DNA from: Lyophyllum atratum
Taxonomy: Eukaryota; Basidiomycota; Agaricomycetes; Agaricales; Lyophyllaceae
Reading direction: 5' to 3'
DNA length: 64,000 nt
Assembly (NCBI GenBank): GCA_014905825.1
Contig: JACGCN010000020.1
Coordinates: 310,001 to 374,000 of the forward strand
Positions 1 to 64,000 of the stretch are shown here, piece after piece (the first letter of the stretch is position 1; each line of letters opens with the position of its first letter). The position numbers and the translations under genes are program-made. Under the pieces are notes generated by a model. That model searched no databases. It saw nothing but the letters and a program-made list of their open reading frames with translations, and had not been told where the DNA came from.

Positions 1-309
1 CTTTCTTTGCGCCAATGTTAGCACATGTTATCTTTGAAAAGAATCTGGCGTGCCGCGGGCAGGCGATGGTCGGAATACCATGAGTCGCCGACTGTTGAAG
101 CAAGAGGATGCCGTCATTTCGAGACCGTTTATGCCCAGCTAGACTATTTTCAACATTCGATATCAGGGTAAACACATTACATTCGTCCAAGGATCCCCAG
201 CAGGACGCGTACGTCCATCTTCCTAATGAAAAAATGAGTTCACATCTCGCGCTCAGATTTCCGAGAGCGCTTAATGAAGAAGCCGCTGTCAACACCCCCG
301 TACCTCGTG

Positions 310-792
310 TTTAATCCAAGATGTCTCTTTCCACAGGCCTACGAAGACAGTCAGCGTCTCCAACGCGGGACAATGACAGATGGCCGGCTTAGACCACCTG
401 CTCGAACGAGTCGAATGTGACTTGATTCAATTCGAGCAAGGTGATCTTTGGAAAGAGAAGCGGTATCTGGGTGATCATATCTGCGGTAGGAGTTGAGACG
501 CGGAGGTAGAACGCTACGATAGAAGAGAAGTGTTAAATTCCGGGTGGGAGGATGTTTGTGCCGGCCAGCATGAGTCTCCGTGTGGCCATGGCAAAAGTTG
601 ACGGCTGCGGCAAAGAATGTATATCATCGAAACGTCGATAGTCAAAAAGAAAACGTCCAAAAAAAGGTGGTAACGGCTGCATGCCAGCCATGCCTTACAA
701 ACAAGGCAGCATGCGATGAGAACGGCTCGATCGTCATGCAAGTGGTCGATGATATAGTCTATGAGCTCGTGCGGAAGCATCGCATGGTGCAT
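310..792 (-). pseudogene. F-box/LRR-like gene remnant
   Basis: The minus strand from 792 encodes an F-box-like start: 'LPHELIDYIIDHL', then 'CCLVCKAW' and a SRYHLF segment, the usual order of a basidiomycete F-box (SCF ubiquitin-ligase substrate adaptor). Further down, about 490-410, the same strand reads 'ITLLELNQVTFDSFEQ', like the hydrophobic strand-rich region that follows the F-box in these proteins. 'CHCPALETLTVF' (about 385-345) follows only in another frame, after a stop. The F-box part stops at 514. One intron could explain part of this, but the second frame change and the missing C-terminal half point to a decayed gene. It is unrelated in sequence to the two F-box paralogues at 40 and 50 kb. 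Confidence 0.55.
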
Positions 793-1254
793 GGCGCAGA
801 CCGTGGCCTCAGGCTTCGCTGGTGACTAGGTGTAGAGTTTATGTCGTCTACGCGTCGGTGAAGATGGTGGATGAAGAGAAGAGTGTAGCTGTGCAACCAT
901 CGAGCTGAGTGATCGCCAGTATTTGAGGTTCTGTGTAGCGCGGTGAGTAAAACCGACTCAGACGCGACCGTCAATCACGTCGCCCCTCGGTCCCCCTTGT
1001 ACATGTCTCAGCAATCCAGTTAATCTCGTGGATAACCCTGCTGATCAAGTACATCAGGGATAACGTAGACTGCAGGATCGCTCGAAACTAGCCGTAGGCT
1101 GCGGTCTCGGCGAACGAGGTGGATGAAGAGGACTGCAGTATAATTTCAGGAAGACGATTTTTGCATCAGCGCACCTCAGCGCACCCGCTCGCGTCCGGCT
1201 GTTGATACTTGTTGACTTTAAGTTTAAAGGCTCTCCTCGTCCACGTGCGAGAAT
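793..1254. other. No gene recognised
   Basis: Short overlapping open frames occur on both strands, but none has a recognisable motif, splice pattern or match to the duplicated copy. The homology to the second copy of segment X starts only near 1,255. Confidence 0.4.
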
Positions 1255-2546
1255 TCTCACCTTTTACTCTGTCAAACATGGCGACGCGAACGTCGGTAGT
1301 CCACACAACTCTACCCCTCCGCCCAAGAGGGAACGGACTCGACAGAAGGGGACCGACGACCCATGCAATAACACTGGACAGGAGCTCCGGCAGCCTCACC
1401 TCGTCCAATTCGACAAAGGACTTTCCCGTTGCATCAGAATCATGTCGAGGGAATTCCGTTCGAACGGGATAAACAGAGGCAACCAGTGATATCAGACGAC
1501 GGATCTGAATCCGGACGGAGTGAGGACGGGAGTGAGTGAAGGCGAGAACGAGAATCAGGACGAGAACGTGCACGCGCCGGACACCCACAATTCTCGCAGA
1601 AAGGATCCTTCGCTCGCGTACATAAACACGTCTCATCTACCGCCGAATGACCGCTGCAGATCCACTTCCTTCTGCCCAAATTGTGCGCGTGGTACGAGTC
1701 CGACCTTGCTGTTGTCGTGGCCCTCGTCTCACCCATCGGAAATTGGCTTACAGGCGGGGACCACATTAAGAATGTATTACTTATTATCCTTCTCATCTTC
1801 TACCTGCATCAAATTATCGAAAGTCCGTCCTCTTAATTTCTTTTTACGAGTCTAACCCTGACGTCAACCTTCAGTTCCATGGGAGCTTTACCGCAAAGCC
1901 CGACCCCGCCGACCTGCCGCAGAAATTTATCCTTCCACCGCGCAAGACAGAAACAATGATGTTTCCAGCTCCGTGCTCAGGATCCTCGAGTTTTTCTTCC
2001 TTGGCTTGACCACTTTCCCGCCGTTCTTCGGAGCCGTGTTCCTGCGTTACGCCACCGCCGCCGTTATTCGAGATGAATCCGTCCACTCGTTCGGCACGGC
2101 GCTATTTGTGCTCGCGACGGGTTTGCGCCCGTGGTCGCATGTGTATATATGGACGAGCTTGACTCGAAGCAGGCCTGCGAATCACCTAGTCCGAACGAAG
2201 CAAAAGTGTCGACCTTACAAGGAGCCGGAATCGAGGCATAAGGTAGCATAAGCATTACCTCTGCCCCGAGGGCTACAGTCATGGACACCGTCGCCTACCT
2301 CTCCAAAACCAAGCGCAGGGACCAAACGAAAGTGAACGCGGCACAGCCAAGGCGGCACCTAATTCCCAACAAGGGCGCACTCCCCGTCCTAGTCGGTATG
2401 AGGCCCAGCGGCCGTGGGTACTGGGTGCCTGACCTCCGGGATAGTCCTGCCACAGAGTCGGCGCCGTTGTCATTTCTTGCGGACGAGAGGCAGGCACCGG
2501 CGAATGAGCAAGGGAGCGAGGGGCGGAGAGGCAGTTCATGAGGGGA
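1255..2546 (+). pseudogene. Multi-pass membrane protein remnant, copy X1, interrupted by the KDZ element
   Basis: Plus-strand pieces in changing frames spell a fungal membrane-protein family that I recognise but cannot name. About 1,690-1,850 gives 'VVALVSPIGNWLTGG' and 'LLIILLIFYLHQIIE'. About 1,973-2,150 gives 'LRILEFFFLGLT', 'FFGAVFLRYATAA' and 'ALFVLATGLRPWSHV'. Both pieces hold hydrophobic membrane-spanning stretches. A charged, coiled-coil-like tail ('MDELDSK') follows. Stops and frame changes between the pieces show it is not intact. The X2 copy at 47.64-48.6 kb has the same pieces with different lesions; X1 carries about 330 bp near 2,180-2,500 that X2 lacks. The KDZ transposon entered the tail-coding part of this copy at 2,554/2,555. 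Confidence 0.6.
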
Positions 2547-2554
2547 GAGGAGGC
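2547..2554 (+). repeat. Left 8-bp target-site duplication of the KDZ element
   Basis: GAGGAGGC lies directly before the left end of the element and again directly after its right end (38,492-38,499). In the uninterrupted paralogous segment X2 the equivalent site is a single GAGGTGGC at 48,583-48,590. Zisupton-type (KDZ) transposons are known for 8-bp target-site duplications. Confidence 0.8.
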
Positions 2555-2975
2555 CTGTAACCGTAGGGACTTCGTTTAATCCTACTTAAACCAGTGCCTT
2601 TCCGAAGCTCACGAGGATTAATCTTCCTTAAACACAGGTCAAGATTATAGAATGAAACGGGATCAGCGAAGGTGCATATAACAGAAGTGAATAGACGATT
2701 AAACACTGTTTAATCGACATGGAGGTACACATTTATTAAGACATATAAGCAAAAAAGAACCAGCTTAAACCCAACAGAGCAGGTGCACGCTTAATTGCTG
2801 TTTAAACAGCAAGATGAAACCGAGGCATCCATATATCTAACGTGAAAAAGGAACACCGGGTTAAACCTAACCGGCGGGTTTAAACAGCTCAGCGGGACGT
2901 CTGTCACATAATAGAGTGAGAGAAAAGAATGCTTCGAGGTTTAAACCGACGGCAGGGTTTAAACCTGGTCGCAAC
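2555..2975. repeat. Left subterminal TTTAAAC repeat array of the KDZ element
   Basis: At least ten variants of (G)TTTAAAC, TTAAAC or GTTTAAT in both orientations occur here, for example near 2,573, 2,628, 2,697-2,715, 2,761, 2,801, 2,860, 2,878, 2,939 and 2,955. The last ones overlap the transposase 3' coding end, where they encode 'FKP' twice ('RFKPCRRFKPR'). A matching array lies at 38,130-38,491. Subterminal repeats of this kind are usual transposase-binding sites in cut-and-paste elements; that role is inferred here. Confidence 0.75.
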
Positions 2976-5672
2976 CGCTTGACGCGCTCGAGTCCGAACC
3001 AAATTCTGAAGGAGTGGGTAAGCTTTCGTGGCATGACCGAGTCTCAGGGTAACCATACCTGCTGAACTATCAGAACGGATGGAATTCAATTCAGCATCAG
3101 TCTGAGCATGATCCGCCAAGATATAAGCCGCAAGCATGGGCTTCAGAGAACGTTCGGGGATAAGCCGCTCGCCATAGCCAGATTCCGTAGCCCTCCGACG
3201 TGCGTGAAGTGCCATTCGCATGTACATCTCCGCTTTCTTTCTTGCATACGCAGCGTGACCCGGCCTCTCGGATGACGTCGCAAGTTGATTCCAGACAGAG
3301 CTCATCGTGTCAAACGTTGCTATGGTTCGCTTGAGCTCGGCCTGTTTAATCTCAAGTTGCTCCTGCCAGCGCTCCATTTCAGCTTCTGCACGGAACCACT
3401 GAACCCGATTTCCTTCACCATCGCTCATGTCAGGATCGAGTATGATGACGACGACAATGTATATAGCTCACCTTCTTTCGCCCATTCCTCTATCTCACGA
3501 GACTTCATTCCAGTCATAGACTCGAGCCGCCAAATCCACCCGTCTTCGCGAGGGAGATCTAAGATAAATGTTGAGTAGTACGCGCATTGACAACACTAGT
3601 GGCACTTCACCTTCCGCTTTGTCACTGATGCCGCCTGCCTGGCTCGATTCACCTTCTTGTGTCCCTCTCCCCACCTTCCGTTTGGTGCCTTTCTTGACAG
3701 CGGGGTCCTTCCGATGGGTCACACCTGTGTAGGAAGATGTGGTGAGTCGAAAGGGCTAGGTTGGGGTAGGGTCCACTCACGTCGTTTTTTTGCCTTTGTC
3801 CCCTGAGTGGCAACAATAACCTCATCATGCACAAGGGTTGTATTGTCTACATGTTCATAGAGAGCGCCAGGGGTGTTGTTGAAGCTGCTGACACCAATGC
3901 GATAGGCAAGGCCATCAAACTTCCGAGAGTCGCCGATCTTGCGTTTCTGGTAGGTTGACTTTCGATACGTGTCGTGGACGGTGAGAGGCTTGAAGATGTT
4001 GGCCTTGGATCCAGTGGCATCGAGAGTGAGGTAGGCGTCTCGGGACGCGTTGTAGTGCGAGATCAAAAGGTCGAGCTCAGCCTGAGTTTGGAAGATCTTC
4101 ATGTTTGCACGTGTATTGAGTGCTTGGCCATAGGCCTCTTTGGGTTTCCGACCATAGAGAACACCGAGGGCCTTGACAACACTTTGGATGTCGCGTAGAG
4201 AGTCAAAAATAGTGCCCTCCCGGAGCTGTCGCTCAGTGTCAGCAAGCTCGACAAGTCCAAGACGAAGACGATCCTTGAGGGAGAAATGGGAAGGCAGATA
4301 AAGCTTCTCGAGCTCGGGTGAATCTGGATCGCTTGGGCTTCGACTCGCCCGCTGATGCAGCACATGGTCACCGAGAGCAGGTGTCATTGTCTTCTGCTGA
4401 TTGCGCCATTCATCGATCCGCTTCCGGAGTTTGGGCCTTCGGTCCAATATCTCCTTTTTCAAGCCGCTGTCCGATTGATCTCTGTTCAAAGCAGCAATTC
4501 GAGCAAGTAGTTTCCGCCTATCCATCGTTGATTAGAGGTTCAAAAGTTATGCAGAGTTGTTTGACTTACTGAAGAACCTCAATCTCTATCCCTTCGTTGA
4601 TGAAGAAAGCATGGTCTGATACCGATGCCCCATTGGCACGAGTACTTCTTGGTCGATCATCAGTAAGCGTTTTGAGATATTGGAAAGCCTTCGCCTGCGA
4701 AGGGACTTAGACAACCGCTGTCAATTACGGAAGCAAGTGGAAGATAGTGCAGGGATGCTTACCAGCTTTCACGTTGTGCCTATAAACTGACTGAACATCG
4801 GTTTTTCGTCCTCTAGTGGGCCCTGCAGGTGAAGAGTCTCTTCTGAACTGATCGCGCATTTTCTCCCATTCTGGAATAAAGTTTGCATAGAGGCGGCAGA
4901 GCGACTTGAACTCTTCAAAATGTTGCCTGAAGAGCTCCTGTGCTTCGCTCAGCTCCATAAAGAGTGTGTCCGCTATCAATGGTGTGTGAATTCTATCATC
5001 AGTGCACTCAGAGATCACTCACCCATACTCGCAGTCTTTCTCCAGTTCCAGTCGCTATGATTATCGATGAGAGTATCATGGCGGTGACCATTGTTCATCT
5101 GTCGGACTTGGCCGCCAAGCTGGTTAGACTCTACCCAGTAGACCTCGCAAGTCTCGCCATGCTGGTGACCAGCATGTTTGTTGTAGGAACATGCATATAA
5201 GTAGATACAACCATCCTCGTGGTTCTGTACATGGACGAGTGGAATCAACCACCTCATCCTCGAAATCGCAGGGACCAGATCAGGAAAAGATGTATCGAAG
5301 CGTTGCTCGATATTCGTAGAGTAAGCACATGCAATGTCATATGACGTGAAGTCATTGCACGTAGTAATCCACTCGCCATTTGCTTGACTGTCTGCACCGC
5401 TAGGATACTGTCGGATAGCATGAGCAAGTGCATAATCGGAATTTCCAAATCTGGCAAAATAGATCAGCTCTTTGAGCAACTCTGACAGAACAGAGCCTCA
5501 CCGTTCCCCGAGTTGAAGATCAACCGACGCCTGTATAAAAACATGGGGACATTGTACGTGAATGACGCCAGTAATGTCCATGTTTTTGAATTTCTTGCGA
5601 TCTCCTTTATTGAGTGCCTTGAGATACGTGCGAGTATGGGCCATTGCGAGCATGGCGTGACCGAGATCTAGA
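2904..5672 (-). pseudogene. KDZ transposase, C-terminal (catalytic) half, split from its N-terminal half by a Helitron
   Basis: Minus-strand exons read in order as a KDZ (Kyakuja-Dileera-Zisupton) transposase. From 5,672: 'KKFKNMDITGVIHVQCPH' and 'ASVDLQLGER' (exon 5,502-5,672). Then exon 5,023-5,450 has 'SYDIACAY', 'LVHVQNHEDGC', 'GETCEVYWVES' and 'GHRHDTLIDNHSDWNW', the conserved RNase-H-like catalytic block. After that come a helical region 'LCRLYANFIPEW' (about 4,770-4,980), 'ANGASVSDHAFFINEGIEI' (about 4,580-4,660), a coiled-coil region 'KLYLPSHF...ELADTERQLREG' with 'ALNTRANMKI' (3,780-4,525), and a last exon 2,904-3,428 with 'AAYARKKAEMYMRMALHAR'. Introns are short with standard ends. 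The coding sequence looks undamaged apart from the missing 5' half, which lies at 30,938-32,515. The last 25 codons run into the subterminal repeats. Confidence 0.85.
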
Positions 5673-5717
5673 TCTAGGGCCTTCAAGCTTCAGGGCCAGC
5701 CTTTCAGCGTCCAAGAC

Positions 5718-5743
5718 CTGTACATACAATGGATTACATAATA
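5718..5743. terminator. GTAC...GATTACATAAT palindromic motif, outer copy
   Basis: GTACATACAATGGATTAC followed by ATAAT. One of at least nine copies of a loosely conserved motif, most of them behind the stop codon of a gene in this Helitron. This one, and its partner at 5,797-5,822, lie 3' of the Rep-helicase gene, but in the opposite orientation to the copies behind the other minus-strand genes. A 3'-end or polyadenylation role is inferred. Confidence 0.3.
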
Positions 5744-5796
5744 ATGATTAAGCGCAGGCCTTCAAGCTTCAGAGCCAGGCTTTCAGCGTCCAAGCC

Positions 5797-5822
5797 CTGT
5801 ACGTACTATGGATTACATAACA
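5797..5822. terminator. GTAC...GATTACATAAT palindromic motif, inner copy
   Basis: Second copy within the 79-bp duplication, closest to the Rep-helicase stop codon. Same core with three or four substitutions. Confidence 0.3.
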
Positions 5823-5844
5823 ATGATTAAGCGCAGACCCCAAA

Positions 5845-8800
5845 CTACACAACACCGATTGCGGCAGATTCCTTGACATAAACTGCCAGGCTTGCACCTC
5901 TCGAACCACAGGACGCCAACTCAAGACTGGATGGGTCTGGCTCACGGATCAGGTGTCTCCCTGTGGCAAGGCCGTCATGAAACCACACCGAACCATATTC
6001 ATCCAAATACCTGCACGTGAAGTGATGTTCACTGTAGTATACCACCCCTCTCAATGTATACCGCATACTGGTGCCACCTGGAACTGATACGGTCAGCTTC
6101 CTATCAATGGATATCTGGATATTCGAGACGTCGAAGGCAATCAATGGCGGTGTTTGAACAAAGCGATATGATCTGTCCAGGTGTTCGTTGCAGGTCTGGC
6201 ACCGGGATTCTGTCGGAGTGTGGAAGTTGTCAACGCTGATACAATCAGCTATAGAATCGTGACCACAAGACAATAGCACTATGTGAGCCGAACTCGATTT
6301 TGAAGGTCGTCTGCTGACCCTATGGCCATTCCTGCATCGCTGGTGAGATGAAAGAATTGGAATCCTACATCTCAACAACTCGTCAACAATTGCGTGAACG
6401 CTGGCGTAACCACCTGTTGGAAACATGGTAGAATCCTTCTCATGAAGCTTGGAGCGCAGCCAGTCTCTGACAACTTCTAGGGACTCATGATTGCCAGCAT
6501 CGACGGCCTCAAATTTTTGCGTCAGTGGTCTTGTAAATCTTGCACTCGTATGGCGTAAATTAACCGTCCAAAACTGGCGATTGCCGGACCACAAGTTGAA
6601 TAACAGGACTATGACACTGTCATAAGCACAGCTATTAGAGTCCCACACCGTACCTAGAGGCTCGCCGCACTGCTGCCCATTCATATCGGTAGAACCAACA
6701 TCCATGCGTCTACGTTTCGTTGCAGGTTCATCAGAGTCTGCTTCATCCATTGTCTTTCGCTTCGTAGAAGTGTGGACAAGTACAACTGCGGATTTGGCAC
6801 CTTTTGCTGGTACAAAGGTGTTTTTTGGAGTTTCAACACCGCAGAGCGGGTTAGATCTGCTCACCACTTGCCAAGGTATGTCCGGCAACGAGCACTCCTC
6901 GTATGGATCAGATTTGTTCCAGATAAGGGCGGGATGCAGGTGAGGGGGCAGGTAGTCATGCTTCTGGCATTTTCGAAAGGAGGTCAACAGGTCAGATCTT
7001 CTAGGCGCGTCATAAAAACCAACAGGGAGATTTCCAGAGTATCTCAATTTAGTCACTTCGTCGAGAAGCTCAATATCACGAAATTCCTGCCTCAGGGCAC
7101 CACTCGCCTTTCCAGTGATTCTTGATGCATCATAGCCGCATATTAGAAGTGTTCCAGCTGCAGTGGAGCTCCGCGACAACGCTGTGTAATATGCTTGATG
7201 TGATTGGCACTTCCTCAGATCAACTGGGTTATTGGGGCGGGTCTTTCCTTGGCTGGCATAATCAGTTATCGCATAGTTCACAAGGACCTCAGCCTGAGAA
7301 CGATTTACGTGAACAACATCATCAGTAGGCAGTCGGCAAGTCAAAGAAACGGTAGTGCGAACTATTGGAACGACATTCAGGGGAAGGCCTTCAATCTGAA
7401 CGTCCTGAGGTGGGTGGTTCAGCATAACAAACAAGGTGTCTAGCATAAGTTGACCCGCAGTCCCGACACTGGATTTCCATCCATACACAAAACCCTCCTG
7501 ACCATTAGTCATACACAGTTCAGTAGCGGCGTTGTTTTTTATAATGACAGGCAGACCTATGCACAAAGATAACGTACCCGCTATGTGGTTGGAGGTGGAG
7601 GAAGGAGGTTGGTCCCACAGAATCTCCTGCATCTTACTTGGAAGGGGCCGTCTTTCTCGTGTATGAGGAGCTCTGTCAGCTGCCTTGGGCAGACCATCTT
7701 CATCTTTTTTAGCGGCAAGTGTGTCATCACTATAGAAATTGACCAGATCCTGACCACTCTCGCGAGCAAACCTTGCACACCCGACTATGTTTACCGCGTC
7801 TTTATCTATGTTATGAGCAGTTATAATAGACACATTGCGGAATCGCTGGTCCAATATGCATGGGCTCCTGGGATTGCTACTTGTTGTTCTGCTGTCCAAA
7901 AACTTAAGATCCCGAGGCGTGCATGCACGATAGCGCATATTCATGAGACATGTTCTGAGCGCCTCATCCTCTCGTGACTGGCTACGTTGCCTCATATTCT
8001 GCCGCAGTATCACAACAGTTGTAACCTGATGCCACACAGCCTTACCAATTGCTGCCTCTTGATCCTTCAGGTCCGTAGTCCTTGTACCCACAGTACGACT
8101 ATACAATGCTGCGTGTTCGTGTCCTATTACAGGTGGGAGTTGGGCAAAATCACCTGCAAATACCATATTTATTCCTCCAAACGGTACATGCGTATTTCCA
8201 GTGATGTTACCTAAACGCGCGGAGACCCTGTACATGTCTCGGCAAGAGAGCATCGAGACCTCATCAAAAAAAACGTATTCAACTCCAAGTAGTCGGCTCT
8301 TCACGTTTGCCAACTGGTTCTTAGAAACCGATCCCATGTCATTGATCCCAAACATTGAATGGTACGTGGATCCACCCAATAGAGAAGCAGCAGTGCCGGT
8401 GGGTGCTACAACGACTAGTCTGTGAGACTCATGTCTAGCATCGAAGTACTTCACTAAAGCTTTCAACACCTGTGTTTTTCCTGTGCCCCCCATTCCTCCC
8501 ATATACATTTTAAGCTGCTCAGGTAAGTACGAAGCGGCATGATTAGCAACTATCCTGAAAGCTCTCAACTGCTCTTCATTCAGTCCAAAGTCAAGTGAAA
8601 TGCTCTGTACCACCGGTTCCCATTTTTCGCTCTTAAATTTGGCCTCCAGAAACCGACGGTCGACAACGTCTACCACTCCGGGCTCGTTGGACTGGGGTAT
8701 GGAAAAGGGCTCCAACGATGAAGCAGGTATCTTTCTCTGGCGCTCCTTAATGATAGCATTTTTTTGGTCAGTTATCAAGGTCTTCCAATGGTGCCCAGGA

Positions 8801-11800
8801 AGAGAAGACGTCAAAGGCGAACGACTGGTGTCCACCCCTAGATCCTGGTCCATCAACGGTTGGTCCCAACCCAACCGTGTCAAGTCGGCGGTCATCTTGG
8901 CTAAATCGGCCTGTCGTCTCAGTTCCTTCTTACCAGGAAGGTCCCCGACATCCTGAATGCCAACATCGTCGGCCTCGTCACCCTCTTCACTCTCCAAGAG
9001 ATCCTGCTGCTGCATATCGTCAATGTCCGAGGCTGATATACCGTTGCCGGGAAAAGTGACAGCACCACTCTTCAACTGCGCGTAAAAGTCATCTCGCGCA
9101 TCAAGGCATTCGTAACGTATATTCATATTCTTCATAAGTTCTAGCTGCCGTTTGGAAAAGCAGTGGAGTGAAAAAGCGTTCCCCCAATCCTCGTTGGGTG
9201 ATTTTAGATCTCGACCATTACGCCATGGCTTGAACAGTGTTAGCATAGTCAAGCAATAATACTGACGGTCACCTTGATCAGCCCTAGGCAGTGTTCCGCC
9301 TATGAAGTTGGGCACTCTGTTGCCGTGTGGGGGGTGTATGTGTGTACCGTGAGTGTCAGCAAGAGGATGGTCAGTGAGGAAAGCAACAATCGTCGCTGCC
9401 CCACTCCTCGACGTGGAAAACATGGCAGTGGTGGCTTTCTTCAGCTTCACACGTTGAGACCTTGACACCCACTCGTACAGAGACATGTCGCTCAGTTCCG
9501 GGCCACGATGTATGTAATCAAAGACCTGGCTCAAACCCACTACACGTCCTCGCCTTTTAAGTAGGGTGAGCTTGTCCGATTCCGACTCACCGTCAGCATT
9601 TTCTTCAGGTGTCCAAGCACGCTTGGCTTCTCTAACATAACTAGGCCAATGAACATTTACGAATGTGTGATCAGTATAATGATCAGGGTTTCCCAAGAGA
9701 TACATGCATATCATAGGCGACCCCATTTCAGATTTGGCGCTTAACACATTTGCCATTTTTGTCATCAAGGACCTTGCTTTTTCATTGCGCGGGAGAGGAC
9801 CGTCAATCAGGTCAGAGTTTTTTTGAAAATAGAAGTTACAGCGCTAAACGCAGTGCTGGTTTTCAGCGCAGGTTTGGTGATGTACTTGGTCACATACAGA
9901 AGCACTGCCTTGAAAGAAGTTCCGGAGCGCAAACTCTCTACATCAGTGTTGCAACGGAACAGATACGATACAGCAGATGTAAAGGTATTAATCCAAGGTT
10001 CGGACTTCCGCATATTGAGCGCACCAGTCTCAGGATCTACCTCAGTTTGATTATATAGGGGTCTAGGAAATCTTGCGCGACATCTCTTCCAAGGATTATC
10101 CAAGCACCCCTTATTCTCCTTGTTCAATTTTTTGGTCCCGTCCTCTTTATACACGGAATAGCATGTATGTATGTTCGAGCGAAATATAATGTCATCTACT
10201 GTGAACTTGAACCTGGACCACCAACCTGCCTGATCATAACACCGATCACACGCAGAGCAGCTAGTCGCGCAAGGAGGAGGTGGGGGATCAGGAAGGGTTC
10301 TAGTTGGGTCTACATACTCAGGCGTGTTCTCCATATTGGCAACTTGCGCCCTTACCACGTCAATCGTGCCTGTGAGAAAATCACCGGTGAACGCGGCTTC
10401 CAAATACTGAACCAGAGCCTTTTGGAAGTCGGATTCTGGGTCCATGATTTTAGACCTGGCATCCTCAAACGTAAGGGCCCTTATCAACCAGATAAGAACA
10501 TGTAAATGAAGCGTCAGTCGTCCTTGTTGCTCGACTGTCCCATAATAAGCAGAAGTGTCCCCGTATAGTCCAGGCGTGTCAGAGCCTACGCCTAGAACAT
10601 GCTTGATGAACGCAGAAATCATGAAATGAAAAAAACCGTGCCCCAGCAACTGGATTACTTGCGATAAGCCTATATGCCTTATCTGATCCGACACGAAGAT
10701 CAGGCTTGAACACCGTATCAGTGTCTGCAAAATAAAGGCATATTGGGTGCTTAATGTCAACAGGTGATAAAGTTATATACCAAGATGGGGCACCTTTACT
10801 GACGACAAGAGACCATATCTCATTTCTCATGTGCTTTCTGGAAACCGTTGAACCTTCAATACGACCAGAAACGACGTCTAAGTCTTCAATTACTTTGAAG
10901 CATGCTTTTTCCTCCTCGGTATTAGGACGCAGGATTTCTCCATTGGCCATACGCGATGCTAGATCGTTGAAAACAGATTGATTTACAGAGAGAAGACGAT
11001 CAGCTATGTCTGAGAAGTGTTTTCGCTCAACGGCAAGAAACCCACCACTGGTAGCAGCTTTAACCTGCTCGTGACTGAAAGCTGCAAAAGGATATCCAGT
11101 ATCCAACTGGAAGCGCTTGTCATGATAGAGCAGGAGGTTTCCCTTGTGTTTGCGTATTGACATACGACCGTTGGATGCACCTAGGCCGCCTAGACCGTAT
11201 GGAAACAGCCAAGGGAACATCTGAGGATATAAGGATGGATCATTTTTGAACCAGTTTTTAGGGAGAGTGGAATGACCCACACGCAGCACAGCTCCGTTAG
11301 AGCGCCAGTGCTGCAATGCCAAACCCTTCAGCTCGTCTTTAGTTTTTGCTCCTAAACTTTCACCAGTCAGTCCGTGTACAACAAACGGGCAGCTTCCATC
11401 GATGACCCCATTATCGCCTTCTACATCATGAACAGCAGGATCAACAGTTCTTGCCTCCTTAACACTCGGGTGGTAAATGACAGAAACAGGGGGTTCATGT
11501 TCAGGATATTCGGATAGGTTCTTGTGGGATATCTCAACATCCTTATAATCTTTGTGGTTGAGCAGCAACCATTCCAGAGACTTTTGAACAGCGGATCGGC
11601 GTACCAACAAAGGAGTCCGCTTGAAATCGTCTTCGGTAGGCCGGCAAGGACCTGTAAACAATATGGCCAAAACTTCGTCCATTTCTGAGAGAGGTGGAGG
11701 GAGCATCTCATAAACCTTGGTCACAGGTGACTCAAAAGCGATCAGATGAGCATTCATTTTATTTAACCCTGAACTGGATACATGCGCATAACAAAGAGAT

Positions 11801-13542
11801 GTCCGTACTTTAGCTACAAGAAGCTTCTCAATCCATGTCAGTCCTTTCAGGACCTCAGGCACGTCGCCCAGCCAAAAACCGTTTGCCAGAGAGTTAGACG
11901 GAACGACACCTTTGACAAGTGCTATATGACAACTGGAGCAGACGTGTGTGCAAGATAAGTCAAGCACAGGACCTGGCAGGTCCTTGATAGGGTCAGAGGA
12001 CTTAAGTCTTTCTGTACGTGTCATGTCAGGAACGGTGAGAATGCCTGTGAGTTTTTGAAGATCTTTGAGTGGCTTCATGGTCGACAGTGGATGGAGAAGA
12101 CCGCACACCGCACATCCAGCTTCACTGATTGCGTCAGAGCTGCTAGCACTGCAAAAATCGGCAACTACATCTCGTGCGACCTCAGGACTAAGTGGTTTGG
12201 GAGGGAAGACACACTCATCGTACGGGTCAGGCAAATCATCCTCCAATACCACTTTAGCGCTTTCAGCGGATGAACGCAATACGGGACCAGGTGCAGCACC
12301 CCTAGAACGACCTGATGTGTCGAGCTTATCGGGTGTAGAGTTACGTTTGGTACGCGATCCTGAATGGCGCTTCAAATTGTCGGCAGGGGTGTCAGAATGC
12401 AGTTTTGCAAGCTTTGAACGGGCGGCTGATCTACGAACAGCCTTTCTGGCATTTACATCGGGCTCAGCAAGGAACACTGAAGAGAGAAAAGTGCACTGTC
12501 GGCAACTGTGACCTTGGAAGGGATCAAGCGAGCTTGAAGCATTAAACTTGGAATGCAGTATAATTCCGTGACTACGAGCGATTTTACGCACATTTGTTAC
12601 AGATATATGTTTAGCGAGTATATCAAGAGGGACTCTCGCGTGTATGAAGCCGCTGCTCGTTGGGAATGATAAAAGTCCTGTATCAGCCGTATGAGCGATG
12701 AATTTGAGAACAGTATTGGGAGGATAGCTGTCAGTACCTGCATCAATGAAAGGCAGAATGTCATGGGGAAGAAACGAAAAGGTTTTACCCCCTCCCATCT
12801 GGGTGTGGGGGGCGGAGACCGCTTGCACCGCTACAGCACGAAGTATGGGACTACGGTATCGGTAACGTGAGGGAGTATAAGCCAAAGTATATTGTGGAAA
12901 AGAGGCAAGTGTGAAAATAGTGATGCGTACGCAACGTGCCGTTGCAAGGTCTGGCCAATATGCAGGGAGGAGGTAACCCATATCGTGTACATGTAAAGCG
13001 AGGTCAACACCACAATACATACGTTGAATAACGCATATGGGGATAGTGACAGGCGGACGACACATAGCCATATTAAAATCATGGCTCAACATGAAGGGCC
13101 TCAACAATTGGATCGAGAGGCGCCTAACACGAATGACAGGTTGACGAATCGACGTGAAACGAAATAGGCGTGTCCAGCAGCCGGGAAGATTGTAACGACA
13201 ACGAGGAAGAGGGGCAGACAAGGGATCTGGTATTACATCTGACAATGCATTGATGGTATTCATCAAGAGTGTGAGTAAGCGGTGAATAAGGGGGACAAAT
13301 TGGGAATAGAGAGTTTTGACGTGCGGGGGTATGCACAAACGAACGACGAAAGTATGGACATGAAGAGACCAAGAAGGTGTGCAAGATACAGACGATCTAC
13401 CATGTGAACAGTGTGCGGCATGCGCCAAGTTGGGACGGAGGACGGTACCCCAAGAGCAATGCTCTAAGTCATAAGTAGAGCGTTGCTCCAAGTGAAACTG
13501 AGAGCTTGGCTCCATGGGGGAGAGGGAGCCAGTGCACTGCAC
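5845..13542 (-). CDS. Helitron Rep-helicase with C-terminal ubiquitin-protease-like domain (two frameshifts)
   Basis: Three minus-strand reading frames (13,542-10,579, 10,760-9,807 and 9,768-5,845) make one rolling-circle transposase. The first has a Cys-rich N-terminal region ('FQGHSCRQC'), a DUF6570-like domain ('CAVCGLLHP', 'VCSSCHIAL') and the start of the Helitron-like Rep domain ('MFPWLFPYGLGG'). The second has the HUH motif 'LHLHVLIW' and the catalytic-tyrosine motif 'YVTKYITK'. The third (1,307 residues) is a PIF1-type helicase: Walker A GGMGGTGKT (424-432), Walker B FDEVS (501-505), GDFAQLPP (539-546), RQN (589-591), and C-terminal 'YASQGKT' and 'YTALSRS'. Residues about 1,035-1,290 resemble a ubiquitin-specific protease: Cys1047 in 'NSCAYDS', a His box 'HHFTCRYLD' near 1,248 and 'WFHDG', with several Cys/His (1,145-1,193) between that could bind zinc. 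The frames join at a 7-A run (10,629-10,635) needing one base fewer and a 7-T run (9,818-9,824) needing one more. The true start may lie well inside the first frame. Confidence 0.88.
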
Positions 13543-14049
13543 AACGCAGTCACACAGCCCAGCGACATCGAAAGCTGCGTCGGCTGTACCAATAGGTTGA
13601 CCGCCTCGTCTGTTGACCCTATTACATATTAGTGACGAGAAACTACAATGGTCAGGGCTAACTCACAAGACTGGGAGGGGGTCCACAGCATAGCGAAGGA
13701 AATACAAACAGCAAGAAAGCAATACATAGAGTCGAATGCCGAAGGTGCTTAACAGCAACATGGTAGGGGTTCAAGATGAATAGAAGAGTGTTGAAAAAGA
13801 AGAGTCGAAGATACCAACAGAACGTGGGAATGTATTAAGTAACACTATGTACAGACTGTCCACATCCGCACAGAGATACGTGAGAATTCCAAGAACAGCC
13901 GTTGTGGCATAGTGGAGGGTATTCCACAGTAGTAAGTCAAAGGCTCAATGTTGCGTATATTGAGATACAGAAACAGATGCGTAGTGAATATATACAGGTT
14001 AATGGAACTTGTGTGCGAGCAGTACAGTAAACGAAATGAGTGACCAGCG
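13543..14049. other. Intergenic stretch between the Rep-helicase and the JmjC gene
   Basis: No coding frame with a recognisable motif is seen. It should contain the Rep-helicase promoter (transcription to the left) and the 3' end of the JmjC gene, and carries a degenerate GTACAGAC motif copy at 13,834-13,855. Confidence 0.4.
13834..13855 (-). terminator. Degenerate GTCTGTAC/TTA-palindrome motif behind the JmjC gene
   Basis: On the minus strand this reads GTCTGTACATAGTGTTAC followed by TTAAT, about 200 bp behind the JmjC stop codon. It resembles the better copies at 18,693, 21,049 and 26,465. Its role as a 3'-end signal is inferred from position. Confidence 0.3.
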
Positions 14050-17000
14050 CTAGTCCTGACGAGCTTTCTTGGGTGCAGAGTGATCCTGAGGGCCAGAGGC
14101 GCTGCGAGCACGTTTAAGCAATCGCACCTGACGTCCGGAGAGAGCGACACTGTCATCTTCGTCACCACTCCCATGGTCACTGTCCTCTAATTCATCGAAG
14201 GCGTCCTCTTTGCCCTGCTTGTAGTTATAATCACCAGCTCCATGACCATCAAAGCGGAGTTGACTTACCTCCCCATCCGTGTCGTCCTGATCATCCTCGC
14301 CATCACGGTCCTCTTCGACTTCAAGTGCATGATATCCGCTGACAAAGGAGACGTCATTAGGGCTAATCTTGAAACCCAAGGACCTGGCTGTGTCGATGTC
14401 ACCGTACACGAAGCCAGAGGCGTAAGGAAATACTGAGCATAAATATCAGCAACAAAAAAAGCGAACGTAAATCAACGAGCGCACCGTATTCCTCCGGCTT
14501 GCTGTTCAGCTGGATATCATATATCGGACCATCCCAAGCAAACGACGTCGGCACTTCCCCATTGGCGATGTCCGCATAAAGGGTCCATGCAGGTCCTCCA
14601 CGAATGCAGAGATAAACATCTGACGTAACATCCCCCACAGTCGTCGTTTCATCAATGCCTCGTACGTTCCTCTCTACTGCCAGTTCCTTGTACCGGACGA
14701 GCAAGTGGGCGTGACGTGCGAGGAACACCGAGAAAATCTTATAAAAGGCGTCCATACCGGTGAGGGGTCCTTCGGGTCCAACATAAGAGTATCGGGAAAA
14801 GATTTCATAGAGTAAGAGGCGAGCCCTGCTCCTGTTCTTGATGGAAGCCGCAAAACCACGTATATCACCTGCGTAATCCCACCCAATCAGAGCACTGACG
14901 AGCTCAAAGTATATACACAAGTAGATGACAACTAGAAATCCGTCCCATGTTGAGAGGTCTGGCATATGAGGGCTCGCTGCTGCACGTGAGCCATCATAAC
15001 AGAACATAGAGGAGGTACATACGTTCAGGGGGATCAGCAAACAATTTGAGCTGATAGAATACTAAAAGCCTCATGAGAGCAGCGTGAGATGCCTTGAAGT
15101 GGTCCGTGTTGGAGTAGCTGTTGCCGCCAATTAGGTGATTGTATGCACCGACGATTGTGTAAGGGATGGTGGTAACAGCAATGAAATGACCTCCTGAACA
15201 GAATGACGGTTCCGGCGTAACAACACAATGCGGCAGGGTAGGCCGCATAATGCTGTGAAGGGCGTAAACACCAAATATCGTGCCAAGAATAAAAAAGCTA
15301 TTGGAGCTTACAGAGTTGTACCAGGGTGGAGCACCATCACGTACACGTCCCACAGATCGTGGTTAGCCTCGTCAAGCTCAAACTTGGTCATGACGTCAGG
15401 CTTCATGAATATCGTGAAATCGCCGTCTTTGGGAACCGCAATGTACCATAGCTTCCTTCCGCATTTGAGCTTTACAAAGGTCATAAAACCGTTAGCGTCA
15501 TAGTGCCAATAATGAAAGGCGGATCCAGTTGATGCAATGCCCCAACGAAGATGTGGGATTGGATAAAGATCAGTAGCGCGGCAGTAGGCTTCACCCTGCA
15601 CCTGTTGCCAAACAGCCCAGTCGCTAGAGAAAGGGAGGTTCGGGTACAAGTCGTATGCGGAGGGGAGATTCAAGGCGCTGAGAGCTGGCGTATGTGGCAG
15701 CCGAGAAGCCTCCAGGAGGTCTAAGACGCTCCCGTTGCGATACGTTGGGCCATTTGGCACGGAGAAATCTGACAATAAGCATCAGAAGCAAGGAAGAAAA
15801 GAGGGAGAAATGGAAAAATAAGAAAGACTACCTTGGATGGTTGTAGTCTCATCCAGCCTGCAGAAGTTGCTGAACACGTCACGAGTGAAGCCAGGGTCTA
15901 CGTGCGGCTCGTCTACAACCACAATGCAGGCATGGGTCTTCAACAGTTCCAAGAGCACCGAGGGAGCGAGAGCCGAGTACTCAGAGTGCGTGATATACTT
16001 GATAGGAGGAGGTCGAGACGCACTGCGCTTGACAGCAGAGTCCAAGTTGTAGAACCATTCCAGTTCATTACCGAACTGGAAGTAAGGATATTAGCAAAAC
16101 TGTTGATGCTGAGGGCAGGCGAAGAGGAGGCAACGGCTCACATGAAACCTGGGCCTCCAGGTATATGGCTCATCTGAACCTGCTAGAGGGTATGTAACGT
16201 CAGTGTCCCCAGTGACGAAGCCGGATTCCGGGTTAACTTCAAACCACGGATCAAGAAGTTCGTTGTCCTTGAAGGCCAGGAAGCAAGGGTATTAGCATTG
16301 TTGAAGAGCAACAAGGGGTAAAACTCACGGAGCCCTCTAGCGTAAGGTCAATATAAACAGGCTCTCCTTTTCCCCCTGGGGTTGTGGAAGTGGCTTCCTT
16401 TTTTACCTTCTTTTTCGGATGTCTGGGTGCCTTCTTACGACCAGACGAAGAATGAGCTTTGGGAGCGCTGGTTTTTGTCGTGCCTTTGGCTGTCTTCTTT
16501 TGACCGGACAAAGATGCGTTTGTGGTAGCGCTGGGATCTTTAGCACTTGCACTGCGAGTAACGGGCCTTTCGAACTTCACAGGGCCTTTGGGCACTGTTA
16601 CCGGAGAAGGAGGCCGAGTTTGAAGTACGGCCGGATCAATACATCCCATATCCATGTCGCCATCTTGGCCTGCATGTGCAGGAAAAGGCCCATCACTAGA
16701 AGCGGTGACACCTGCGGTGTCGTCCTCAGGACGCGGCGAGTCAGGCGACGCACTGCGCAATACAGGCTTCTCGATATCAGGAGGCGGTGCGGACGCCAAA
16801 CGCGGTGAAGGGGCCTCAGACTGAAGGTCAGTTCGATCGACGGACATCATTTGAATATCGGGTTCTGGGCCCGCAAACAGATCACTGGAAGCGGTGACGC
16901 CTGCTGTGTTGTCCTCAGGATGCGGCGAGTCACGCGACGCACTGCGCAATGCAGGCTTCTCGATATCAGGAGGCGGTGCGGATGCCAAACGTGGTGAAGG

Positions 17001-18630
17001 GGCCTCAGATTGAAGGACAGTTGGATCGACGGACATCATTTGAATATCGGGTTTCGGGCCCGCAAGCAGAGGGGGAATAGCACCGACAGGAATGGTGATC
17101 GGCTGGTCAGGCTGCTGAGGAGGCAGAGGCGGTATACCGTCTTCATTGAATGAAGGGGGTTTAGCAATGGAATACTCGGATGGAGTCGCCTTCGCGGGAG
17201 AGGAGTTCGGAGTCGAGGTTGGTATTCCGGATATATTGGACGCGATGGGCTTGATACTAGGTACAGACTGATGTACCTTGTCGGATAGGCCGTCGGATAG
17301 GCCAATATCAATAGATGGTCCATCTTCGTTATCGGACCCCAACTCAACAACCATTGAGGTCTGCGATGTCGAAGCGTGCGACCCCGGCTTATGGGCGGTG
17401 ACTGCGAACCAGGGTGGAGCGCCAGCACCCAAGGTAGGCGCTATTTCTGATAAAGCTGCCCTTAGGTCTGACAGTATGTCACCGCCCTTCGTAGCAGAGA
17501 ACAAAATCTTCCAGACAGCGGCATCAGCCGACTTGATAGAAGATGGTCGGACAACAGATCCAAATTCAGACCACGTTTCGAGAAGGGCAGCTTTACCAGC
17601 AAACTGGTCATAGGAGCGAGGCACCAGCAGCATCACAGGAGACACCGCAAGAGCAAGGAATAAGGTGTTATGCATTGTTGAAGGACAGCCCTTAGACTGC
17701 GTCCCAGTACCATACTCCGCTCGAATATGGTCCATATGGACGCGGTCTTCGCTAGAAGTACCAACAACAAACGATATTAGGGCGTAGAACAGTAAACCCT
17801 ATACTAACTAAGCAACTTACCTCGACGATATAATGAAATCCTCAAACACCGACGTATCCGACGGCAAGTAGACGTTGCCCCTAAGCAGATAGGCTAAGTG
17901 AAGGGCCGCTGCAGAAAGGTTGATGACGGTGTTGGTCAGTCTATGTTTTTGCACGCTTTTAGCAAAATGGGCGTAGAGCCCCATAAGAGGATTGCTGGTT
18001 GACAGCGTCGAAGATAGCGCGGTTGGTTCAGATGCTTTTTTTTTTTTTGCTGAAGTCTTTTTTTCATGATTTTGGAGGTCTTTGGTCGAGTGAGCGACGA
18101 TTTTCTGCAAATCGTTCAAATCTTCAAAAGGCTTAAAGGAGGGTTTGTCAGCGGTCCGGTTAAACCCTATGAGGAGATTACGCACCAGTTTCGTACGTTT
18201 AGTCACCAGAGGAAGGGTGGGGCCAGGGCTGAGAATCCGAAGAGGAGACCCACGAGTAGAGAGATCAAGGTCAAGCAGGCGATATGCCATTAAGGTCTTG
18301 TATAAACTTTCCATGACCTGAGCAGCAGATGCGCCTGTAACCGGCCGACCATGCATCTGCTCTACAAAAAGCGAGTATTGGTCCTCTTTGACTGCGGGTG
18401 TGTTTCTCTTCTCCAGTTCCATTAGCTTGGATGCCAAAGCCTGCAAGTCAAGCTAAAGAAGTAGTACAAAACAAGAGAAGGAACAAAAAAAAACACACGT
18501 AGGTTGCCGAGTCGCGACCAAGAAGAGCAGGCAGGTCCTCGACGCGACAAATGTCATCAGTGGTCCATGGGTAAGACGCAAACTTAGGATTGTTGACCCT
18601 AACGTGCCGAACGGCAGGTATCAACGACAT
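14050..18630 (-). CDS. JmjC-domain (Fe(II)/2-oxoglutarate oxygenase) protein, Helitron cargo
   Basis: Ten proposed minus-strand exons: 18,499-18,630 (an upstream ATG at 18,732 is also open), 17,821-18,452, 16,329-17,751, 16,142-16,267, 15,833-16,075, 15,312-15,768, 15,023-15,252, 14,485-14,979, 14,269-14,432 and 14,050-14,214. The JmjC fold is in exons 5-7: 'HLRWGIASTGSAFHYWHYD' gives the HxD iron ligands, 'KLWYIA' follows, and 'LPHCVVTPEPSFCSGGHF' gives the distal His and the usual GGHF. JmjC proteins are typically histone or protein lysine demethylases or hydroxylases in the nucleus; substrate here is unknown. The middle exon is a Ser/Pro-rich disordered region with a duplicated 63-residue unit and a basic 'KKAPRHPKKKVKKE' stretch, and the C-terminus is acidic then basic ('KRARSASG', 'PKKARQD'), suggesting nuclear location. 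It lies between the Rep-helicase and the TET-like gene, same strand. Confidence 0.82.
16690..17075 (-). repeat. 189-bp (63-codon) tandem repeat in the JmjC gene
   Basis: Two in-frame units with a 189-bp period encode 'PDIQMMSVD' then 'LQSEAPSPRLASAPPPDIEK' and 'DTAGVTASSD', with a weak third unit next to it. They lie in the disordered linker before the JmjC fold. Units differ at few positions, so the duplication is fairly recent. Confidence 0.8.
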
Positions 18631-18680
18631 GAGTGTACGATCCAGTACGTGGAATGACCGCGACAGGTTACAAACAGAGG

Positions 18681-18718
18681 AGTCACGAGAGTGATTATGT
18701 AATCTATAGTACAGACAT
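18681..18718 (-). terminator. Palindromic 3'-end-like motif between the TET-like and JmjC genes
   Basis: The core GATTATGTAATC followed by TATAGTACAGACAT is nearly identical over 38 bp (about three differences, including the AGTCACGAGA upstream) to 21,037-21,074. On the minus strand it reads TGTCTGTACTATAGATTAC then ATAATC. It lies about 440 bp behind the TET-like stop and just before the JmjC start, so it could be a 3' end or a promoter element. Confidence 0.35.
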
Positions 18719-18732
18719 ACGGCTGAAGGCAC

Positions 18733-19156
18733 ATGTCGACGACACGAGAGTATGATGTCACTGCTGGCGTCACCCAGTGTAACTTTTTTTATTCAATAAG
18801 CGACATGAGATACGATTGGACTGTCACGCATTCATAATATCAGTGTGTGCACATTGCGTGCTTTGCGAGTCACTCGGTAAAGCGGCGTGAGCCATGAGTA
18901 GTACGGTGACAGCCTTGTTCAAGTACCAGGAATAGAGGTCTAGTACGCCCTACTATGGTACAACACTCATTGCAATGAATCGAGAATGTATTCCCATAAA
19001 CACAAGCATCAACTACAGGAATAACCACCGACTACTGCTTGGAAGATCGAAACAAATGCGGTTGTATCAGATAGCCTGACTCGGGGCTCCGAGCATGAGT
19101 AAAACCGTAGTTAAGAATTTGCAATGAAAGCGGGCCATACCTCCCATCAAACAATA
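18733..19156. other. Intergenic stretch behind the TET-like gene
   Basis: No supported coding sequence. It should hold the 3' untranslated region of the TET-like gene and the promoter of the JmjC gene. Confidence 0.4.
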
Positions 19157-20736
19157 TCACGTTGCATTCGGAGCATGGACAGAAAGCTCTTCAACTGTAC
19201 TAAACAGCTCGAGTCCCATGCGCCAACGCTCCGCCTTCAGCCCACAAGCTCGGATGTAGCCTTCCGGATCCTCCGTCTCAAATTCCTTCTCCGTGCGAAA
19301 CCCATTATCGACATAGCGGAATAAGCCTCCCGAGCAGAACTGCGTAAAAGAAGCCCTTTCATCACCTGCTTGCACGGGGATGTTGGAGTGAGTGATGGTG
19401 GCCGATGGGATCGCAATTGTACAGCCAGTAGGGAATTCAACTATAAGCTTAGCTTCATGGAGAACGATGTGCCCGCCTTTCTTATGGTCGAAGGGCCCTA
19501 GAGAGTGTATGAGGCACCAGCCAAATGGGCAGTTCAATGGATCCCGGTGCTTGCGCGTCCATGCATACGGCCCGAAGTTGATAGCTGTACATGGAAAAAT
19601 GCTCTTGGCGAATGGGCGCTCGAGGTTTGGCATTTTGTCCCATAGACGGTCGAGGCGGTCCTTGTAGTATAGGTACGTACGGGGTGCCCAGGTGCGAAAG
19701 CTAGCTATTCCGAATAAACACCCATCAGTGACAGTAGGCGGGGAAATTAAGGAGCTCACCACTTCCGAACGCAGCGATTCGGGCAATATCCTTGTTTGAT
19801 AACAGGCGACCAAGCATTTCGTCGTGTGCGCCCCTTTTCAGATTGACAGGCTGGGTGGTGCCTTTTCCATATGTGACACCGACATTTACAGCTGGGAATT
19901 TTCCTCGGCGGTGGTCCCTTTCCTGCGTTGTAAAGGCAGCCGCACCACCCTCCCTCTGAATGGCCTCAAAGGCCCGTTGGCAAGATACAGCCCAACCAGG
20001 ATCGTTAGGTCGACCGATCATAGTAGCGAAGATCCTGCGATCTTTATCTACCAGGGGCTTGGACCCACTGAAAGATGACAGCATCAGGCAGCGCCACCTG
20101 AAGGCACTGACCATACGCACCTGCCCTCCCACTGCACTAGCTGATACCCTTTCTTCAGAAGTCTATCTACTGTCTCCGCTTTGCCTTTGCCGATTTTTGG
20201 GCCAAATTTCGCACTATAACCTCCATAAGCTGCTGGTAGGGATTCCGTGACCAGCGTGGTTGAAATAGGAACGGCGGGATTGACAAATTTTGCCACAATA
20301 GCAGCACGCGATTCGTGGCCGTCTTTGATGATTTGAGCATCCCTCAGGCGGAGGCGGCTGGCATGCGCACGGGATCGAGATTTTTCGCGTTTTGAAAGCG
20401 TAGTTTCATTGGGCGAGTGCACGGCAGCCCCCAAAGAGCTACTTGAAGCGGATCCAAGAGGTGCGTTGCTGCGCATGCGCTTAGCATCCACTAAAGCACT
20501 TGAGAGGTCTGCAGGGGCTCCATGGTTGAGTGGCCGTTTGATGCTAGCTGTGTTAGTACTGGTGGACTGCATTTGGGAGGCTTGGAAGTCGTTGCATGGA
20601 TGATCAAGTTCCAGCCCATCGCAGTCGAGCGCAGTGGAATTTTGCAGGAGTGTTGCGAAATCAAACGCGTCCACAAATTGATGATCAGAAGATCTGTGCC
20701 CCGCGCGAGTCTGAAGGAAGTGGGTCAGTTCGCACC
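19157..20736 (-). CDS. TET/JBP-like 2OG-Fe(II) DNA dioxygenase, Helitron cargo
   Basis: Three well-supported minus-strand exons (20,121-20,736, 19,760-20,067, 19,157-19,704). A possible first exon at 20,772-20,906 does not join in frame by the obvious splice, so the start is open. The catalytic domain is in the last exon: 'YYKDRLDRLW', 'FPCTAINFGPYAW', the iron ligands H-R-D in 'KHRDPLN', then 'GWCLIHSLGPFDHKKGGHIV', the distal His in 'SATITHSNIPV' and 'ERASFTQFCSGGLFRYVDNG' with the Arg that binds 2-oxoglutarate. This matches the fungal TET/JBP family (Tet-like 2OG-FeII oxygenase), which oxidises 5-methylcytosine or related bases in DNA. All ligands are present. Upstream exons have 'YQLVQWEGR' and a 'DRRIFATMIGRPNDPGW' segment usual for the family. 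The N-terminal exon is polar with 'LRLRDAQIIK'. Such genes are known to be amplified with KDZ transposons in basidiomycetes. Confidence 0.86.
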
Positions 20737-21036
20737 CTGGAAAATAAAGTAAAAAACAAAAGGCTGCATACCTCGTGCTCAAGTGAAATTAGCGACATAG
20801 GCCTGGAATGCATAGAGTGAGCACGCGAGCAAGTGGATTGGGAGAGGTGCGAGCTTCGAAGCCTGCATGTTACCTCGTCCCCAGGTTTGAGGTCAGAGTT
20901 TACCAAGCACCTTTGAAAGCACGGGAGTAGGGAGGGGTGGGGAATACTGACTCACTTTGAGGGAAGCGACGCTGGGCGGTGCCGGCAGTATTCGTTACTA
21001 GTAAGTTGTAACGATGTTAGATTGACCAAACATTGC

Positions 21037-21074
21037 AGTCACGAGACTGATTATGTAAATTATAGTACAGACAT
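21037..21074 (-). terminator. Palindromic 3'-end-like motif before the TET-like gene
   Basis: Near-identical partner of 18,681-18,718. It sits about 220 bp behind the proposed stop of the unknown gene at 21,292 and about 140 bp before the possible first TET exon. Confidence 0.35.
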
Positions 21075-21291
21075 GCGAGAGAGGGCTCAAAAGTTGGACA
21101 ACAAACTTAACTCACCACCTTGCTATATGCCTGGAGGGGGTACTGATTCGAGTCGTAAGGTCACTGATTTATTTTTCATTCGCCAATAGAGGGGTACGAC
21201 GATAAACGGACGGGCAAAAGATACAAGCTGCGAGCACAGATATTGACTAAGGAAACGGCCAACCCAGCGCGAATGATAGCATACTACGCGT

Positions 21292-23140
21292 TCAGGCTCT
21301 GGCCTTGCCCTTTCCAGAGACCCCCTCACCAGCACTGGCGCTGCCGCCTCCACCAGTAATAAGAGAGGAAGGAGTGTTGAGTACAACCACAAACAAGACA
21401 TTTGTGGATAGGTACCTGAAAAGATGGGGTCAGGCATAGAAGACAATTCGGGATAGGAAGCTGACTTCTGCGCGCTGGGATTTGTGCGGTCCAGAGTGAA
21501 CCAGTTGGCTGAATAGCCGACTGTTACAACTGAAAGAGGAGGCAAGTCCGATCGGTCATTCATGTAAGCTCTCCAGGTTGGGAGGTCTTTAAAATCCTGG
21601 GGGTCGAACCGGAAAGGCCGGCCGGTCTCTGAACGACCGTCGTATATAGGGACTGCAAAGCACATAATATAATAATGGGATAGCAACGGATAGTAAATGG
21701 ACCTACTGATGTCATCGTACTCCAATACGGTCTTCGTAGCGTTGCTACCAGCAAAACTAGTCGCAGTGGGCACTGCGTCGACGGCAAATAGGTCGCTATG
21801 GGCTGAAAGGTCCGGGCGCGGTTTCTCCTTCGGGACAGCGTACCCTCCTGCTAGATTGAGGCTTTTAATAGGGAAGAGGTAAGAAGGAGTAAGTTAACAA
21901 CTGACCATAGGACTGCGCAGCACGTTTACCCTCGCCACGTGTGACGAAGGCAAAGCCCCCTTTTGAGTAAGTGCCTTTGACCCCCGTTGCGGGCAGTTGC
22001 AGAATCTGGAAGATGGCCCCTATGTCACGAACTATTTCTTGCTGGAAAGGGAAGATGCTGATGCGATGCTGCCTGTACTTCTCGGAATCCAAATTACCCG
22101 ATCCAGCAAGGACACCAGGCCCGGCAAGGTCGCATGTGGAGACAACCCCATTCATCAAGCAAGTGGCGTATGCGCCGCCGTTCTTCAAAGTTATCCGACG
22201 GTAGGATGACGCGAGGACGGATGGATCAGCGCGGGCCAAGTTGACATAAAAGGCGTGTTTATCAAAAAGGAGGGCGCGAAAGAGAGACCTGAAGTGATCA
22301 AATTAAGGCGTAAGTAAGCTAGATCAAAAGCAGAGTGGAGGTAGTGATAGGAGACGTACTCGAGATTTTCCGTCGACATGTACTTACGGAGGACGGAAAT
22401 ACGGATTGTGGGTCGGGGTTCAGAACCAAGATTTTTGTCGTATCCATAAGGCTCAATGAATGCTCGTTTTCTGAAAGGGACCAATCAGAAAGAGTTTAAA
22501 AAACATAATTTAAAAGGGACAAAGAGGACAAAACAGTGTCGAGGTTTGTAACGCACTTTATTAAAGGTAGGTGAGCATAAGCGCCTTCCATGAGGGGGTC
22601 CTGCAGCTCAACGTCCATAACTGGCAGGGCAACGACATCCACCTCTATGCCATAGTCGCTGAGTAAAGGGAGTAAGTCAGCAGAAGTATTTAATGCTAGC
22701 AAAGAAAGATAGGTAAACAGAATAAAAGGCTTACTTTTCGTCTGCTGGTACACGGGAGGAGTCGTTGGCAGGATTGATGCTGGCAAGCTTATGAGAAATC
22801 AGAGTCTGCTCCTTTTCGTCCACGGGGTCATCGGGGAGCACCATTTTTTTGGCCCGCCGGGAAGGGGTGACGGGTGGGGAGGGCGTATAGGGAAGGCGGG
22901 GACGTCTACCTCCCAGGGAAGCGTTCTTGCGAGCAGCGTTGGACGCATCAGAGTGCGCTTCTTCATCAACGTCAGTGTCAGCAGTGTCAGGAACAACAAA
23001 GCCATCGACGAGGTAGCCGGAAGAATAAGTGCCCTCATAAGGGGGTGATACAGATATTTTGTCGACATCCACATCATCGATAGCCTCTTTGTCGACAAAC
23101 AGAGAACGAGACAGCCTGAGGACAGAAGGAAGTAAGTGAG

Positions 23141-23180
<40 letters not shown>

Positions 23181-24082
23181 ATAAGGGCAAGGGGAAGGAG
23201 GGGTGACGGCACAAACTTTGCAACGCTGGGTAGATCATCTTCGTCGTCCGACGACAAAGAGATGGGCGAAGATGCTAGAGCCCTACCCTTAGCCTGAGTC
23301 TTGATTTTTAGACGACTGGCATCCGCGTTGAAGGGCTCCTGCTTTATGTTCACTCTGGTCAGCGACGAAGCCTTAGGTCCCAAGGCTACAATGGATTGCT
23401 CAGCCAAGGCAGCCGCAGCCTTTGCAGTCGGAACGCGTGCACGGCTGAACAAGTGTACAAAGCGTTTGAGTGAAGCACTTGCCGACATAGCAAAGGCAAG
23501 AATAACTTACGTTGAGCGTCCAAGAGGAGTAGGCAGATCCTCCGCTGTAAGACTGGCCATGGCCCGACTGTGTGACGACAAAGGCGCAGAATTATTAGAT
23601 AAATAAGTTAAACACACAAAGCACGTACATAACGGCGGACCCAGGAGTCGCTGATATGACCTGTTTCTTTTTGGGAGATGGCGTAGATGGAGCAGAGCTG
23701 AAGATAATATTAAATGATTAAAAGGACCAAGACGGCTACAAACACGTACCTCTCGTCCATTGGGGACATTTTGCGCTTGCTAGGGCTTGCGGGTTGGCTG
23801 ACGGGTGCTACACGCCCGGAAGACGAGGCCGCAAGAGCAGACTTGAAAATCCTGTTGGAGAATAGCGTGCCGGGAACAAGGTCAGGATGGAGGAATTTCA
23901 GCGAAGACCGGCAATACGAACGCGCTGAACTTGACGTCGGATCTGCAAAGATAAAAACAGGAAATGTCAGAGGTATTAAAAAGTAACGGACAGGGCGATA
24001 TAAGCACTAACAATCCGTCGAGCTGTGCATCCAAGGGACGCGGGGCGGAGGTGGACGATTTAGAGGGCTTTCGGGGAGGCAT
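21292..24082 (-). CDS. Unknown multi-exon protein of an agaricomycete family ('VPxxDGR' type), Helitron cargo
   Basis: A minus-strand gene with many short exons. It begins near 24,082 ('MPPRKPSKSSTSAPRPLDAQ') and continues through 'KRKMSPMDE' (about 23,760), 'SAPSTPSPKKKQV' (about 23,680), 'MASLTAEDLPTPLGRST' (about 23,540), 'RVNIKQEPFNADASRLKIK' (23,220-23,490), 'EGTYSSGYLVDGFVVPDTAD' (22,735-23,110), 'ALPVMDVELQDPLMEGAY' (about 22,600), 'SVLRKYMSTENLE' (about 22,400), 'ATCLMNGVVSTCDLAGPG' (21,900-22,290) and 'VPIYDGRSETGRPFRFD' with 'LSVVTVGYSANWF' (21,430-21,660). It likely ends in a small basic tail at 21,292. I recall this arrangement from many hypothetical agaricomycete proteins, but no function is known to me. 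The N-terminus is Ser/Pro/Lys-rich and may bind nucleic acid. The first splice does not keep frame as I read it, so it may be partly damaged. Confidence 0.6.
23141..23178. repeat. 38-nt poly(A)/poly(T) run in an intron
   Basis: An uninterrupted run of 38 A on the plus strand lies in an intron of the unknown gene. On the coding strand it is a T run placed before the 3' splice site. Its length makes it prone to slippage and to sequencing error. Confidence 0.95.
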
Positions 24083-24803
24083 TGGGGAGGCAGTTCACGA
24101 TAGGGATAGTGAGTAAACGAGCATTATAAAAGCGAATGAATCGGGAGAGCCCAAAGGGGTAATTGGAGGACCAATGGTTAAACTCCGTGGTGCATAGCAA
24201 ATGCGAATCAACTATGGAATGCACATATTTTGGAGGACGATGAAGTCAGGTCAGCCAATGGGACAATAGATACCATGAGGGAGAAAACTCTGGAGTAGAA
24301 ACACCATTACCAACGGGTGACAGATAGATAGGTATGCAGCTAATAAAGAAGCTGGAACATACCAAACAGAAGAGAAGTAAGAAGAAGCTAAGATAAGCAA
24401 CTGTACATGCGGATGAACTCGAGTCGGTACGGGGTGGGCGGCTCCGCGGAGGTCAGACGATCTTTCCAGAGAGGAAAGGAGGGAAGCAAAAGTGGAGCAG
24501 GAACAAGCCACGCCCCGAAGTAAAAATTGACGAGGAGCGCAGATCTGGGGAAGCACAGAGGGAAAAGAGCGGGGAAGAAGAGCATGTGTCTGTACGCATG
24601 GCCACTGAAAAGACACCCAGTTTTCGACCACCATACGCACACAAAGTCTGCACCGGCACCATTGTGAATATGGAATCCGCCTACAACAAAGATTCAGCGA
24701 GTGAGTGAGAATAATGCAACTTGGAAAATTATGACGAACTAAAATGATGCACAGAACAGAGTATTGATCGTCTGGCGGACGAGGGTCAGAAGGAAGACGA
24801 AAC
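24083..24803. other. Divergent intergenic region between two cargo genes, possible extra plus-strand exon
   Basis: This separates the minus-strand unknown gene from the plus-strand FRIGDIV gene, so both promoters should be here. On the plus strand about 24,415-24,690 has an open, charged frame ('RKGGKQKWSRNKPRPEVKID', 'HVSVRMATEKTPSF') ending in a GTGAGT donor-like site. It could be a 5' exon or remnant, but nothing identifies it. Confidence 0.35.
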
Positions 24804-25876
24804 ATGCCTCCATGGTCTGCTAAAGGTAAACGCCGTGTATTCGAGAAAATGCAAACAACTTAACTAAAGATACAAGGACCCCGAATGGTTCGAGGGCGTC
24901 AGAATCAAAGAAGTCGTCAAAGACAAAGTGTTTGCGCTAGTCATCGCGGATGATAACGGCAATCCAACGGAAGACGAATGCATCTTTACGGTGTACGGGG
25001 CCATATCCAAGAAGGACCTCCCACCGTTGAAAGCAGGCGTAAAACAAATGTAAGTCTGGGCAACGTAAACTGAGCGAAGGTACTGACGCCGGGGACACCA
25101 TCACAGAGACCAGGGAAGAATTAAATTCCTGAAGCAAGCAATTCGCCTTGATGGCCTGGGTTCAGAACGGTTTAAGGATGCTGTGGTTGCTGCGGGCGCG
25201 GTGTGGAACCTTTTCGATAGGGTATTCGAAGAAGGCGTTCTAGAGAGCTGGAAAGACGGCCTGGCGGGCGAGGATAACAACCTCATGGATATGTCGAACC
25301 TGCTTGTCACTAGCGTCAAAGCCGGTACCGGACAGCAGCACATACCTTTCGATGCAGGCAGTGACCCTCATGCGGTGATGGACAGCCTCATTCAAAAAGG
25401 TTACATGCGCACGGAAGATAACATAGTGCAGTACTCAGAAAGTAAAGTCGGCCTGGGTGGAAAGCGAAGGTAAATTATTCATATTTAATTTATTTTTGTT
25501 TTATTGACCAGTACCATCAGGTATGAGAAGATCGGGCCCCAAGCGTTCAGGATAGGAGACATAGTAGCGGCGCAGTTGTCGTTCAAGGCTATAGCGCTGA
25601 AGGAAGGCAGAACAAGCAAGAGCCGGATGATAGTGGTTTTACGGTCATTGACTCTGCTGGCCAAGAGCTCGAACTTCAGGAAGGTGAGGGCTAGCGTTAT
25701 CAGCGCAACACTCAAAAGCATATGATAGCGCGTGTTAGGAACCCGAAGCCCAAAGTGCGAAAGTAACAGTTACCCTGAAGAGGAAGCTCAGGCCGCTGGA
25801 GGATGCAGAGGTATATGACGTAAGGAAACGCATAAACGACATGTCAGTGGACGACGAACAAGTAAACAAAATGTAG
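24804..25876 (+). CDS. FRIGDIV-family hypothetical protein, Helitron cargo
   Basis: Plus-strand exons: a short start near 24,804 ('MPPWSAK', first donor unresolved), then 'DPEWFEGVRIKEVVKDKVFA' with 'IADDNGNPTEDECIFTVYG' (about 24,870-25,050), 'QGRIKFLKQAIRLDGLGSE' through 'MRTEDNIVQYSESKVGLGG' (25,106-25,470), 'YEKIGPQAFRIGDIVAAQL' and 'MIVVLRSLTLL' (25,515-25,682), and a last exon 'AKVTVTLKRKLRPLEDAEVY' ending in a TAG at 25,874-25,876. The joins after the first exon keep frame with standard GT..AG ends. The 'FRIGDIV...VLRS' core belongs to a family present in very many copies in agaricomycete genomes. I know of no assigned function. Its presence in a Helitron suggests that at least some copies spread as transposon cargo, which is inference. 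Confidence 0.7.
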
Positions 25877-26079
25877 TACACACAATTTATACATGCATGC
25901 ATTCCAATGACAGAAACTTGCCAGCAACGCATTCTCATGGCAAGGCACAGTACCATTATGTGTGATATGCGCAAAGAGGCATAGTTTGATCAAGCAATAA
26001 TTGAACACGCAATAACTAATACTTTACTTCAGGGCATATGAACATGGACAAAAATGAGACCTTAACTATTGCTACATCC

Positions 26080-26445
26080 TTAGTAGCACCGGGTGGTGCA
26101 GTGCTCATCGTAGTGCCGTATCCGTCCGTCCTCATCATAGCCGAATTCGGAATCGCAATTACACTGGACGTTTTCGTCTTTATCCTGCTGCCAGCGAATG
26201 AACGCAGCTGTGGCTGATATAAGGGGTCGGGTCAGAAACAGACGGCAAGGATACAGATGAAACAAGTCAAAATGATAAAACTCACCAGGATCGTAGTGCT
26301 GTACCTCTCTGTCCTCATCATAGCCGAATTCGGAATCGCTATTACACTCGGACGCACAACAATAAAAAATAAACTGTTGAGCAATATATGTGAAGGGAAA
26401 CAAGTGGCGAGTTTGGGAGGGACGTAGGCAGACATCGAAGTGCAA
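26080..26445 (-). CDS. Small Cys-rich protein with duplicated C...SEFGYDEDG...HYD motif
   Basis: Two minus-strand exons of a short protein. Exon 1 carries 'ECNSDSEFGYDEDREVQHYD'. A standard intron (about 26,285 to 26,220) follows, and exon 2 carries 'CNCDSEFGYDEDGRIRHYD' with a tail 'EHCTTRCY'. The two motif copies are nearly identical over about 35 bases at the DNA level (about 26,120-26,155 and 26,312-26,347), so an exon was duplicated. A second gene with the same motif lies at 28,574-29,230. The motif is C-x-C, acidic, FG-x-DEDG-x3-HY. I recognise no known domain. The start codon is uncertain because the N-terminal part has no recognisable sequence. Confidence 0.45.
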   Translation of the reverse strand: MHFDVCLRPSQTRHLFPFTYIAQQFIFYCCASECNSDSEFGYDEDREVQHYDPGEFYHFDLFHLYPCRLFLTRPLISATAAFIRWQQDKDENVQCNCDSEFGYDEDGRIRHYDEHCTTRCY

Positions 26446-26464
26446 CGAGGCTGGAAAATGAGAG

Positions 26465-26490
26465 AATTACATAATCAATGGTACAGACAT
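26465..26490 (-). terminator. Palindromic 3'-end-like motif before the small Cys-rich gene
   Basis: The minus strand reads TGTCTGTACCATTGATTATG then TAATT. It lies about 460 bp behind the CxxC gene (stop at 26,954) and 20 bp before the start of the small Cys-rich gene. Confidence 0.3.
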
Positions 26491-26953
26491 TGTATGTACA
26501 ACTTCAAGAACGTCTAATGCATTAACGTGACCATAAGAATTGTAAAAGGCATATAACAACGTGCGAGCAAGATGTATGAAATATGGGCCTTGTAGCCGAT
26601 GGGTGCACCCGTAATCGAGGAGGAAGGCCAACGATGAGTTTGCAGGTCAAATTCCTGGAAACAGTAATGCACATCATTCACCACCAATTAATTCAGCACC
26701 TGGGTACATTTTCAAGTTTTGTTTCGACGTAGCAAAATATATCATACTGGGTTACATACATAGGAGGGAAAATCTCATGTAATTATGGGGGAGAGGTGGG
26801 GGCATACACGAGCGATAGAACCTTGGTCGACCATATAAATTTCTAGGTGATGGCAAGTAATGTAAAAAGGAAAACTAGTCAATATTGAGTGCCAGTAAAC
26901 GGTAAGATTTAACGCACCTCATATAGAAATTCGGAGGGACGGCGCCTAATTGA

Positions 26954-27724
26954 TCAGAGGCCATCATACGCCAGGCTATTGTCCATTACCGCATCGGCCA
27001 TGCCGTCTTCATCCTCCCACTCCTTAAGCAACTCCTTCAAACGTTCACCCCGCCGAAAGACATTCTCTCGAGAATGGAAGCTGAGATGCGGTTTGAAGGG
27101 GAACAGAGTGAGTGTTGCGAGAGAGTCGGAGGGAAGACGGCAGTCATGGTTCATATCATGATCGAGGACTCGAATAACCTCGGCACAGAGAGCTTCGTCG
27201 GAAGCACGTGCTATGAAAAGTTCGGTCATGGCGAGAGCTGCAGCATAACCATGGGTCGCGACCCGGACTTCAGCAGCCGCGCGATCTCGACCAACCCTAG
27301 TAAAGGCGTCAATCAAAGCCTTCACACCTTAAGCCAAGTGTATCAGTTTATAAAAGAACAAGAATCAGGACAGCGACATACTTGATGGTAGGTCAGGGAC
27401 ATCCCGCAGCCTCTCAGCAAGCGCGTTGCGCGCGGACACCGGAACACGGTAGCTACATATATCTGCCTGTCCAAGAGTGATGCAGCATCTGCACGCAACA
27501 CCCCAACCTTCAAGCTTGCAAGGACTCTTCAACGGGTCACCGGCACACGATCTGCAAGAATCGGGGACCTATGCAGGTCGTAAATAAGCAAAGAAAATAG
27601 AGTACATGTAAAAGCATAAGCAATTGCGACTAACCGCGGCGTGTGGTAGCTGCACGTTCTTGAGTATGGATGTACCCTCAACGGTCAGGGGGGACACACT
27701 GCGAGGAGGTAATAGGTAAGCCAT
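26954..27724 (-). CDS. CxxC zinc-cluster-like hypothetical protein, Helitron cargo
   Basis: Three minus-strand exons. Exon 1 starts with ATG at 27,724 ('MAYLLPPRSVSPLTVEG') and ends at 27,635. Exon 2 starts at 27,568 and holds 'CRSCAGDPLKSPCKLEG' and 'ACRCCITLGQADICSYR'. Exon 3 (27,325 down to 26,954) holds a helical C-terminal part ('DAFTRVGRDRAAAEVRVATH', 'RGERLKELLKEWEDEDGMA'). The spacing of six or more Cys resembles the short Cys clusters common in agaricomycete hypothetical proteins; zinc and DNA binding are inferred, not shown. It lies on the same strand as the other cargo genes. Confidence 0.6.
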
Positions 27725-27810
27725 GTTACGAGAGCGTTATCGTTGTGCTCAAGACAGAGAATAAAAACGAGCCCTTAAATGAAAAATGAAACGCAGGAAG
27801 CGGAAGCATC

Positions 27811-28268
27811 TCAGAAGTTCGCGAATCCTACAACAAGGAATGCTGCTTACTAGTTTGGTCTTTGAAATTCCTGAGGTGGACAGCGGCCTCTCACGACAGA
27901 TCGCCTCTGAATCTGGTGATCAGAGCGGCTTCAAGAACACCAAGTGGCTCAGACGCCTTTTACATTTGATTCAAGAGTTTGCGAATCCTACGACAAGGAA
28001 TGCTGCTTACTAGTGTTGGTCTTTGAAATTCCTGAGGTGGACAGCGGCCTCTCACGACAGAGCGCCCCTGAATCTGGTGATCAGAGCGGTTCCAAGAACA
28101 CCAAGTGGCTCAGACGCCTTTTACATTTGATTCAGAAGTTTGCGAATCTCACGACAAGGAATGCTGCTTACCAGTTTGGGTCTTTGAAATTCCTGAGGCG
28201 GACAGCGGCCTCTCACGACACATCGCCTCTGAATCTGGTGATCAGAGCGGATTCAAGAACACCAAGTG
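27811..28268. repeat. Tandem array of three 160-bp repeats
   Basis: Three consecutive copies with periods of 160 and 161 bp (starting near 27,811, 27,971 and 28,131). Each includes 'GACAAGGAATGCTGCTTAC', 'GACAGCGGCCTCTCACGAC' and 'GAATCTGGTGATCAGAGCGG'. Copies agree at about nine of ten positions. A separate 24-bp fragment of the unit (CTCAGACGCC...) recurs at 29,643-29,666. Both strands contain open stretches, but no coding motif is recognisable. Confidence 0.9.
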
Positions 28269-28330
28269 ACACCAGGGATACAGGACGGATGTGACGAGAA
28301 GTCAGAGACGCATGTTCAAGGGGGACATAT

Positions 28331-28356
28331 TATTACATAAACAACGGTACAGACAC
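28331..28356 (-). terminator. Palindromic 3'-end-like motif behind the second Cys-rich gene
   Basis: The minus strand reads GTGTCTGTACCGTTGTTTATG then TAATA, about 220 bp behind the stop codon at 28,574. This fits a 3'-end role. Confidence 0.35.
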
Positions 28357-28573
28357 TCGACAAAAAAGTCACATGCATTCACACGATTGTAAGTGTCTGA
28401 AAAGGCATACAATACTGCGCCACTCAGTGTAACTTAAAACACACTAGACTGTACATTATCTAAGAGATTTTTCAAAAGTGAAAGATTTACAATAATTCAA
28501 GGCGAAGATTTATTTGTCAAAAAGAAACAGTGTAGTTGCCAAGTGTTACGAAAACAACCACGAGCCTGCATCC

Positions 28574-29230
28574 TCAGAACTGGCAGCCCTCTCCGTAGTG
28601 GCGAACTTCACCGTCCTCATCCCGCCCAAAGGTGGACTCGCAACCGCACTCGTCGTCATCATCCTTCTCCAAATGCCGTCTCCAAAGAGCAAGGGAGACT
28701 GACGGAAGCACTTTCAGCATTGGACGACAAGGCTCCGTCTAAAAACTCACGGCGGTCATAGGGCACTATCGAGTCCAACGTGGTGCTGGGTGCAACGCGT
28801 GGGACAGGCTTATTGATGTCCGGGCTGCAAATGTTACTGTTTGCGGCACCTGCGGCACCTGCGGTCTCAGCCAGGCCACTGCTGCCAGGAGTAGAGAGGC
28901 TGCTGTTGGCGGCGGTGGTTAGGTTGGACGGAGAATCGTGACTGCTGCAGAGAATAGTCAGGTGTCTCGTTACACGGTGAGTACGGACATGTGCTCACGG
29001 ATTCGACTCAGGGGCCGATGCAGCCACATTTTTCGGTTTGTCCTGTACCACAGGGAGGGAGGGAGCACCAACGTCACCTGTGTCTACTGTACCGGATTCT
29101 ATGTTATAGCAACACAATTAGCAAGGGCTTGCGCTCGTAGCCAGCAACTAACTTACGTTGATTGGACTGCATTTGTTTCGACGTATGCGAGAGGTGGCTG
29201 GGGAGCAGAAGCGCTTAGGGGATCTGGGGA
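28574..29230 (-). CDS. Second small protein with C-x-C...FGRDEDG...HY tail
   Basis: Minus-strand exons end with 'CGCESTFGRDEDGEVRHYGE' then 'GCQF' and a stop at 28,574-28,576. That is the same C-x-C, acidic, FG-x-DEDG-x3-HY signature as the gene at 26,080-26,445. Upstream exons are Ser/Thr/Ala-rich: 'PSNLTTAANSSLSTPGSSG' and 'INKPVPRVAPSTTLDSIVPY' (28,755-28,945), 'SGTVDTGDVGAPSLPPVVQD' (about 29,000-29,090), and perhaps 'SASAPQPPLAYVETNAVQS' (about 29,155-29,215). The start codon is not resolved. The low-complexity body with a conserved Cys-rich tail suggests an intrinsically disordered protein; no function is known. Confidence 0.45.
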
Positions 29231-29394
29231 AGAGGAGGAAGAGCAGGCTGCAAGTTAAGGGAAAGTAAAAAGGGGGTTTACCATGCAGGACTAACGTTAC
29301 TTACGAAACAGTACATGCGTAGGAGGGAATGGATCCGCAGAACTTCACATGCACGAGGCTGAATTCAATGGTCAGGGCCAACTGTCGATGTCCA

Positions 29395-29501
29395 GAGTCT
29401 GATTAGAGTGCCATGTGTCGACGGTGAACCCTAGCGTGCCTTACACGGAGTCTGATTAGAGAGCCGTGCGTCGGCGATGAAGCCCTAGTGTGCCTTACAC
29501 T
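29395..29501. repeat. 53-bp tandem duplication
   Basis: Two adjacent copies, each starting TCTGATTAGAG and ending in GTGCCTTACAC, with about eight differences. They lie in a stretch without recognisable genes (about 29,240-30,000). Confidence 0.8.
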
Positions 29502-29862
29502 GGTCCAGAAGGAATTTTCCGGGATTCTTGGACTCTATAAACGGCAACATTGGAGAAGAGGACGGAAATGAAGCAGCACACGAGGCAGATTGATATTACC
29601 AAAAAGGACACAGTACAGACAAGACAAGCAGGAATAGGCACCTCAGACGCCTTTTACATTTGATTTGGAGGTCCAGTTATCAGAGGCAAAGACAATATTG
29701 ATGACCGGGGCACAGTAAGTACGCAACACTAGAAGCACAAAGGCGGACGACAGATCCAATAAGCACGATCATTGGAACATCGACATATATGCAGATAATA
29801 TGGAGTATAATCATCGACACGTACAGGCAACAATTGATGTCCGAGGAGGCTCGGAAAAGTAA

Positions 29863-29886
29863 AATTACATAATTCACGGTACAGAC
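29863..29886 (-). terminator. Palindromic 3'-end-like motif
   Basis: The minus strand reads CGTCTGTACCGTGAATTATG then TAATTTT. No minus-strand gene ending nearby was recognised, so either one was missed or the motif is a general repeat of this element. Confidence 0.25.
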
Positions 29887-30000
29887 GAGGAAGACACATG
29901 CATCTATATGACCCAACAACCCAGCCCACTACCAAACCCCAGAGCGTCGCTTCAAAAAAGCTACAGCGCCGAACATCCACGATATTGAGCGCGATGTCTG

Positions 30001-30600
30001 ATGCAATTGATTTATCCATTGATAACACTCCTTCCAACGGTGGTGAGTTTCATCGCGGTGTTACTCAGAGGCAATACCAATAATAACGGGACAAATATCA
30101 CAGAGAACCGCTATCAAGATATAACCTTTGCGGAACTGACTATTTTATCAGTATTACGTCTCATTCAGACAGTGGAAGGAGTAGGTGGCAGGGCAAACAT
30201 CCACATTACAGACGGAGGGAATGGATGGGACGACGACATACGATGCAAGAGATTGCAATTAAATATCCACGACATTCATTTGCCGACCGTTCTAGTAACG
30301 CTGCTCCGGATGGACAATTGGATGAGTGTAGATATCCATACCGACTTTGCCTGGACCACGATATTGGCGCAGATAGTTGTAGATGGCGGTGGTCAAGAAG
30401 TCGAAGAGGCAACGATAGGGCCAGAGGGAGAAATTACTGGCTATGTCCCAAGAGACCGGAGGAAGCTCAGGTTCTGCATAGGCAATGTGAGCGTGCGGTT
30501 TTACATTCCACCTCCAGGCCGAGCCCGACCCCGAAGTAATGTAGACATACTCTTGGAAACTGAGGGTGATACGGACGACCGTTATTTCGCAGAAACTTAG
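30001..30600 (+). CDS. Unknown 199-residue protein near the Helitron 5' end
   Basis: One open plus-strand frame of 199 codons. The first 23 or so residues are hydrophobic ('LIYPLITLLPTVVSFIAVLL'), which could be a signal anchor. They could equally be intron read-through, because a GTGAGT...CAG pair lies at about 30,042-30,070 and another frame upstream ('MSDAIDLSIDNTPSNG') runs up to it, though that splice does not keep frame as read. The rest is acidic and strand-rich ('IQTVEGVGGRANIHITDGG', 'NWMSVDIHTDFAWTTILAQI', 'FCIGNVSVRFYIPPPGRA'). I recognise no family. Confidence 0.4.
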   Translation: MQLIYPLITLLPTVVSFIAVLLRGNTNNNGTNITENRYQDITFAELTILSVLRLIQTVEGVGGRANIHITDGGNGWDDDIRCKRLQLNIHDIHLPTVLVTLLRMDNWMSVDIHTDFAWTTILAQIVVDGGGQEVEEATIGPEGEITGYVPRDRRKLRFCIGNVSVRFYIPPPGRARPRSNVDILLETEGDTDDRYFAET

Positions 30601-30862
30601 CTATCACCGAAAATCAGGACAGTAGCGCAGCACCAGCATCATCATGATAGACGACATGTTAGATACAAGGGCTGATTATTTATCCAACGTGCCTTGAGAA
30701 TAATATACAAACACAGGTACAGATAAAAAGGTTACAGGAAGACGGAGTTATTGTAGCACGCAATGCACGATAACAGGGCAGGGAAAAGATAGCGTTACAT
30801 AAGACGTGGTACATGCAAAAGAGTCACGTGAGGTCACGCGTTTTCTTCATTTTTTGGGTACC
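30601..30862. other. Helitron 5' subterminal region without recognised genes
   Basis: AT-rich, with a weak TTACATAAGACGTGGTAC motif copy near 30,794-30,813. No coding sequence is supported. Confidence 0.4.
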
Positions 30863-30937
30863 TCTATAAATAGATTTCAAAAATTCCCAAAACTTTTCCA
30901 CCCAAATGACTTTGTATAACCTCAATCTATAAATAGA
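30863..30937 (-). repeat. Helitron 5' end with paired TCTATTTATAGA palindromes
   Basis: The near-palindromic 12-mer TCTATAAATAGA occurs at 30,863-30,874 and at 30,926-30,937, 63 bp apart. The outer copy forms the first bases of the element on the minus strand (5'-TCTATTTATAGA). A duplicated short palindrome at the start is not required of Helitrons but could be a recognition site for the Rep protein. Confidence 0.7.
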
Positions 30938-32515
30938 TCTCGGAACGAACATGTGGTTTTCTGAATATGTTACCACATCAGCTCCTTCTCGGACAGTAAA
31001 AGAGATGACATCCTACCTCTGGTTCTGCTGACTTTGGTAGGTTTCTCAGGTACTCCCGGTACGCTCCATCTTCGGGTATGTACGAACACCCTCGAAAAAG
31101 GGAAACATCGTCGTCATCGGTGTTCTTCGCATATTTCCCCACATGGAAGTTGCCATCAATGGTCCGAACGCGCTGATTTAGGTGCCTGCCAGGGATCATG
31201 GTCAAATCGTCAAAGCGAAACAAGGGTGGCCATACAATAGAGCTTCAGGTGTGGCCTCCCAATTATTCTCCATATTGACGCCCTTTTCGGGACAGGCAGG
31301 GCAATAGACAAGCATGTTTCCGTTTGGTCGATGATCGAGCACATGGTCGATGCCGTGCATTTGCCCAGAACGTCGCTTGGCCGTGATGATGGTCCACACT
31401 CGGAAGACGCGGCGGAACTGGGGATATGGGTCCTATTTTTGTTGATGAAAAGTCGGCTGCCTGATTCGTATTGGGATCACTCACAGAAATTTCACCCGCA
31501 AAGACATTGTCTGTTATGCGGCGGAAGGTTTGGATGAAATCATATGCATTGAGTTTACCCTGAAGATGCAGTCGATGGAATAATTGAATGAAATCGATTG
31601 AAAACGCCAAGGTAGGGCGCTTCACTGTTGCCGGAAACAGGCCAATGGCCATGAGCTGCTTGCGCCGGCGATCGACCGGGTTGCCATGACAGGTACAGAA
31701 ATGGACTCGAGTATTGTGGATGCCGTTGATGTCAACGATCAAGAACAAGACCTCGTCTTGACCAGGTCGTGCGTTTGGACATGAGTGACCATGATGACCA
31801 AGTGGTATGGCATAGGGAAGCGAGTCCGGTCCCGCCGTAAGACATGAGATATCAGATTTCAGGAAGTAACCTCGGGAAAAATCCCAGACGTGGGCCCAGT
31901 GAGTAGGAGTGGTCCGATGTTGGTCTATGAAGCATTCCGCACAAGACGGACTGTATCCTCGACAGTCAAAGCATGTCACAGATATGCGAGAGTTGGAATT
32001 GCATGCGCATGGCTCTCCTATGCGAGGATCAGCGTGTCTATTTTCGATCAAAGCGGCACTGATTTCAGCTTCCACCTCGAGGAACTCAGCCAGTAATTGT
32101 GAAAACTGTGCGAGAATAGTGTCGGTAAGCAGAAAACAATACCAACAGGAGCCAAGCATACCTGTGTTCGTTTGCCTTGTTCTGGCGTTGTTGTGTCATG
32201 ACCTTCCAAGTTGTGCACTATAGGATCAACCGGCGAAGGTTCGGGCACAGATGGTTCCTGCATGGGAGGTCCGTGCTTAGAGTAGGCGGCCGCAGGGAAG
32301 TTGTCGTCGTCTGACTCACTGTCAGAATGGTCATCTAGAACGATATTGAGGGCATAGGGAGCTCGAGGGGAACAGAGTCGTTTGTAGAGTGAACCGTCCT
32401 CCGTAATGGTAGTATGGGTGCTTGTATGGATTCGCGATTGTGTGAACACCGTCTCCCCGAGCGCAGCCTTGGCAGAATCAATAGCGTCGAGCTTTCGCTT
32501 CAACTTGTGAGCCAT
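30938..32515 (-). pseudogene. CxC2-KDZ transposase, N-terminal half, split from its catalytic half
   Basis: Five minus-strand exons: 32,161-32,515, 31,485-32,105, 31,236-31,417, 31,017-31,185 and 30,938-30,960. Exon 1 is polar ('MAHKLKRKLDAIDSAKA'). Exon 2 holds the CxC2-type Cys cluster known in front of KDZ transposases: 'CACNSNSRISVTCFDCRGY', 'CAECFIDQHRTTPTHW', then 'LGHHGHSCPNA', 'VDINGIHNTRVHFC' and 'QTFRRITDN'. Exon 3 has 'YCPACPEKGVNM'. Exon 4 has 'VRTIDGNFHVGKYAKN' and 'DDDDVSLFRGCSYIPE'. Exon 5 begins 'KTTCSFRD' and is cut by the Helitron. Reading on at 5,672 with the bases of the palindrome counted once continues in frame ('LGHAMLAMAHTRTYLKAL') into the catalytic half. No other lesion is visible, so the Helitron insertion may be the only inactivating event. 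Confidence 0.85.
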
Positions 32516-32820
32516 TCGGGAGTAAGATAGAGTAGTATGAACAGATACAACTCCCGTTGCTTGACTTATTTGAATAGATAACTGTTGCTATGATCATTCG
32601 CCGAGATAAAAGACTATGTGTGCATGGACCAGCCTGAGGTTGTCTGGAATGTTACGCTGGGACCTTGGCCAATTCTTGAGGGGACAAGCATGCATGAACC
32701 AGGTTATTGAATTCGAAAAGCTATAAAAGTCTGTTGGTAGTAACGATACGCTGTAACAAACAACTTAACCATTAAACCCACTACCTCACGAGCATCCCTT
32801 GCCTCGAATATCCTTCGATC
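32516..32820. promoter_or_regulatory. Bidirectional promoter of the KDZ transposase and the divergent gene
   Basis: The 305 bp between two divergent start codons. It contains a possible TATA-like 'TATAAAAG' at about 32,722 and the pyrimidine-rich stretch usual before a fungal start codon. No specific operator is recognisable. Confidence 0.45.
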
Positions 32821-34121
32821 ATGCCTAAATCAGATGGTCTTACCAAGAACCAGAGGTTTGTCTGGGATTTCCTCCAGCGTCAGGAGAACTGGAAGGTCCC
32901 TGGTTGCCCTCAAGGACGCCGTCACTGGCGTGAAGTCACTCTCGGCCGTGATTGTGCTGAACACTTCGGCAACCGTTCGTACTATGTCAGTGGCAACCCT
33001 TTCAGAGCATGATGAGTTACTGACATTACTACCAATTACAAACTAGTGTCAGTCATGCGGTCGCCACCAAGCCCTCCCTCTTTCTCCTGCACTCCGAGCC
33101 CTTGTTCGAGAGCGATATCAACTCTATCTTGCCGGTGAACAGTCTCGCACCAAACCCTCAACCCGTGCATCCGGAACGACTGGGTCCGCTCCCTTCACAC
33201 CTCAAACTACCGATGATGGAACTCGTAAGTCGAAGAACATATGAAACGAGGGATCATACGCTCACGGAAATCTGGCCTTAGACTCCTCTGGATCTCGCAA
33301 CCCAGCCCTGACCTCCGGAACCAGCATCTACTCACGCCAGCTAGCCTTAGACTCTCGGGATTATCTGACCCCGGCCTTGACCTCTGGAACCAGTATCTCT
33401 CCTGCGAGCGTGAATAGCCAGGCTGTCACAGGAAGTCCATCAAGGATATCAAAGAAGAAGCAAGCAGGTAAACACTTACATCTTCAAAGAGCGACGTATA
33501 TTGAAATGAGATTTGTCAGGTCCTCTGAGTCTCGTTGGTGCTCGGCTCGGTGTAAGAGATTTGTCGGAGTCTGACTCCGAGAGCGACATGCCGAGTCCTC
33601 GCTCGCTCGCAGTCCAGTTGTGGGGGAGTAGTCCTAACCCGAAGAAGGAAACTGTCCCTATCTGGATCTTCACAAAGGTTGGAGGAGCTCTCGAGCACAA
33701 AACCGAACTTGGGGTTGCAGGATCATACAGCTTCTTCTACGACCGGGAGTTCCGAGCTTTGACAAGCTTTCCTGAGGCGTCAATCAGCATATACGACAAG
33801 TATAAGGAGGGCTTTGTGGACTTACCGACTCAAATGTGCATTGATCTACCCTTCCCATATCCGATTGTGGTTCGCCAGAAGACCCTCTCCAATAGCGACT
33901 GCACGAACCTCCGTCAAATCCTAGGTAATTGCCCTCTTGCCGAAGACAGCTATATCAGACGGTCCAAGAAACGTGCCAGTCGCAGCAGTCCTAGCGATTC
34001 CGAGGAGATCGAAGTTGGGCCGGTGAAGCGCAGGCGATCGGATGGAACCTGGGCCGAAGTTATCGAGTTACTGGAGGAGGAAGGCGAGCATATCAGTGGA
34101 AGCCTTGACGAGCTGGACTAG
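32821..34121 (+). CDS. Unknown protein with a Cys/His cluster, divergent partner of the KDZ transposase
   Basis: Four plus-strand exons. Exon 1 starts at 32,821 ('MPKSDGLTKNQRFVWDFLQR', 'WREVTLGRDCAEHFG') and splices to 'YYCQSCGRHQALPLSPALRA' (from about 33,047). C..H...C-x-x-C-x-x-H could bind zinc. The third exon has two direct 'ALTSGTSI' repeats. The last (33,520-34,121) has Ser/Asp-rich 'LSESDSESDMPSP', a folded-looking stretch 'GSYSFFYDREFRALTSFPE', 'MCIDLPFPYPIVVRQKTL', and a basic then acidic end with 'KKRASRSS' and 'VKRRRSDGTW'. Because it is next to the transposase and inside the element ends, an accessory role in transposition or its control is likely, but that is inference. Confidence 0.65.
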
Positions 34122-35738
34122 GTTGGGGCCATCAGCGTTTATTGCGAGTAGATTCCATTTGAATACATACCCTTTTACCGTCTAGTCTGCCGTCCCTTCG
34201 AAAGATTGATGGCACGATGAAATGACTTAGAACAGAAAGAAATATTAGGAAAAACTTACGTTCGACGATACTGGGCACGCGGGCGCCGGGAAAACAAAGG
34301 TGGTAGACGAACATTGCAACTTCAAGCCAGTGCCAGAATGATAATCTGAGAAACGACAAGTCACATGGCGTGCGTCATCTGACGATCACATGTCGTTTAT
34401 CTCGTGACTCTTTTGTTAATCCAAACATTGACAACGCAAGCCACCGTGCTATCTTCCCTCATCTCCCTACCTCGACCACCACCCCGCACCTCAACGTCGG
34501 CGTGTCCTGGGACCACAAGGTAAGGTTTCAACTGGTTTCTACTTGTTCTAAGTCATTTATCGTACTAATCAGTCTCGTTAACATTTACTTAGATAATTCT
34601 ATCGATTAACCGATGAAACGGCGCCCTCCTCCCCTCGAAAAGGGATGCGAGACGGCCAGGGAAGGGTTGGCAGACCCCTGACGGGGGGAGCCGCTACGTG
34701 CGTCTGCTACACCATGCTTAGCCGCCATCGACTAACCTTCCTTTATAAAGATCTTCCCTCCTCCAACACGATACAGTCACTCTCCTCCCCTTCAAAGGGG
34801 ATGCGAGACGGCTGATTACGACCCGTGACACTCTCCAGGTGCCCAGCCGAAGCCCATCCGTCGCCCGCTCAAGCCAACGGCCCGATCGCCCAGCTGCGAT
34901 GGACCCAACGACCGTTCAGTCGGCCACCCATAGCTCACGTCGCCCACCACGACCGTAACGCCCGCGTCCTCTACCCACGTCGCCCACCCTGCCGCCAACG
35001 GACTCCGCGAGAATCGTGCAGTCGGCCGCCCATGTACGTCGCCCACCGCTGCGACCAACGGACTCCACCACGACCGCCCAGTCGACCGCTCACCCATGTC
35101 GCCCACCGAGTGGGTGTGATCACTGCATTACTACTACTAGTGTATATAGTAGATATCTGCATTTATCAAAATATAAGATAGTTACAAGATATTTTTTGCG
35201 CGCTGAGATGCTTGAACTGAGATGACATCATAATGCCGCGCATTTTACAGGATTGCGCGCGCGAGTGACGTCAGATTACTTGTCGTATGAGCCACATTAG
35301 GATGTGTGGTACTCGAGCTTGAGGCGTTGAGGACTTCAGGTTCAAGATGTGCTTGTGTTCATAACCTGCTATGGCTCAACCTGTACGGTACGCATCCTGT
35401 GTATAACATTTGTGTGCTGATCGGAAAAGGCCGAGGTGCTGTGTTCGATTCTCGCTGATGCAAGTAATTTCAAAAAATTCTGTCTTTGTCTGCCAACCGT
35501 TGTCTCGCTCCCCTTTTTGTCTCTGTCCGGCGAGAGATCATTTCCTTTTGGAGAATACTATGACGCGCGTCAGATAAGCCACAGATCATGTCAAATCGTC
35601 CGCTTTGACTATAGCTACACAATCTAATTGTACGATGGCCCCTTGGCCAGACATGCCAAAGCTTCAATACCACCAGCTTGGGCCCGATGTTCAGCATATA
35701 TGAGGCCACAGTGTGCGCATCGCTATGCACGCGCGACA
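34122..35738. other. Non-coding spacer of the KDZ element with a GC-rich repeat tract
   Basis: Two copies of a roughly 33-bp unit (CTCCTCCCCT then CGAAAAGGGATGCGAGACGG) lie near 34,627 and 34,785. They are followed by a GC-rich tract at about 34,825-35,115 with many CGCCCACC/GACCAACGGACTCC-like units. No gene is supported. The 5' flank of the next gene occupies the right part. Confidence 0.6.
34825..35115. repeat. GC-rich degenerate minisatellite
   Basis: Recurrent CGTCGCCCACC and CAACGGACTCC words, spaced about 30-60 bp apart in varying order. Open frames on both strands across it are a consequence of base composition. Confidence 0.7.
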
Positions 35739-38049
35739 ATGCCCAAATCCCACTTCACCAAAGAACAAGACGCCCACCTTCACTCACTCCTCCCTGCTCT
35801 CGAATCATGCATCGAGAAACATGATCCCCAACTCCTGGGCAAGAATATCAAGGTCACCGAATGGAAGAAGGCCAGCGCAGCCAAAGTACTGAACCATGAG
35901 CTGTTCAAGGATAAGTTGGACACCACTGAAAAGACGCTTGCTGATTGGGAGACGGTAAGTATCAAGGGGGCTCCAAGCGCTAGCATTTGCACCATGATCT
36001 CATTTCTTTATCAGGCAATAATCCGGTGGTTTACAAATCGCAACAATTACACGTTCAAGCTCAAGCCCGCCAAGCTTGCGCTGAAAGCCGCATCCTCCTC
36101 TGCAACCTCTCGGGGCACTCCAACCACCTTAGCCAGCGCCGCAGCTGCCGTTACCTCCGAGTCCAACTCCGCCTCCCCGGACAAGGCAGTCAGCCGTGTT
36201 GGGTCCCACCTGGATCGCGCCCTCCAGCAGCTCGCGGCTTTTACTACGGAGCTCTCACCATTTGACCTCTTCGCCTTTGAAAATGACAAGGAAGTTACCG
36301 AGAACTATCGTGCTTACGCAAAGGAAACTGGGATCCCTGGTGGAGGGGCACGCAAGCATATCTTGGGTGAGATGTGGGCGAAGGCTGATAAAAGGCTCTG
36401 GGAAGAAAAGGCTCAACATATGGTGAATAATATCGAAGCGTATGTTCGTTCCCCGAAGCCTTCTGCTCCGTATGCTAACTACGCTGGTAGAAACCAAGAA
36501 CAGTTTGCTTGTATCATGAAGATTGCTCTGGACGGTCTCGCTGAACGAGGACGCATCGGCTCCTCGATCTTTAACTTCTATTTCGCCTACCGCGACAAGA
36601 ACGACGGTTTGCATAGCGGCGTGTATGTTGTTCTTTTCGTTGTAGGTAATATGGAGCTCAATCATTCACAGCGTCTATTCCGGGTATGATACGACTACGA
36701 ACACACCAGTTGTCAGTAAACCACCAGAAGCTGAAGAGCTCCAGGACGGGTGGGCTGATTATGCCGATCAGGCACTTCCTCGCAGTGAGTAATGTGATTT
36801 CTGAAACAGGTCTGTGCTCATTGTTCTTGGTAGCTTCACCTGGTCGACCTGCCACCATTACCTTCGATCGTAGCGAGCAGCAACTCCCCATCTTTCCCAG
36901 GGTCAAGATCCGCGATACATCTGCGAGAGACATGGGCAATTTGATTAATGGCTATCTTGTAGCACTCTGGCGTGCGTTTCCTTCGTTGTATACAGAACAC
37001 CAATGTCCTAATCTAATCACAGGTCACGCTGTTCAAACTGGAGCTGTCACCGACGCAGAGGTTTCACCACAAGCCTTACCTTGGAAAGAGCTAGCAGAGG
37101 ATCCCGATCGCTTCTACGACACGGCCACATATTCTCTCCCTACACCTCTGAAGTCCATCGACAGCTGCAGCCCGGTGGACATCCTTCTCCTCGCCACCTA
37201 CTTCCGTGAACTTCGGCGTCTGAAAGCGCACTTCATGTTTCGAACCACCAGCATCCAACCACTCTTCGAACCCTCGAGCTCGCCCTTCATCAGCCCAGCT
37301 TCGTCGCCAGCGAAGTCACCAACGACAATATTGCCGGCGCCAGCTGACGTCACCAATGATGATAGCAGTCGCCAAGGAGGCTCCATTTCTCCTTCCTTCA
37401 AACGCCCAGCAAGTCCCGTTACCGTCGCAAACTCACAGCTGCCAGCGCAGCCTTGCCCACTACCCAAAGCCTCGAGTGTCACCATCGATCCCGTTGCCTC
37501 CAAGACCTCGAGCGCCGTCAACGAAGATGTTCCGCTTCAAGCTTTGACCACCACCCCCGCCAGCGACGGCGTGATCCCTCCCGGAACTTCGGCCACCATC
37601 AGCAATGTTGGTCCTGGTGTCTCGGCTACTGTTGATGTTGATATGCCATCACACATTCCCCTCGAATCCACCACCATTTCTCCCAGCAACGGTGTGATCC
37701 CTCCCGGAACCGAGTCGGCCAACAGCAACGTCGCTCTTGGTGTCTCAGCTACCACTGATCAACGCACGCCATCGCATGAGGCAGAAACTTCAACTTCGCC
37801 GAACGGCGAAAAGCCAGTGTCCAAAAAGCCATCAAAGGTGAGCAGACCGTCAGCCGCACTTACAATATACTTATGGACTAACGAGATTTGCAGAAGACAA
37901 GAGCAAAAGCCTCATCCTCGTCTAAGATTCTCCTCCCAGAACAGACACCCTCGGAAGGCCGAGGGAAGCGCAAGCGGCAGCCGGTAGCATTTGGGCCAAC
38001 CACCCTCGTTGACCCTAATCAGCCTCCCCCAAAGAAGAGAGTCAAGTGA
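35739..38049 (+). CDS. Unknown nuclear-type protein, cargo of the KDZ element
   Basis: Plus-strand gene starting at the ATG near 35,739 ('MPKSHFTKEQDAHLHSLLPA'). A 60-bp intron (about 35,955-36,014) joins 'TLADWET' to 'AIIRWFTNRNNYTFKLKPAK'. Further exons give 'SPFDLFAFENDKEVTENYRA', 'LGEMWAKADKRLWEEKAQHM', 'YDTTTNTPVVSKPPEAEEL' (36,690-36,785), 'DMGNLINGYLVALW' (about 36,930-36,975) and 'LPWKELAEDPDRFYDTATYS' (about 37,080). A long Ser/Thr/Pro-rich region with a repeated 'GVIPPGT' unit follows (37,300-37,840). The gene ends in a basic tail 'GKRKRQPVAFGP' and 'PPKKRVK' with stop at 38,047-38,049. The N-terminal third has the look of a DNA-binding or high-mobility-group-like helical region. 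The 'W..L...P..FYDT' block is shared by many agaricomycete hypothetical proteins. Exact middle splices are uncertain. Confidence 0.65.
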
Positions 38050-38129
38050 GTGCCTCTTTGAATTCATCTTTCAGGACATTCACATACGTCCAACATACGT
38101 CTATAGGCACTCGTACTACTATGAGATAG

Positions 38130-38491
38130 TCCCAGTCTAAGTCGTTTAATCATGCGAGTTTAAACTGCGGGTTTAAACGAGGCTCACTTCCACGTCACGT
38201 ATACTTACGCTCATCGAGTCATTTGATTAAACGGACATAGGATTAAACGGACATATGATTAAACTAGTAATATGCCTTAAACATTAGTTCCCTAAACTAC
38301 GTAGATATTGTCTCATGAATTAAACAGAGGATTAAACGAATGCCCCTTGCCTTGATGCAGCTTAAACAACGAGTTTGACCTCTCTTCTCGAGCCTCAAGC
38401 TGACTACCGGCTGTTATGAGGTTTAAACAGGTGGATTAAGCACCTGTAGCTTCGGAAAGAGGTTGGATTAAACAAAAACCATACTGTTTTT
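38130..38491. repeat. Right subterminal TTTAAAC repeat array of the KDZ element
   Basis: At least ten TTTAAAC/TTAAAC motifs (near 38,143, 38,158, 38,170, 38,225, 38,241, 38,257, 38,276, 38,319, 38,332, 38,362, 38,422 and 38,468) mirror the left array. TTTCCGAAGCT near both ends (2,597 and, inverted, about 38,455) is another shared block. Confidence 0.75.
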
Positions 38492-38499
38492 GAGGAGGC
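38492..38499 (+). repeat. Right 8-bp target-site duplication of the KDZ element
   Basis: GAGGAGGC, identical to 2,547-2,554. The following host sequence (AGCGCAGCTGAAG) resumes the alignment with segment X2 at 48,597. Confidence 0.8.
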
Positions 38500-39981
38500 A
38501 AGGGTAGCGCAGCTGAAGAAGAGGGAGGCAACAGAGGCAAGGGAGCGGAGAGCTGGGGTGGGGGTGGACGCGGAGCGGAAAAGACTCGCAGTGGAAAGGA
38601 CAGGCTGAGCATGGAGAAGACTATGCGAGAGGTAGCAGAGACGGAACACTGAAGCGGACCGCTTTACGGAGGCTCGGCGCGAGGAGCATGAAGAGAGGAG
38701 TGGGACGAAACTGGTGGAGAACAAGGCTGCGCCAAAATAGGTGATGTCGATCATCGAAGTAGGGCTAGTTGAAAACGAGTCCAAGCCCGAGGAAATGATG
38801 ACGGAGGATGAGCCTGGTTGTTAGCGAGACGGGGGTTGTCGACGAAGCCGTGGTTCTTCGCGATGAGCGGTTTGACAGGGCGTTTGGATGATCGGAGGCG
38901 GATGCGCGTTGATCTGTGTTCAGCAATACGGGAAACGATTGGGTGGAAGGGTTTTCGGGAGGTACATCGTCTTCGATCCCTCTCTCCTCCTTCATAAGCT
39001 GATGTCCGTCCTCCTCCTATCTAGCCTCCCGTATCCCATCGTCACGGAAGTCCGAACACTTTTCAATCTCTATCCCTTCCCATCCATCTGCAGACAAGTA
39101 GGAGCTCCGAGCGACGTACATGAAACAGAATACCTGCGTGGTAGCCTTGACCTCGAAGAAACGGCGAATTCAGAAGGGGCACATCAGGCGAAGGCGGGCC
39201 AGGGCCCAGAATCGCTCAGCAGAAGAAAGTAGAGTTGTTCGGGGCCCTTGTGGGCGATGCTATTCTCGATGGCGCTGGAGTCGAAGTTGATGACTCGATG
39301 GAGGCGTTGTGGGAAGAAGAAGATCTTGTGGCATCGCTTGATAGGGCGAAGGGAGAGAGCTATGTGTCTGTGTGGTATCCAGAGGAGGTCGTGGGTGAGG
39401 AGGTTGGCGAGGAGGAAGCCCACCCTGACATGGCAAGCCCCACGCCGAGTCCCCAGATCCACAATATGGGCGCGTCAGACGTGAGGGCTGGTCCTTCCGC
39501 CCCGGTCTCGGAGTGTTGTGACTGGAAAGGCTGACGTCGGAGAGGGTGTGGACTCGGAGGGCCTCTCTGTCGTGGTGAGGTGTGAGACACGAGGTTTGAA
39601 ATGGGGTCCGCTTGCCGCTGACGAGTGGTGGGCTGTGACTCCATTTCGGGCTATGGACGTCGGGCAGACAACTGACGAGTTGGATGCCTGGCGTTTCTCA
39701 TGCTTCGGTGGGTCGCTTGATCTGGCTCTGCTTGGACCTGGTATTGGTACTTGGATTCGTATCGTCATTTTTGGTGCTCGTGACTCTAGATGAGTAGTAG
39801 TAATATACAGTAGTGACGCGCGCTTTGCACCTTGAAGCTACTCCTTGTGTGGGTCCAATCACAATCCCGATATTCTCGGGCTTCAATGTTATAACTCTGG
39901 TACTCGAACCTTCAGAGATCCTCCGCCATCCACCGCTTTCACCAAAGCCACCTACCCATCGAAGTTGTCCAATCTGCCTCA
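38500..39981. pseudogene. Right part of segment X1: decayed coding fragments
   Basis: Homologous to 48,591-49,967. The first about 250 bp continue the coiled-coil tail of the membrane-protein remnant, with stops. About 39,150-39,460 encodes 'LVGDAILDGAGVEVDDSMEA' and 'SLDRAKGESYVSVWYPEEV', which recurs in X2 (49,233) and at 56,780. It begins with a basic 'KKRRIQKRHIRRRRAR' segment in another frame, so a small basic/acidic protein gene has been broken by indels. About 39,530-39,790 has a further open frame without recognisable features. Confidence 0.5.
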
Positions 39982-41864
39982 ATGTATCACTGCCTCAAGA
40001 TCCTCGAAATCCAGACACATATCCTTGAGCATCTCGAATACGCATGTTCTAGTACCAACTTCGACCCTTCTCGCGACAAGTATCGTGCGACTCTGGCGAG
40101 CTTGGCCAGGACATCCTCCACATTTACAGGTCTTCTTCGCTTGTTCCTTTTCAGTTATATGTCGGGGGTTGACACATTCACCGTTTAGAAGCTGCCCTCG
40201 ATGCGCTATGGTATGACCAACCCTCCCTGGCATATCTAATCCAGGTGATGCCCGACGATCTGTGGACGATCATTAAGGAGCCAGAGCTTCCTTCGGGCGT
40301 CCAGTATGGAGGAGCGAGAACTGTGGAGACATTGGTAAGCACCAGAAGTTCTAAGCTATCGATTGCAAGCGACATAATTTTCATCCGATAGAAATTCAAT
40401 AGACCCCTGGAAGACACCGACTGGTCACGATTTGAGTATTACTCGCACAGAATCCGATCGTTAGGCAACATGTACATGTTCTTGCGCGGACTACCGGATG
40501 ACGGTGAAACCGGGTTCGAATCTCACAACTCACACCGACCACCGGATGTCGATGCATCCGTGTTCAAATCTTTCAACTTGCACCGTCCCTTCGATTCCTT
40601 GCTCCCCAACCTTCATGCATTCCACCTCAACCTCGATGACCCCTCAACATTAAGATGTCTTCCATTCATGCCCGCCGTTCTCTTTTCGAGTGGTGCCGAA
40701 CTCAAGGCACTTGTGTTAGACATACCGCATAGGCTGCCTGACGATTTTTCCAGTTTCCTTTCATCCATTTCATACACCTGCCCACATATCCGTTTCCTGG
40801 AAATCAAACTCCTTAGCCAGATTGCCCCAGTCCTATTCATGCCCAGTCACAGTATCATGCTCATACCATTCATATGTGAGCTCAACAATCTTCAGTCTCT
40901 CATGATCCCTGAAGAATGGACGGCGACACCCGACCTCATCCGCCACCTTGGAAGTTTGACTAGGCTTTATCGTTGCGGGGACATATTCATTGACTCCTCC
41001 ATGACCGGCCTCCAGATACGGCAGCTGTTCAACACGAGCGACGGCGGACGTTTTTCGGAGCTCCTCCGCCTCAACCTCAAAACGTCGAGTCCGGACCAGG
41101 CTGCAGATGTAGTGCAATCGTTGCAATTGCCTCTGATGGAACTGTCAATAGCTTTTTTGGAACCCGAATTCCAGCCTCCAACCTCCGTCCCAAGGCTTAT
41201 AGATTCCTTCGTAAATCACAAGTGCATTTCATCCTTGACAACACTCTCTCTCGGTTGGTCCTACCCACTCACGCATGAAACCGCACCTGAATCTATGTGC
41301 ACCAACTTCAAGCCTCTATTCCTGCTCAAAGCACTCCGTGAACTTTACCTCCACTGGCAGACTAATTCACCATTTGACAATGATTGGCTTGCTGATGCGG
41401 CCATGGCTTGGCCTCATCTCAGCCGCCTCATCCTGGGTTCAGTGGATCCTGAACCCCCAACAGCGACTCTAGTAGGCCTGCTCCCCTTAATTAGGCATTG
41501 TCCACAGCTCTCCTACCTTTCGCTTACCATTGATGCCAAACCCTTCGGCCGGGATCAGGATATCCTGCCTTCCGGGATCTGCAATCGGAAGCTTACACGG
41601 CTGGGAATGCCATTCTCCCTAATCACGGATCCGGAGGGCGTATTTCAGTGCCTGCAGCTTATGTTTCTTCGCTTGACTTCGATTGACTATGGGTGTATCA
41701 CCTATGAGTTTCGGGACCAAGAGGGTGATTGGGATAGGCTTGTGCAGTTGCTGAGACTTAAACCAGTTAATGAATCCAAGGAATTGCTGGATGAAGTCCT
41801 TGACGGATTTGGGAACGGGCCAGTCGACGATGATTTCGAGTTTCTTCAATTAGGGTTCATTTGA
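39982..41864 (+). CDS. F-box-type protein, paralogue A (C-terminus truncated)
   Basis: Three plus-strand exons: 39,982-40,129, 40,189-40,334 and 40,392-41,864. The protein starts 'MYHCLKILEIQTHILEHLE', the F-box-like start of a large agaricomycete family, then 'TEAALDALWYDQPSLAYLIQ' and 'VMPDDLWTII', all standard for it. The long last exon has leucine-rich-repeat-like segments ('LLPNLHAFHLNLDDPSTLR', 'PHLSRLILGSV', 'CPQLSYLSLTID'). Such proteins act as substrate adaptors of SCF ubiquitin ligases. Compared with paralogue B (49,968-51,919), a 5-bp insertion near 41,848 shifts the frame and replaces the last 24 or so residues with 'LGFI'. Otherwise the two agree closely through all exons and introns. 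Confidence 0.8.
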
Positions 41865-42075
41865 ACGCCCAAAGAGGAAATGACGAAGCCAACGTATTCG
41901 ACTTGGGAGCGGTCGAATTCACATTTCTTGGCATTGACGATAGCTGATATCTTTTATGTGGTCAGCACTGCACAAAAAGAGCCAGGGCAGAGTAGAGTGT
42001 AGCGACTGGAGCTTCCTCGATGGCATCCTTGTATCCGCCCGTCTTCCCTTATGAACAATGTCATACCCCATGTAT

Positions 42076-42359
42076 CCTTCGATCCTTGATCGATTGATCC
42101 TTTATTGGGTCGTTATTCCTGCTAACCTATCGCAGAAGAGAACACATGTTAAGAAAATATTCACGCAGTGACAATGAAAACTTCTTCTCCGTCCAAGTTC
42201 TTTGTACTTGCCCGCGCGCCTTCCCCATGTCATTGTTAGGCTAATACTAGGTGTCGTGGACTTACTCAAAAGCTTAACTGGTGGTGCCGTTGTTGGTGGT
42301 TGATAATCCCAGTGGGCGCAGCAGTACATCATTGCTGGGAAATTGAAACGAGAATGAGA
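42076..42359. other. Junction between segment X1 and the MRD1 fragment
   Basis: The alignment of X1 with X2 fades near 42,075. No gene is recognised in this stretch. Confidence 0.35.
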
Positions 42360-43400
42360 TCAGACCTCCAAATGCTCGACATCCTCGTCGCCCGTCATGC
42401 GGCTCTTGCCCAAATCCAACTTCCTCTTCTTCACCGGCATGTACTTGCCATACCAATACCCCACCCCCGCCTTCTTCCTCAACGCATCCAAGTCCTGCAC
42501 CGCCCTCTTCTGCCCACTAGGAGGAAAGCTTACCTGAGCCATTTCGCCAAAGGGCTTGAAGAGCTCGAGGAGATCGGTGTCCGTGCATGAGAATGCCAAA
42601 TTGCGCACTAATTATAGACGTGCGGTCTGCAAGATTGTCTCGACGGTCAGGTCTTCCGGAGCTTCAGGTTCCGCGGGCTGTTGTTCGTTTTACAGCCGAG
42701 TAACGCTTCAGTACTCAGTACTCAGTATTCATGCATTCGGACGAAGATAGAATGAGAACAAACTGGAAGCCCCTTTCCTGGCCCGTCCTCGTCATCAGAT
42801 TGCTCAAACACTTTCTCCACCACATCCGCCGCCTTCGACATGTGTTTCTTCATCCAGTCAAGGTCAAAAATGGTCTTGTCGCGCGTTCTTATGTTGGTAT
42901 GGTCGGTCATGGGTACGTCCTCGGTGACCTATGGTGCAGCCATTGTCGCGATGATAGCTTGGCCGGGCTGAGCTTCGTTGGCCCACGTTGGGCCCTTTTT
43001 CGTTCGGGTCTGCATTACTTTCATGTATTCATCGAGTTGAGAGTTGGACTCTGCTGTCTCCTTTTTTCAGCGGCCTTAGACTTGGGGAGTTTGTTGGAAA
43101 CCGCGTCGTCGTCGAGAGATGGACCTAGCCCCGATTTGGCCGCGATCGCTTATTCAAGCGTGGCTGAGGCGCATCCTTCGCACCACAAATCAACCTAACT
43201 GCCAGTGCATGGTCAATTAGACATAGAGCAAGGGCTGATAAGAATGCAGACGAACCTCAGTGACGTTCACGCTAATTCTCGTTGAATAAATAAATGTCCG
43301 ATCAAAATACTCGTTCGCAGCCAACGCCTCCTTCTCAGTCTTATATCCAACAAAACCAAACCGGCGTGGTTGTTGACGGAAGTAAAAGACGTCGACCAGG
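42360..43400 (-). pseudogene. MRD1: Truncated MRD1-like gene (RNA-recognition-motif ribosome-biogenesis protein)
   Basis: Minus-strand pieces in order resemble MRD1, the multi-RRM protein of early 90S pre-ribosomes. 'RRFGFVGYKTEKEALAANEY' with 'FDRTFIYSTRISV' (about 43,255-43,370) is the end of RRM1. 'NSQLDEYMKVMQTRTKKGPT' (about 42,980-43,070) and 'FDLDWMKKHMSKAADVVEK' (about 42,810-42,870) are the linker. 'MRNLAFSCTDTDLLELFKPF' with 'GEMAQVSF' (about 42,525-42,608) starts RRM2. The start of RRM1 and everything after the first part of RRM2 are missing, and the reading frames are broken by stops and altered splice sites. The piece following RRM2 start ('GYWYGKYMPVKKRKLDLGK') is from a later part of the protein, so internal sequence was lost. 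Confidence 0.7.
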
Positions 43401-45660
43401 CGATTGATTGGTCAAATTCAAATTCAAATTTCACGGAACCATTATTATTACATTATGACAGAAAATATGTAGCAGAAAGTTTGTAAGTTTGTCTAAAGCA
43501 ATCCCAACACTAAAAATACAACCAACACTAAAAATACAAGCACATAACGTCCGAAACGAATACAGAACGGCTCCATCGCCGTAATCGCCTGAAGTCCTAT
43601 CAACAGCTTGGGCAGAGCTGATAGTGAATAGTAGCGACACGGCCGTCGTACGTGGTTTCCCCGGAGCTGCTACAAAGACGAAATTCAGGTCTTGAAGGTT
43701 TTGAAGAAAGTAAGGATACCGTACATAACACTATGGGTGCAGGTCCCGGAAAGGCAGTTCGGGTAAGCTCGGCCATGCTCCGAGCTGGTTTTGCATCGGC
43801 CGTTGGAGCAATGGTGCTGGGCAGTAAAATATGGGATTTCAGTACTTGGAAAGGATCAACTTATGGTTCTGTCCTTACCGTGCTAGGATAGTGCATCCTT
43901 CTCGGCGCAACATGGGAGTGGCTACATGCGGTGTAGCGGATGTAACTATGTACGATAGTACGGCACATCGAGTGAGGAGGTCTACAAGACCATCAGAACC
44001 TGAACAGGGGTGGTGAAGGCTAGAGAACACCCAACCGGCGACTAAAATGGAGTTGAGGACGGGCCCGTTATTGTGTGGCGGGAACTTGAGAATAAGAGAT
44101 GCGTGATATTGAACTTACCGGTGGCCTCTGAGGTTCTTATACACCTCCTGGGCGTCTTTTGAGGCCCCAGAGCACTGCATGCGTCCAATCTCAGTGTGAC
44201 TACACCTGAGTTCGACATTGAACCACACCCGATGCAAGGAGAGAAATGGGCATGGAAGCAATCTGAGGGGCGGCCCGATCTAAATGAGGACGCCCGCGCG
44301 GTGTGAAGAGCGGTCTATCTCCAATTGCAGAAGCCCGACGAAACACAGCCCATCATAGTTCTATCCGGAGCTCGTAAACGTGTAGATCACGGAAACGAAG
44401 AGTTTACGTTACCTATATGTCTTAGTTTGACGGCGGCTTTCGCTTCTCCGAATATACACGTTTTACGACGCCCCCGAGGGGAATCATGATCAACTATGAC
44501 TGCAACACTTAGTATCGAAGATCAGTAATCACTCACAGATAGTGTCCCTTCTCGGTCAGAATTTTCTCCCTTCTGCCTGCTCTCAATTGTAAACCACGAT
44601 AATGAACTGCTGGAGCGTGAGGCATATGCATTGGGACGTCCACGATGTTGCAATTAGCCTCTAGCTCCTGTTGAATACTCGCAGAAAAATCGCTGAGCCA
44701 CACATCGCAAGGCGGTGAATGACGCCACACTTGGTTTCTAACGTGAGAACCAACCCGAATCTACATCAGTCTGCTGGTCAGCGTGGCGGCTCGGCGTGTC
44801 ATTCCTAATATCGTCTGCCTTGCCGCCAAACGCCGATCGCGAGTCATGCAGGTTTTATCGTACAGCATTCGAACAGAGCACGGTGTGCTGCATGTCCGCA
44901 GGTGCTCGGATTACATGAAAAAACGTGCCCCATCAGCTGTCACCAAAAAACATCGTTGACTGCTGATCATTTTATCAAGACGCCGTAAACTAAGAACTGC
45001 CTTCGTCAGTCAAGGGTGTACGGGATTTCGTGACCCTGCGGGAATGGAAGGATTTAGCTTGCGGCTGTACCACGTCAATATTCACTGGAATGGAAGCACC
45101 TAAAGTGGAGTTAGACAGCCGCCCCGGGCACATTACCTACGAAAGCGGCTTGTGTGGCGCGATAGAATTGAACGTCAGTGTTGTATAGAATAAGCGGTTG
45201 CACGCGATACGTACTTCGATTCAGCGTATCCTTCAATATGGTTCTACCGTACTTTGAATGTGCGCCAGGGGTATCGATTGAGTATCCGACAGCAGGAAAG
45301 AACAGTCATTATCTCCAGAACTTCGGCGCCCTGTTTTACAAACCTTTTGAATTGCAGTGCATGATCTTGCTATCTTGAGTCATAATACAGCTCGTGCGGG
45401 TGCGAATACAAGATGGGCGCGTCAGACGTGCGCGTGAGGCCAGATGTTGGACTCGATTCAGTGGATTACTTAGCTGCAGAAAACAGGAGGTCCGCTTGAC
45501 CATAAACCAACTAGAGATCCTAAATAAATGAGCGAAGCAGAATTAATGCCATATGACCATAGAATTAGGTTCAGCTGGACCGCGCACACTGCTTTATGTT
45601 GTAGGATAGGATGGCGCAAATGATTGCAAGTACAGAGGTCCAAGAAAGGGTTGGCAGGAA
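43401..45660. repeat. Duplicated non-coding block Y1 (partner of 53.8-57.6 kb)
   Basis: About 43,560-45,660 matches 53,790-57,600 with interruptions. Shared landmarks include CCGTAATCGCCTGAAGTCCT (43,578; split at 53,796/54,108), GGTGGCCTCTGAGG (44,121 and 54,622), CGACGCCCCCGAGGGG (44,467 and 55,088) and AGTGGAGTTAG (45,104 and 56,281). Short open frames occur on both strands but differ between copies, so I see no supported gene. Confidence 0.6.
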
Positions 45661-45765
45661 CACGTTATGTTGTATATAATTACATAATCCAAAAAATCTG
45701 ATCGGCAAGTCATTCCCAAATAGTTTTTGTATCTCTAACCCACTCGCAGACGGCTTGCTTCCACC

Positions 45766-47580
45766 ATGGCTCGGGCTAACAGATCCTCTGGCAGGTCAAA
45801 CAACCCGAATGCAGGGCACACCAAACCAAAACCATCTGGCAGCAAAGCCAACGCCGCAGGCTATGCCAAACGGCACTCGAAGAAGGCCAAAACGCTCAAC
45901 GGCTCGGCTGCAGACGTTTACGAATACGCCCCGGAATCAACTCGCCGGTCGAAGGTAACGCTTGACCTTGATCGTGAGGAGGCTGCAGAGTATGGCGTTG
46001 GTATGGACGGGGACAACGAAGAGCAGCTTGGGGAAGAGTTGCATGCACGGTTGATTGGGGAGCGTGGAGAAAACGAGATGATCGATAGTGGCGACGATGA
46101 GGAGATCGACAGCGATGCGGCGTTTGAGGAGAGTGATGAAGAGCGTTTTGCTGGATTTTTCTCAGCGAAGGTATGTTTTATTATTCGGAAATCTTTTTAC
46201 CTCAGCGTTCTAATTTTTTTTGGACAGGGCAAGAAGAAGGCTCCGAAGAAGAAAAAATCAGCCGTGAGGTTCGCGGATGTGGACCTGAACGAGGACGAGG
46301 ATATGGAGGGGGGTGAAGGGGATGCGGATTCCAGTGATCCGGAAGCTGACTTGGAGGGGGACGACGAGTTTTACGATGTGCTGGACGTTCTAGATGGAAG
46401 AGCAGGAGTGGAACACGAGGATGATGCCGCAGACGTGCGCAAGCCCTCTGAAAAAGGCAGCAAAGTAAACGGCCAGTTTGCGGCGGGCGATGAAGAAGAG
46501 TGGGACGAGGAAATGGACGACGACGACGAGGATGAGGATTCCGAAGGACAGGACTCAGAGGATGAAGAAAAGTTTGCGTTTTCCGCCTCAGATGCTGAAC
46601 ACTCAGAACCTGAAGCTCTTGACGAGCTTCAGAATTTTATCTCAAGCCTCGACCCCACGGCGAAAAAGCGCAAGGCCTCCGATCGAGACGCCCCCACAGC
46701 GAACTCGACCGATCGGTTGAGAAAGCAGCGCCGACTCATGCTCAAGGAACACACAGAAGCAGGCGCCGAGAACGAGTTCCGTGCTCAAACCTCGGGTACG
46801 TGCTAATTATTTCCATGCTGCCTATAGAGACTACGTGGGCTCACACTCTCTCTAGGCTCGAAAATCACTTGGACGATCTCCTAGCCCCGTTGGCGTCCCA
46901 ATCCTCCACCTTGCAGTCTCTCAAGCAATCCACCAAAGTCCTCGGATCATCTTCTTCGAAAACGAAGACATTGTCAGCACCTCTCCCCCAGAGAGCGCAA
47001 GAGCGCCTCGAGCATACGAGCAGACAAAAGAGGAGGTAGATAAATGGTCTGGGACCATGAAGAGGATTCGAGAGGTAACATCCACCCGCCTCTTCTCGTT
47101 TTACCGCAGCTCACTGTAGTTAAGCCGGTGTCACGAAACAACGCTGCGAAACCGTCTACTGCTGCGACTCACGGCAGGAAGCCGACGAGGATGAGGTCAA
47201 TAGTTAGGTCGAAGAGCAGGAGAAGGCTTTGGACCTCAAAGGGAAGGGCAAGGCCGCAACTCCGCACGCATTCCGACAGCGTGATCTTGTTGCGCTCGCC
47301 TTTGCAGGCGACAACGTCGTGCACGTACGATATCCATCTCCTAACGTCGTTTGGTCTTACGATGCTCAATTTAATTTGAACCTAACGCAGGAATTCGAAG
47401 AAGTCAAGAAGCGCGAACTCGCAGCAGACACACCGCGTGAAGTTGACACGACGATACCAGGCTGGGTGAGCCCATCCCCCCCCTCTTCCGTTCCGTTTCC
47501 CTTTCTAAAGAAATCCCGTTATTTTCCAGGGCTCATGGGGCCGCACCGGTACCCGCGTTGCACCACCCAAACCTCGCCGG
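45766..47580 (+). pseudogene. UTP14: UTP14 pseudogene (central deletion, premature stop)
   Basis: A second copy of the gene at 57,696-61,341. The first two exons are intact and almost identical ('MARANRSSGRSNNPNAGH', 'DDEEIDSDAAFEESDEERF', 'KKRKASDRDAP'). In exon 3 a small deletion near 47,010 (after 'PQRAQERLE') shifts the frame into a stop. After the donor of exon 3 (about 47,085) the sequence jumps to the equivalent of 60,545, so about 1.5 kb is missing, including the conserved 'GKIKSKTYRKIKRKE' core. The C-terminal part ('RDLVALAFAGDNVVH', 'EFEEVKKRELAADTPREVD') remains and stops near 47,580, where segment X2 begins. It cannot encode a working Utp14. Confidence 0.85.
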
Positions 47581-47639
47581 GGCTGAGTCAGGCTGTCAGT
47601 CCAGTTCGATGGCACATAGCTTGATGAGAAGTCCTGGGC

Positions 47640-48582
47640 CTTTTACTCCCCATTCACTGTCAAGCATGGCGACGAGAACGTCGGCAGTCCACGCAACTCT
47701 ACCTCTTCGCCCAAAAGGGAACGGACTCGACAGAAGGGGACCGATTACTCATGCAATAACACCGGACAGGAGTTCCGGCAGCCTCATCTCGTCCACTTCG
47801 ACAAAGGACTTTTTCGTTGCATCAGATGTCGAGGAAATTCCGTTCGAACAGGATAAACAGAGGCAACCGTCGATGTCAGACGACGGATCTGAATTCGAAC
47901 AGAGTGAAGGCGAGAACCAGAATAGAACGAGAATGTGCACGCGCCGGACACCCACAATTCCCGCAGAAAGGATCCTCTACTCGCATCCATAAGCACATCT
48001 CATGTACCGCTGAATGGGTCGCTCCAGATTAATCGCGCGCGTGGTACGAGTTTGACCTTACTGCTGTCGTGGCCCTCGTCTCGCCCATCGGAAATTGGCT
48101 TACAGGCGTAGACTACATCAAGAACGTACTACTTACTATCCTTCTCATTTGCTACCTGCATCAAATCATCGAAAGTCTGTCCTCCTAATTCCTTTTCCCA
48201 AGTTTAACCCTGACGTCAACCTTCAGTTGCATGAGAGCTTTACCGCAAAACCCGACCCCGCCGACCTGCCCCAGAGATTTCTCCTTCCACCGCGCAAAAC
48301 AGATACAAGGGTGTTGCCAGCTCCGTGCTCAGAATCCTCGAGTCTTTCTTCCTTGGCTTCACCGCTCTCTCGCCCTTCTTCGGAGCCGTATTCCTGCGTT
48401 ACGCCACCACCGCCGCTATTGGAGATGAATCCGTCTCCTGGTTCAGCACGGCGCTAATTTGTGCTCGCGACTGGTATGCGCCCGTGGTCGCATGCGTATA
48501 TATGGACGAGCTTGAATTGAAGTGCACAGATCCTCTTTGAGTGATCCTAGAGCGAGCGGCGGAGAGGCAGTTCGAGAGGGGA
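47640..48582 (+). pseudogene. Multi-pass membrane protein remnant, copy X2
   Basis: Partner of 1,255-2,546. Plus-strand pieces: 'LTAVVALVSPIGNWLTGV' (about 48,055-48,110) and 'LLTILLICYLHQIIESLS' (48,127-48,180), then 'LRILESFFLGFTALSPFFG' and 'DESVSWFSTAL' (48,328-48,455). A frameshift follows before the family's 'FVLATG' block, and then 'MDELELKCTDPL'. Like X1 it is not intact, but its lesions differ. It keeps the target site of the KDZ element uninterrupted. Confidence 0.6.
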
Positions 48583-48590
48583 GAGGTGGC
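48583..48590 (+). other. Empty KDZ target site in the paralogous segment
   Basis: GAGGTGGC corresponds to the 8-bp repeat flanking the KDZ element in X1. The left flank (GGAGAGGCAGTTC) and right flank (TTGCGCAGCTGAAG) align to 2,525-2,537 and 38,502-38,515. Confidence 0.8.
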
Positions 48591-49967
48591 AACGGTTGCG
48601 CAGCTGAAGAACAGGGAGGCAAGGGAGCGGAGAACGGGGGTGGGGTTGGACGCGGAGCGGAAAAGACTCGCGGTGGAAAGGACAGGCTGAGCATGGAGAA
48701 CGCTATGTGAGAGGTAGCAGAGACGGAAAATTGAAATGGAGCGCTTTACGGAGGCTCGGCGCGCGGAGCATGAAGAGCAGAGTGGGACGAAACTGGCCGA
48801 GAACGAAGCTGCGCCAAAATAGGTGATGTCGATCATCCAAATAGGACTAGTTGAAAACGACTTCAAGCCCGAGGAAAAGATGACGGAGGATGAGCCTGCT
48901 TCTTAGCGAGACGGAGGTTGTCGACGAAGCCGTGGTTTTTCGCGATGTGCGCTATGACAGAGCGTTTGGGACGACCAGGAGGCGGATGCACGGTAGTTGT
49001 GTTAGCAATACGGGAACGATTGGGTGGAAGGGTCCTCGGGAGGTACATTGTCTTCGATCACTCTCCTCTTTCATAAGCTGATGTCCGTCAACCTCTGTCC
49101 CTTCCCATTCATCTGCAGACAAGGACAACGAAGGCGTGATAGCCGTGACCTCGAAGAAACGGCGAATTCAGAAGCGGCACATCAGGCGAAGGCGGGCCAG
49201 GGCCCAGAATCGCTCAGCACAAGAAAGTAGATTTGTTCGAGGCGCTTGTGGGCGATGTTCTCGATGGCGCTGGAGTCGAAGTTGATGACTCGATGGAGGC
49301 GTTGTGTGAAGAAGATTTTGTGGCATCGCTTGATAGGGCGAAGCGAGAGAGCTATGTGTCTGTGTGGTATCCAGAGGAGGTCGTAGGTGAGGAGGTTGGC
49401 GAGGAGGAAGCCGACTTTGACATGGCAAGCCCCACGCCGAGTCCTCATCGACGACCTGGGTGCGTTAGAAGTGAGGGCTGGTCCTTCCGCCACCGTCTCG
49501 GAGTGTGGTGACTGGAAAGGCTGACGTCGGAGAGGGTGTGGACTCGGAGGGCCTCTCTGTCGTGTGAGACACCAGGTTTGAAACGGGGTCGTCTTGCCGC
49601 TGACGAGTGGTGGGCTGTGGCTCCGTCTCGGGCTATGGGCGTTGTGCGCACAACTGACGAGTTGGATGCCTGGCGTTTCTCGTGCTTCGCTTCGTTGCTT
49701 GATCTGGCTCTGTTTGGACTTGGACTCGTACTGGTACTTGCATTCGTATCTTCATTTTTGGTGCTCGTGACTCTAGATGAGTAGAAGTAATATACGTAGT
49801 GACGCGCGCTTTGCACCCGGAAGCTACTCCTTGTGTGGGTCCAATCACAGTTCCGATATCCTCGGCCTCCAATGTTTCAACTCTTGGACTCGAACCTTCA
49901 GGGATCCACCGCCATCCACCGCTTCCACCAAAGCCACCTACCCATCGAAGTTCTCCAATCTACCTAA
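48591..49967. pseudogene. Right part of segment X2: decayed coding fragments
   Basis: Homologous to 38,500-39,981. It holds the coiled-coil tail 'ATVAQLKNRE', a stop-interrupted continuation, and 'MFEALVGDVLDGAGVEVDDS' with 'SLDRAKRESYVSVWYPEEV' (49,233-49,420), preceded in another frame by a basic segment. Indels relative to X1 show both copies have drifted. Confidence 0.5.
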
Positions 49968-51919
49968 ATGGATTACTGCCTCAGGATTATTGAAATCCAG
50001 ACTCGGATCCTTGAGCATCTCGAAGAAGCATGTTCTAGTAGCAATAATCCTTTTCGCGACGAGTATCTTGGGACTCTGGCGAGCTTGGCCAGAACATCCT
50101 CTATATTCACAGGTCTTCATCGCTTTTTCCTTTTCAGTCATGTGTTGAGGGTTGACACGTCCACCGTTTAGAAGCTGCCCTCGACGCGCTATGGCGTGAA
50201 CAACCCTCCCTGGCATATCTAATCCAGGTGATGCCCGACGATCTGTGGACGATCACTAAGGAGCCGGAGCTTCCTTCGGGCGTCGGGGATGGAGAAGTGA
50301 GAACTGTGGAGACATTGGTAAGCACTAGAAGTTCTAAGCTATCAATTCCAAGCGACATAATCTTCATCCGTTAGAAATTCAATAGACCTCTGGAAGACGA
50401 CGACTGGGAACGATTTGAATACTACTCGCACAGGGTCCAATCGTTAGGCAATATGTACAGGTTCTTGGGCCGACTACCGGATGTCGATGAATTCGGGTTC
50501 GAATCTTTCAACGAGTCTCACGGACTCCCACCAAATGTCGATGCATCGGTTTTCAAATCTTTCAACTTGTACTGTCCCTTCTATTCCTTGCTCCCCAACC
50601 TTTATGCACTCTATCTCAACCTCGATGACCCCTCAACACTAAGATGTTTACCATTCATACCCGCCGTTCTCGTTTCGAGTTGTGCCAAACTTGTGTTACT
50701 CATACCGGCTAAGCTACCCGACGAATTTCCCCGTTTCCTTTCATCCATTTCATCCACCTGCACAGATATCAGTGACCTAGAAGTCCGACTCCTTAGTCGC
50801 GTCTCCCCAATCCTTTTCATGCCCAGTCACAGCATCATGCTCATGCCATTCATATGTGACCTCAACAATCTTCGGTCTCTCATGATTCCTGAAGAATGGA
50901 CGGCTACACCCGACCTCATCCACCACCTTGGAAGTTCAACCGGGCTTTATCGTTGCGGGCGCATATTTATTGACTCCTCCATGACCGGCCTCCAAATACG
51001 GCAGCTGTTCAACACGAGCGACTGCGGACGTTTTCCGGAGCTCCGCCACCTCCATCTTAAAACATCGACTCCGGACCAGGCTGCAGATGTAGTGCAATCG
51101 TTGCAATCGCCTCTGGTGGAACTGTTAATAGATTTTGGGCAACTCAGATTCCAGCCTCCAACCTCCGTTCCAAGGCTCATAGAATCCTTCGTAAATCACA
51201 ACTGCATTTCATCCTTGACATCACTCGCCTTCCGCGTGTCCCTGCCACTCAGGGATAGAACCGCACCTGATTCTCGTTGCATCAATTTTAAACCTTTGTT
51301 CCTGCTCAAAGCGCTCCGTGCACTTGACCTTTGTTGGGAGACGAATTCACCATTCGACAATGATTGGCTTGCTGATGCGGCCGTGGCTTGGCCTCATCTC
51401 AGCCGCCTCATCCTGGGTTCAGTGGATAATCCGCCCCCGGTAGCGACTCTAGCAGGCCTGGTCCCCTTGATTAGACTTTGTCCACAGCTCTCCTACCTCT
51501 CGCTCACCCTTGACGTCAAACCATTCAGCTGGGATCAGGATATCCTGCTTTCTGGGAACTGCAATCCGAGGATCACATCGCTGTCAGTGCCGTTCTCCCC
51601 GATCACGGATCCGGAGGGCGTGTTTCGGTGCCTGCAGCTTATGTTTCCCTGCTTGACTTCGATTGAATATGGGCCTATCACCTATGAGACTCGGGACCAA
51701 GTGGGTGATTGGGATAGGCTTGTCGAGTTGCTGAGACTTAAACCAGTCAATGAATCCAAGGATTTGCTGGATGTTGTTGACGGATTTGGGAACGGGCCAG
51801 TCGACGATGGTTTCGAGTTTCTTAGGGTTCATTTGAACGCCCAAAGAGGAAATGATGAAGCCGAGGTGCTCGACTTGGGAGCGGTCGAATTCACATTTCT
51901 TGGCTTTGACGATGTCTGA
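49968..51919 (+). CDS. F-box-type protein, paralogue B (full-length)
   Basis: Three plus-strand exons: 49,968-50,112, 50,172-50,317 and 50,375-51,919. It starts 'MDYCLRIIEIQTRILEHLEE', continues with 'EAALDALWREQPSLAYLIQ' and 'MPDDLWTITKEPELPSG', and has the same leucine-rich segments as paralogue A ('LLPNLYALYLNLDDPSTLR', 'WPHLSRLILGSV'). The C-terminus is 'LRVHLNAQRGNDEAEVLDLG' then 'AVEFTFLGFDDV', which paralogue A has lost. A likely SCF ubiquitin-ligase adaptor with unknown target. All three exons read through without a lesion, so this copy is probably the functional one. Confidence 0.82.
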
Positions 51920-52048
51920 TATCTTATGTGGTCAGCACTGCGCACTGAAGAGGGCCAGGACAGAGTAGAGTATAACGACTTAAGCTTCCACGACGGGCCA
52001 CGGCATCCTTGTATCCGCCCGTCTTCCCTTATGAATAATGTCATACCA

Positions 52049-52615
52049 TATATGTTCGATTTCATCTACCCGCACAGCCAGTATCTAGAAAACCTGTGAT
52101 CGCCTCTACGACGACCTCCGCCCAGGTATCCTGCATGAACCACGTCTTACTGCCCTTTGCGAAGTTTGAACTGTCTTGCAGGCGCTCATGGTACTCGACG
52201 TTTCATCTGTACATGAAGACGACGGCGGTGATTGTGAATTAGACGCGGGGCCGACAGAGACTGGGACTTCGAGACGCCGCAGCCGTCTCCTAAATCTGAT
52301 GGCCCGGGAAACTAGACATCCGTCACCTACTACCGATGGTACTGCAAGATGCACAAACGCGGGCGTTTTCAAAGCGCAGTCGGTCATTCAGTTGGACATA
52401 AAGTATAACGTGCCAAAGCCGGAGGACTTGCCGTATCCCGATATCTTTGTTGGTGAGTTCTCCTGCGAGAAAGCAAGCAATCGGCACCGACATACAAGAA
52501 AAGGAGAGCGTAAGCGAGCTTTTCCGTCTACCCTCCATCGCTCAGCAGGATACCTGGCCAACGCTCCGCAAGACTCGGTTCTTTCCCACCTGCACGATTT
52601 TGAACACATACACTG
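52049..52615 (+). other. Open stretch of unknown nature
   Basis: A 146-codon plus-strand frame from 52,176 ('MQALMVLDVSSVHEDDGGD', 'DIKYNVPKPEDLPYPDIFVG') runs to 52,616. I recognise no family; the part 'DIKYNVPKPEDLPYPDI' looks protein-like, but the C-terminal third overlaps the chitinase remnant in antisense. It may be a gene fragment brought in with that remnant. Confidence 0.3.
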
Positions 52616-53110
52616 AGTGAGAACTTGTAGTGCGCGAGCTTGTCGCATGCATGCTTGTCCAGTGCAGCTCTGAGTTCGTGGAGCAGCGCGACATACGACG
52701 AGTTTGCTCGTCATTGCTCGGGTACACGTAATCGACATTAAGACCGTCGAGTACATGATCTTCCAGCACCTTGATGGACGAGTTCACGGTTTGGTGCGGA
52801 GGGCAAGATTCGCAACGATGTGATAAAAGGTGGGAGACTAGGTCCACCCGCCTATACTTAGGATGACTTTGAGGTGTTAGCGCTCCTTCCTGAGCTTGTA
52901 GATCGCCTTGAAGTTGCCGTAGAGGGTGTCCCCGACACCGTTCCATGAGTCGCTGGGGAAGTGGATATCTATGTTCGCCCGGTCGTAGGAGAAAAGGAAA
53001 AGACCTGGCATGTGTCTGCTTTGAGGTTGGCGAAGGAGTAGAGGATGTGGCTGCATGTCAGATGAGATCTGCGGGATGGCCAAATGCGGAGTGCGTGAGC
53101 GCGTACGTGA
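52616..53110 (-). pseudogene. GH18 chitinase remnant, catalytic Glu lost
   Basis: Minus-strand pieces match a family-18 glycoside hydrolase. 'ILYSFANLKADT' (about 53,000-53,040) is followed by 'IDIHFPSDSWNGVGDTLYGN' and 'FKAIYKLRKE' (52,880-52,980), a stop codon, 'HLKVILSIGGWT' (the SxGG substrate strand, about 52,835-52,870), another stop, then 'NSSIKVLEDHVLDGLNVDY' (52,725-52,790), 'VYPSNDEQTRR' and, in another frame, 'VALLHELRAALDKHACDKL'. In active GH18 enzymes the barrel-strand motif is DGxDxDxE; here it reads D-G-L-N-V-D-Y-V, so one Asp and the catalytic Glu are replaced. At least two stops and one frameshift show the gene is dead. Only the region around strands 2-4 of the barrel is present. 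Confidence 0.8.
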
Positions 53111-53159
53111 TATCCGGGGTTGGGATCTTGGAAAGAGGGAATTTTCGTCCATAACTTAG

Positions 53160-53790
53160 TTTACCAGTTGATGAAGTTAAGCCGCGTCAATCAATAAACG
53201 TCTAGAAGGACGTGACAGGGAAACCACTGGCCAATGCTAACTTTTCCATGGTCGGGCATTGCTGGTTCTGTTGTATTTGGTTTAGGAGTGTTTTCCAGGG
53301 TATTATCGGGAGGAGCGGTGATGTTGCCAGTTGGAGGATAGACTTCAATAGCAGGTGCTACTGACCACTGACCGAATGTGTATGACGAAAATGCAGCAAT
53401 AAGTAAGCCGGATCACAAGCAAGCCAGATCTGCAGTAAGAGGTTTGAAGGTGGACGCTGCTACTGTAAGACCCAGAACAATGCGGTGATCTATGCCGTGG
53501 GTACCCATGTTGTTTGTCAACACAATGCTTGGTTCAGCTTCGGCCGAATGGATCTGTATAGCCGCTTCAAGTCGCACTGATGCCTTTGAGTGGTATCACG
53601 GCTCAATTATCTTGTACTAGCATCAATGAAAATGGAATTTCGTATCGAAGTCATGAATGGTTCATAAATAGTAATGACAGAGTAAGAAATGTGAAAGATA
53701 GAAGTACAGATTCAAATGATAAGGATTTAGTGACAGTAGAACCTGGAGGTAAATGCTAGGGTAGATGCTAAGGTACGCTACGCCATAACA
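53160..53790. other. No gene recognised
   Basis: AT-richer stretch without open frames of note or matches elsewhere in the window. Confidence 0.4.
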
Positions 53791-56590
53791 GCTCCATGGC
53801 CGTAATCACCTGTGTTCAAATCCTATACCGTAGATAATAGACAGACTAAGATATCAGGGATAAAACCTCAGTCTCTGGATAAGTGACTATATTGATCAGA
53901 TCGTACCTAAGATATTAGAGATAAAACTACGGTACAATCAGTGAGAAAGATGGAATTGGCTCACCCTCAGTCTCTGGATAAGTGACTGAGGGTGCTGGTA
54001 CTAGAGTACTGGGTATGTATGTAAATCTATGTCAAAAAGACCATTGTGTAAGTAAGATAAAGAAACTCTGTACAAAGAGCATCGGCGGTGCCGAGCCCCT
54101 TTCTAACAACCTGAAGTCCTATGAACAGCTTGGGCAGAGCTGCTCGTAACAAGCTACATGCCCATCGGCCGTGTCTCGCCCGGAGCTGCTACGAAGACAA
54201 AGTTTAAAAGCTTGAAGGCTTTGAAGAAAGTAGTAAGGATATCGTACATGGTACTGCACGAGCAATTCGAGTGACCGGGATGACGAACACTGGTTCCACA
54301 TTTGTTGTTGGAGCAATGGATCTAGGCAATAAAAAATCGGGTCTGCGTACCTCGAAAGGATCAAATGGTTGTCCTTACCGTGCTACTGTAATGTGCCGTT
54401 TCCGGCGCAGCGTGCGCGTGGCCACACTCCGCGTAATAAACTTGTGTGTGTAGAACCGTACGACACATGGCGCGAGGAGGTCTACAAGACCATCAGAACC
54501 TGAAGACGGGTATTGAAGGATAGAAAACGCTCACCTGGCCAGTAAGATCGAATTGAGGAGGGATCGGTTATTGTGGCGAGCGAACTGGAGGATAACAGAT
54601 GGGTGATATCGAGCTTTTCGGTGGCCTCTGAGGTCTATATACACCTCCTGGGCGTCTCTTGAGGCCCCAAGGCCCCGGAGCATCCCTGCGTGTGTCTCGA
54701 GACAGAGCCACACCCGATGAACCACACCGATCCAAGGAGAGAAATGGGTAGGAAAGAAATCCGAGGAGCGGCCCGATCTAAAGAAGGGCGCCCGCGCGGT
54801 GCGAAGAGTGGTCTATCCAGTGGCAGGAACCGAACGAAACACAGCCCATCATCCTATCTGGAGCTCGTGAACGAATAGATCGCGGAAAATGAAGGGTTTA
54901 CGTTGCCTACATGTCTTAGTTTGACGGCGAGATCTGATTGGGTCTGAAGATCCTGCATGTCTTCTAAAACTGTGACTCAGTCCAAGTCAAGGTAGGCTGG
55001 GTTTCTTTCCTTACCCATGTTAGATGCAGATGATCAGGGCGCACCATGACTTGAACTGCTTTTGCTTCTCCGAATATACACGTTCTACGACGCCCCCGAG
55101 GGGGATCACGATCAATTATGACTGGAACACTTAGTGTCGATGACCAGTAATCGCTCACATATAGTATCTTTTCTCGATCAGGTACCCTCCCTTGTATCCG
55201 CTCCCAATTGTAAACGACGAAAATTAACTACGGGAGCCTGAGGCATATGTTTTGGGTGGGCCACGATATTGCATACAGCTTCCTATTCCTGTTGAATGCA
55301 CTCATAACACACTTACTGTTCTCGACGGACAGGTAGCTCGTGTTGATGCACGACATTTCGGGTCGATGAACCACAAAAACAAACAAATACCGTGACTTCC
55401 TGTTTCATGGAATTATGTCGCTTCCTCCCACTAACATGAGTGATTCCCAGATCGGAGAGACTGTGATTTACTTGGAAAGAGGTTGGAAAGAGGCGAGTCA
55501 ACGCTGGTGAAAGGACCAAGACCGGACGCCACACAAGGAAAGGACGCCACACTTCTCTCCCTTGTATCCCCTCCCAATTGTAAGCGACGATAATGAACTG
55601 CTGGAGCGTGAGGCATACGTATTGGGTCGGCCACGATATGCATACAGCTTCTTGTTCGTTGGATACGCCCGAAAAATTTTGACCTTACTCATGAGACACT
55701 TACTGTTCGCGACGTACAAGTAGCTCGTGTTGATGCACTGCATTTCGGGTTCCTGGACCATACTCCGAACATCGTGACATCCTGTTCCACGGAGATATGT
55801 CGCTTTTAGTGGTGATTCACAGATCGGAAAGATTGTGCTTTACTTGACAAAAGTCGAGTCAACCTTGGTGAAAGGACCAAGAAAGGACGCCGATCAGGGT
55901 TTTGACGTGAGATTCCGAATATACATCAGCCTGCTGGTCAATCTGGCGGCTCGCTATGACATACCTGATATCGCCTGCCTTGCCGGCAGAGCGCCGATCG
56001 CGAGTTGTTATGCATGTTGTACAGCATTCGAACAGGGCACGTTGTTATTCATGTCCGTATGTGGTCCAATTAGTACATGAGACGCGCCGAGTCAGCTGTC
56101 CCGTGCCCCAATGAAAATCGTTGACCGCTGAAAATTTTATCAAGATCCCGTAAACTAAGAGTCAGTCAAGGGGCGTACCGCATTTCGTGACCCTGGGTGC
56201 ATGCAGCGTGTATGCATCGGGCATCGAAGGATCCAGATTGCGGCTGTAGCGCATCGATCTCCACTGGAATGGAACACCTAAGTGGAGTTAGGCAGCCGCC
56301 TCGCCTCTGGGCACATCACCTGCGACTGCGGCTTGTGTGGCGGGACAGAATTGAACGTCAGTGCTGTCGAGAATAAGGGGTCGCACGCGGCAGGTACTTC
56401 GATTCAGCGAATCCTTCGAATGATTTCGCCATGCTTCGAAAGCGCGCCAGGGGTACCGATCGAGTATCCGGCAGCAGGAAAAACAGTCATGGTCTCCAGA
56501 ACTTCGGCAGCCTGTTTCACAAGCCTTTCGAGTTGCAGTGCACGATCATGGTCTAAAATGATAGAGCTCATGCGGGTGCGAATATAACTC
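53790..56590. repeat. Duplicated non-coding block Y2 (partner of 43.4-45.5 kb)
   Basis: Longer than Y1. Two internal blocks near 55,190-55,300 and 55,550-55,720 both match 44,560-44,680 of Y1, so the 'TCCCAATTGTAA...GAGGCATA' unit is itself duplicated here. A local duplication ('CTCAGTCTCTGGATAAGTGACT') occurs at about 53,867 and 53,967. No gene is supported; open frames such as 56,282-56,587 ('GHITCDCGLCGGTELNVSAV') differ from the Y1 copy by indels. Confidence 0.55.
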
Positions 56591-57395
56591 TTCCAAGAAG
56601 CCGTGCTCTAGATATGGACGAGCTTGACTCGAAGTGCTCAGATTCTCTTGACAGGTCCGCGAATCATCTAGTCTGAAGGAGAAGGAACGCGTGTTAGCCA
56701 TGACCTCGAAGAACCGGCGAGATCAGAAGCGGCAAGTGAGGCAAAGGCGGGCCAGAATCGCTCAGCAGAAGGCAGTACAAGTAGAGTTGTTGGAGGCCCT
56801 TGTGGGCGATGGTATTCTCGATGGTGTTGGAGTCGAATTTGATGACTCAAGGGACGCGTTGTCGGAAGAAGATGTCGCGACATCGCTTGATAGGGCGGAG
56901 GGAGAGAGCCACGCGCGTCTGTGTGGTATCCAGAGGACGTCATGGGTGAGGAGGTTGGCGAGGAGGGCCCCACGCAGAGTCCCCAGATCGACAACCTGGG
57001 CGCGTCAGACGTGAGGGCTGGTCCTTCTGCCACCGTCTCGGAGCGTTGCGACTGGGAAGGCTGACGTCGGAGAGGGTGTGGACTTGGAAGGCCTCTCTGT
57101 CATGGTGAGGTGTGAGGGGGCTCTGGAGCAAGACGGAACGGTAAGCGCGAGCTTCAGTCCGGGGTCCGCTTGCCGCTGACGAGTGGTGGGCTGTGGCTCC
57201 ATTTCGCGTCATGGGCTCGGGCGGACAATTGACGAGTTGGATGCCTGACGTTTCTCATGCTTCGGTCCGTTCGTTTATGGGGAGCTCGAAGAGGGGTTCG
57301 TTACTTGATCTGTCTCTGCTTTGGCTTGGACGTACCTTCATTTCTGGTGCTCGCGACTCGGACCTGACATTGGACACTGCGATCTGGATTAGCTG
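56591..57395 (+). pseudogene. Third partial copy of segment X coding fragment
   Basis: From 56,610 ('ATGGACGAGCTTGACTCGAAG') to about 57,390 the sequence matches parts of X1/X2. It has the most complete version of the small basic/acidic protein: 'MTSKNRRDQKRQVRQRRARI' joined in frame to 'LLEALVGDGILDGVGVEFDD' and 'SLDRAEGESHAR' (56,700-56,912), then a frameshift. The Y1 copy near 45,400-45,470 has lost nearly all of it (only GGGCGCGTCAGACGTG remains), showing a deletion there. Confidence 0.55.
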
Positions 57396-57695
57396 CAGAG
57401 AACAAGAGGAGTCAGGAGCGCTTGAGTAGCGCTTGTCCATAAACCAACTAGAAATCCTGAAAGAAAAAAATAAGTCAGGACTACTATATGACCACGGAAT
57501 TAGGTTCAGCCGGACCGCGCAGACTCCTTTATTGAGTAGGATAGGATAGCGCAAGTGATTGCAAGTACAGAGGTCAATGCAAGCGGTCAGGAATCCATGA
57601 TGTGTATAATTACATAATCCAAAAAATCTGATCGGCAAGTCATTCCCAAATAGTTTTTGTATCTCTAACCCACTCGCAGACGGCTTGCTTCCACC

Positions 57696-60600
57696 ATGGC
57701 TCGGGCTAACAGATCCTCTGGCAGGTCAAACAACCCGAATGCAGGGCACACTAAACCGAAACCATCTGGCAGCAAAGCCAACGCCGCAGGCTATGCCAAA
57801 CGGCACTCGAAGAAGGCCAAAACGCTCAACGGCTCAGCTGCAGACGTTTACGAATACGCCCCGGAATCAACTCGCCGGTCGAAGGTAACGCTTGACCTTG
57901 ATCGTGAGGAGGCTGCAGAGTATGGCGTTGGTATGGACGGGGACAATGAAGACCAGCCTGGGGAAGAGTTGCATGCACGGTTGATTGGGGAGCGTGGAGA
58001 AAACGAGATGATCGACAGTGGCGATGATGAGGAGATCGACAGCGATGCGGCGTTTGAGGAGAGTGATGAAGAACGTTTTGCTGGATTCTTCTCAGCGAAG
58101 GTGTGTTTTATTAATTCGAATATCTTTTTTCCTCGACGTTCTAATTTTTTTGGGTCAGGGCAAGAAGAAGGCCTCGAAGAAGAAAAAATCAGCCGTGAGG
58201 TTCGCGGATGTGGACTTGAACGAGGATGAGGATATGCAGAGGGGTGAAGGGGATGCGGATTCCAGTGATCCGGAAGCTGACTTGGAGGGGGACGACGAGT
58301 TCTACGATGTGTTGGACGTCCTGGATGGAAGAGCAGGGGTGGAACACGAAGATGACGCCGCAGACGTGCGCAAGTCCTTTGAAAAAGGCAGCAAAGTAAA
58401 CGGCCGGTTTGCGGCGGGCGATGAAGAAGAGTGGGACGAGGAAATGGACGACGACGACGAGGATGAGGATTCCGAAGGACAGGACTCAGAGGATGAAGAA
58501 AAGTTTGCGTTCTCCGCCTCAGATGGTGAAGACTCAGAACCTGAAGCTCTTGACGAGCTTCAGAATTTTATCTCAAGCCTCGACCCCGCGGCGAAAAAGC
58601 GCAAGGCCTCCGATCGAGACGCCCCCACGGCGAACTCGACCGATCGGATGAGAAAGCAGCGCCGACTCATGCTCAAGGAGCACACAGAAGCAGGCGCCGA
58701 GAACGAGTTCCGTGCTCAAAACTCGGGTATGTGCTGATTATTTCCATGCTGCCTATAGAGACTACGTGGGCTCACACACTCTCTAGGCTCGAAAATCAAC
58801 TTGGACGATCTCCTAGCCCCCTTGGCGTCCCAATCCTCCACCTTGCAGTCTCTCAAGCAATCCACCAAAGTCCTCGGATCATCTTCTTCGAAAACGAAGA
58901 CATTGTCAGCACCCCTGCCCCAGAGAGCGCAGGAGCGTCTCGATCGCGAGGCTGCATACGAGCAAACTAAAGAGGAGGTGGATAAATGGTCTGGGACCAT
59001 GAAGAGGATCCGAGAGGTAACATCCACCCGCCCCCTCTCAATTTACCGTACCTCATCATGACTTTTCGAAGGCTGAACATTTGAGCTTCCCGTTGCAAGC
59101 TCCCACGGCGGGCAGGGTTTCGAACCTCGAACTGGCCGCAAAATTCAAGGTATCTACCATACCATCGTCTTCCGCTGATCTACGTCTCTGACCAGCCGCC
59201 CTCCAGCCCACCACGGCACTCGAAAGCTCAGTCGACGCGCTCCTGAAATCCGCGAAGTTGCGAGAGGAGGATATCCAGGACACAGAAGAGACGATGCTGA
59301 AGATGAACAAGCTCTCAGTGGAAGAAGTAGAGCAACGGCGTGCCGAGCTACGCAAAATGCGGGAGCTGATGTTCCGCGCCGAGATTAAAGCGCGGCGCAT
59401 AGGAAAGATCAAGAGCAAGACATACCGTAAGATCAAGCGGAAGGAGCGGGAGCGGCTTGGGGAAAAGCTTGCGGAGGACGGCGGGGAGGGGAGCGAAGGG
59501 GAGGAGGAGAAGCTGAAGAGGGAGGTTGAGAGGGCGAAGGAGAGAGCAACGCTTCGACATAAGCATACCGGGAAATGGGCGAAGCAGATGCGGGGCCGAG
59601 AGGGGATGGGCGGGGAGGGGAGGCGGGAAATTGAGGAGATGTTGGAGAGAGGGGAGAAGTTGAGAAGGAGGATCAGGGGGGTGGGAAGTGATGATGAGAG
59701 CGGAGGGGAGGAGGAGGATGAGGAGGATGATATGGGGGATGCGGAAGAAGGTATCGAGAGAATAAAGCAGGGTGCTTTCGATGAGCTCAAGAGGGTGGAG
59801 ACGGAGGATGGTAGTGTGAGGATCGAGGGCGGCGAGAAGAGCAAAAGCATCTTTGAGATGAAGTTCATGAAGGATGCGATGGCGCGGCAGCAGCTGGCGG
59901 CGGACAGAATGGCGGACGATTTTGTCCACGAACTCGGAGTGCACGGAGACGATGAGGACGCTAGTGATTTTGACGAAAGCCAGACACGCGAGGTTGGTCC
60001 GGATAGTGGTATCGTCACCCAACGGACTGGTGGGCGCATATCCTACCACCCAGGCTCAGCGGTGTGTTCATTCTTTCCTTCATGTTATCAAGTTACGGAG
60101 TAAACTCAATCAATCATCATAGGCCAACAAACGCTCAATACCGACGCGTCCACTAGGCTCGCTAGCATCCGATACATCAAGCGTAACTCTCAAATCTACC
60201 GACCTCCTCTCCCCTCCTGAATCCCCCCTCGACTTCCAAAGGCCAAATGTCCCCTTACCCATGATCAGCGAATCCAACCCCTGGCTTGCTCGCGACCCCG
60301 AGTCGACGACATCCGCCAAAGTCGCGAAGAAGAATAACGAGGTGGTGGTGGGCAAGGACAGCACGGCGATGTCGAAGTCGAAGAACAAGATGAAGAAGCT
60401 GGCGAAGAAAAATGGGGAGGGGAAGGCGAAGGCTGTGGATGATGCTGTGGTGGAGATTTCTACGGACCAGGTTCTTACGTTGGCCGATTCGTCGTCTGCA
60501 CCCGCCAAGCCTAAGTCTGCTGCTGGCCCCAACACGAAAAAGTTGAAGCCGGTGTCACCGAACAACGCTGCGAAACCGTCTACTGCTGCGAATCACGGCC

Positions 60601-61341
60601 ACGAAGCCGACGAAGATGAGGTTAATAGTGAGGTCGAAGAGCAGGAGAAGGCTTTGGATCTCAAAGGGAAAGGCAAAGCTGCAACTCCGCACGCATTCCA
60701 ACAGCGTGATCTTGTTGCGCTCGCCTTTGCAGGCGACAACGTCGTGCACGTAAGATATTCATTTCCTAACCTCGTTTGGCCTGACGATGCTCAATGTAAT
60801 TTGAACCTAAACAGGAATTCGAAGAACTCAAGAAACGCGAACTCGCAGCAGATGCACCACGTGAAGTCGACACGACGATACCAGGCTGGGTAAGCCCATC
60901 CCTCCCCTCTTCCATTCCGTCCCCCTTTCTGAAGAAATCCCGTCATTTTCCAGGGCTCATGGGGCGGCGTAGGTACCCGTGCTGCGCCACCCAAACCTCA
61001 CCGCATCAAGAAGATTGCCGGCATTGACCCGACCACACGCGCGGACTACGGCAAAGCGCATGTGATCATCTCCGAGAAGCGGGACAAGAAGGCGGCGAAG
61101 TATCTTGTGAAGGATTTGCCGTATCCGTATACGAGCAAGGCGCAGTTTGAGAAGACGATGGAGAGGCCCTTGGGGACTGAGTGGAATACGAGAGTCGGGT
61201 TCCAGAGGGGAACGCTGCCGAGGGTTGTTAAGAAGGTACGTGCATTTGATTGTTGTGTCTCGGGGATGTGGTATGCTGATTGTGGGTTTTGTGATGTAGC
61301 CTGGCATGATCATCAACCCGCTGGAGAAGTTGAATTCATGA
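57696..61341 (+). CDS. UTP14: Utp14, U3 snoRNA-associated small-subunit processome protein
   Basis: Nine plus-strand exons: 57,696-58,100, 58,159-58,726, 58,787-59,016, 59,072-59,149, 59,207-60,061, 60,123-60,749, 60,815-60,889, 60,954-61,235 and 61,300-61,341. Joins keep frame with standard ends. The N-terminal part is acidic ('SGDDEEIDSDAAFEESDEE'), exon 3 has 'INLDDLLAPLAS', and exon 5 has the family core 'ARRIGKIKSKTYRKIKRKE' with 'ATLRHKHTGKWAKQM'. The C-terminal part has 'RDLVALAFAGDNVV' and 'PGWGSWGGVGTRA', then 'ISEKRDKKAAKYLVKDLPYP' and 'FQRGTLPRVVKKPGMIINPL'. Utp14 works in the nucleolus in the 90S pre-ribosome, where it activates the helicase Dhr1 for U3 release. This is an essential housekeeping gene and appears intact. 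A decayed copy lies at 45,766-47,580. Confidence 0.93.
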
Positions 61342-62454
61342 GATCTCGCTGTTCTAGTTCTTACCATTGATTTGCCACACATCGTCGTTATCTTCATTCC
61401 AGTATCATCTTCCTTCCCTCACCGCATACGATAGTTCTACATTCACGGAACACATCTACGAGTATGGCTTGTCTTTGGATCTAATCATGGTGGAGTGATT
61501 CTCTGGAAAGAGGAGTCGAAGAGGTGGCTGCCCCGCCGCGGTATTCGATGTTCTAGTCATGCGGGGCTCTAAGTTCATGTGCAATTGTCCTGCTACGACA
61601 TTGCTCGAATGCAGGGAAGGTGGCAACGCCGGCTTCGGCCCGGCCTGTGCGGTCCAATCTCGAAGTCGGAGCTGCAACGTTTGTTCCAGCCTTTGCAGCT
61701 GCTGTCATGTTGACTTGACCAGATGTCACCACCAGCTTGATACGCCATTTATACACCTTCGTCAGATCCTTTGGAAGCCCATGAATTTCCTTGCGAGAAT
61801 TGCTTTCGGTTGAACAGCGAGATGGATCCTCTCAAGGTATCCGTACTAACCCACTCTTTGAATTGACACCGTTGATCCGCATCCCAACACAGAGCTATGA
61901 ATAACATCCCGAAATCCTCGCAACAACATCTACGGTGTGAAATGTCCGGTACTTTTACCAGGGAAGGGAAATGGTCAAGAGATCGCGGTTTCCAGGGCGC
62001 ATGGAGACGCGTGGCGAGACTTTTGGTGAGCTTCCGTGAATGACCATGTACTAGTATATAGTGACCTGATATCTCGGACGAACTTACCCTCCATATACAG
62101 GCAACCATATGGAATACTCAAAATCCCACTTTTCATGGTGGGCGGGGAGGTGAGAGGGGGCTGTGCTGTAGAGGAGGACGTCATCGCCAGTGTAGCCGCA
62201 TGAGCCGTTGCACCCTGTTGCACCCTCCAATATGTGGAAGACATCAAAAGATATATCGCGCTAGGCCAACGTACCGAAACATCAGATGCGATTCTGGATA
62301 GTCCCATTTATCCAAGCGACTTTCGGAAGACCTCTTTCGGTGCTATGGTGGGGATGAATCCCCTTACAATGACATTGACAATATCTTCCAAACCCCCCGC
62401 CCCCACATCCGACCCGCATCTGCCAACTCTCTTGACGTCTGAGGGCTGACTGCA
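61342..62454. other. Intergenic region, no gene recognised
   Basis: Open frames on the minus strand (for example 61,749-62,108 and 61,975-62,307) have no recognisable motif or splice structure. It should hold the UTP14 3' untranslated region and the promoter of the next gene. Confidence 0.4.
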
Positions 62455-63982
62455 ATGTCGCTTCCAAATCGACAGGTTGTAATAGATGACTCCGATAGTC
62501 AAGTACGATTCATCGGCTCGGGTTGGGTCATCGACTCCTCAGGGAACCAGGATGGATTTGGAACCTATGGTGCAACGTACGAGCACACGCTGCACGCGAC
62601 GAAGGCCAACGATAGTCTCGCGTTTTCTTTCCAAGGTGCTTATATTTCCGCCACCGTAAAGCTTTGATCTTACAATTGTCGGTTTTAGGAAGTTCTATAC
62701 AGGTATTCGGCACAGTCGACCTGTCACCGACTTACGGCACGGCACTGGCCAGTCCCGACTTCAGTCCGCCCTGGGAGTGCTTTATCGGCAAGACCAGCAT
62801 CGGGAGCTCTACACCCTCGCCCTTTCACGAGAATAACTGGCTGCTCTGTGAAGTGGACCACTTAAGCGATGGCCGACATGAATTAACGCTCAATGTCAGC
62901 ATGAGGCAGGGAACTACCTTTTGGGTCGATTACCTGCAGTATACACCATCTGGAAATGTCAGTGAGAACGCCGTGGTCCTGGTCGAGAACACCGATCCTG
63001 CCCTGTCCTACGATTCTAATTGGCGAGAAGTTGATGGCGTGGCCCGTATGACGACAACACAGGGTTCACGAGTGACACTTAACTTTACTGGTAAGAAATA
63101 TAGTTCTACCCGTGTATACGATCTCATCTGTTGTGCGTGACAGGTACCCAGCTCACTTGGATAGGCTATATTCCTATTGAACAACCCGGCAACGGGAGTT
63201 CTGCGTCATACTCCATCGACAACGGTTCGCCAACGTCCTTCTCCCTCGTTGGGCATCCGCCGACTGATGGGACATCGAGATTCAACCAAATATTCTTCAC
63301 AACACCTCAACTTGCCCCTGGGCCGCACACTATGGTTGTCGAGTATAATGGCAATCCACAATTAACACCTCTCACTCTCGAACATATCTACCTCACGACT
63401 TCCTCTTCAGGAGGTAACCCAACTGCAACGATGCAACCCGGAGGCGGCAAGCACACCTACGTAGGTCCTGTAGTCGGCGGCGTGGTTGGAGGCATCGCTG
63501 CCATTGCCATCATCCTCGGTCTCGTTTTCTTCTGGCGACGAAGGCAAAAACGGTCTATTTCCACTGCTTTTTCTTCTAATGCTGCAAGCACCTGGCTGGC
63601 TGGGCAGCCGGCTAGTCAGATACCTCGCGAAAATCAGAACGAAGCGGTGTCGCCGTTCACGCTAACCCGACTGCCCCCGTCCGAGCTATCCTCCGCTGCC
63701 CTTGTTTCTTCGACGTCGCTCTCGCGTAGCCATAATTGTAGCCAATTCGATGGAACACATGAGAACACGTCCATGAATCAGTCCTCGAACAGTGGTTATA
63801 CCTCGGGGGCGATGGCACAGATCGGAGACACGAAACGTGGGGTATCTGGGGATGGAACGCGTGATCGGCCGACGCAGCTTACGGTGAATGCGCTTCCACA
63901 GCCTGGTGCTGGTCAAGTATACCAACACACTCAGGAAGGAATCGTCGTGCTCGAAGAAATTCCGCCACAGTACTCAGCATGA
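62455..63982 (+). CDS. Single-pass membrane protein with two jelly-roll-like extracellular regions
   Basis: Three plus-strand exons: 62,455-62,635, 62,689-63,090 and 63,145-63,982, all joined in frame. The N-terminal two thirds contain two related units. One starts 'VVIDDSDSQVRFIGSGWVID' and includes 'VFGTVDLSPTYG'. The other starts 'VLVENTDPALSYDSNWREVD' and includes 'WIGYIPIEQPGNGSSASYSI'. These resemble galactose-binding-like beta-sandwiches seen in many agaricomycete membrane proteins. A glycine-rich transmembrane helix follows ('VGGVVGGIAAIAIILGLVFF' then 'WRRRQKR'), and a Ser/Thr/Pro-rich cytoplasmic tail to the stop at 63,980-63,982. No clear signal peptide precedes the first unit as read, so an upstream exon may be missing. 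Likely a cell-surface or cell-wall sensor-type protein; the ligand is unknown. Confidence 0.8.
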
Positions 63983-64000
63983 TCGGGTATTAATGTGGCC

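Follow-up and report, generated by a model that had tools for sequence, protein, structure and literature searches.

The window, by which we mean the whole 64,000-nucleotide stretch of Lyophyllum atratum DNA that was analysed, contains a minus-strand element carrying a Rep/helicase gene, a JmjC-like gene and a TET-like gene inside a single pair of ends. The element is a Helitron2-type rolling-circle transposon, as identified by its Rep-PIF1 protein, asymmetric repeats, hairpins and insertion at T. We propose, with a probability of roughly 60%, that the Rep-helicase and JmjC genes constitute the autonomous form of this Helitron2, that the lineage of the window copy gained the TET gene later, and that both oxygenases would counter silencing.

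Ends and insertion site

The borders of the element were placed by comparing copies. The element, its terminal structures and the gene that it interrupts are as follows.

5627..30944, minus strand: entire Helitron2-type element, from copy comparison; the border T is conserved among copies and its assignment is ambiguous by 1 base
30934..30943, minus strand: 5' asymmetric terminal inverted repeat CCGAGATCTA, 10 bp
30926..30937, minus strand: 5' terminal palindrome TCTATTTATAGA, a hairpin that shares bases with the 5' inverted repeat
5661..5670, minus strand: 3' asymmetric terminal inverted repeat TAGATCTCGG, 10 bp, 34 nt inside the 3' end
5640..5656, minus strand: 3' hairpin GCCAT-GCTCGCA-ATGGC; the subterminal 3' repeat lies upstream of it
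5018..5626, minus strand: 3' portion of the target, a KDZ transposase gene split by the element
30945..32587, minus strand: 5' portion of this split KDZ transposase gene, with a CxC2 domain in 31266-32195

The 5' end, TCCGAGATCTATTTATAGATTGAGG preceded by a T, starts at window position 30944, and the 3' end, CTCGGTCACGCCATGCTCGCAATGGCCCATACTCGCACG followed by a T, lies at 5627. These positions replace the ends originally predicted at 30937 and 5667, and the 'CTAG' taken for a terminus lies internal to the element. The classification has changed as well, from a Helitron with a CTRR end to a Helitron2-type element whose 3' end reads CACG(T). Neither the CTRR 3' end nor the insertion between A and T of canonical Helitron1 was found in the ends and border bases. 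The claim that the three genes lie within one set of Helitron ends holds, both for the window and for a nearly identical copy (C62) whose insertion site is unrelated.

A longer motif around the 5' palindrome has 34 exact copies genome-wide; with up to two mismatches it occurs at 64 places, versus one for a reversed control. The 3' hairpin shows no greater stability than shuffled sequences (z 0.48). A T is present at both borders in all copies read, with no long target duplication, and the flanks differ between all of them (21/21 at the 5' side, 22/22 at the 3' side). Differing flanks also rule out that the elements E65 and E62 are one segmental duplication. The idea that the conserved 3' tail is KDZ coding sequence, with all copies targeting KDZ genes, was likewise rejected, the junction flanks being unrelated.

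When the interrupted gene is rejoined, with one T at the site and two introns removed, its frame is open and matches the KDZ profile at 150.9 bits (profile positions 19-217). The 3' side by itself gives 137.1 bits over profile positions 58-217, and the 5' side by itself gives no match. A DNA-level search for the empty KDZ site of the window found only its own two flanks. For the C62 copy, four paralogous places match both flanks as one piece. Three of these were aligned and continue through the site with the element absent; they are 1 base shorter than the closed C62 join, and one of the three has a plain T.

The Rep-helicase, JmjC and TET-like genes

Within the ends, the following genes and boxes were located, the splice sites of the JmjC and TET genes being picked by consensus and frame.

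5848..13662, minus strand: Rep-PIF1 helicase (DUF6570, Helitron_like_N and PIF1, by Pfam matches in the pieces of the window)
14050..18630, minus strand: JmjC-domain gene, 9 exons, 1362 aa, open
18671..18721, minus strand: box TGTCTGTACTATAGATTACATAATC, upstream of JmjC
19157..20572, minus strand: gene for a TET/JBP-like dioxygenase of 435 aa, in 3 exons, open, with HxD...H
21027..21077, minus strand: second copy of the box TGTCTGTACTATAGATTACATAATC, 86%, upstream of TET, from BLAST
21126..25000, minus strand: predicted gene(s) of no assigned identity, partly conserved in related copies

Two frame changes leave the Rep-helicase of the window in three pieces. In the C62 copy it is uninterrupted, one frame of 2605 aa with the motifs LTLHLHVLIW, YVTKYITK, GGTGKT and DEVSM (a Rep HUH and two Tyr, fused to a PIF1 helicase).

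The predicted identity of the JmjC protein is supported by a profile match to ceKDM7 (E 5.8e-6), making KDM7 the nearest solved relative, and by its iron ligands, which sit in HYD and PH motifs. In the alignment, HxD is kept in 11/11 sequences and the distal His in all nine that cover that region. The protein has homologues in other mushrooms. The Pfam JmjC profile matches three of the 11 sequences (best 0.0019) and not the element's own protein; a protein search with the JmjC domain alone returned only the host's own protein. The structure model has a pLDDT of 46. Its best Foldseek match is ceKDM7A (E 0.013), and VIA-align on the same model ranked several unrelated chains above PHF2. The JmjC gene is under constraint: across its core, dS ranges from 0.72 to 1.68 and dN/dS is about 0.1.

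The TET-like protein, as modelled, has a TET fold, solved TET enzymes being nearest in the fold search. This search alone identified it; sequence and profile searches against PDB sequences found no TET. The HxD...H iron ligands, part of the original prediction, are kept in 38/39 aligned relatives. Pfam Tet_JBP, with E values up to 1 accepted, picks up 15 of the 39 relatives, the best at 1.4e-5, and gives no match to the protein itself. Of the two hallmarks, the HxE of the PE type (Kojima 2025, PMC12730594) is absent, the window protein having HxD, and the AG-type Asp, nine positions past the aspartate of HxD as counted along the sequence without structural alignment, is replaced by Cys in 38/39 aligned relatives.

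Both enzymes might work, but not as erasers of silencing marks. The TET protein could make a protective or signalling base (a 6mA product, 5hmC or other), or the JmjC protein could hydroxylate a host protein or have a non-enzymatic role; replication of the single-stranded intermediate is one possible setting. The departure from the AG-type residue set would fit such a role, and in published accounts CcTet acts on 6mA too (PMC12730594) and the JmjC protein Epe1 is described as non-enzymatic in action (PMC7192584). However, 5mC oxidases are the top TET fold matches and a histone demethylase heads the JmjC profile matches, and we regard this alternative as quite improbable.

Gene content of the copies and a possible anti-silencing role

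The JmjC gene is present in 8/34 elements, the TET gene in 2/34, and 26/34 have neither. All seven detected Rep-helicase copies carry JmjC. The JmjC/TET pair occurs in the window and C62 and in no other of the 34 elements. Copies with the same ends that lack the genes, combined with a fixed host locus for the genes elsewhere, had been named as evidence against the prediction. The former were found (26/34), whereas the genes occupy no fixed host locus, which leaves this evidence only half present.

In a sister family, a TET/JBP gene lies upstream of the Rep-helicase in 5/5 cases, and it is AG-like, having the Asp that marks this type. Candidate 3' ends of this family were located by inverted repeat; they are provisional, since one copy has two candidates. 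By eye, these candidate ends carry a stem whose bases differ from those of the 3' hairpin of the window element.

The dioxygenase genes could have been captured passively, as hitch-hiking host or transposon genes of the kind that Helitrons often carry, of no benefit to the element. TET is limited to one recent lineage, most elements have neither gene, and relatives of the window TET occur elsewhere, 25/59 loci having a KDZ hit no more than 10 kb away; for the nearest relative (63%) this distance is 2.75 kb. Against this stand the JmjC gene in every Rep-helicase copy, the constraint on its core, and the TET/JBP gene beside all five sister Rep-helicases. We consider passive capture of both genes unlikely; for the TET of the window alone it is still plausible.

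The TET gene was probably gained between two boxes already there. Both boxes occur with no TET between them in E60/C60 and, by eye, in C130:1521-1550k; the 42-base gap of E60 at the TET slot is repeated in C104 and C130:311-365k. In a DNA search, the TET stretch was present only in the window and C62. The empty slot and the shared gap would also fit a TET gene that is part of another transposon inserted into the Helitron. However, no 9-mer inverted or direct repeats were found within 140 nt of the insert ends, the insert travelled with the Helitron to C62, and the open frames listed for the 2.3-kb insert are that of TET and other short ones. We regard such nesting as very improbable.

We favour a later gain of TET by a Helitron2 with Rep-helicase and JmjC. 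The host would mark the element with 5mC and with repressive methylation of histones. The JmjC protein, if targeted to chromatin, would take off or block the histone mark, and the TET protein would oxidise 5mC. Rep-helicase expression would thereby be kept, and full copies could move, as could gene-poor ones with common ends, mobilised in trans. This anti-silencing role, proposed from sequence, is strengthened because JmjC is constrained and a TET gene is found in the sister family. A CpG test gave no clear sign. More tentatively, chromatin-erasing Fe(II)/2OG oxygenases may belong to the autonomous set across this Helitron2 clade, with JmjC and TET interchangeable between sisters and the window stacking both, a two-layer kit that would also free gene-poor partners.

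TET genes on transposons are already known; as anti-silencing tools they are unproven. With JmjC in every detected Rep-helicase copy and TET in two copies, the idea that these elements carry their own anti-silencing tools becomes testable. The L. atratum genome offers a natural comparison of elements with JmjC only, JmjC and TET, TET only, or neither, and methylation and histone-mark maps of this one fungus could show whether carriers stay unsilenced, in cis or in trans.

Comparison with known systems

KDZ (Kyakuja) transposons with TET genes were reportedly described by Iyer et al. in 2014. In the window TET family, 25/59 members likewise lie near KDZ hits, but here the TET gene lies between Helitron ends and the KDZ gene is merely the interrupted target.

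TET-bearing Helitrons are known in fungi, including a Helitron2 of Agaricus bisporus (Kojima 2025, PMC12730594). They resemble the window element in being Helitron2-type with a TET/JBP gene inside, and anti-silencing was proposed there too. The A. bisporus transposon TET is of the PE type (HxE), whereas the window TET has HxD and neither hallmark. Where that account assigns the AG type, it gives it only for Kyakuja and Zisupton; in the sister family found here, an AG-like TET neighbours a Helitron helicase. JmjC is absent from its main text. The same paper describes a SET methyltransferase in HarbingerS and MuDR transposons of Phytophthora, also a chromatin enzyme within a transposon; SET adds a histone methyl group, whereas JmjC would be expected to remove one, and HarbingerS and MuDR are not Helitrons.

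Helitron2/FoHeli elements are described with asymmetric inverted repeats, hairpins at both ends, a Rep-helicase and insertion at T (PMC3627910, PMC5148889), all of which the window element has. FoHeli1 is about 6 kb and FoHeli2 about 5 kb, compared with 25 kb for the window element with its chromatin- and DNA-oxygenase genes. VANC of Arabidopsis VANDAL transposons is likewise a transposon-encoded protein said to counter the silencing of its own family (PMC5735166, PMC10398659). VANC proteins are described as acting against silencing in a sequence-specific way, whereas the candidates here are Fe(II)/2OG oxygenases.

Borders, class and targets of the element

The copies share a 5' end, TTCCGAGATCTATT..., and a 3' end, ...CTCGG-(hairpin)-CCCATACTCGCACGT, with CATGT in one copy. 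Beyond these ends all flanks differ, in 21/21 copies at the 5' side and 22/22 at the 3' side. Because the shared ends stop there and every flank read is different, the aligned junctions replace the borders of the original prediction (5667..30937). The element and its genes lie in the window as follows:

5627-30944, minus strand: Helitron2-type element (the window copy)
20572-19157, minus strand: predicted TET/JBP-like dioxygenase gene (TET)
18630-14050, minus strand: predicted JmjC-domain gene (JmjC)
13662-5848, minus strand: Rep-PIF1 helicase gene (Rep-helicase)

Genome-wide, the 5' motif first proposed occurs exactly at 34 places; allowing one mismatch raises this to 36 and allowing two to 64, and its reversed control occurs at 1 place. 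A G precedes the 5' TT in 15 of 21 copies. The 5' end opens with a 10-bp repeat, CCGAGATCTA, whose inverted copy lies 34 nt inside the 3' end and is followed by the hairpin, and a palindrome overlaps the 5' repeat copy. Taken alone, the 3' hairpin is not more stable than shuffled sequences. These are Helitron2 features as defined by Bao and Jurka, whose value for the 3' distance is about 20–30 bp (PMC3627910). Unlike canonical Helitrons, the element does not have a CTRR end.

The window copy interrupts a gene for a KDZ transposase. With the target closed with one T and two introns removed, an open frame results that matches KDZ at 150.9 bits (profile 19-217). Taken separately, the 3' side scores 137.1 bits (profile 58-217), and the 5' side does not match KDZ. 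A DNA-level search revealed no empty copy of this site. For the copy on contig C62, four paralogous places match both flanks as one piece, and in the three that were aligned the sequence continues across the insertion point with no element there. Long, diverged direct repeats spaced by about 10 kb and by 12-13 kb lie elsewhere in the window, at 38500-61000.

Distribution of JmjC and TET and a probable gain of TET

The genome assembly comprises 64.8 Mb in 151 contigs, and the window corresponds to C65:310001-374000. Across 66% of its length, the window TET protein shows 100% identity to a protein of the host, the Agaricales mushroom Lyophyllum atratum. Equal-scoring matches were seen several times in pairs on different contigs; thus part of the assembly may represent two haplotypes. 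Pairing the 34 exact 5' ends and a variant end on C119 with 35 3' ends gave 34 complete elements of 2.7-54 kb, counts that are lower bounds; one 5' end on C86 and one 3' end on C73 had no partner, and 5' places with 1-2 mismatches were left out. JmjC is present in 8 of the 34 elements and TET in two, the window copy and C62. The pair predicted within one set of ends recurs in C62 and in no other of the 34. Rep-helicase is found in seven elements, the same seven when all 50 helicase matches are used, and all seven carry JmjC; the C60 copy has JmjC without helicase sequence. In the C130:311-365k copy JmjC is split by about 22 kb and the helicase match is also broken. Two frame changes disrupt the window Rep-helicase, and the C62 Rep-helicase is a single frame of 2605 aa. 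Five further JmjC matches in the genome, at most 37% identical, lie outside the 34 elements.

Nine of the 26 gene-poor elements were examined. They have in common with the full elements about 170 bases of the 5' end, a few dozen to about 200 bases of the 3' end and short pieces, and their interiors are otherwise unrelated. Long frames in the gene-poor elements C46, C62:203-215k and C35 resemble, by eye, Copia gag-pol, a pogo-like transposase and a tyrosine recombinase, so the Helitron ends also look to frame nested elements.

In the stretches read of two elements of about 15.7 kb (C119:1543-1559k and C130:114-130k), the 5' end and JmjC are both present, Rep-helicase lies downstream, and TET has no match in between. 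In C60, two boxes (like TGTCTGTACTATxGATTACATAAT) stand close together, and in the window TET stands between them. The same 42-base gap as in C60 is present in C104 and C130:311-365k. Two such boxes were seen by eye in the stretch read of C130:1521-1550k, for which a pattern scan reported none; this copy and C60 also have an additional region. Because the TET-less relatives have boxes or the gap at the TET slot, the simplest history would be that the lineage of the window and C62 copies gained TET once. Around TET, there are no repeats of the kind that would mark a nested transposon.

Boxes like GGTCTGTAC and GATTAYGTAAT occur upstream of both JmjC and TET (window 18671-18721 and 21027-21077), and boxes of these types also lie within the last 160 nt, close to the 3' end, in 11 of the 22 copies read; they are possibly a shared regulatory or binding site. 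Window 28269-29641 is 97.5% identical to C60, with long blocks elsewhere at 73-82%, suggesting either that the two copies exchanged sequence recently or that both carry a younger insert. Upstream of JmjC, C62 has an insert of about 737 bp that is missing from the window copy and is apparently bordered by repeats of TATGTCTGTA.

The window TET family has 59 genomic loci (63 matches minus four secondary pieces), some of which are likely alleles. Twenty-five have a KDZ match no more than 10 kb away, mostly at 2-3.5 kb, and such neighbourhoods take up at most 2.3% of the genome (73 KDZ positions kept of 109 matches). These are likely KDZ-borne genes of the type that has neither the AG hallmark (Asp nine residues after the HxD aspartate) nor the PE hallmark (HxE). 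Only the window and C62 loci have a Helitron helicase match at a distance of 20 kb or less. A KDZ match lies 2.75 kb from the nearest relative of the window TET (63%), and TET was probably acquired from a KDZ transposon.

Selective constraint

The JmjC catalytic core is under constraint, as listed for the window gene against three others (469 codons each for the core).

JmjC dN/dS and core dS, in the order C60, C130:1521k, C130:114k
Catalytic core dN/dS: 0.117, 0.099, 0.118
Core dS: 0.72, 1.21, 1.68 (last two near saturation)
Whole gene dN/dS: 0.297, 0.211, 0.220
Proline-rich middle dN/dS: 0.65, 0.39, 0.38
Stop codons met on projection and excluded: 0, 1, 3

Against C60, dN/dS is 0.187 for the Rep domain and 0.558 for the N-terminal part of the Rep frame. 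In its C-terminal part (window 5848-6660), the helicase frame contains NSCAYDS and HHFTCRYLDEYGSVWFHDG, which we take to resemble a ubiquitin-specific protease; a Pfam search gave no match there.

A sister family, possible function and known systems

A sister Helitron family has Rep-helicases 66-71% identical to that of the window, in five copies:

C64:179-202k
C64:3096-3120k
C13:616-622k
C119:617-629k
C86:552-561k

As the C13 and C119 copies score equally, they may be alleles, in which case the five copies would represent four insertions. The 5' ends are related in two of the five; their 3' ends are provisional. Each of the five has a TET/JBP gene 6-11 kb upstream of its helicase match, in the same orientation. 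The one tested matches Pfam Tet_JBP (E 1.2e-17, which passes the curated cut-off) and CcTet (E 7.2e-11) and keeps the AG-type Asp in an alignment read by eye; the remaining four share 67-95% identity with it. JmjC has no match at the sister loci, nor in 9.9 kb read from one copy.

Based on enzyme class, retention under constraint and the parallel acquisition, the best reading is that JmjC and TET would act against silencing by oxidising DNA and histone methyl marks. The host genome has C5-methyltransferase genes. The CpG content of the element is 0.87 (0.88-0.99 for gene-poor copies, measured with flanks), and substitutions between the window and C62 copies comprise 26 transitions, seven of them at CpG, and 12 transversions. 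Neither gives a clear sign of a methylation footprint, which fits escape from methylation and also a complete lack of it.

Among titles and abstracts on JmjC or jumonji and Helitrons, with most subscription papers outside this scope, we found no description of a JmjC gene in a Helitron, nor was one among the matches listed for transposon-borne histone demethylases or anti-silencing. The main text of Kojima 2025 (PMC12730594) does not contain JmjC, and neither JmjC nor jumonji appears in the consulted part of Castanera 2014 (PMC4289320). Kojima 2025 reports that Helitron1 and Helitron2, among them Helitron2 of Agaricus bisporus, carry TET genes, proposes escape from silencing, and mentions that other transposons contain genes for SET methyltransferases (PMC12730594).
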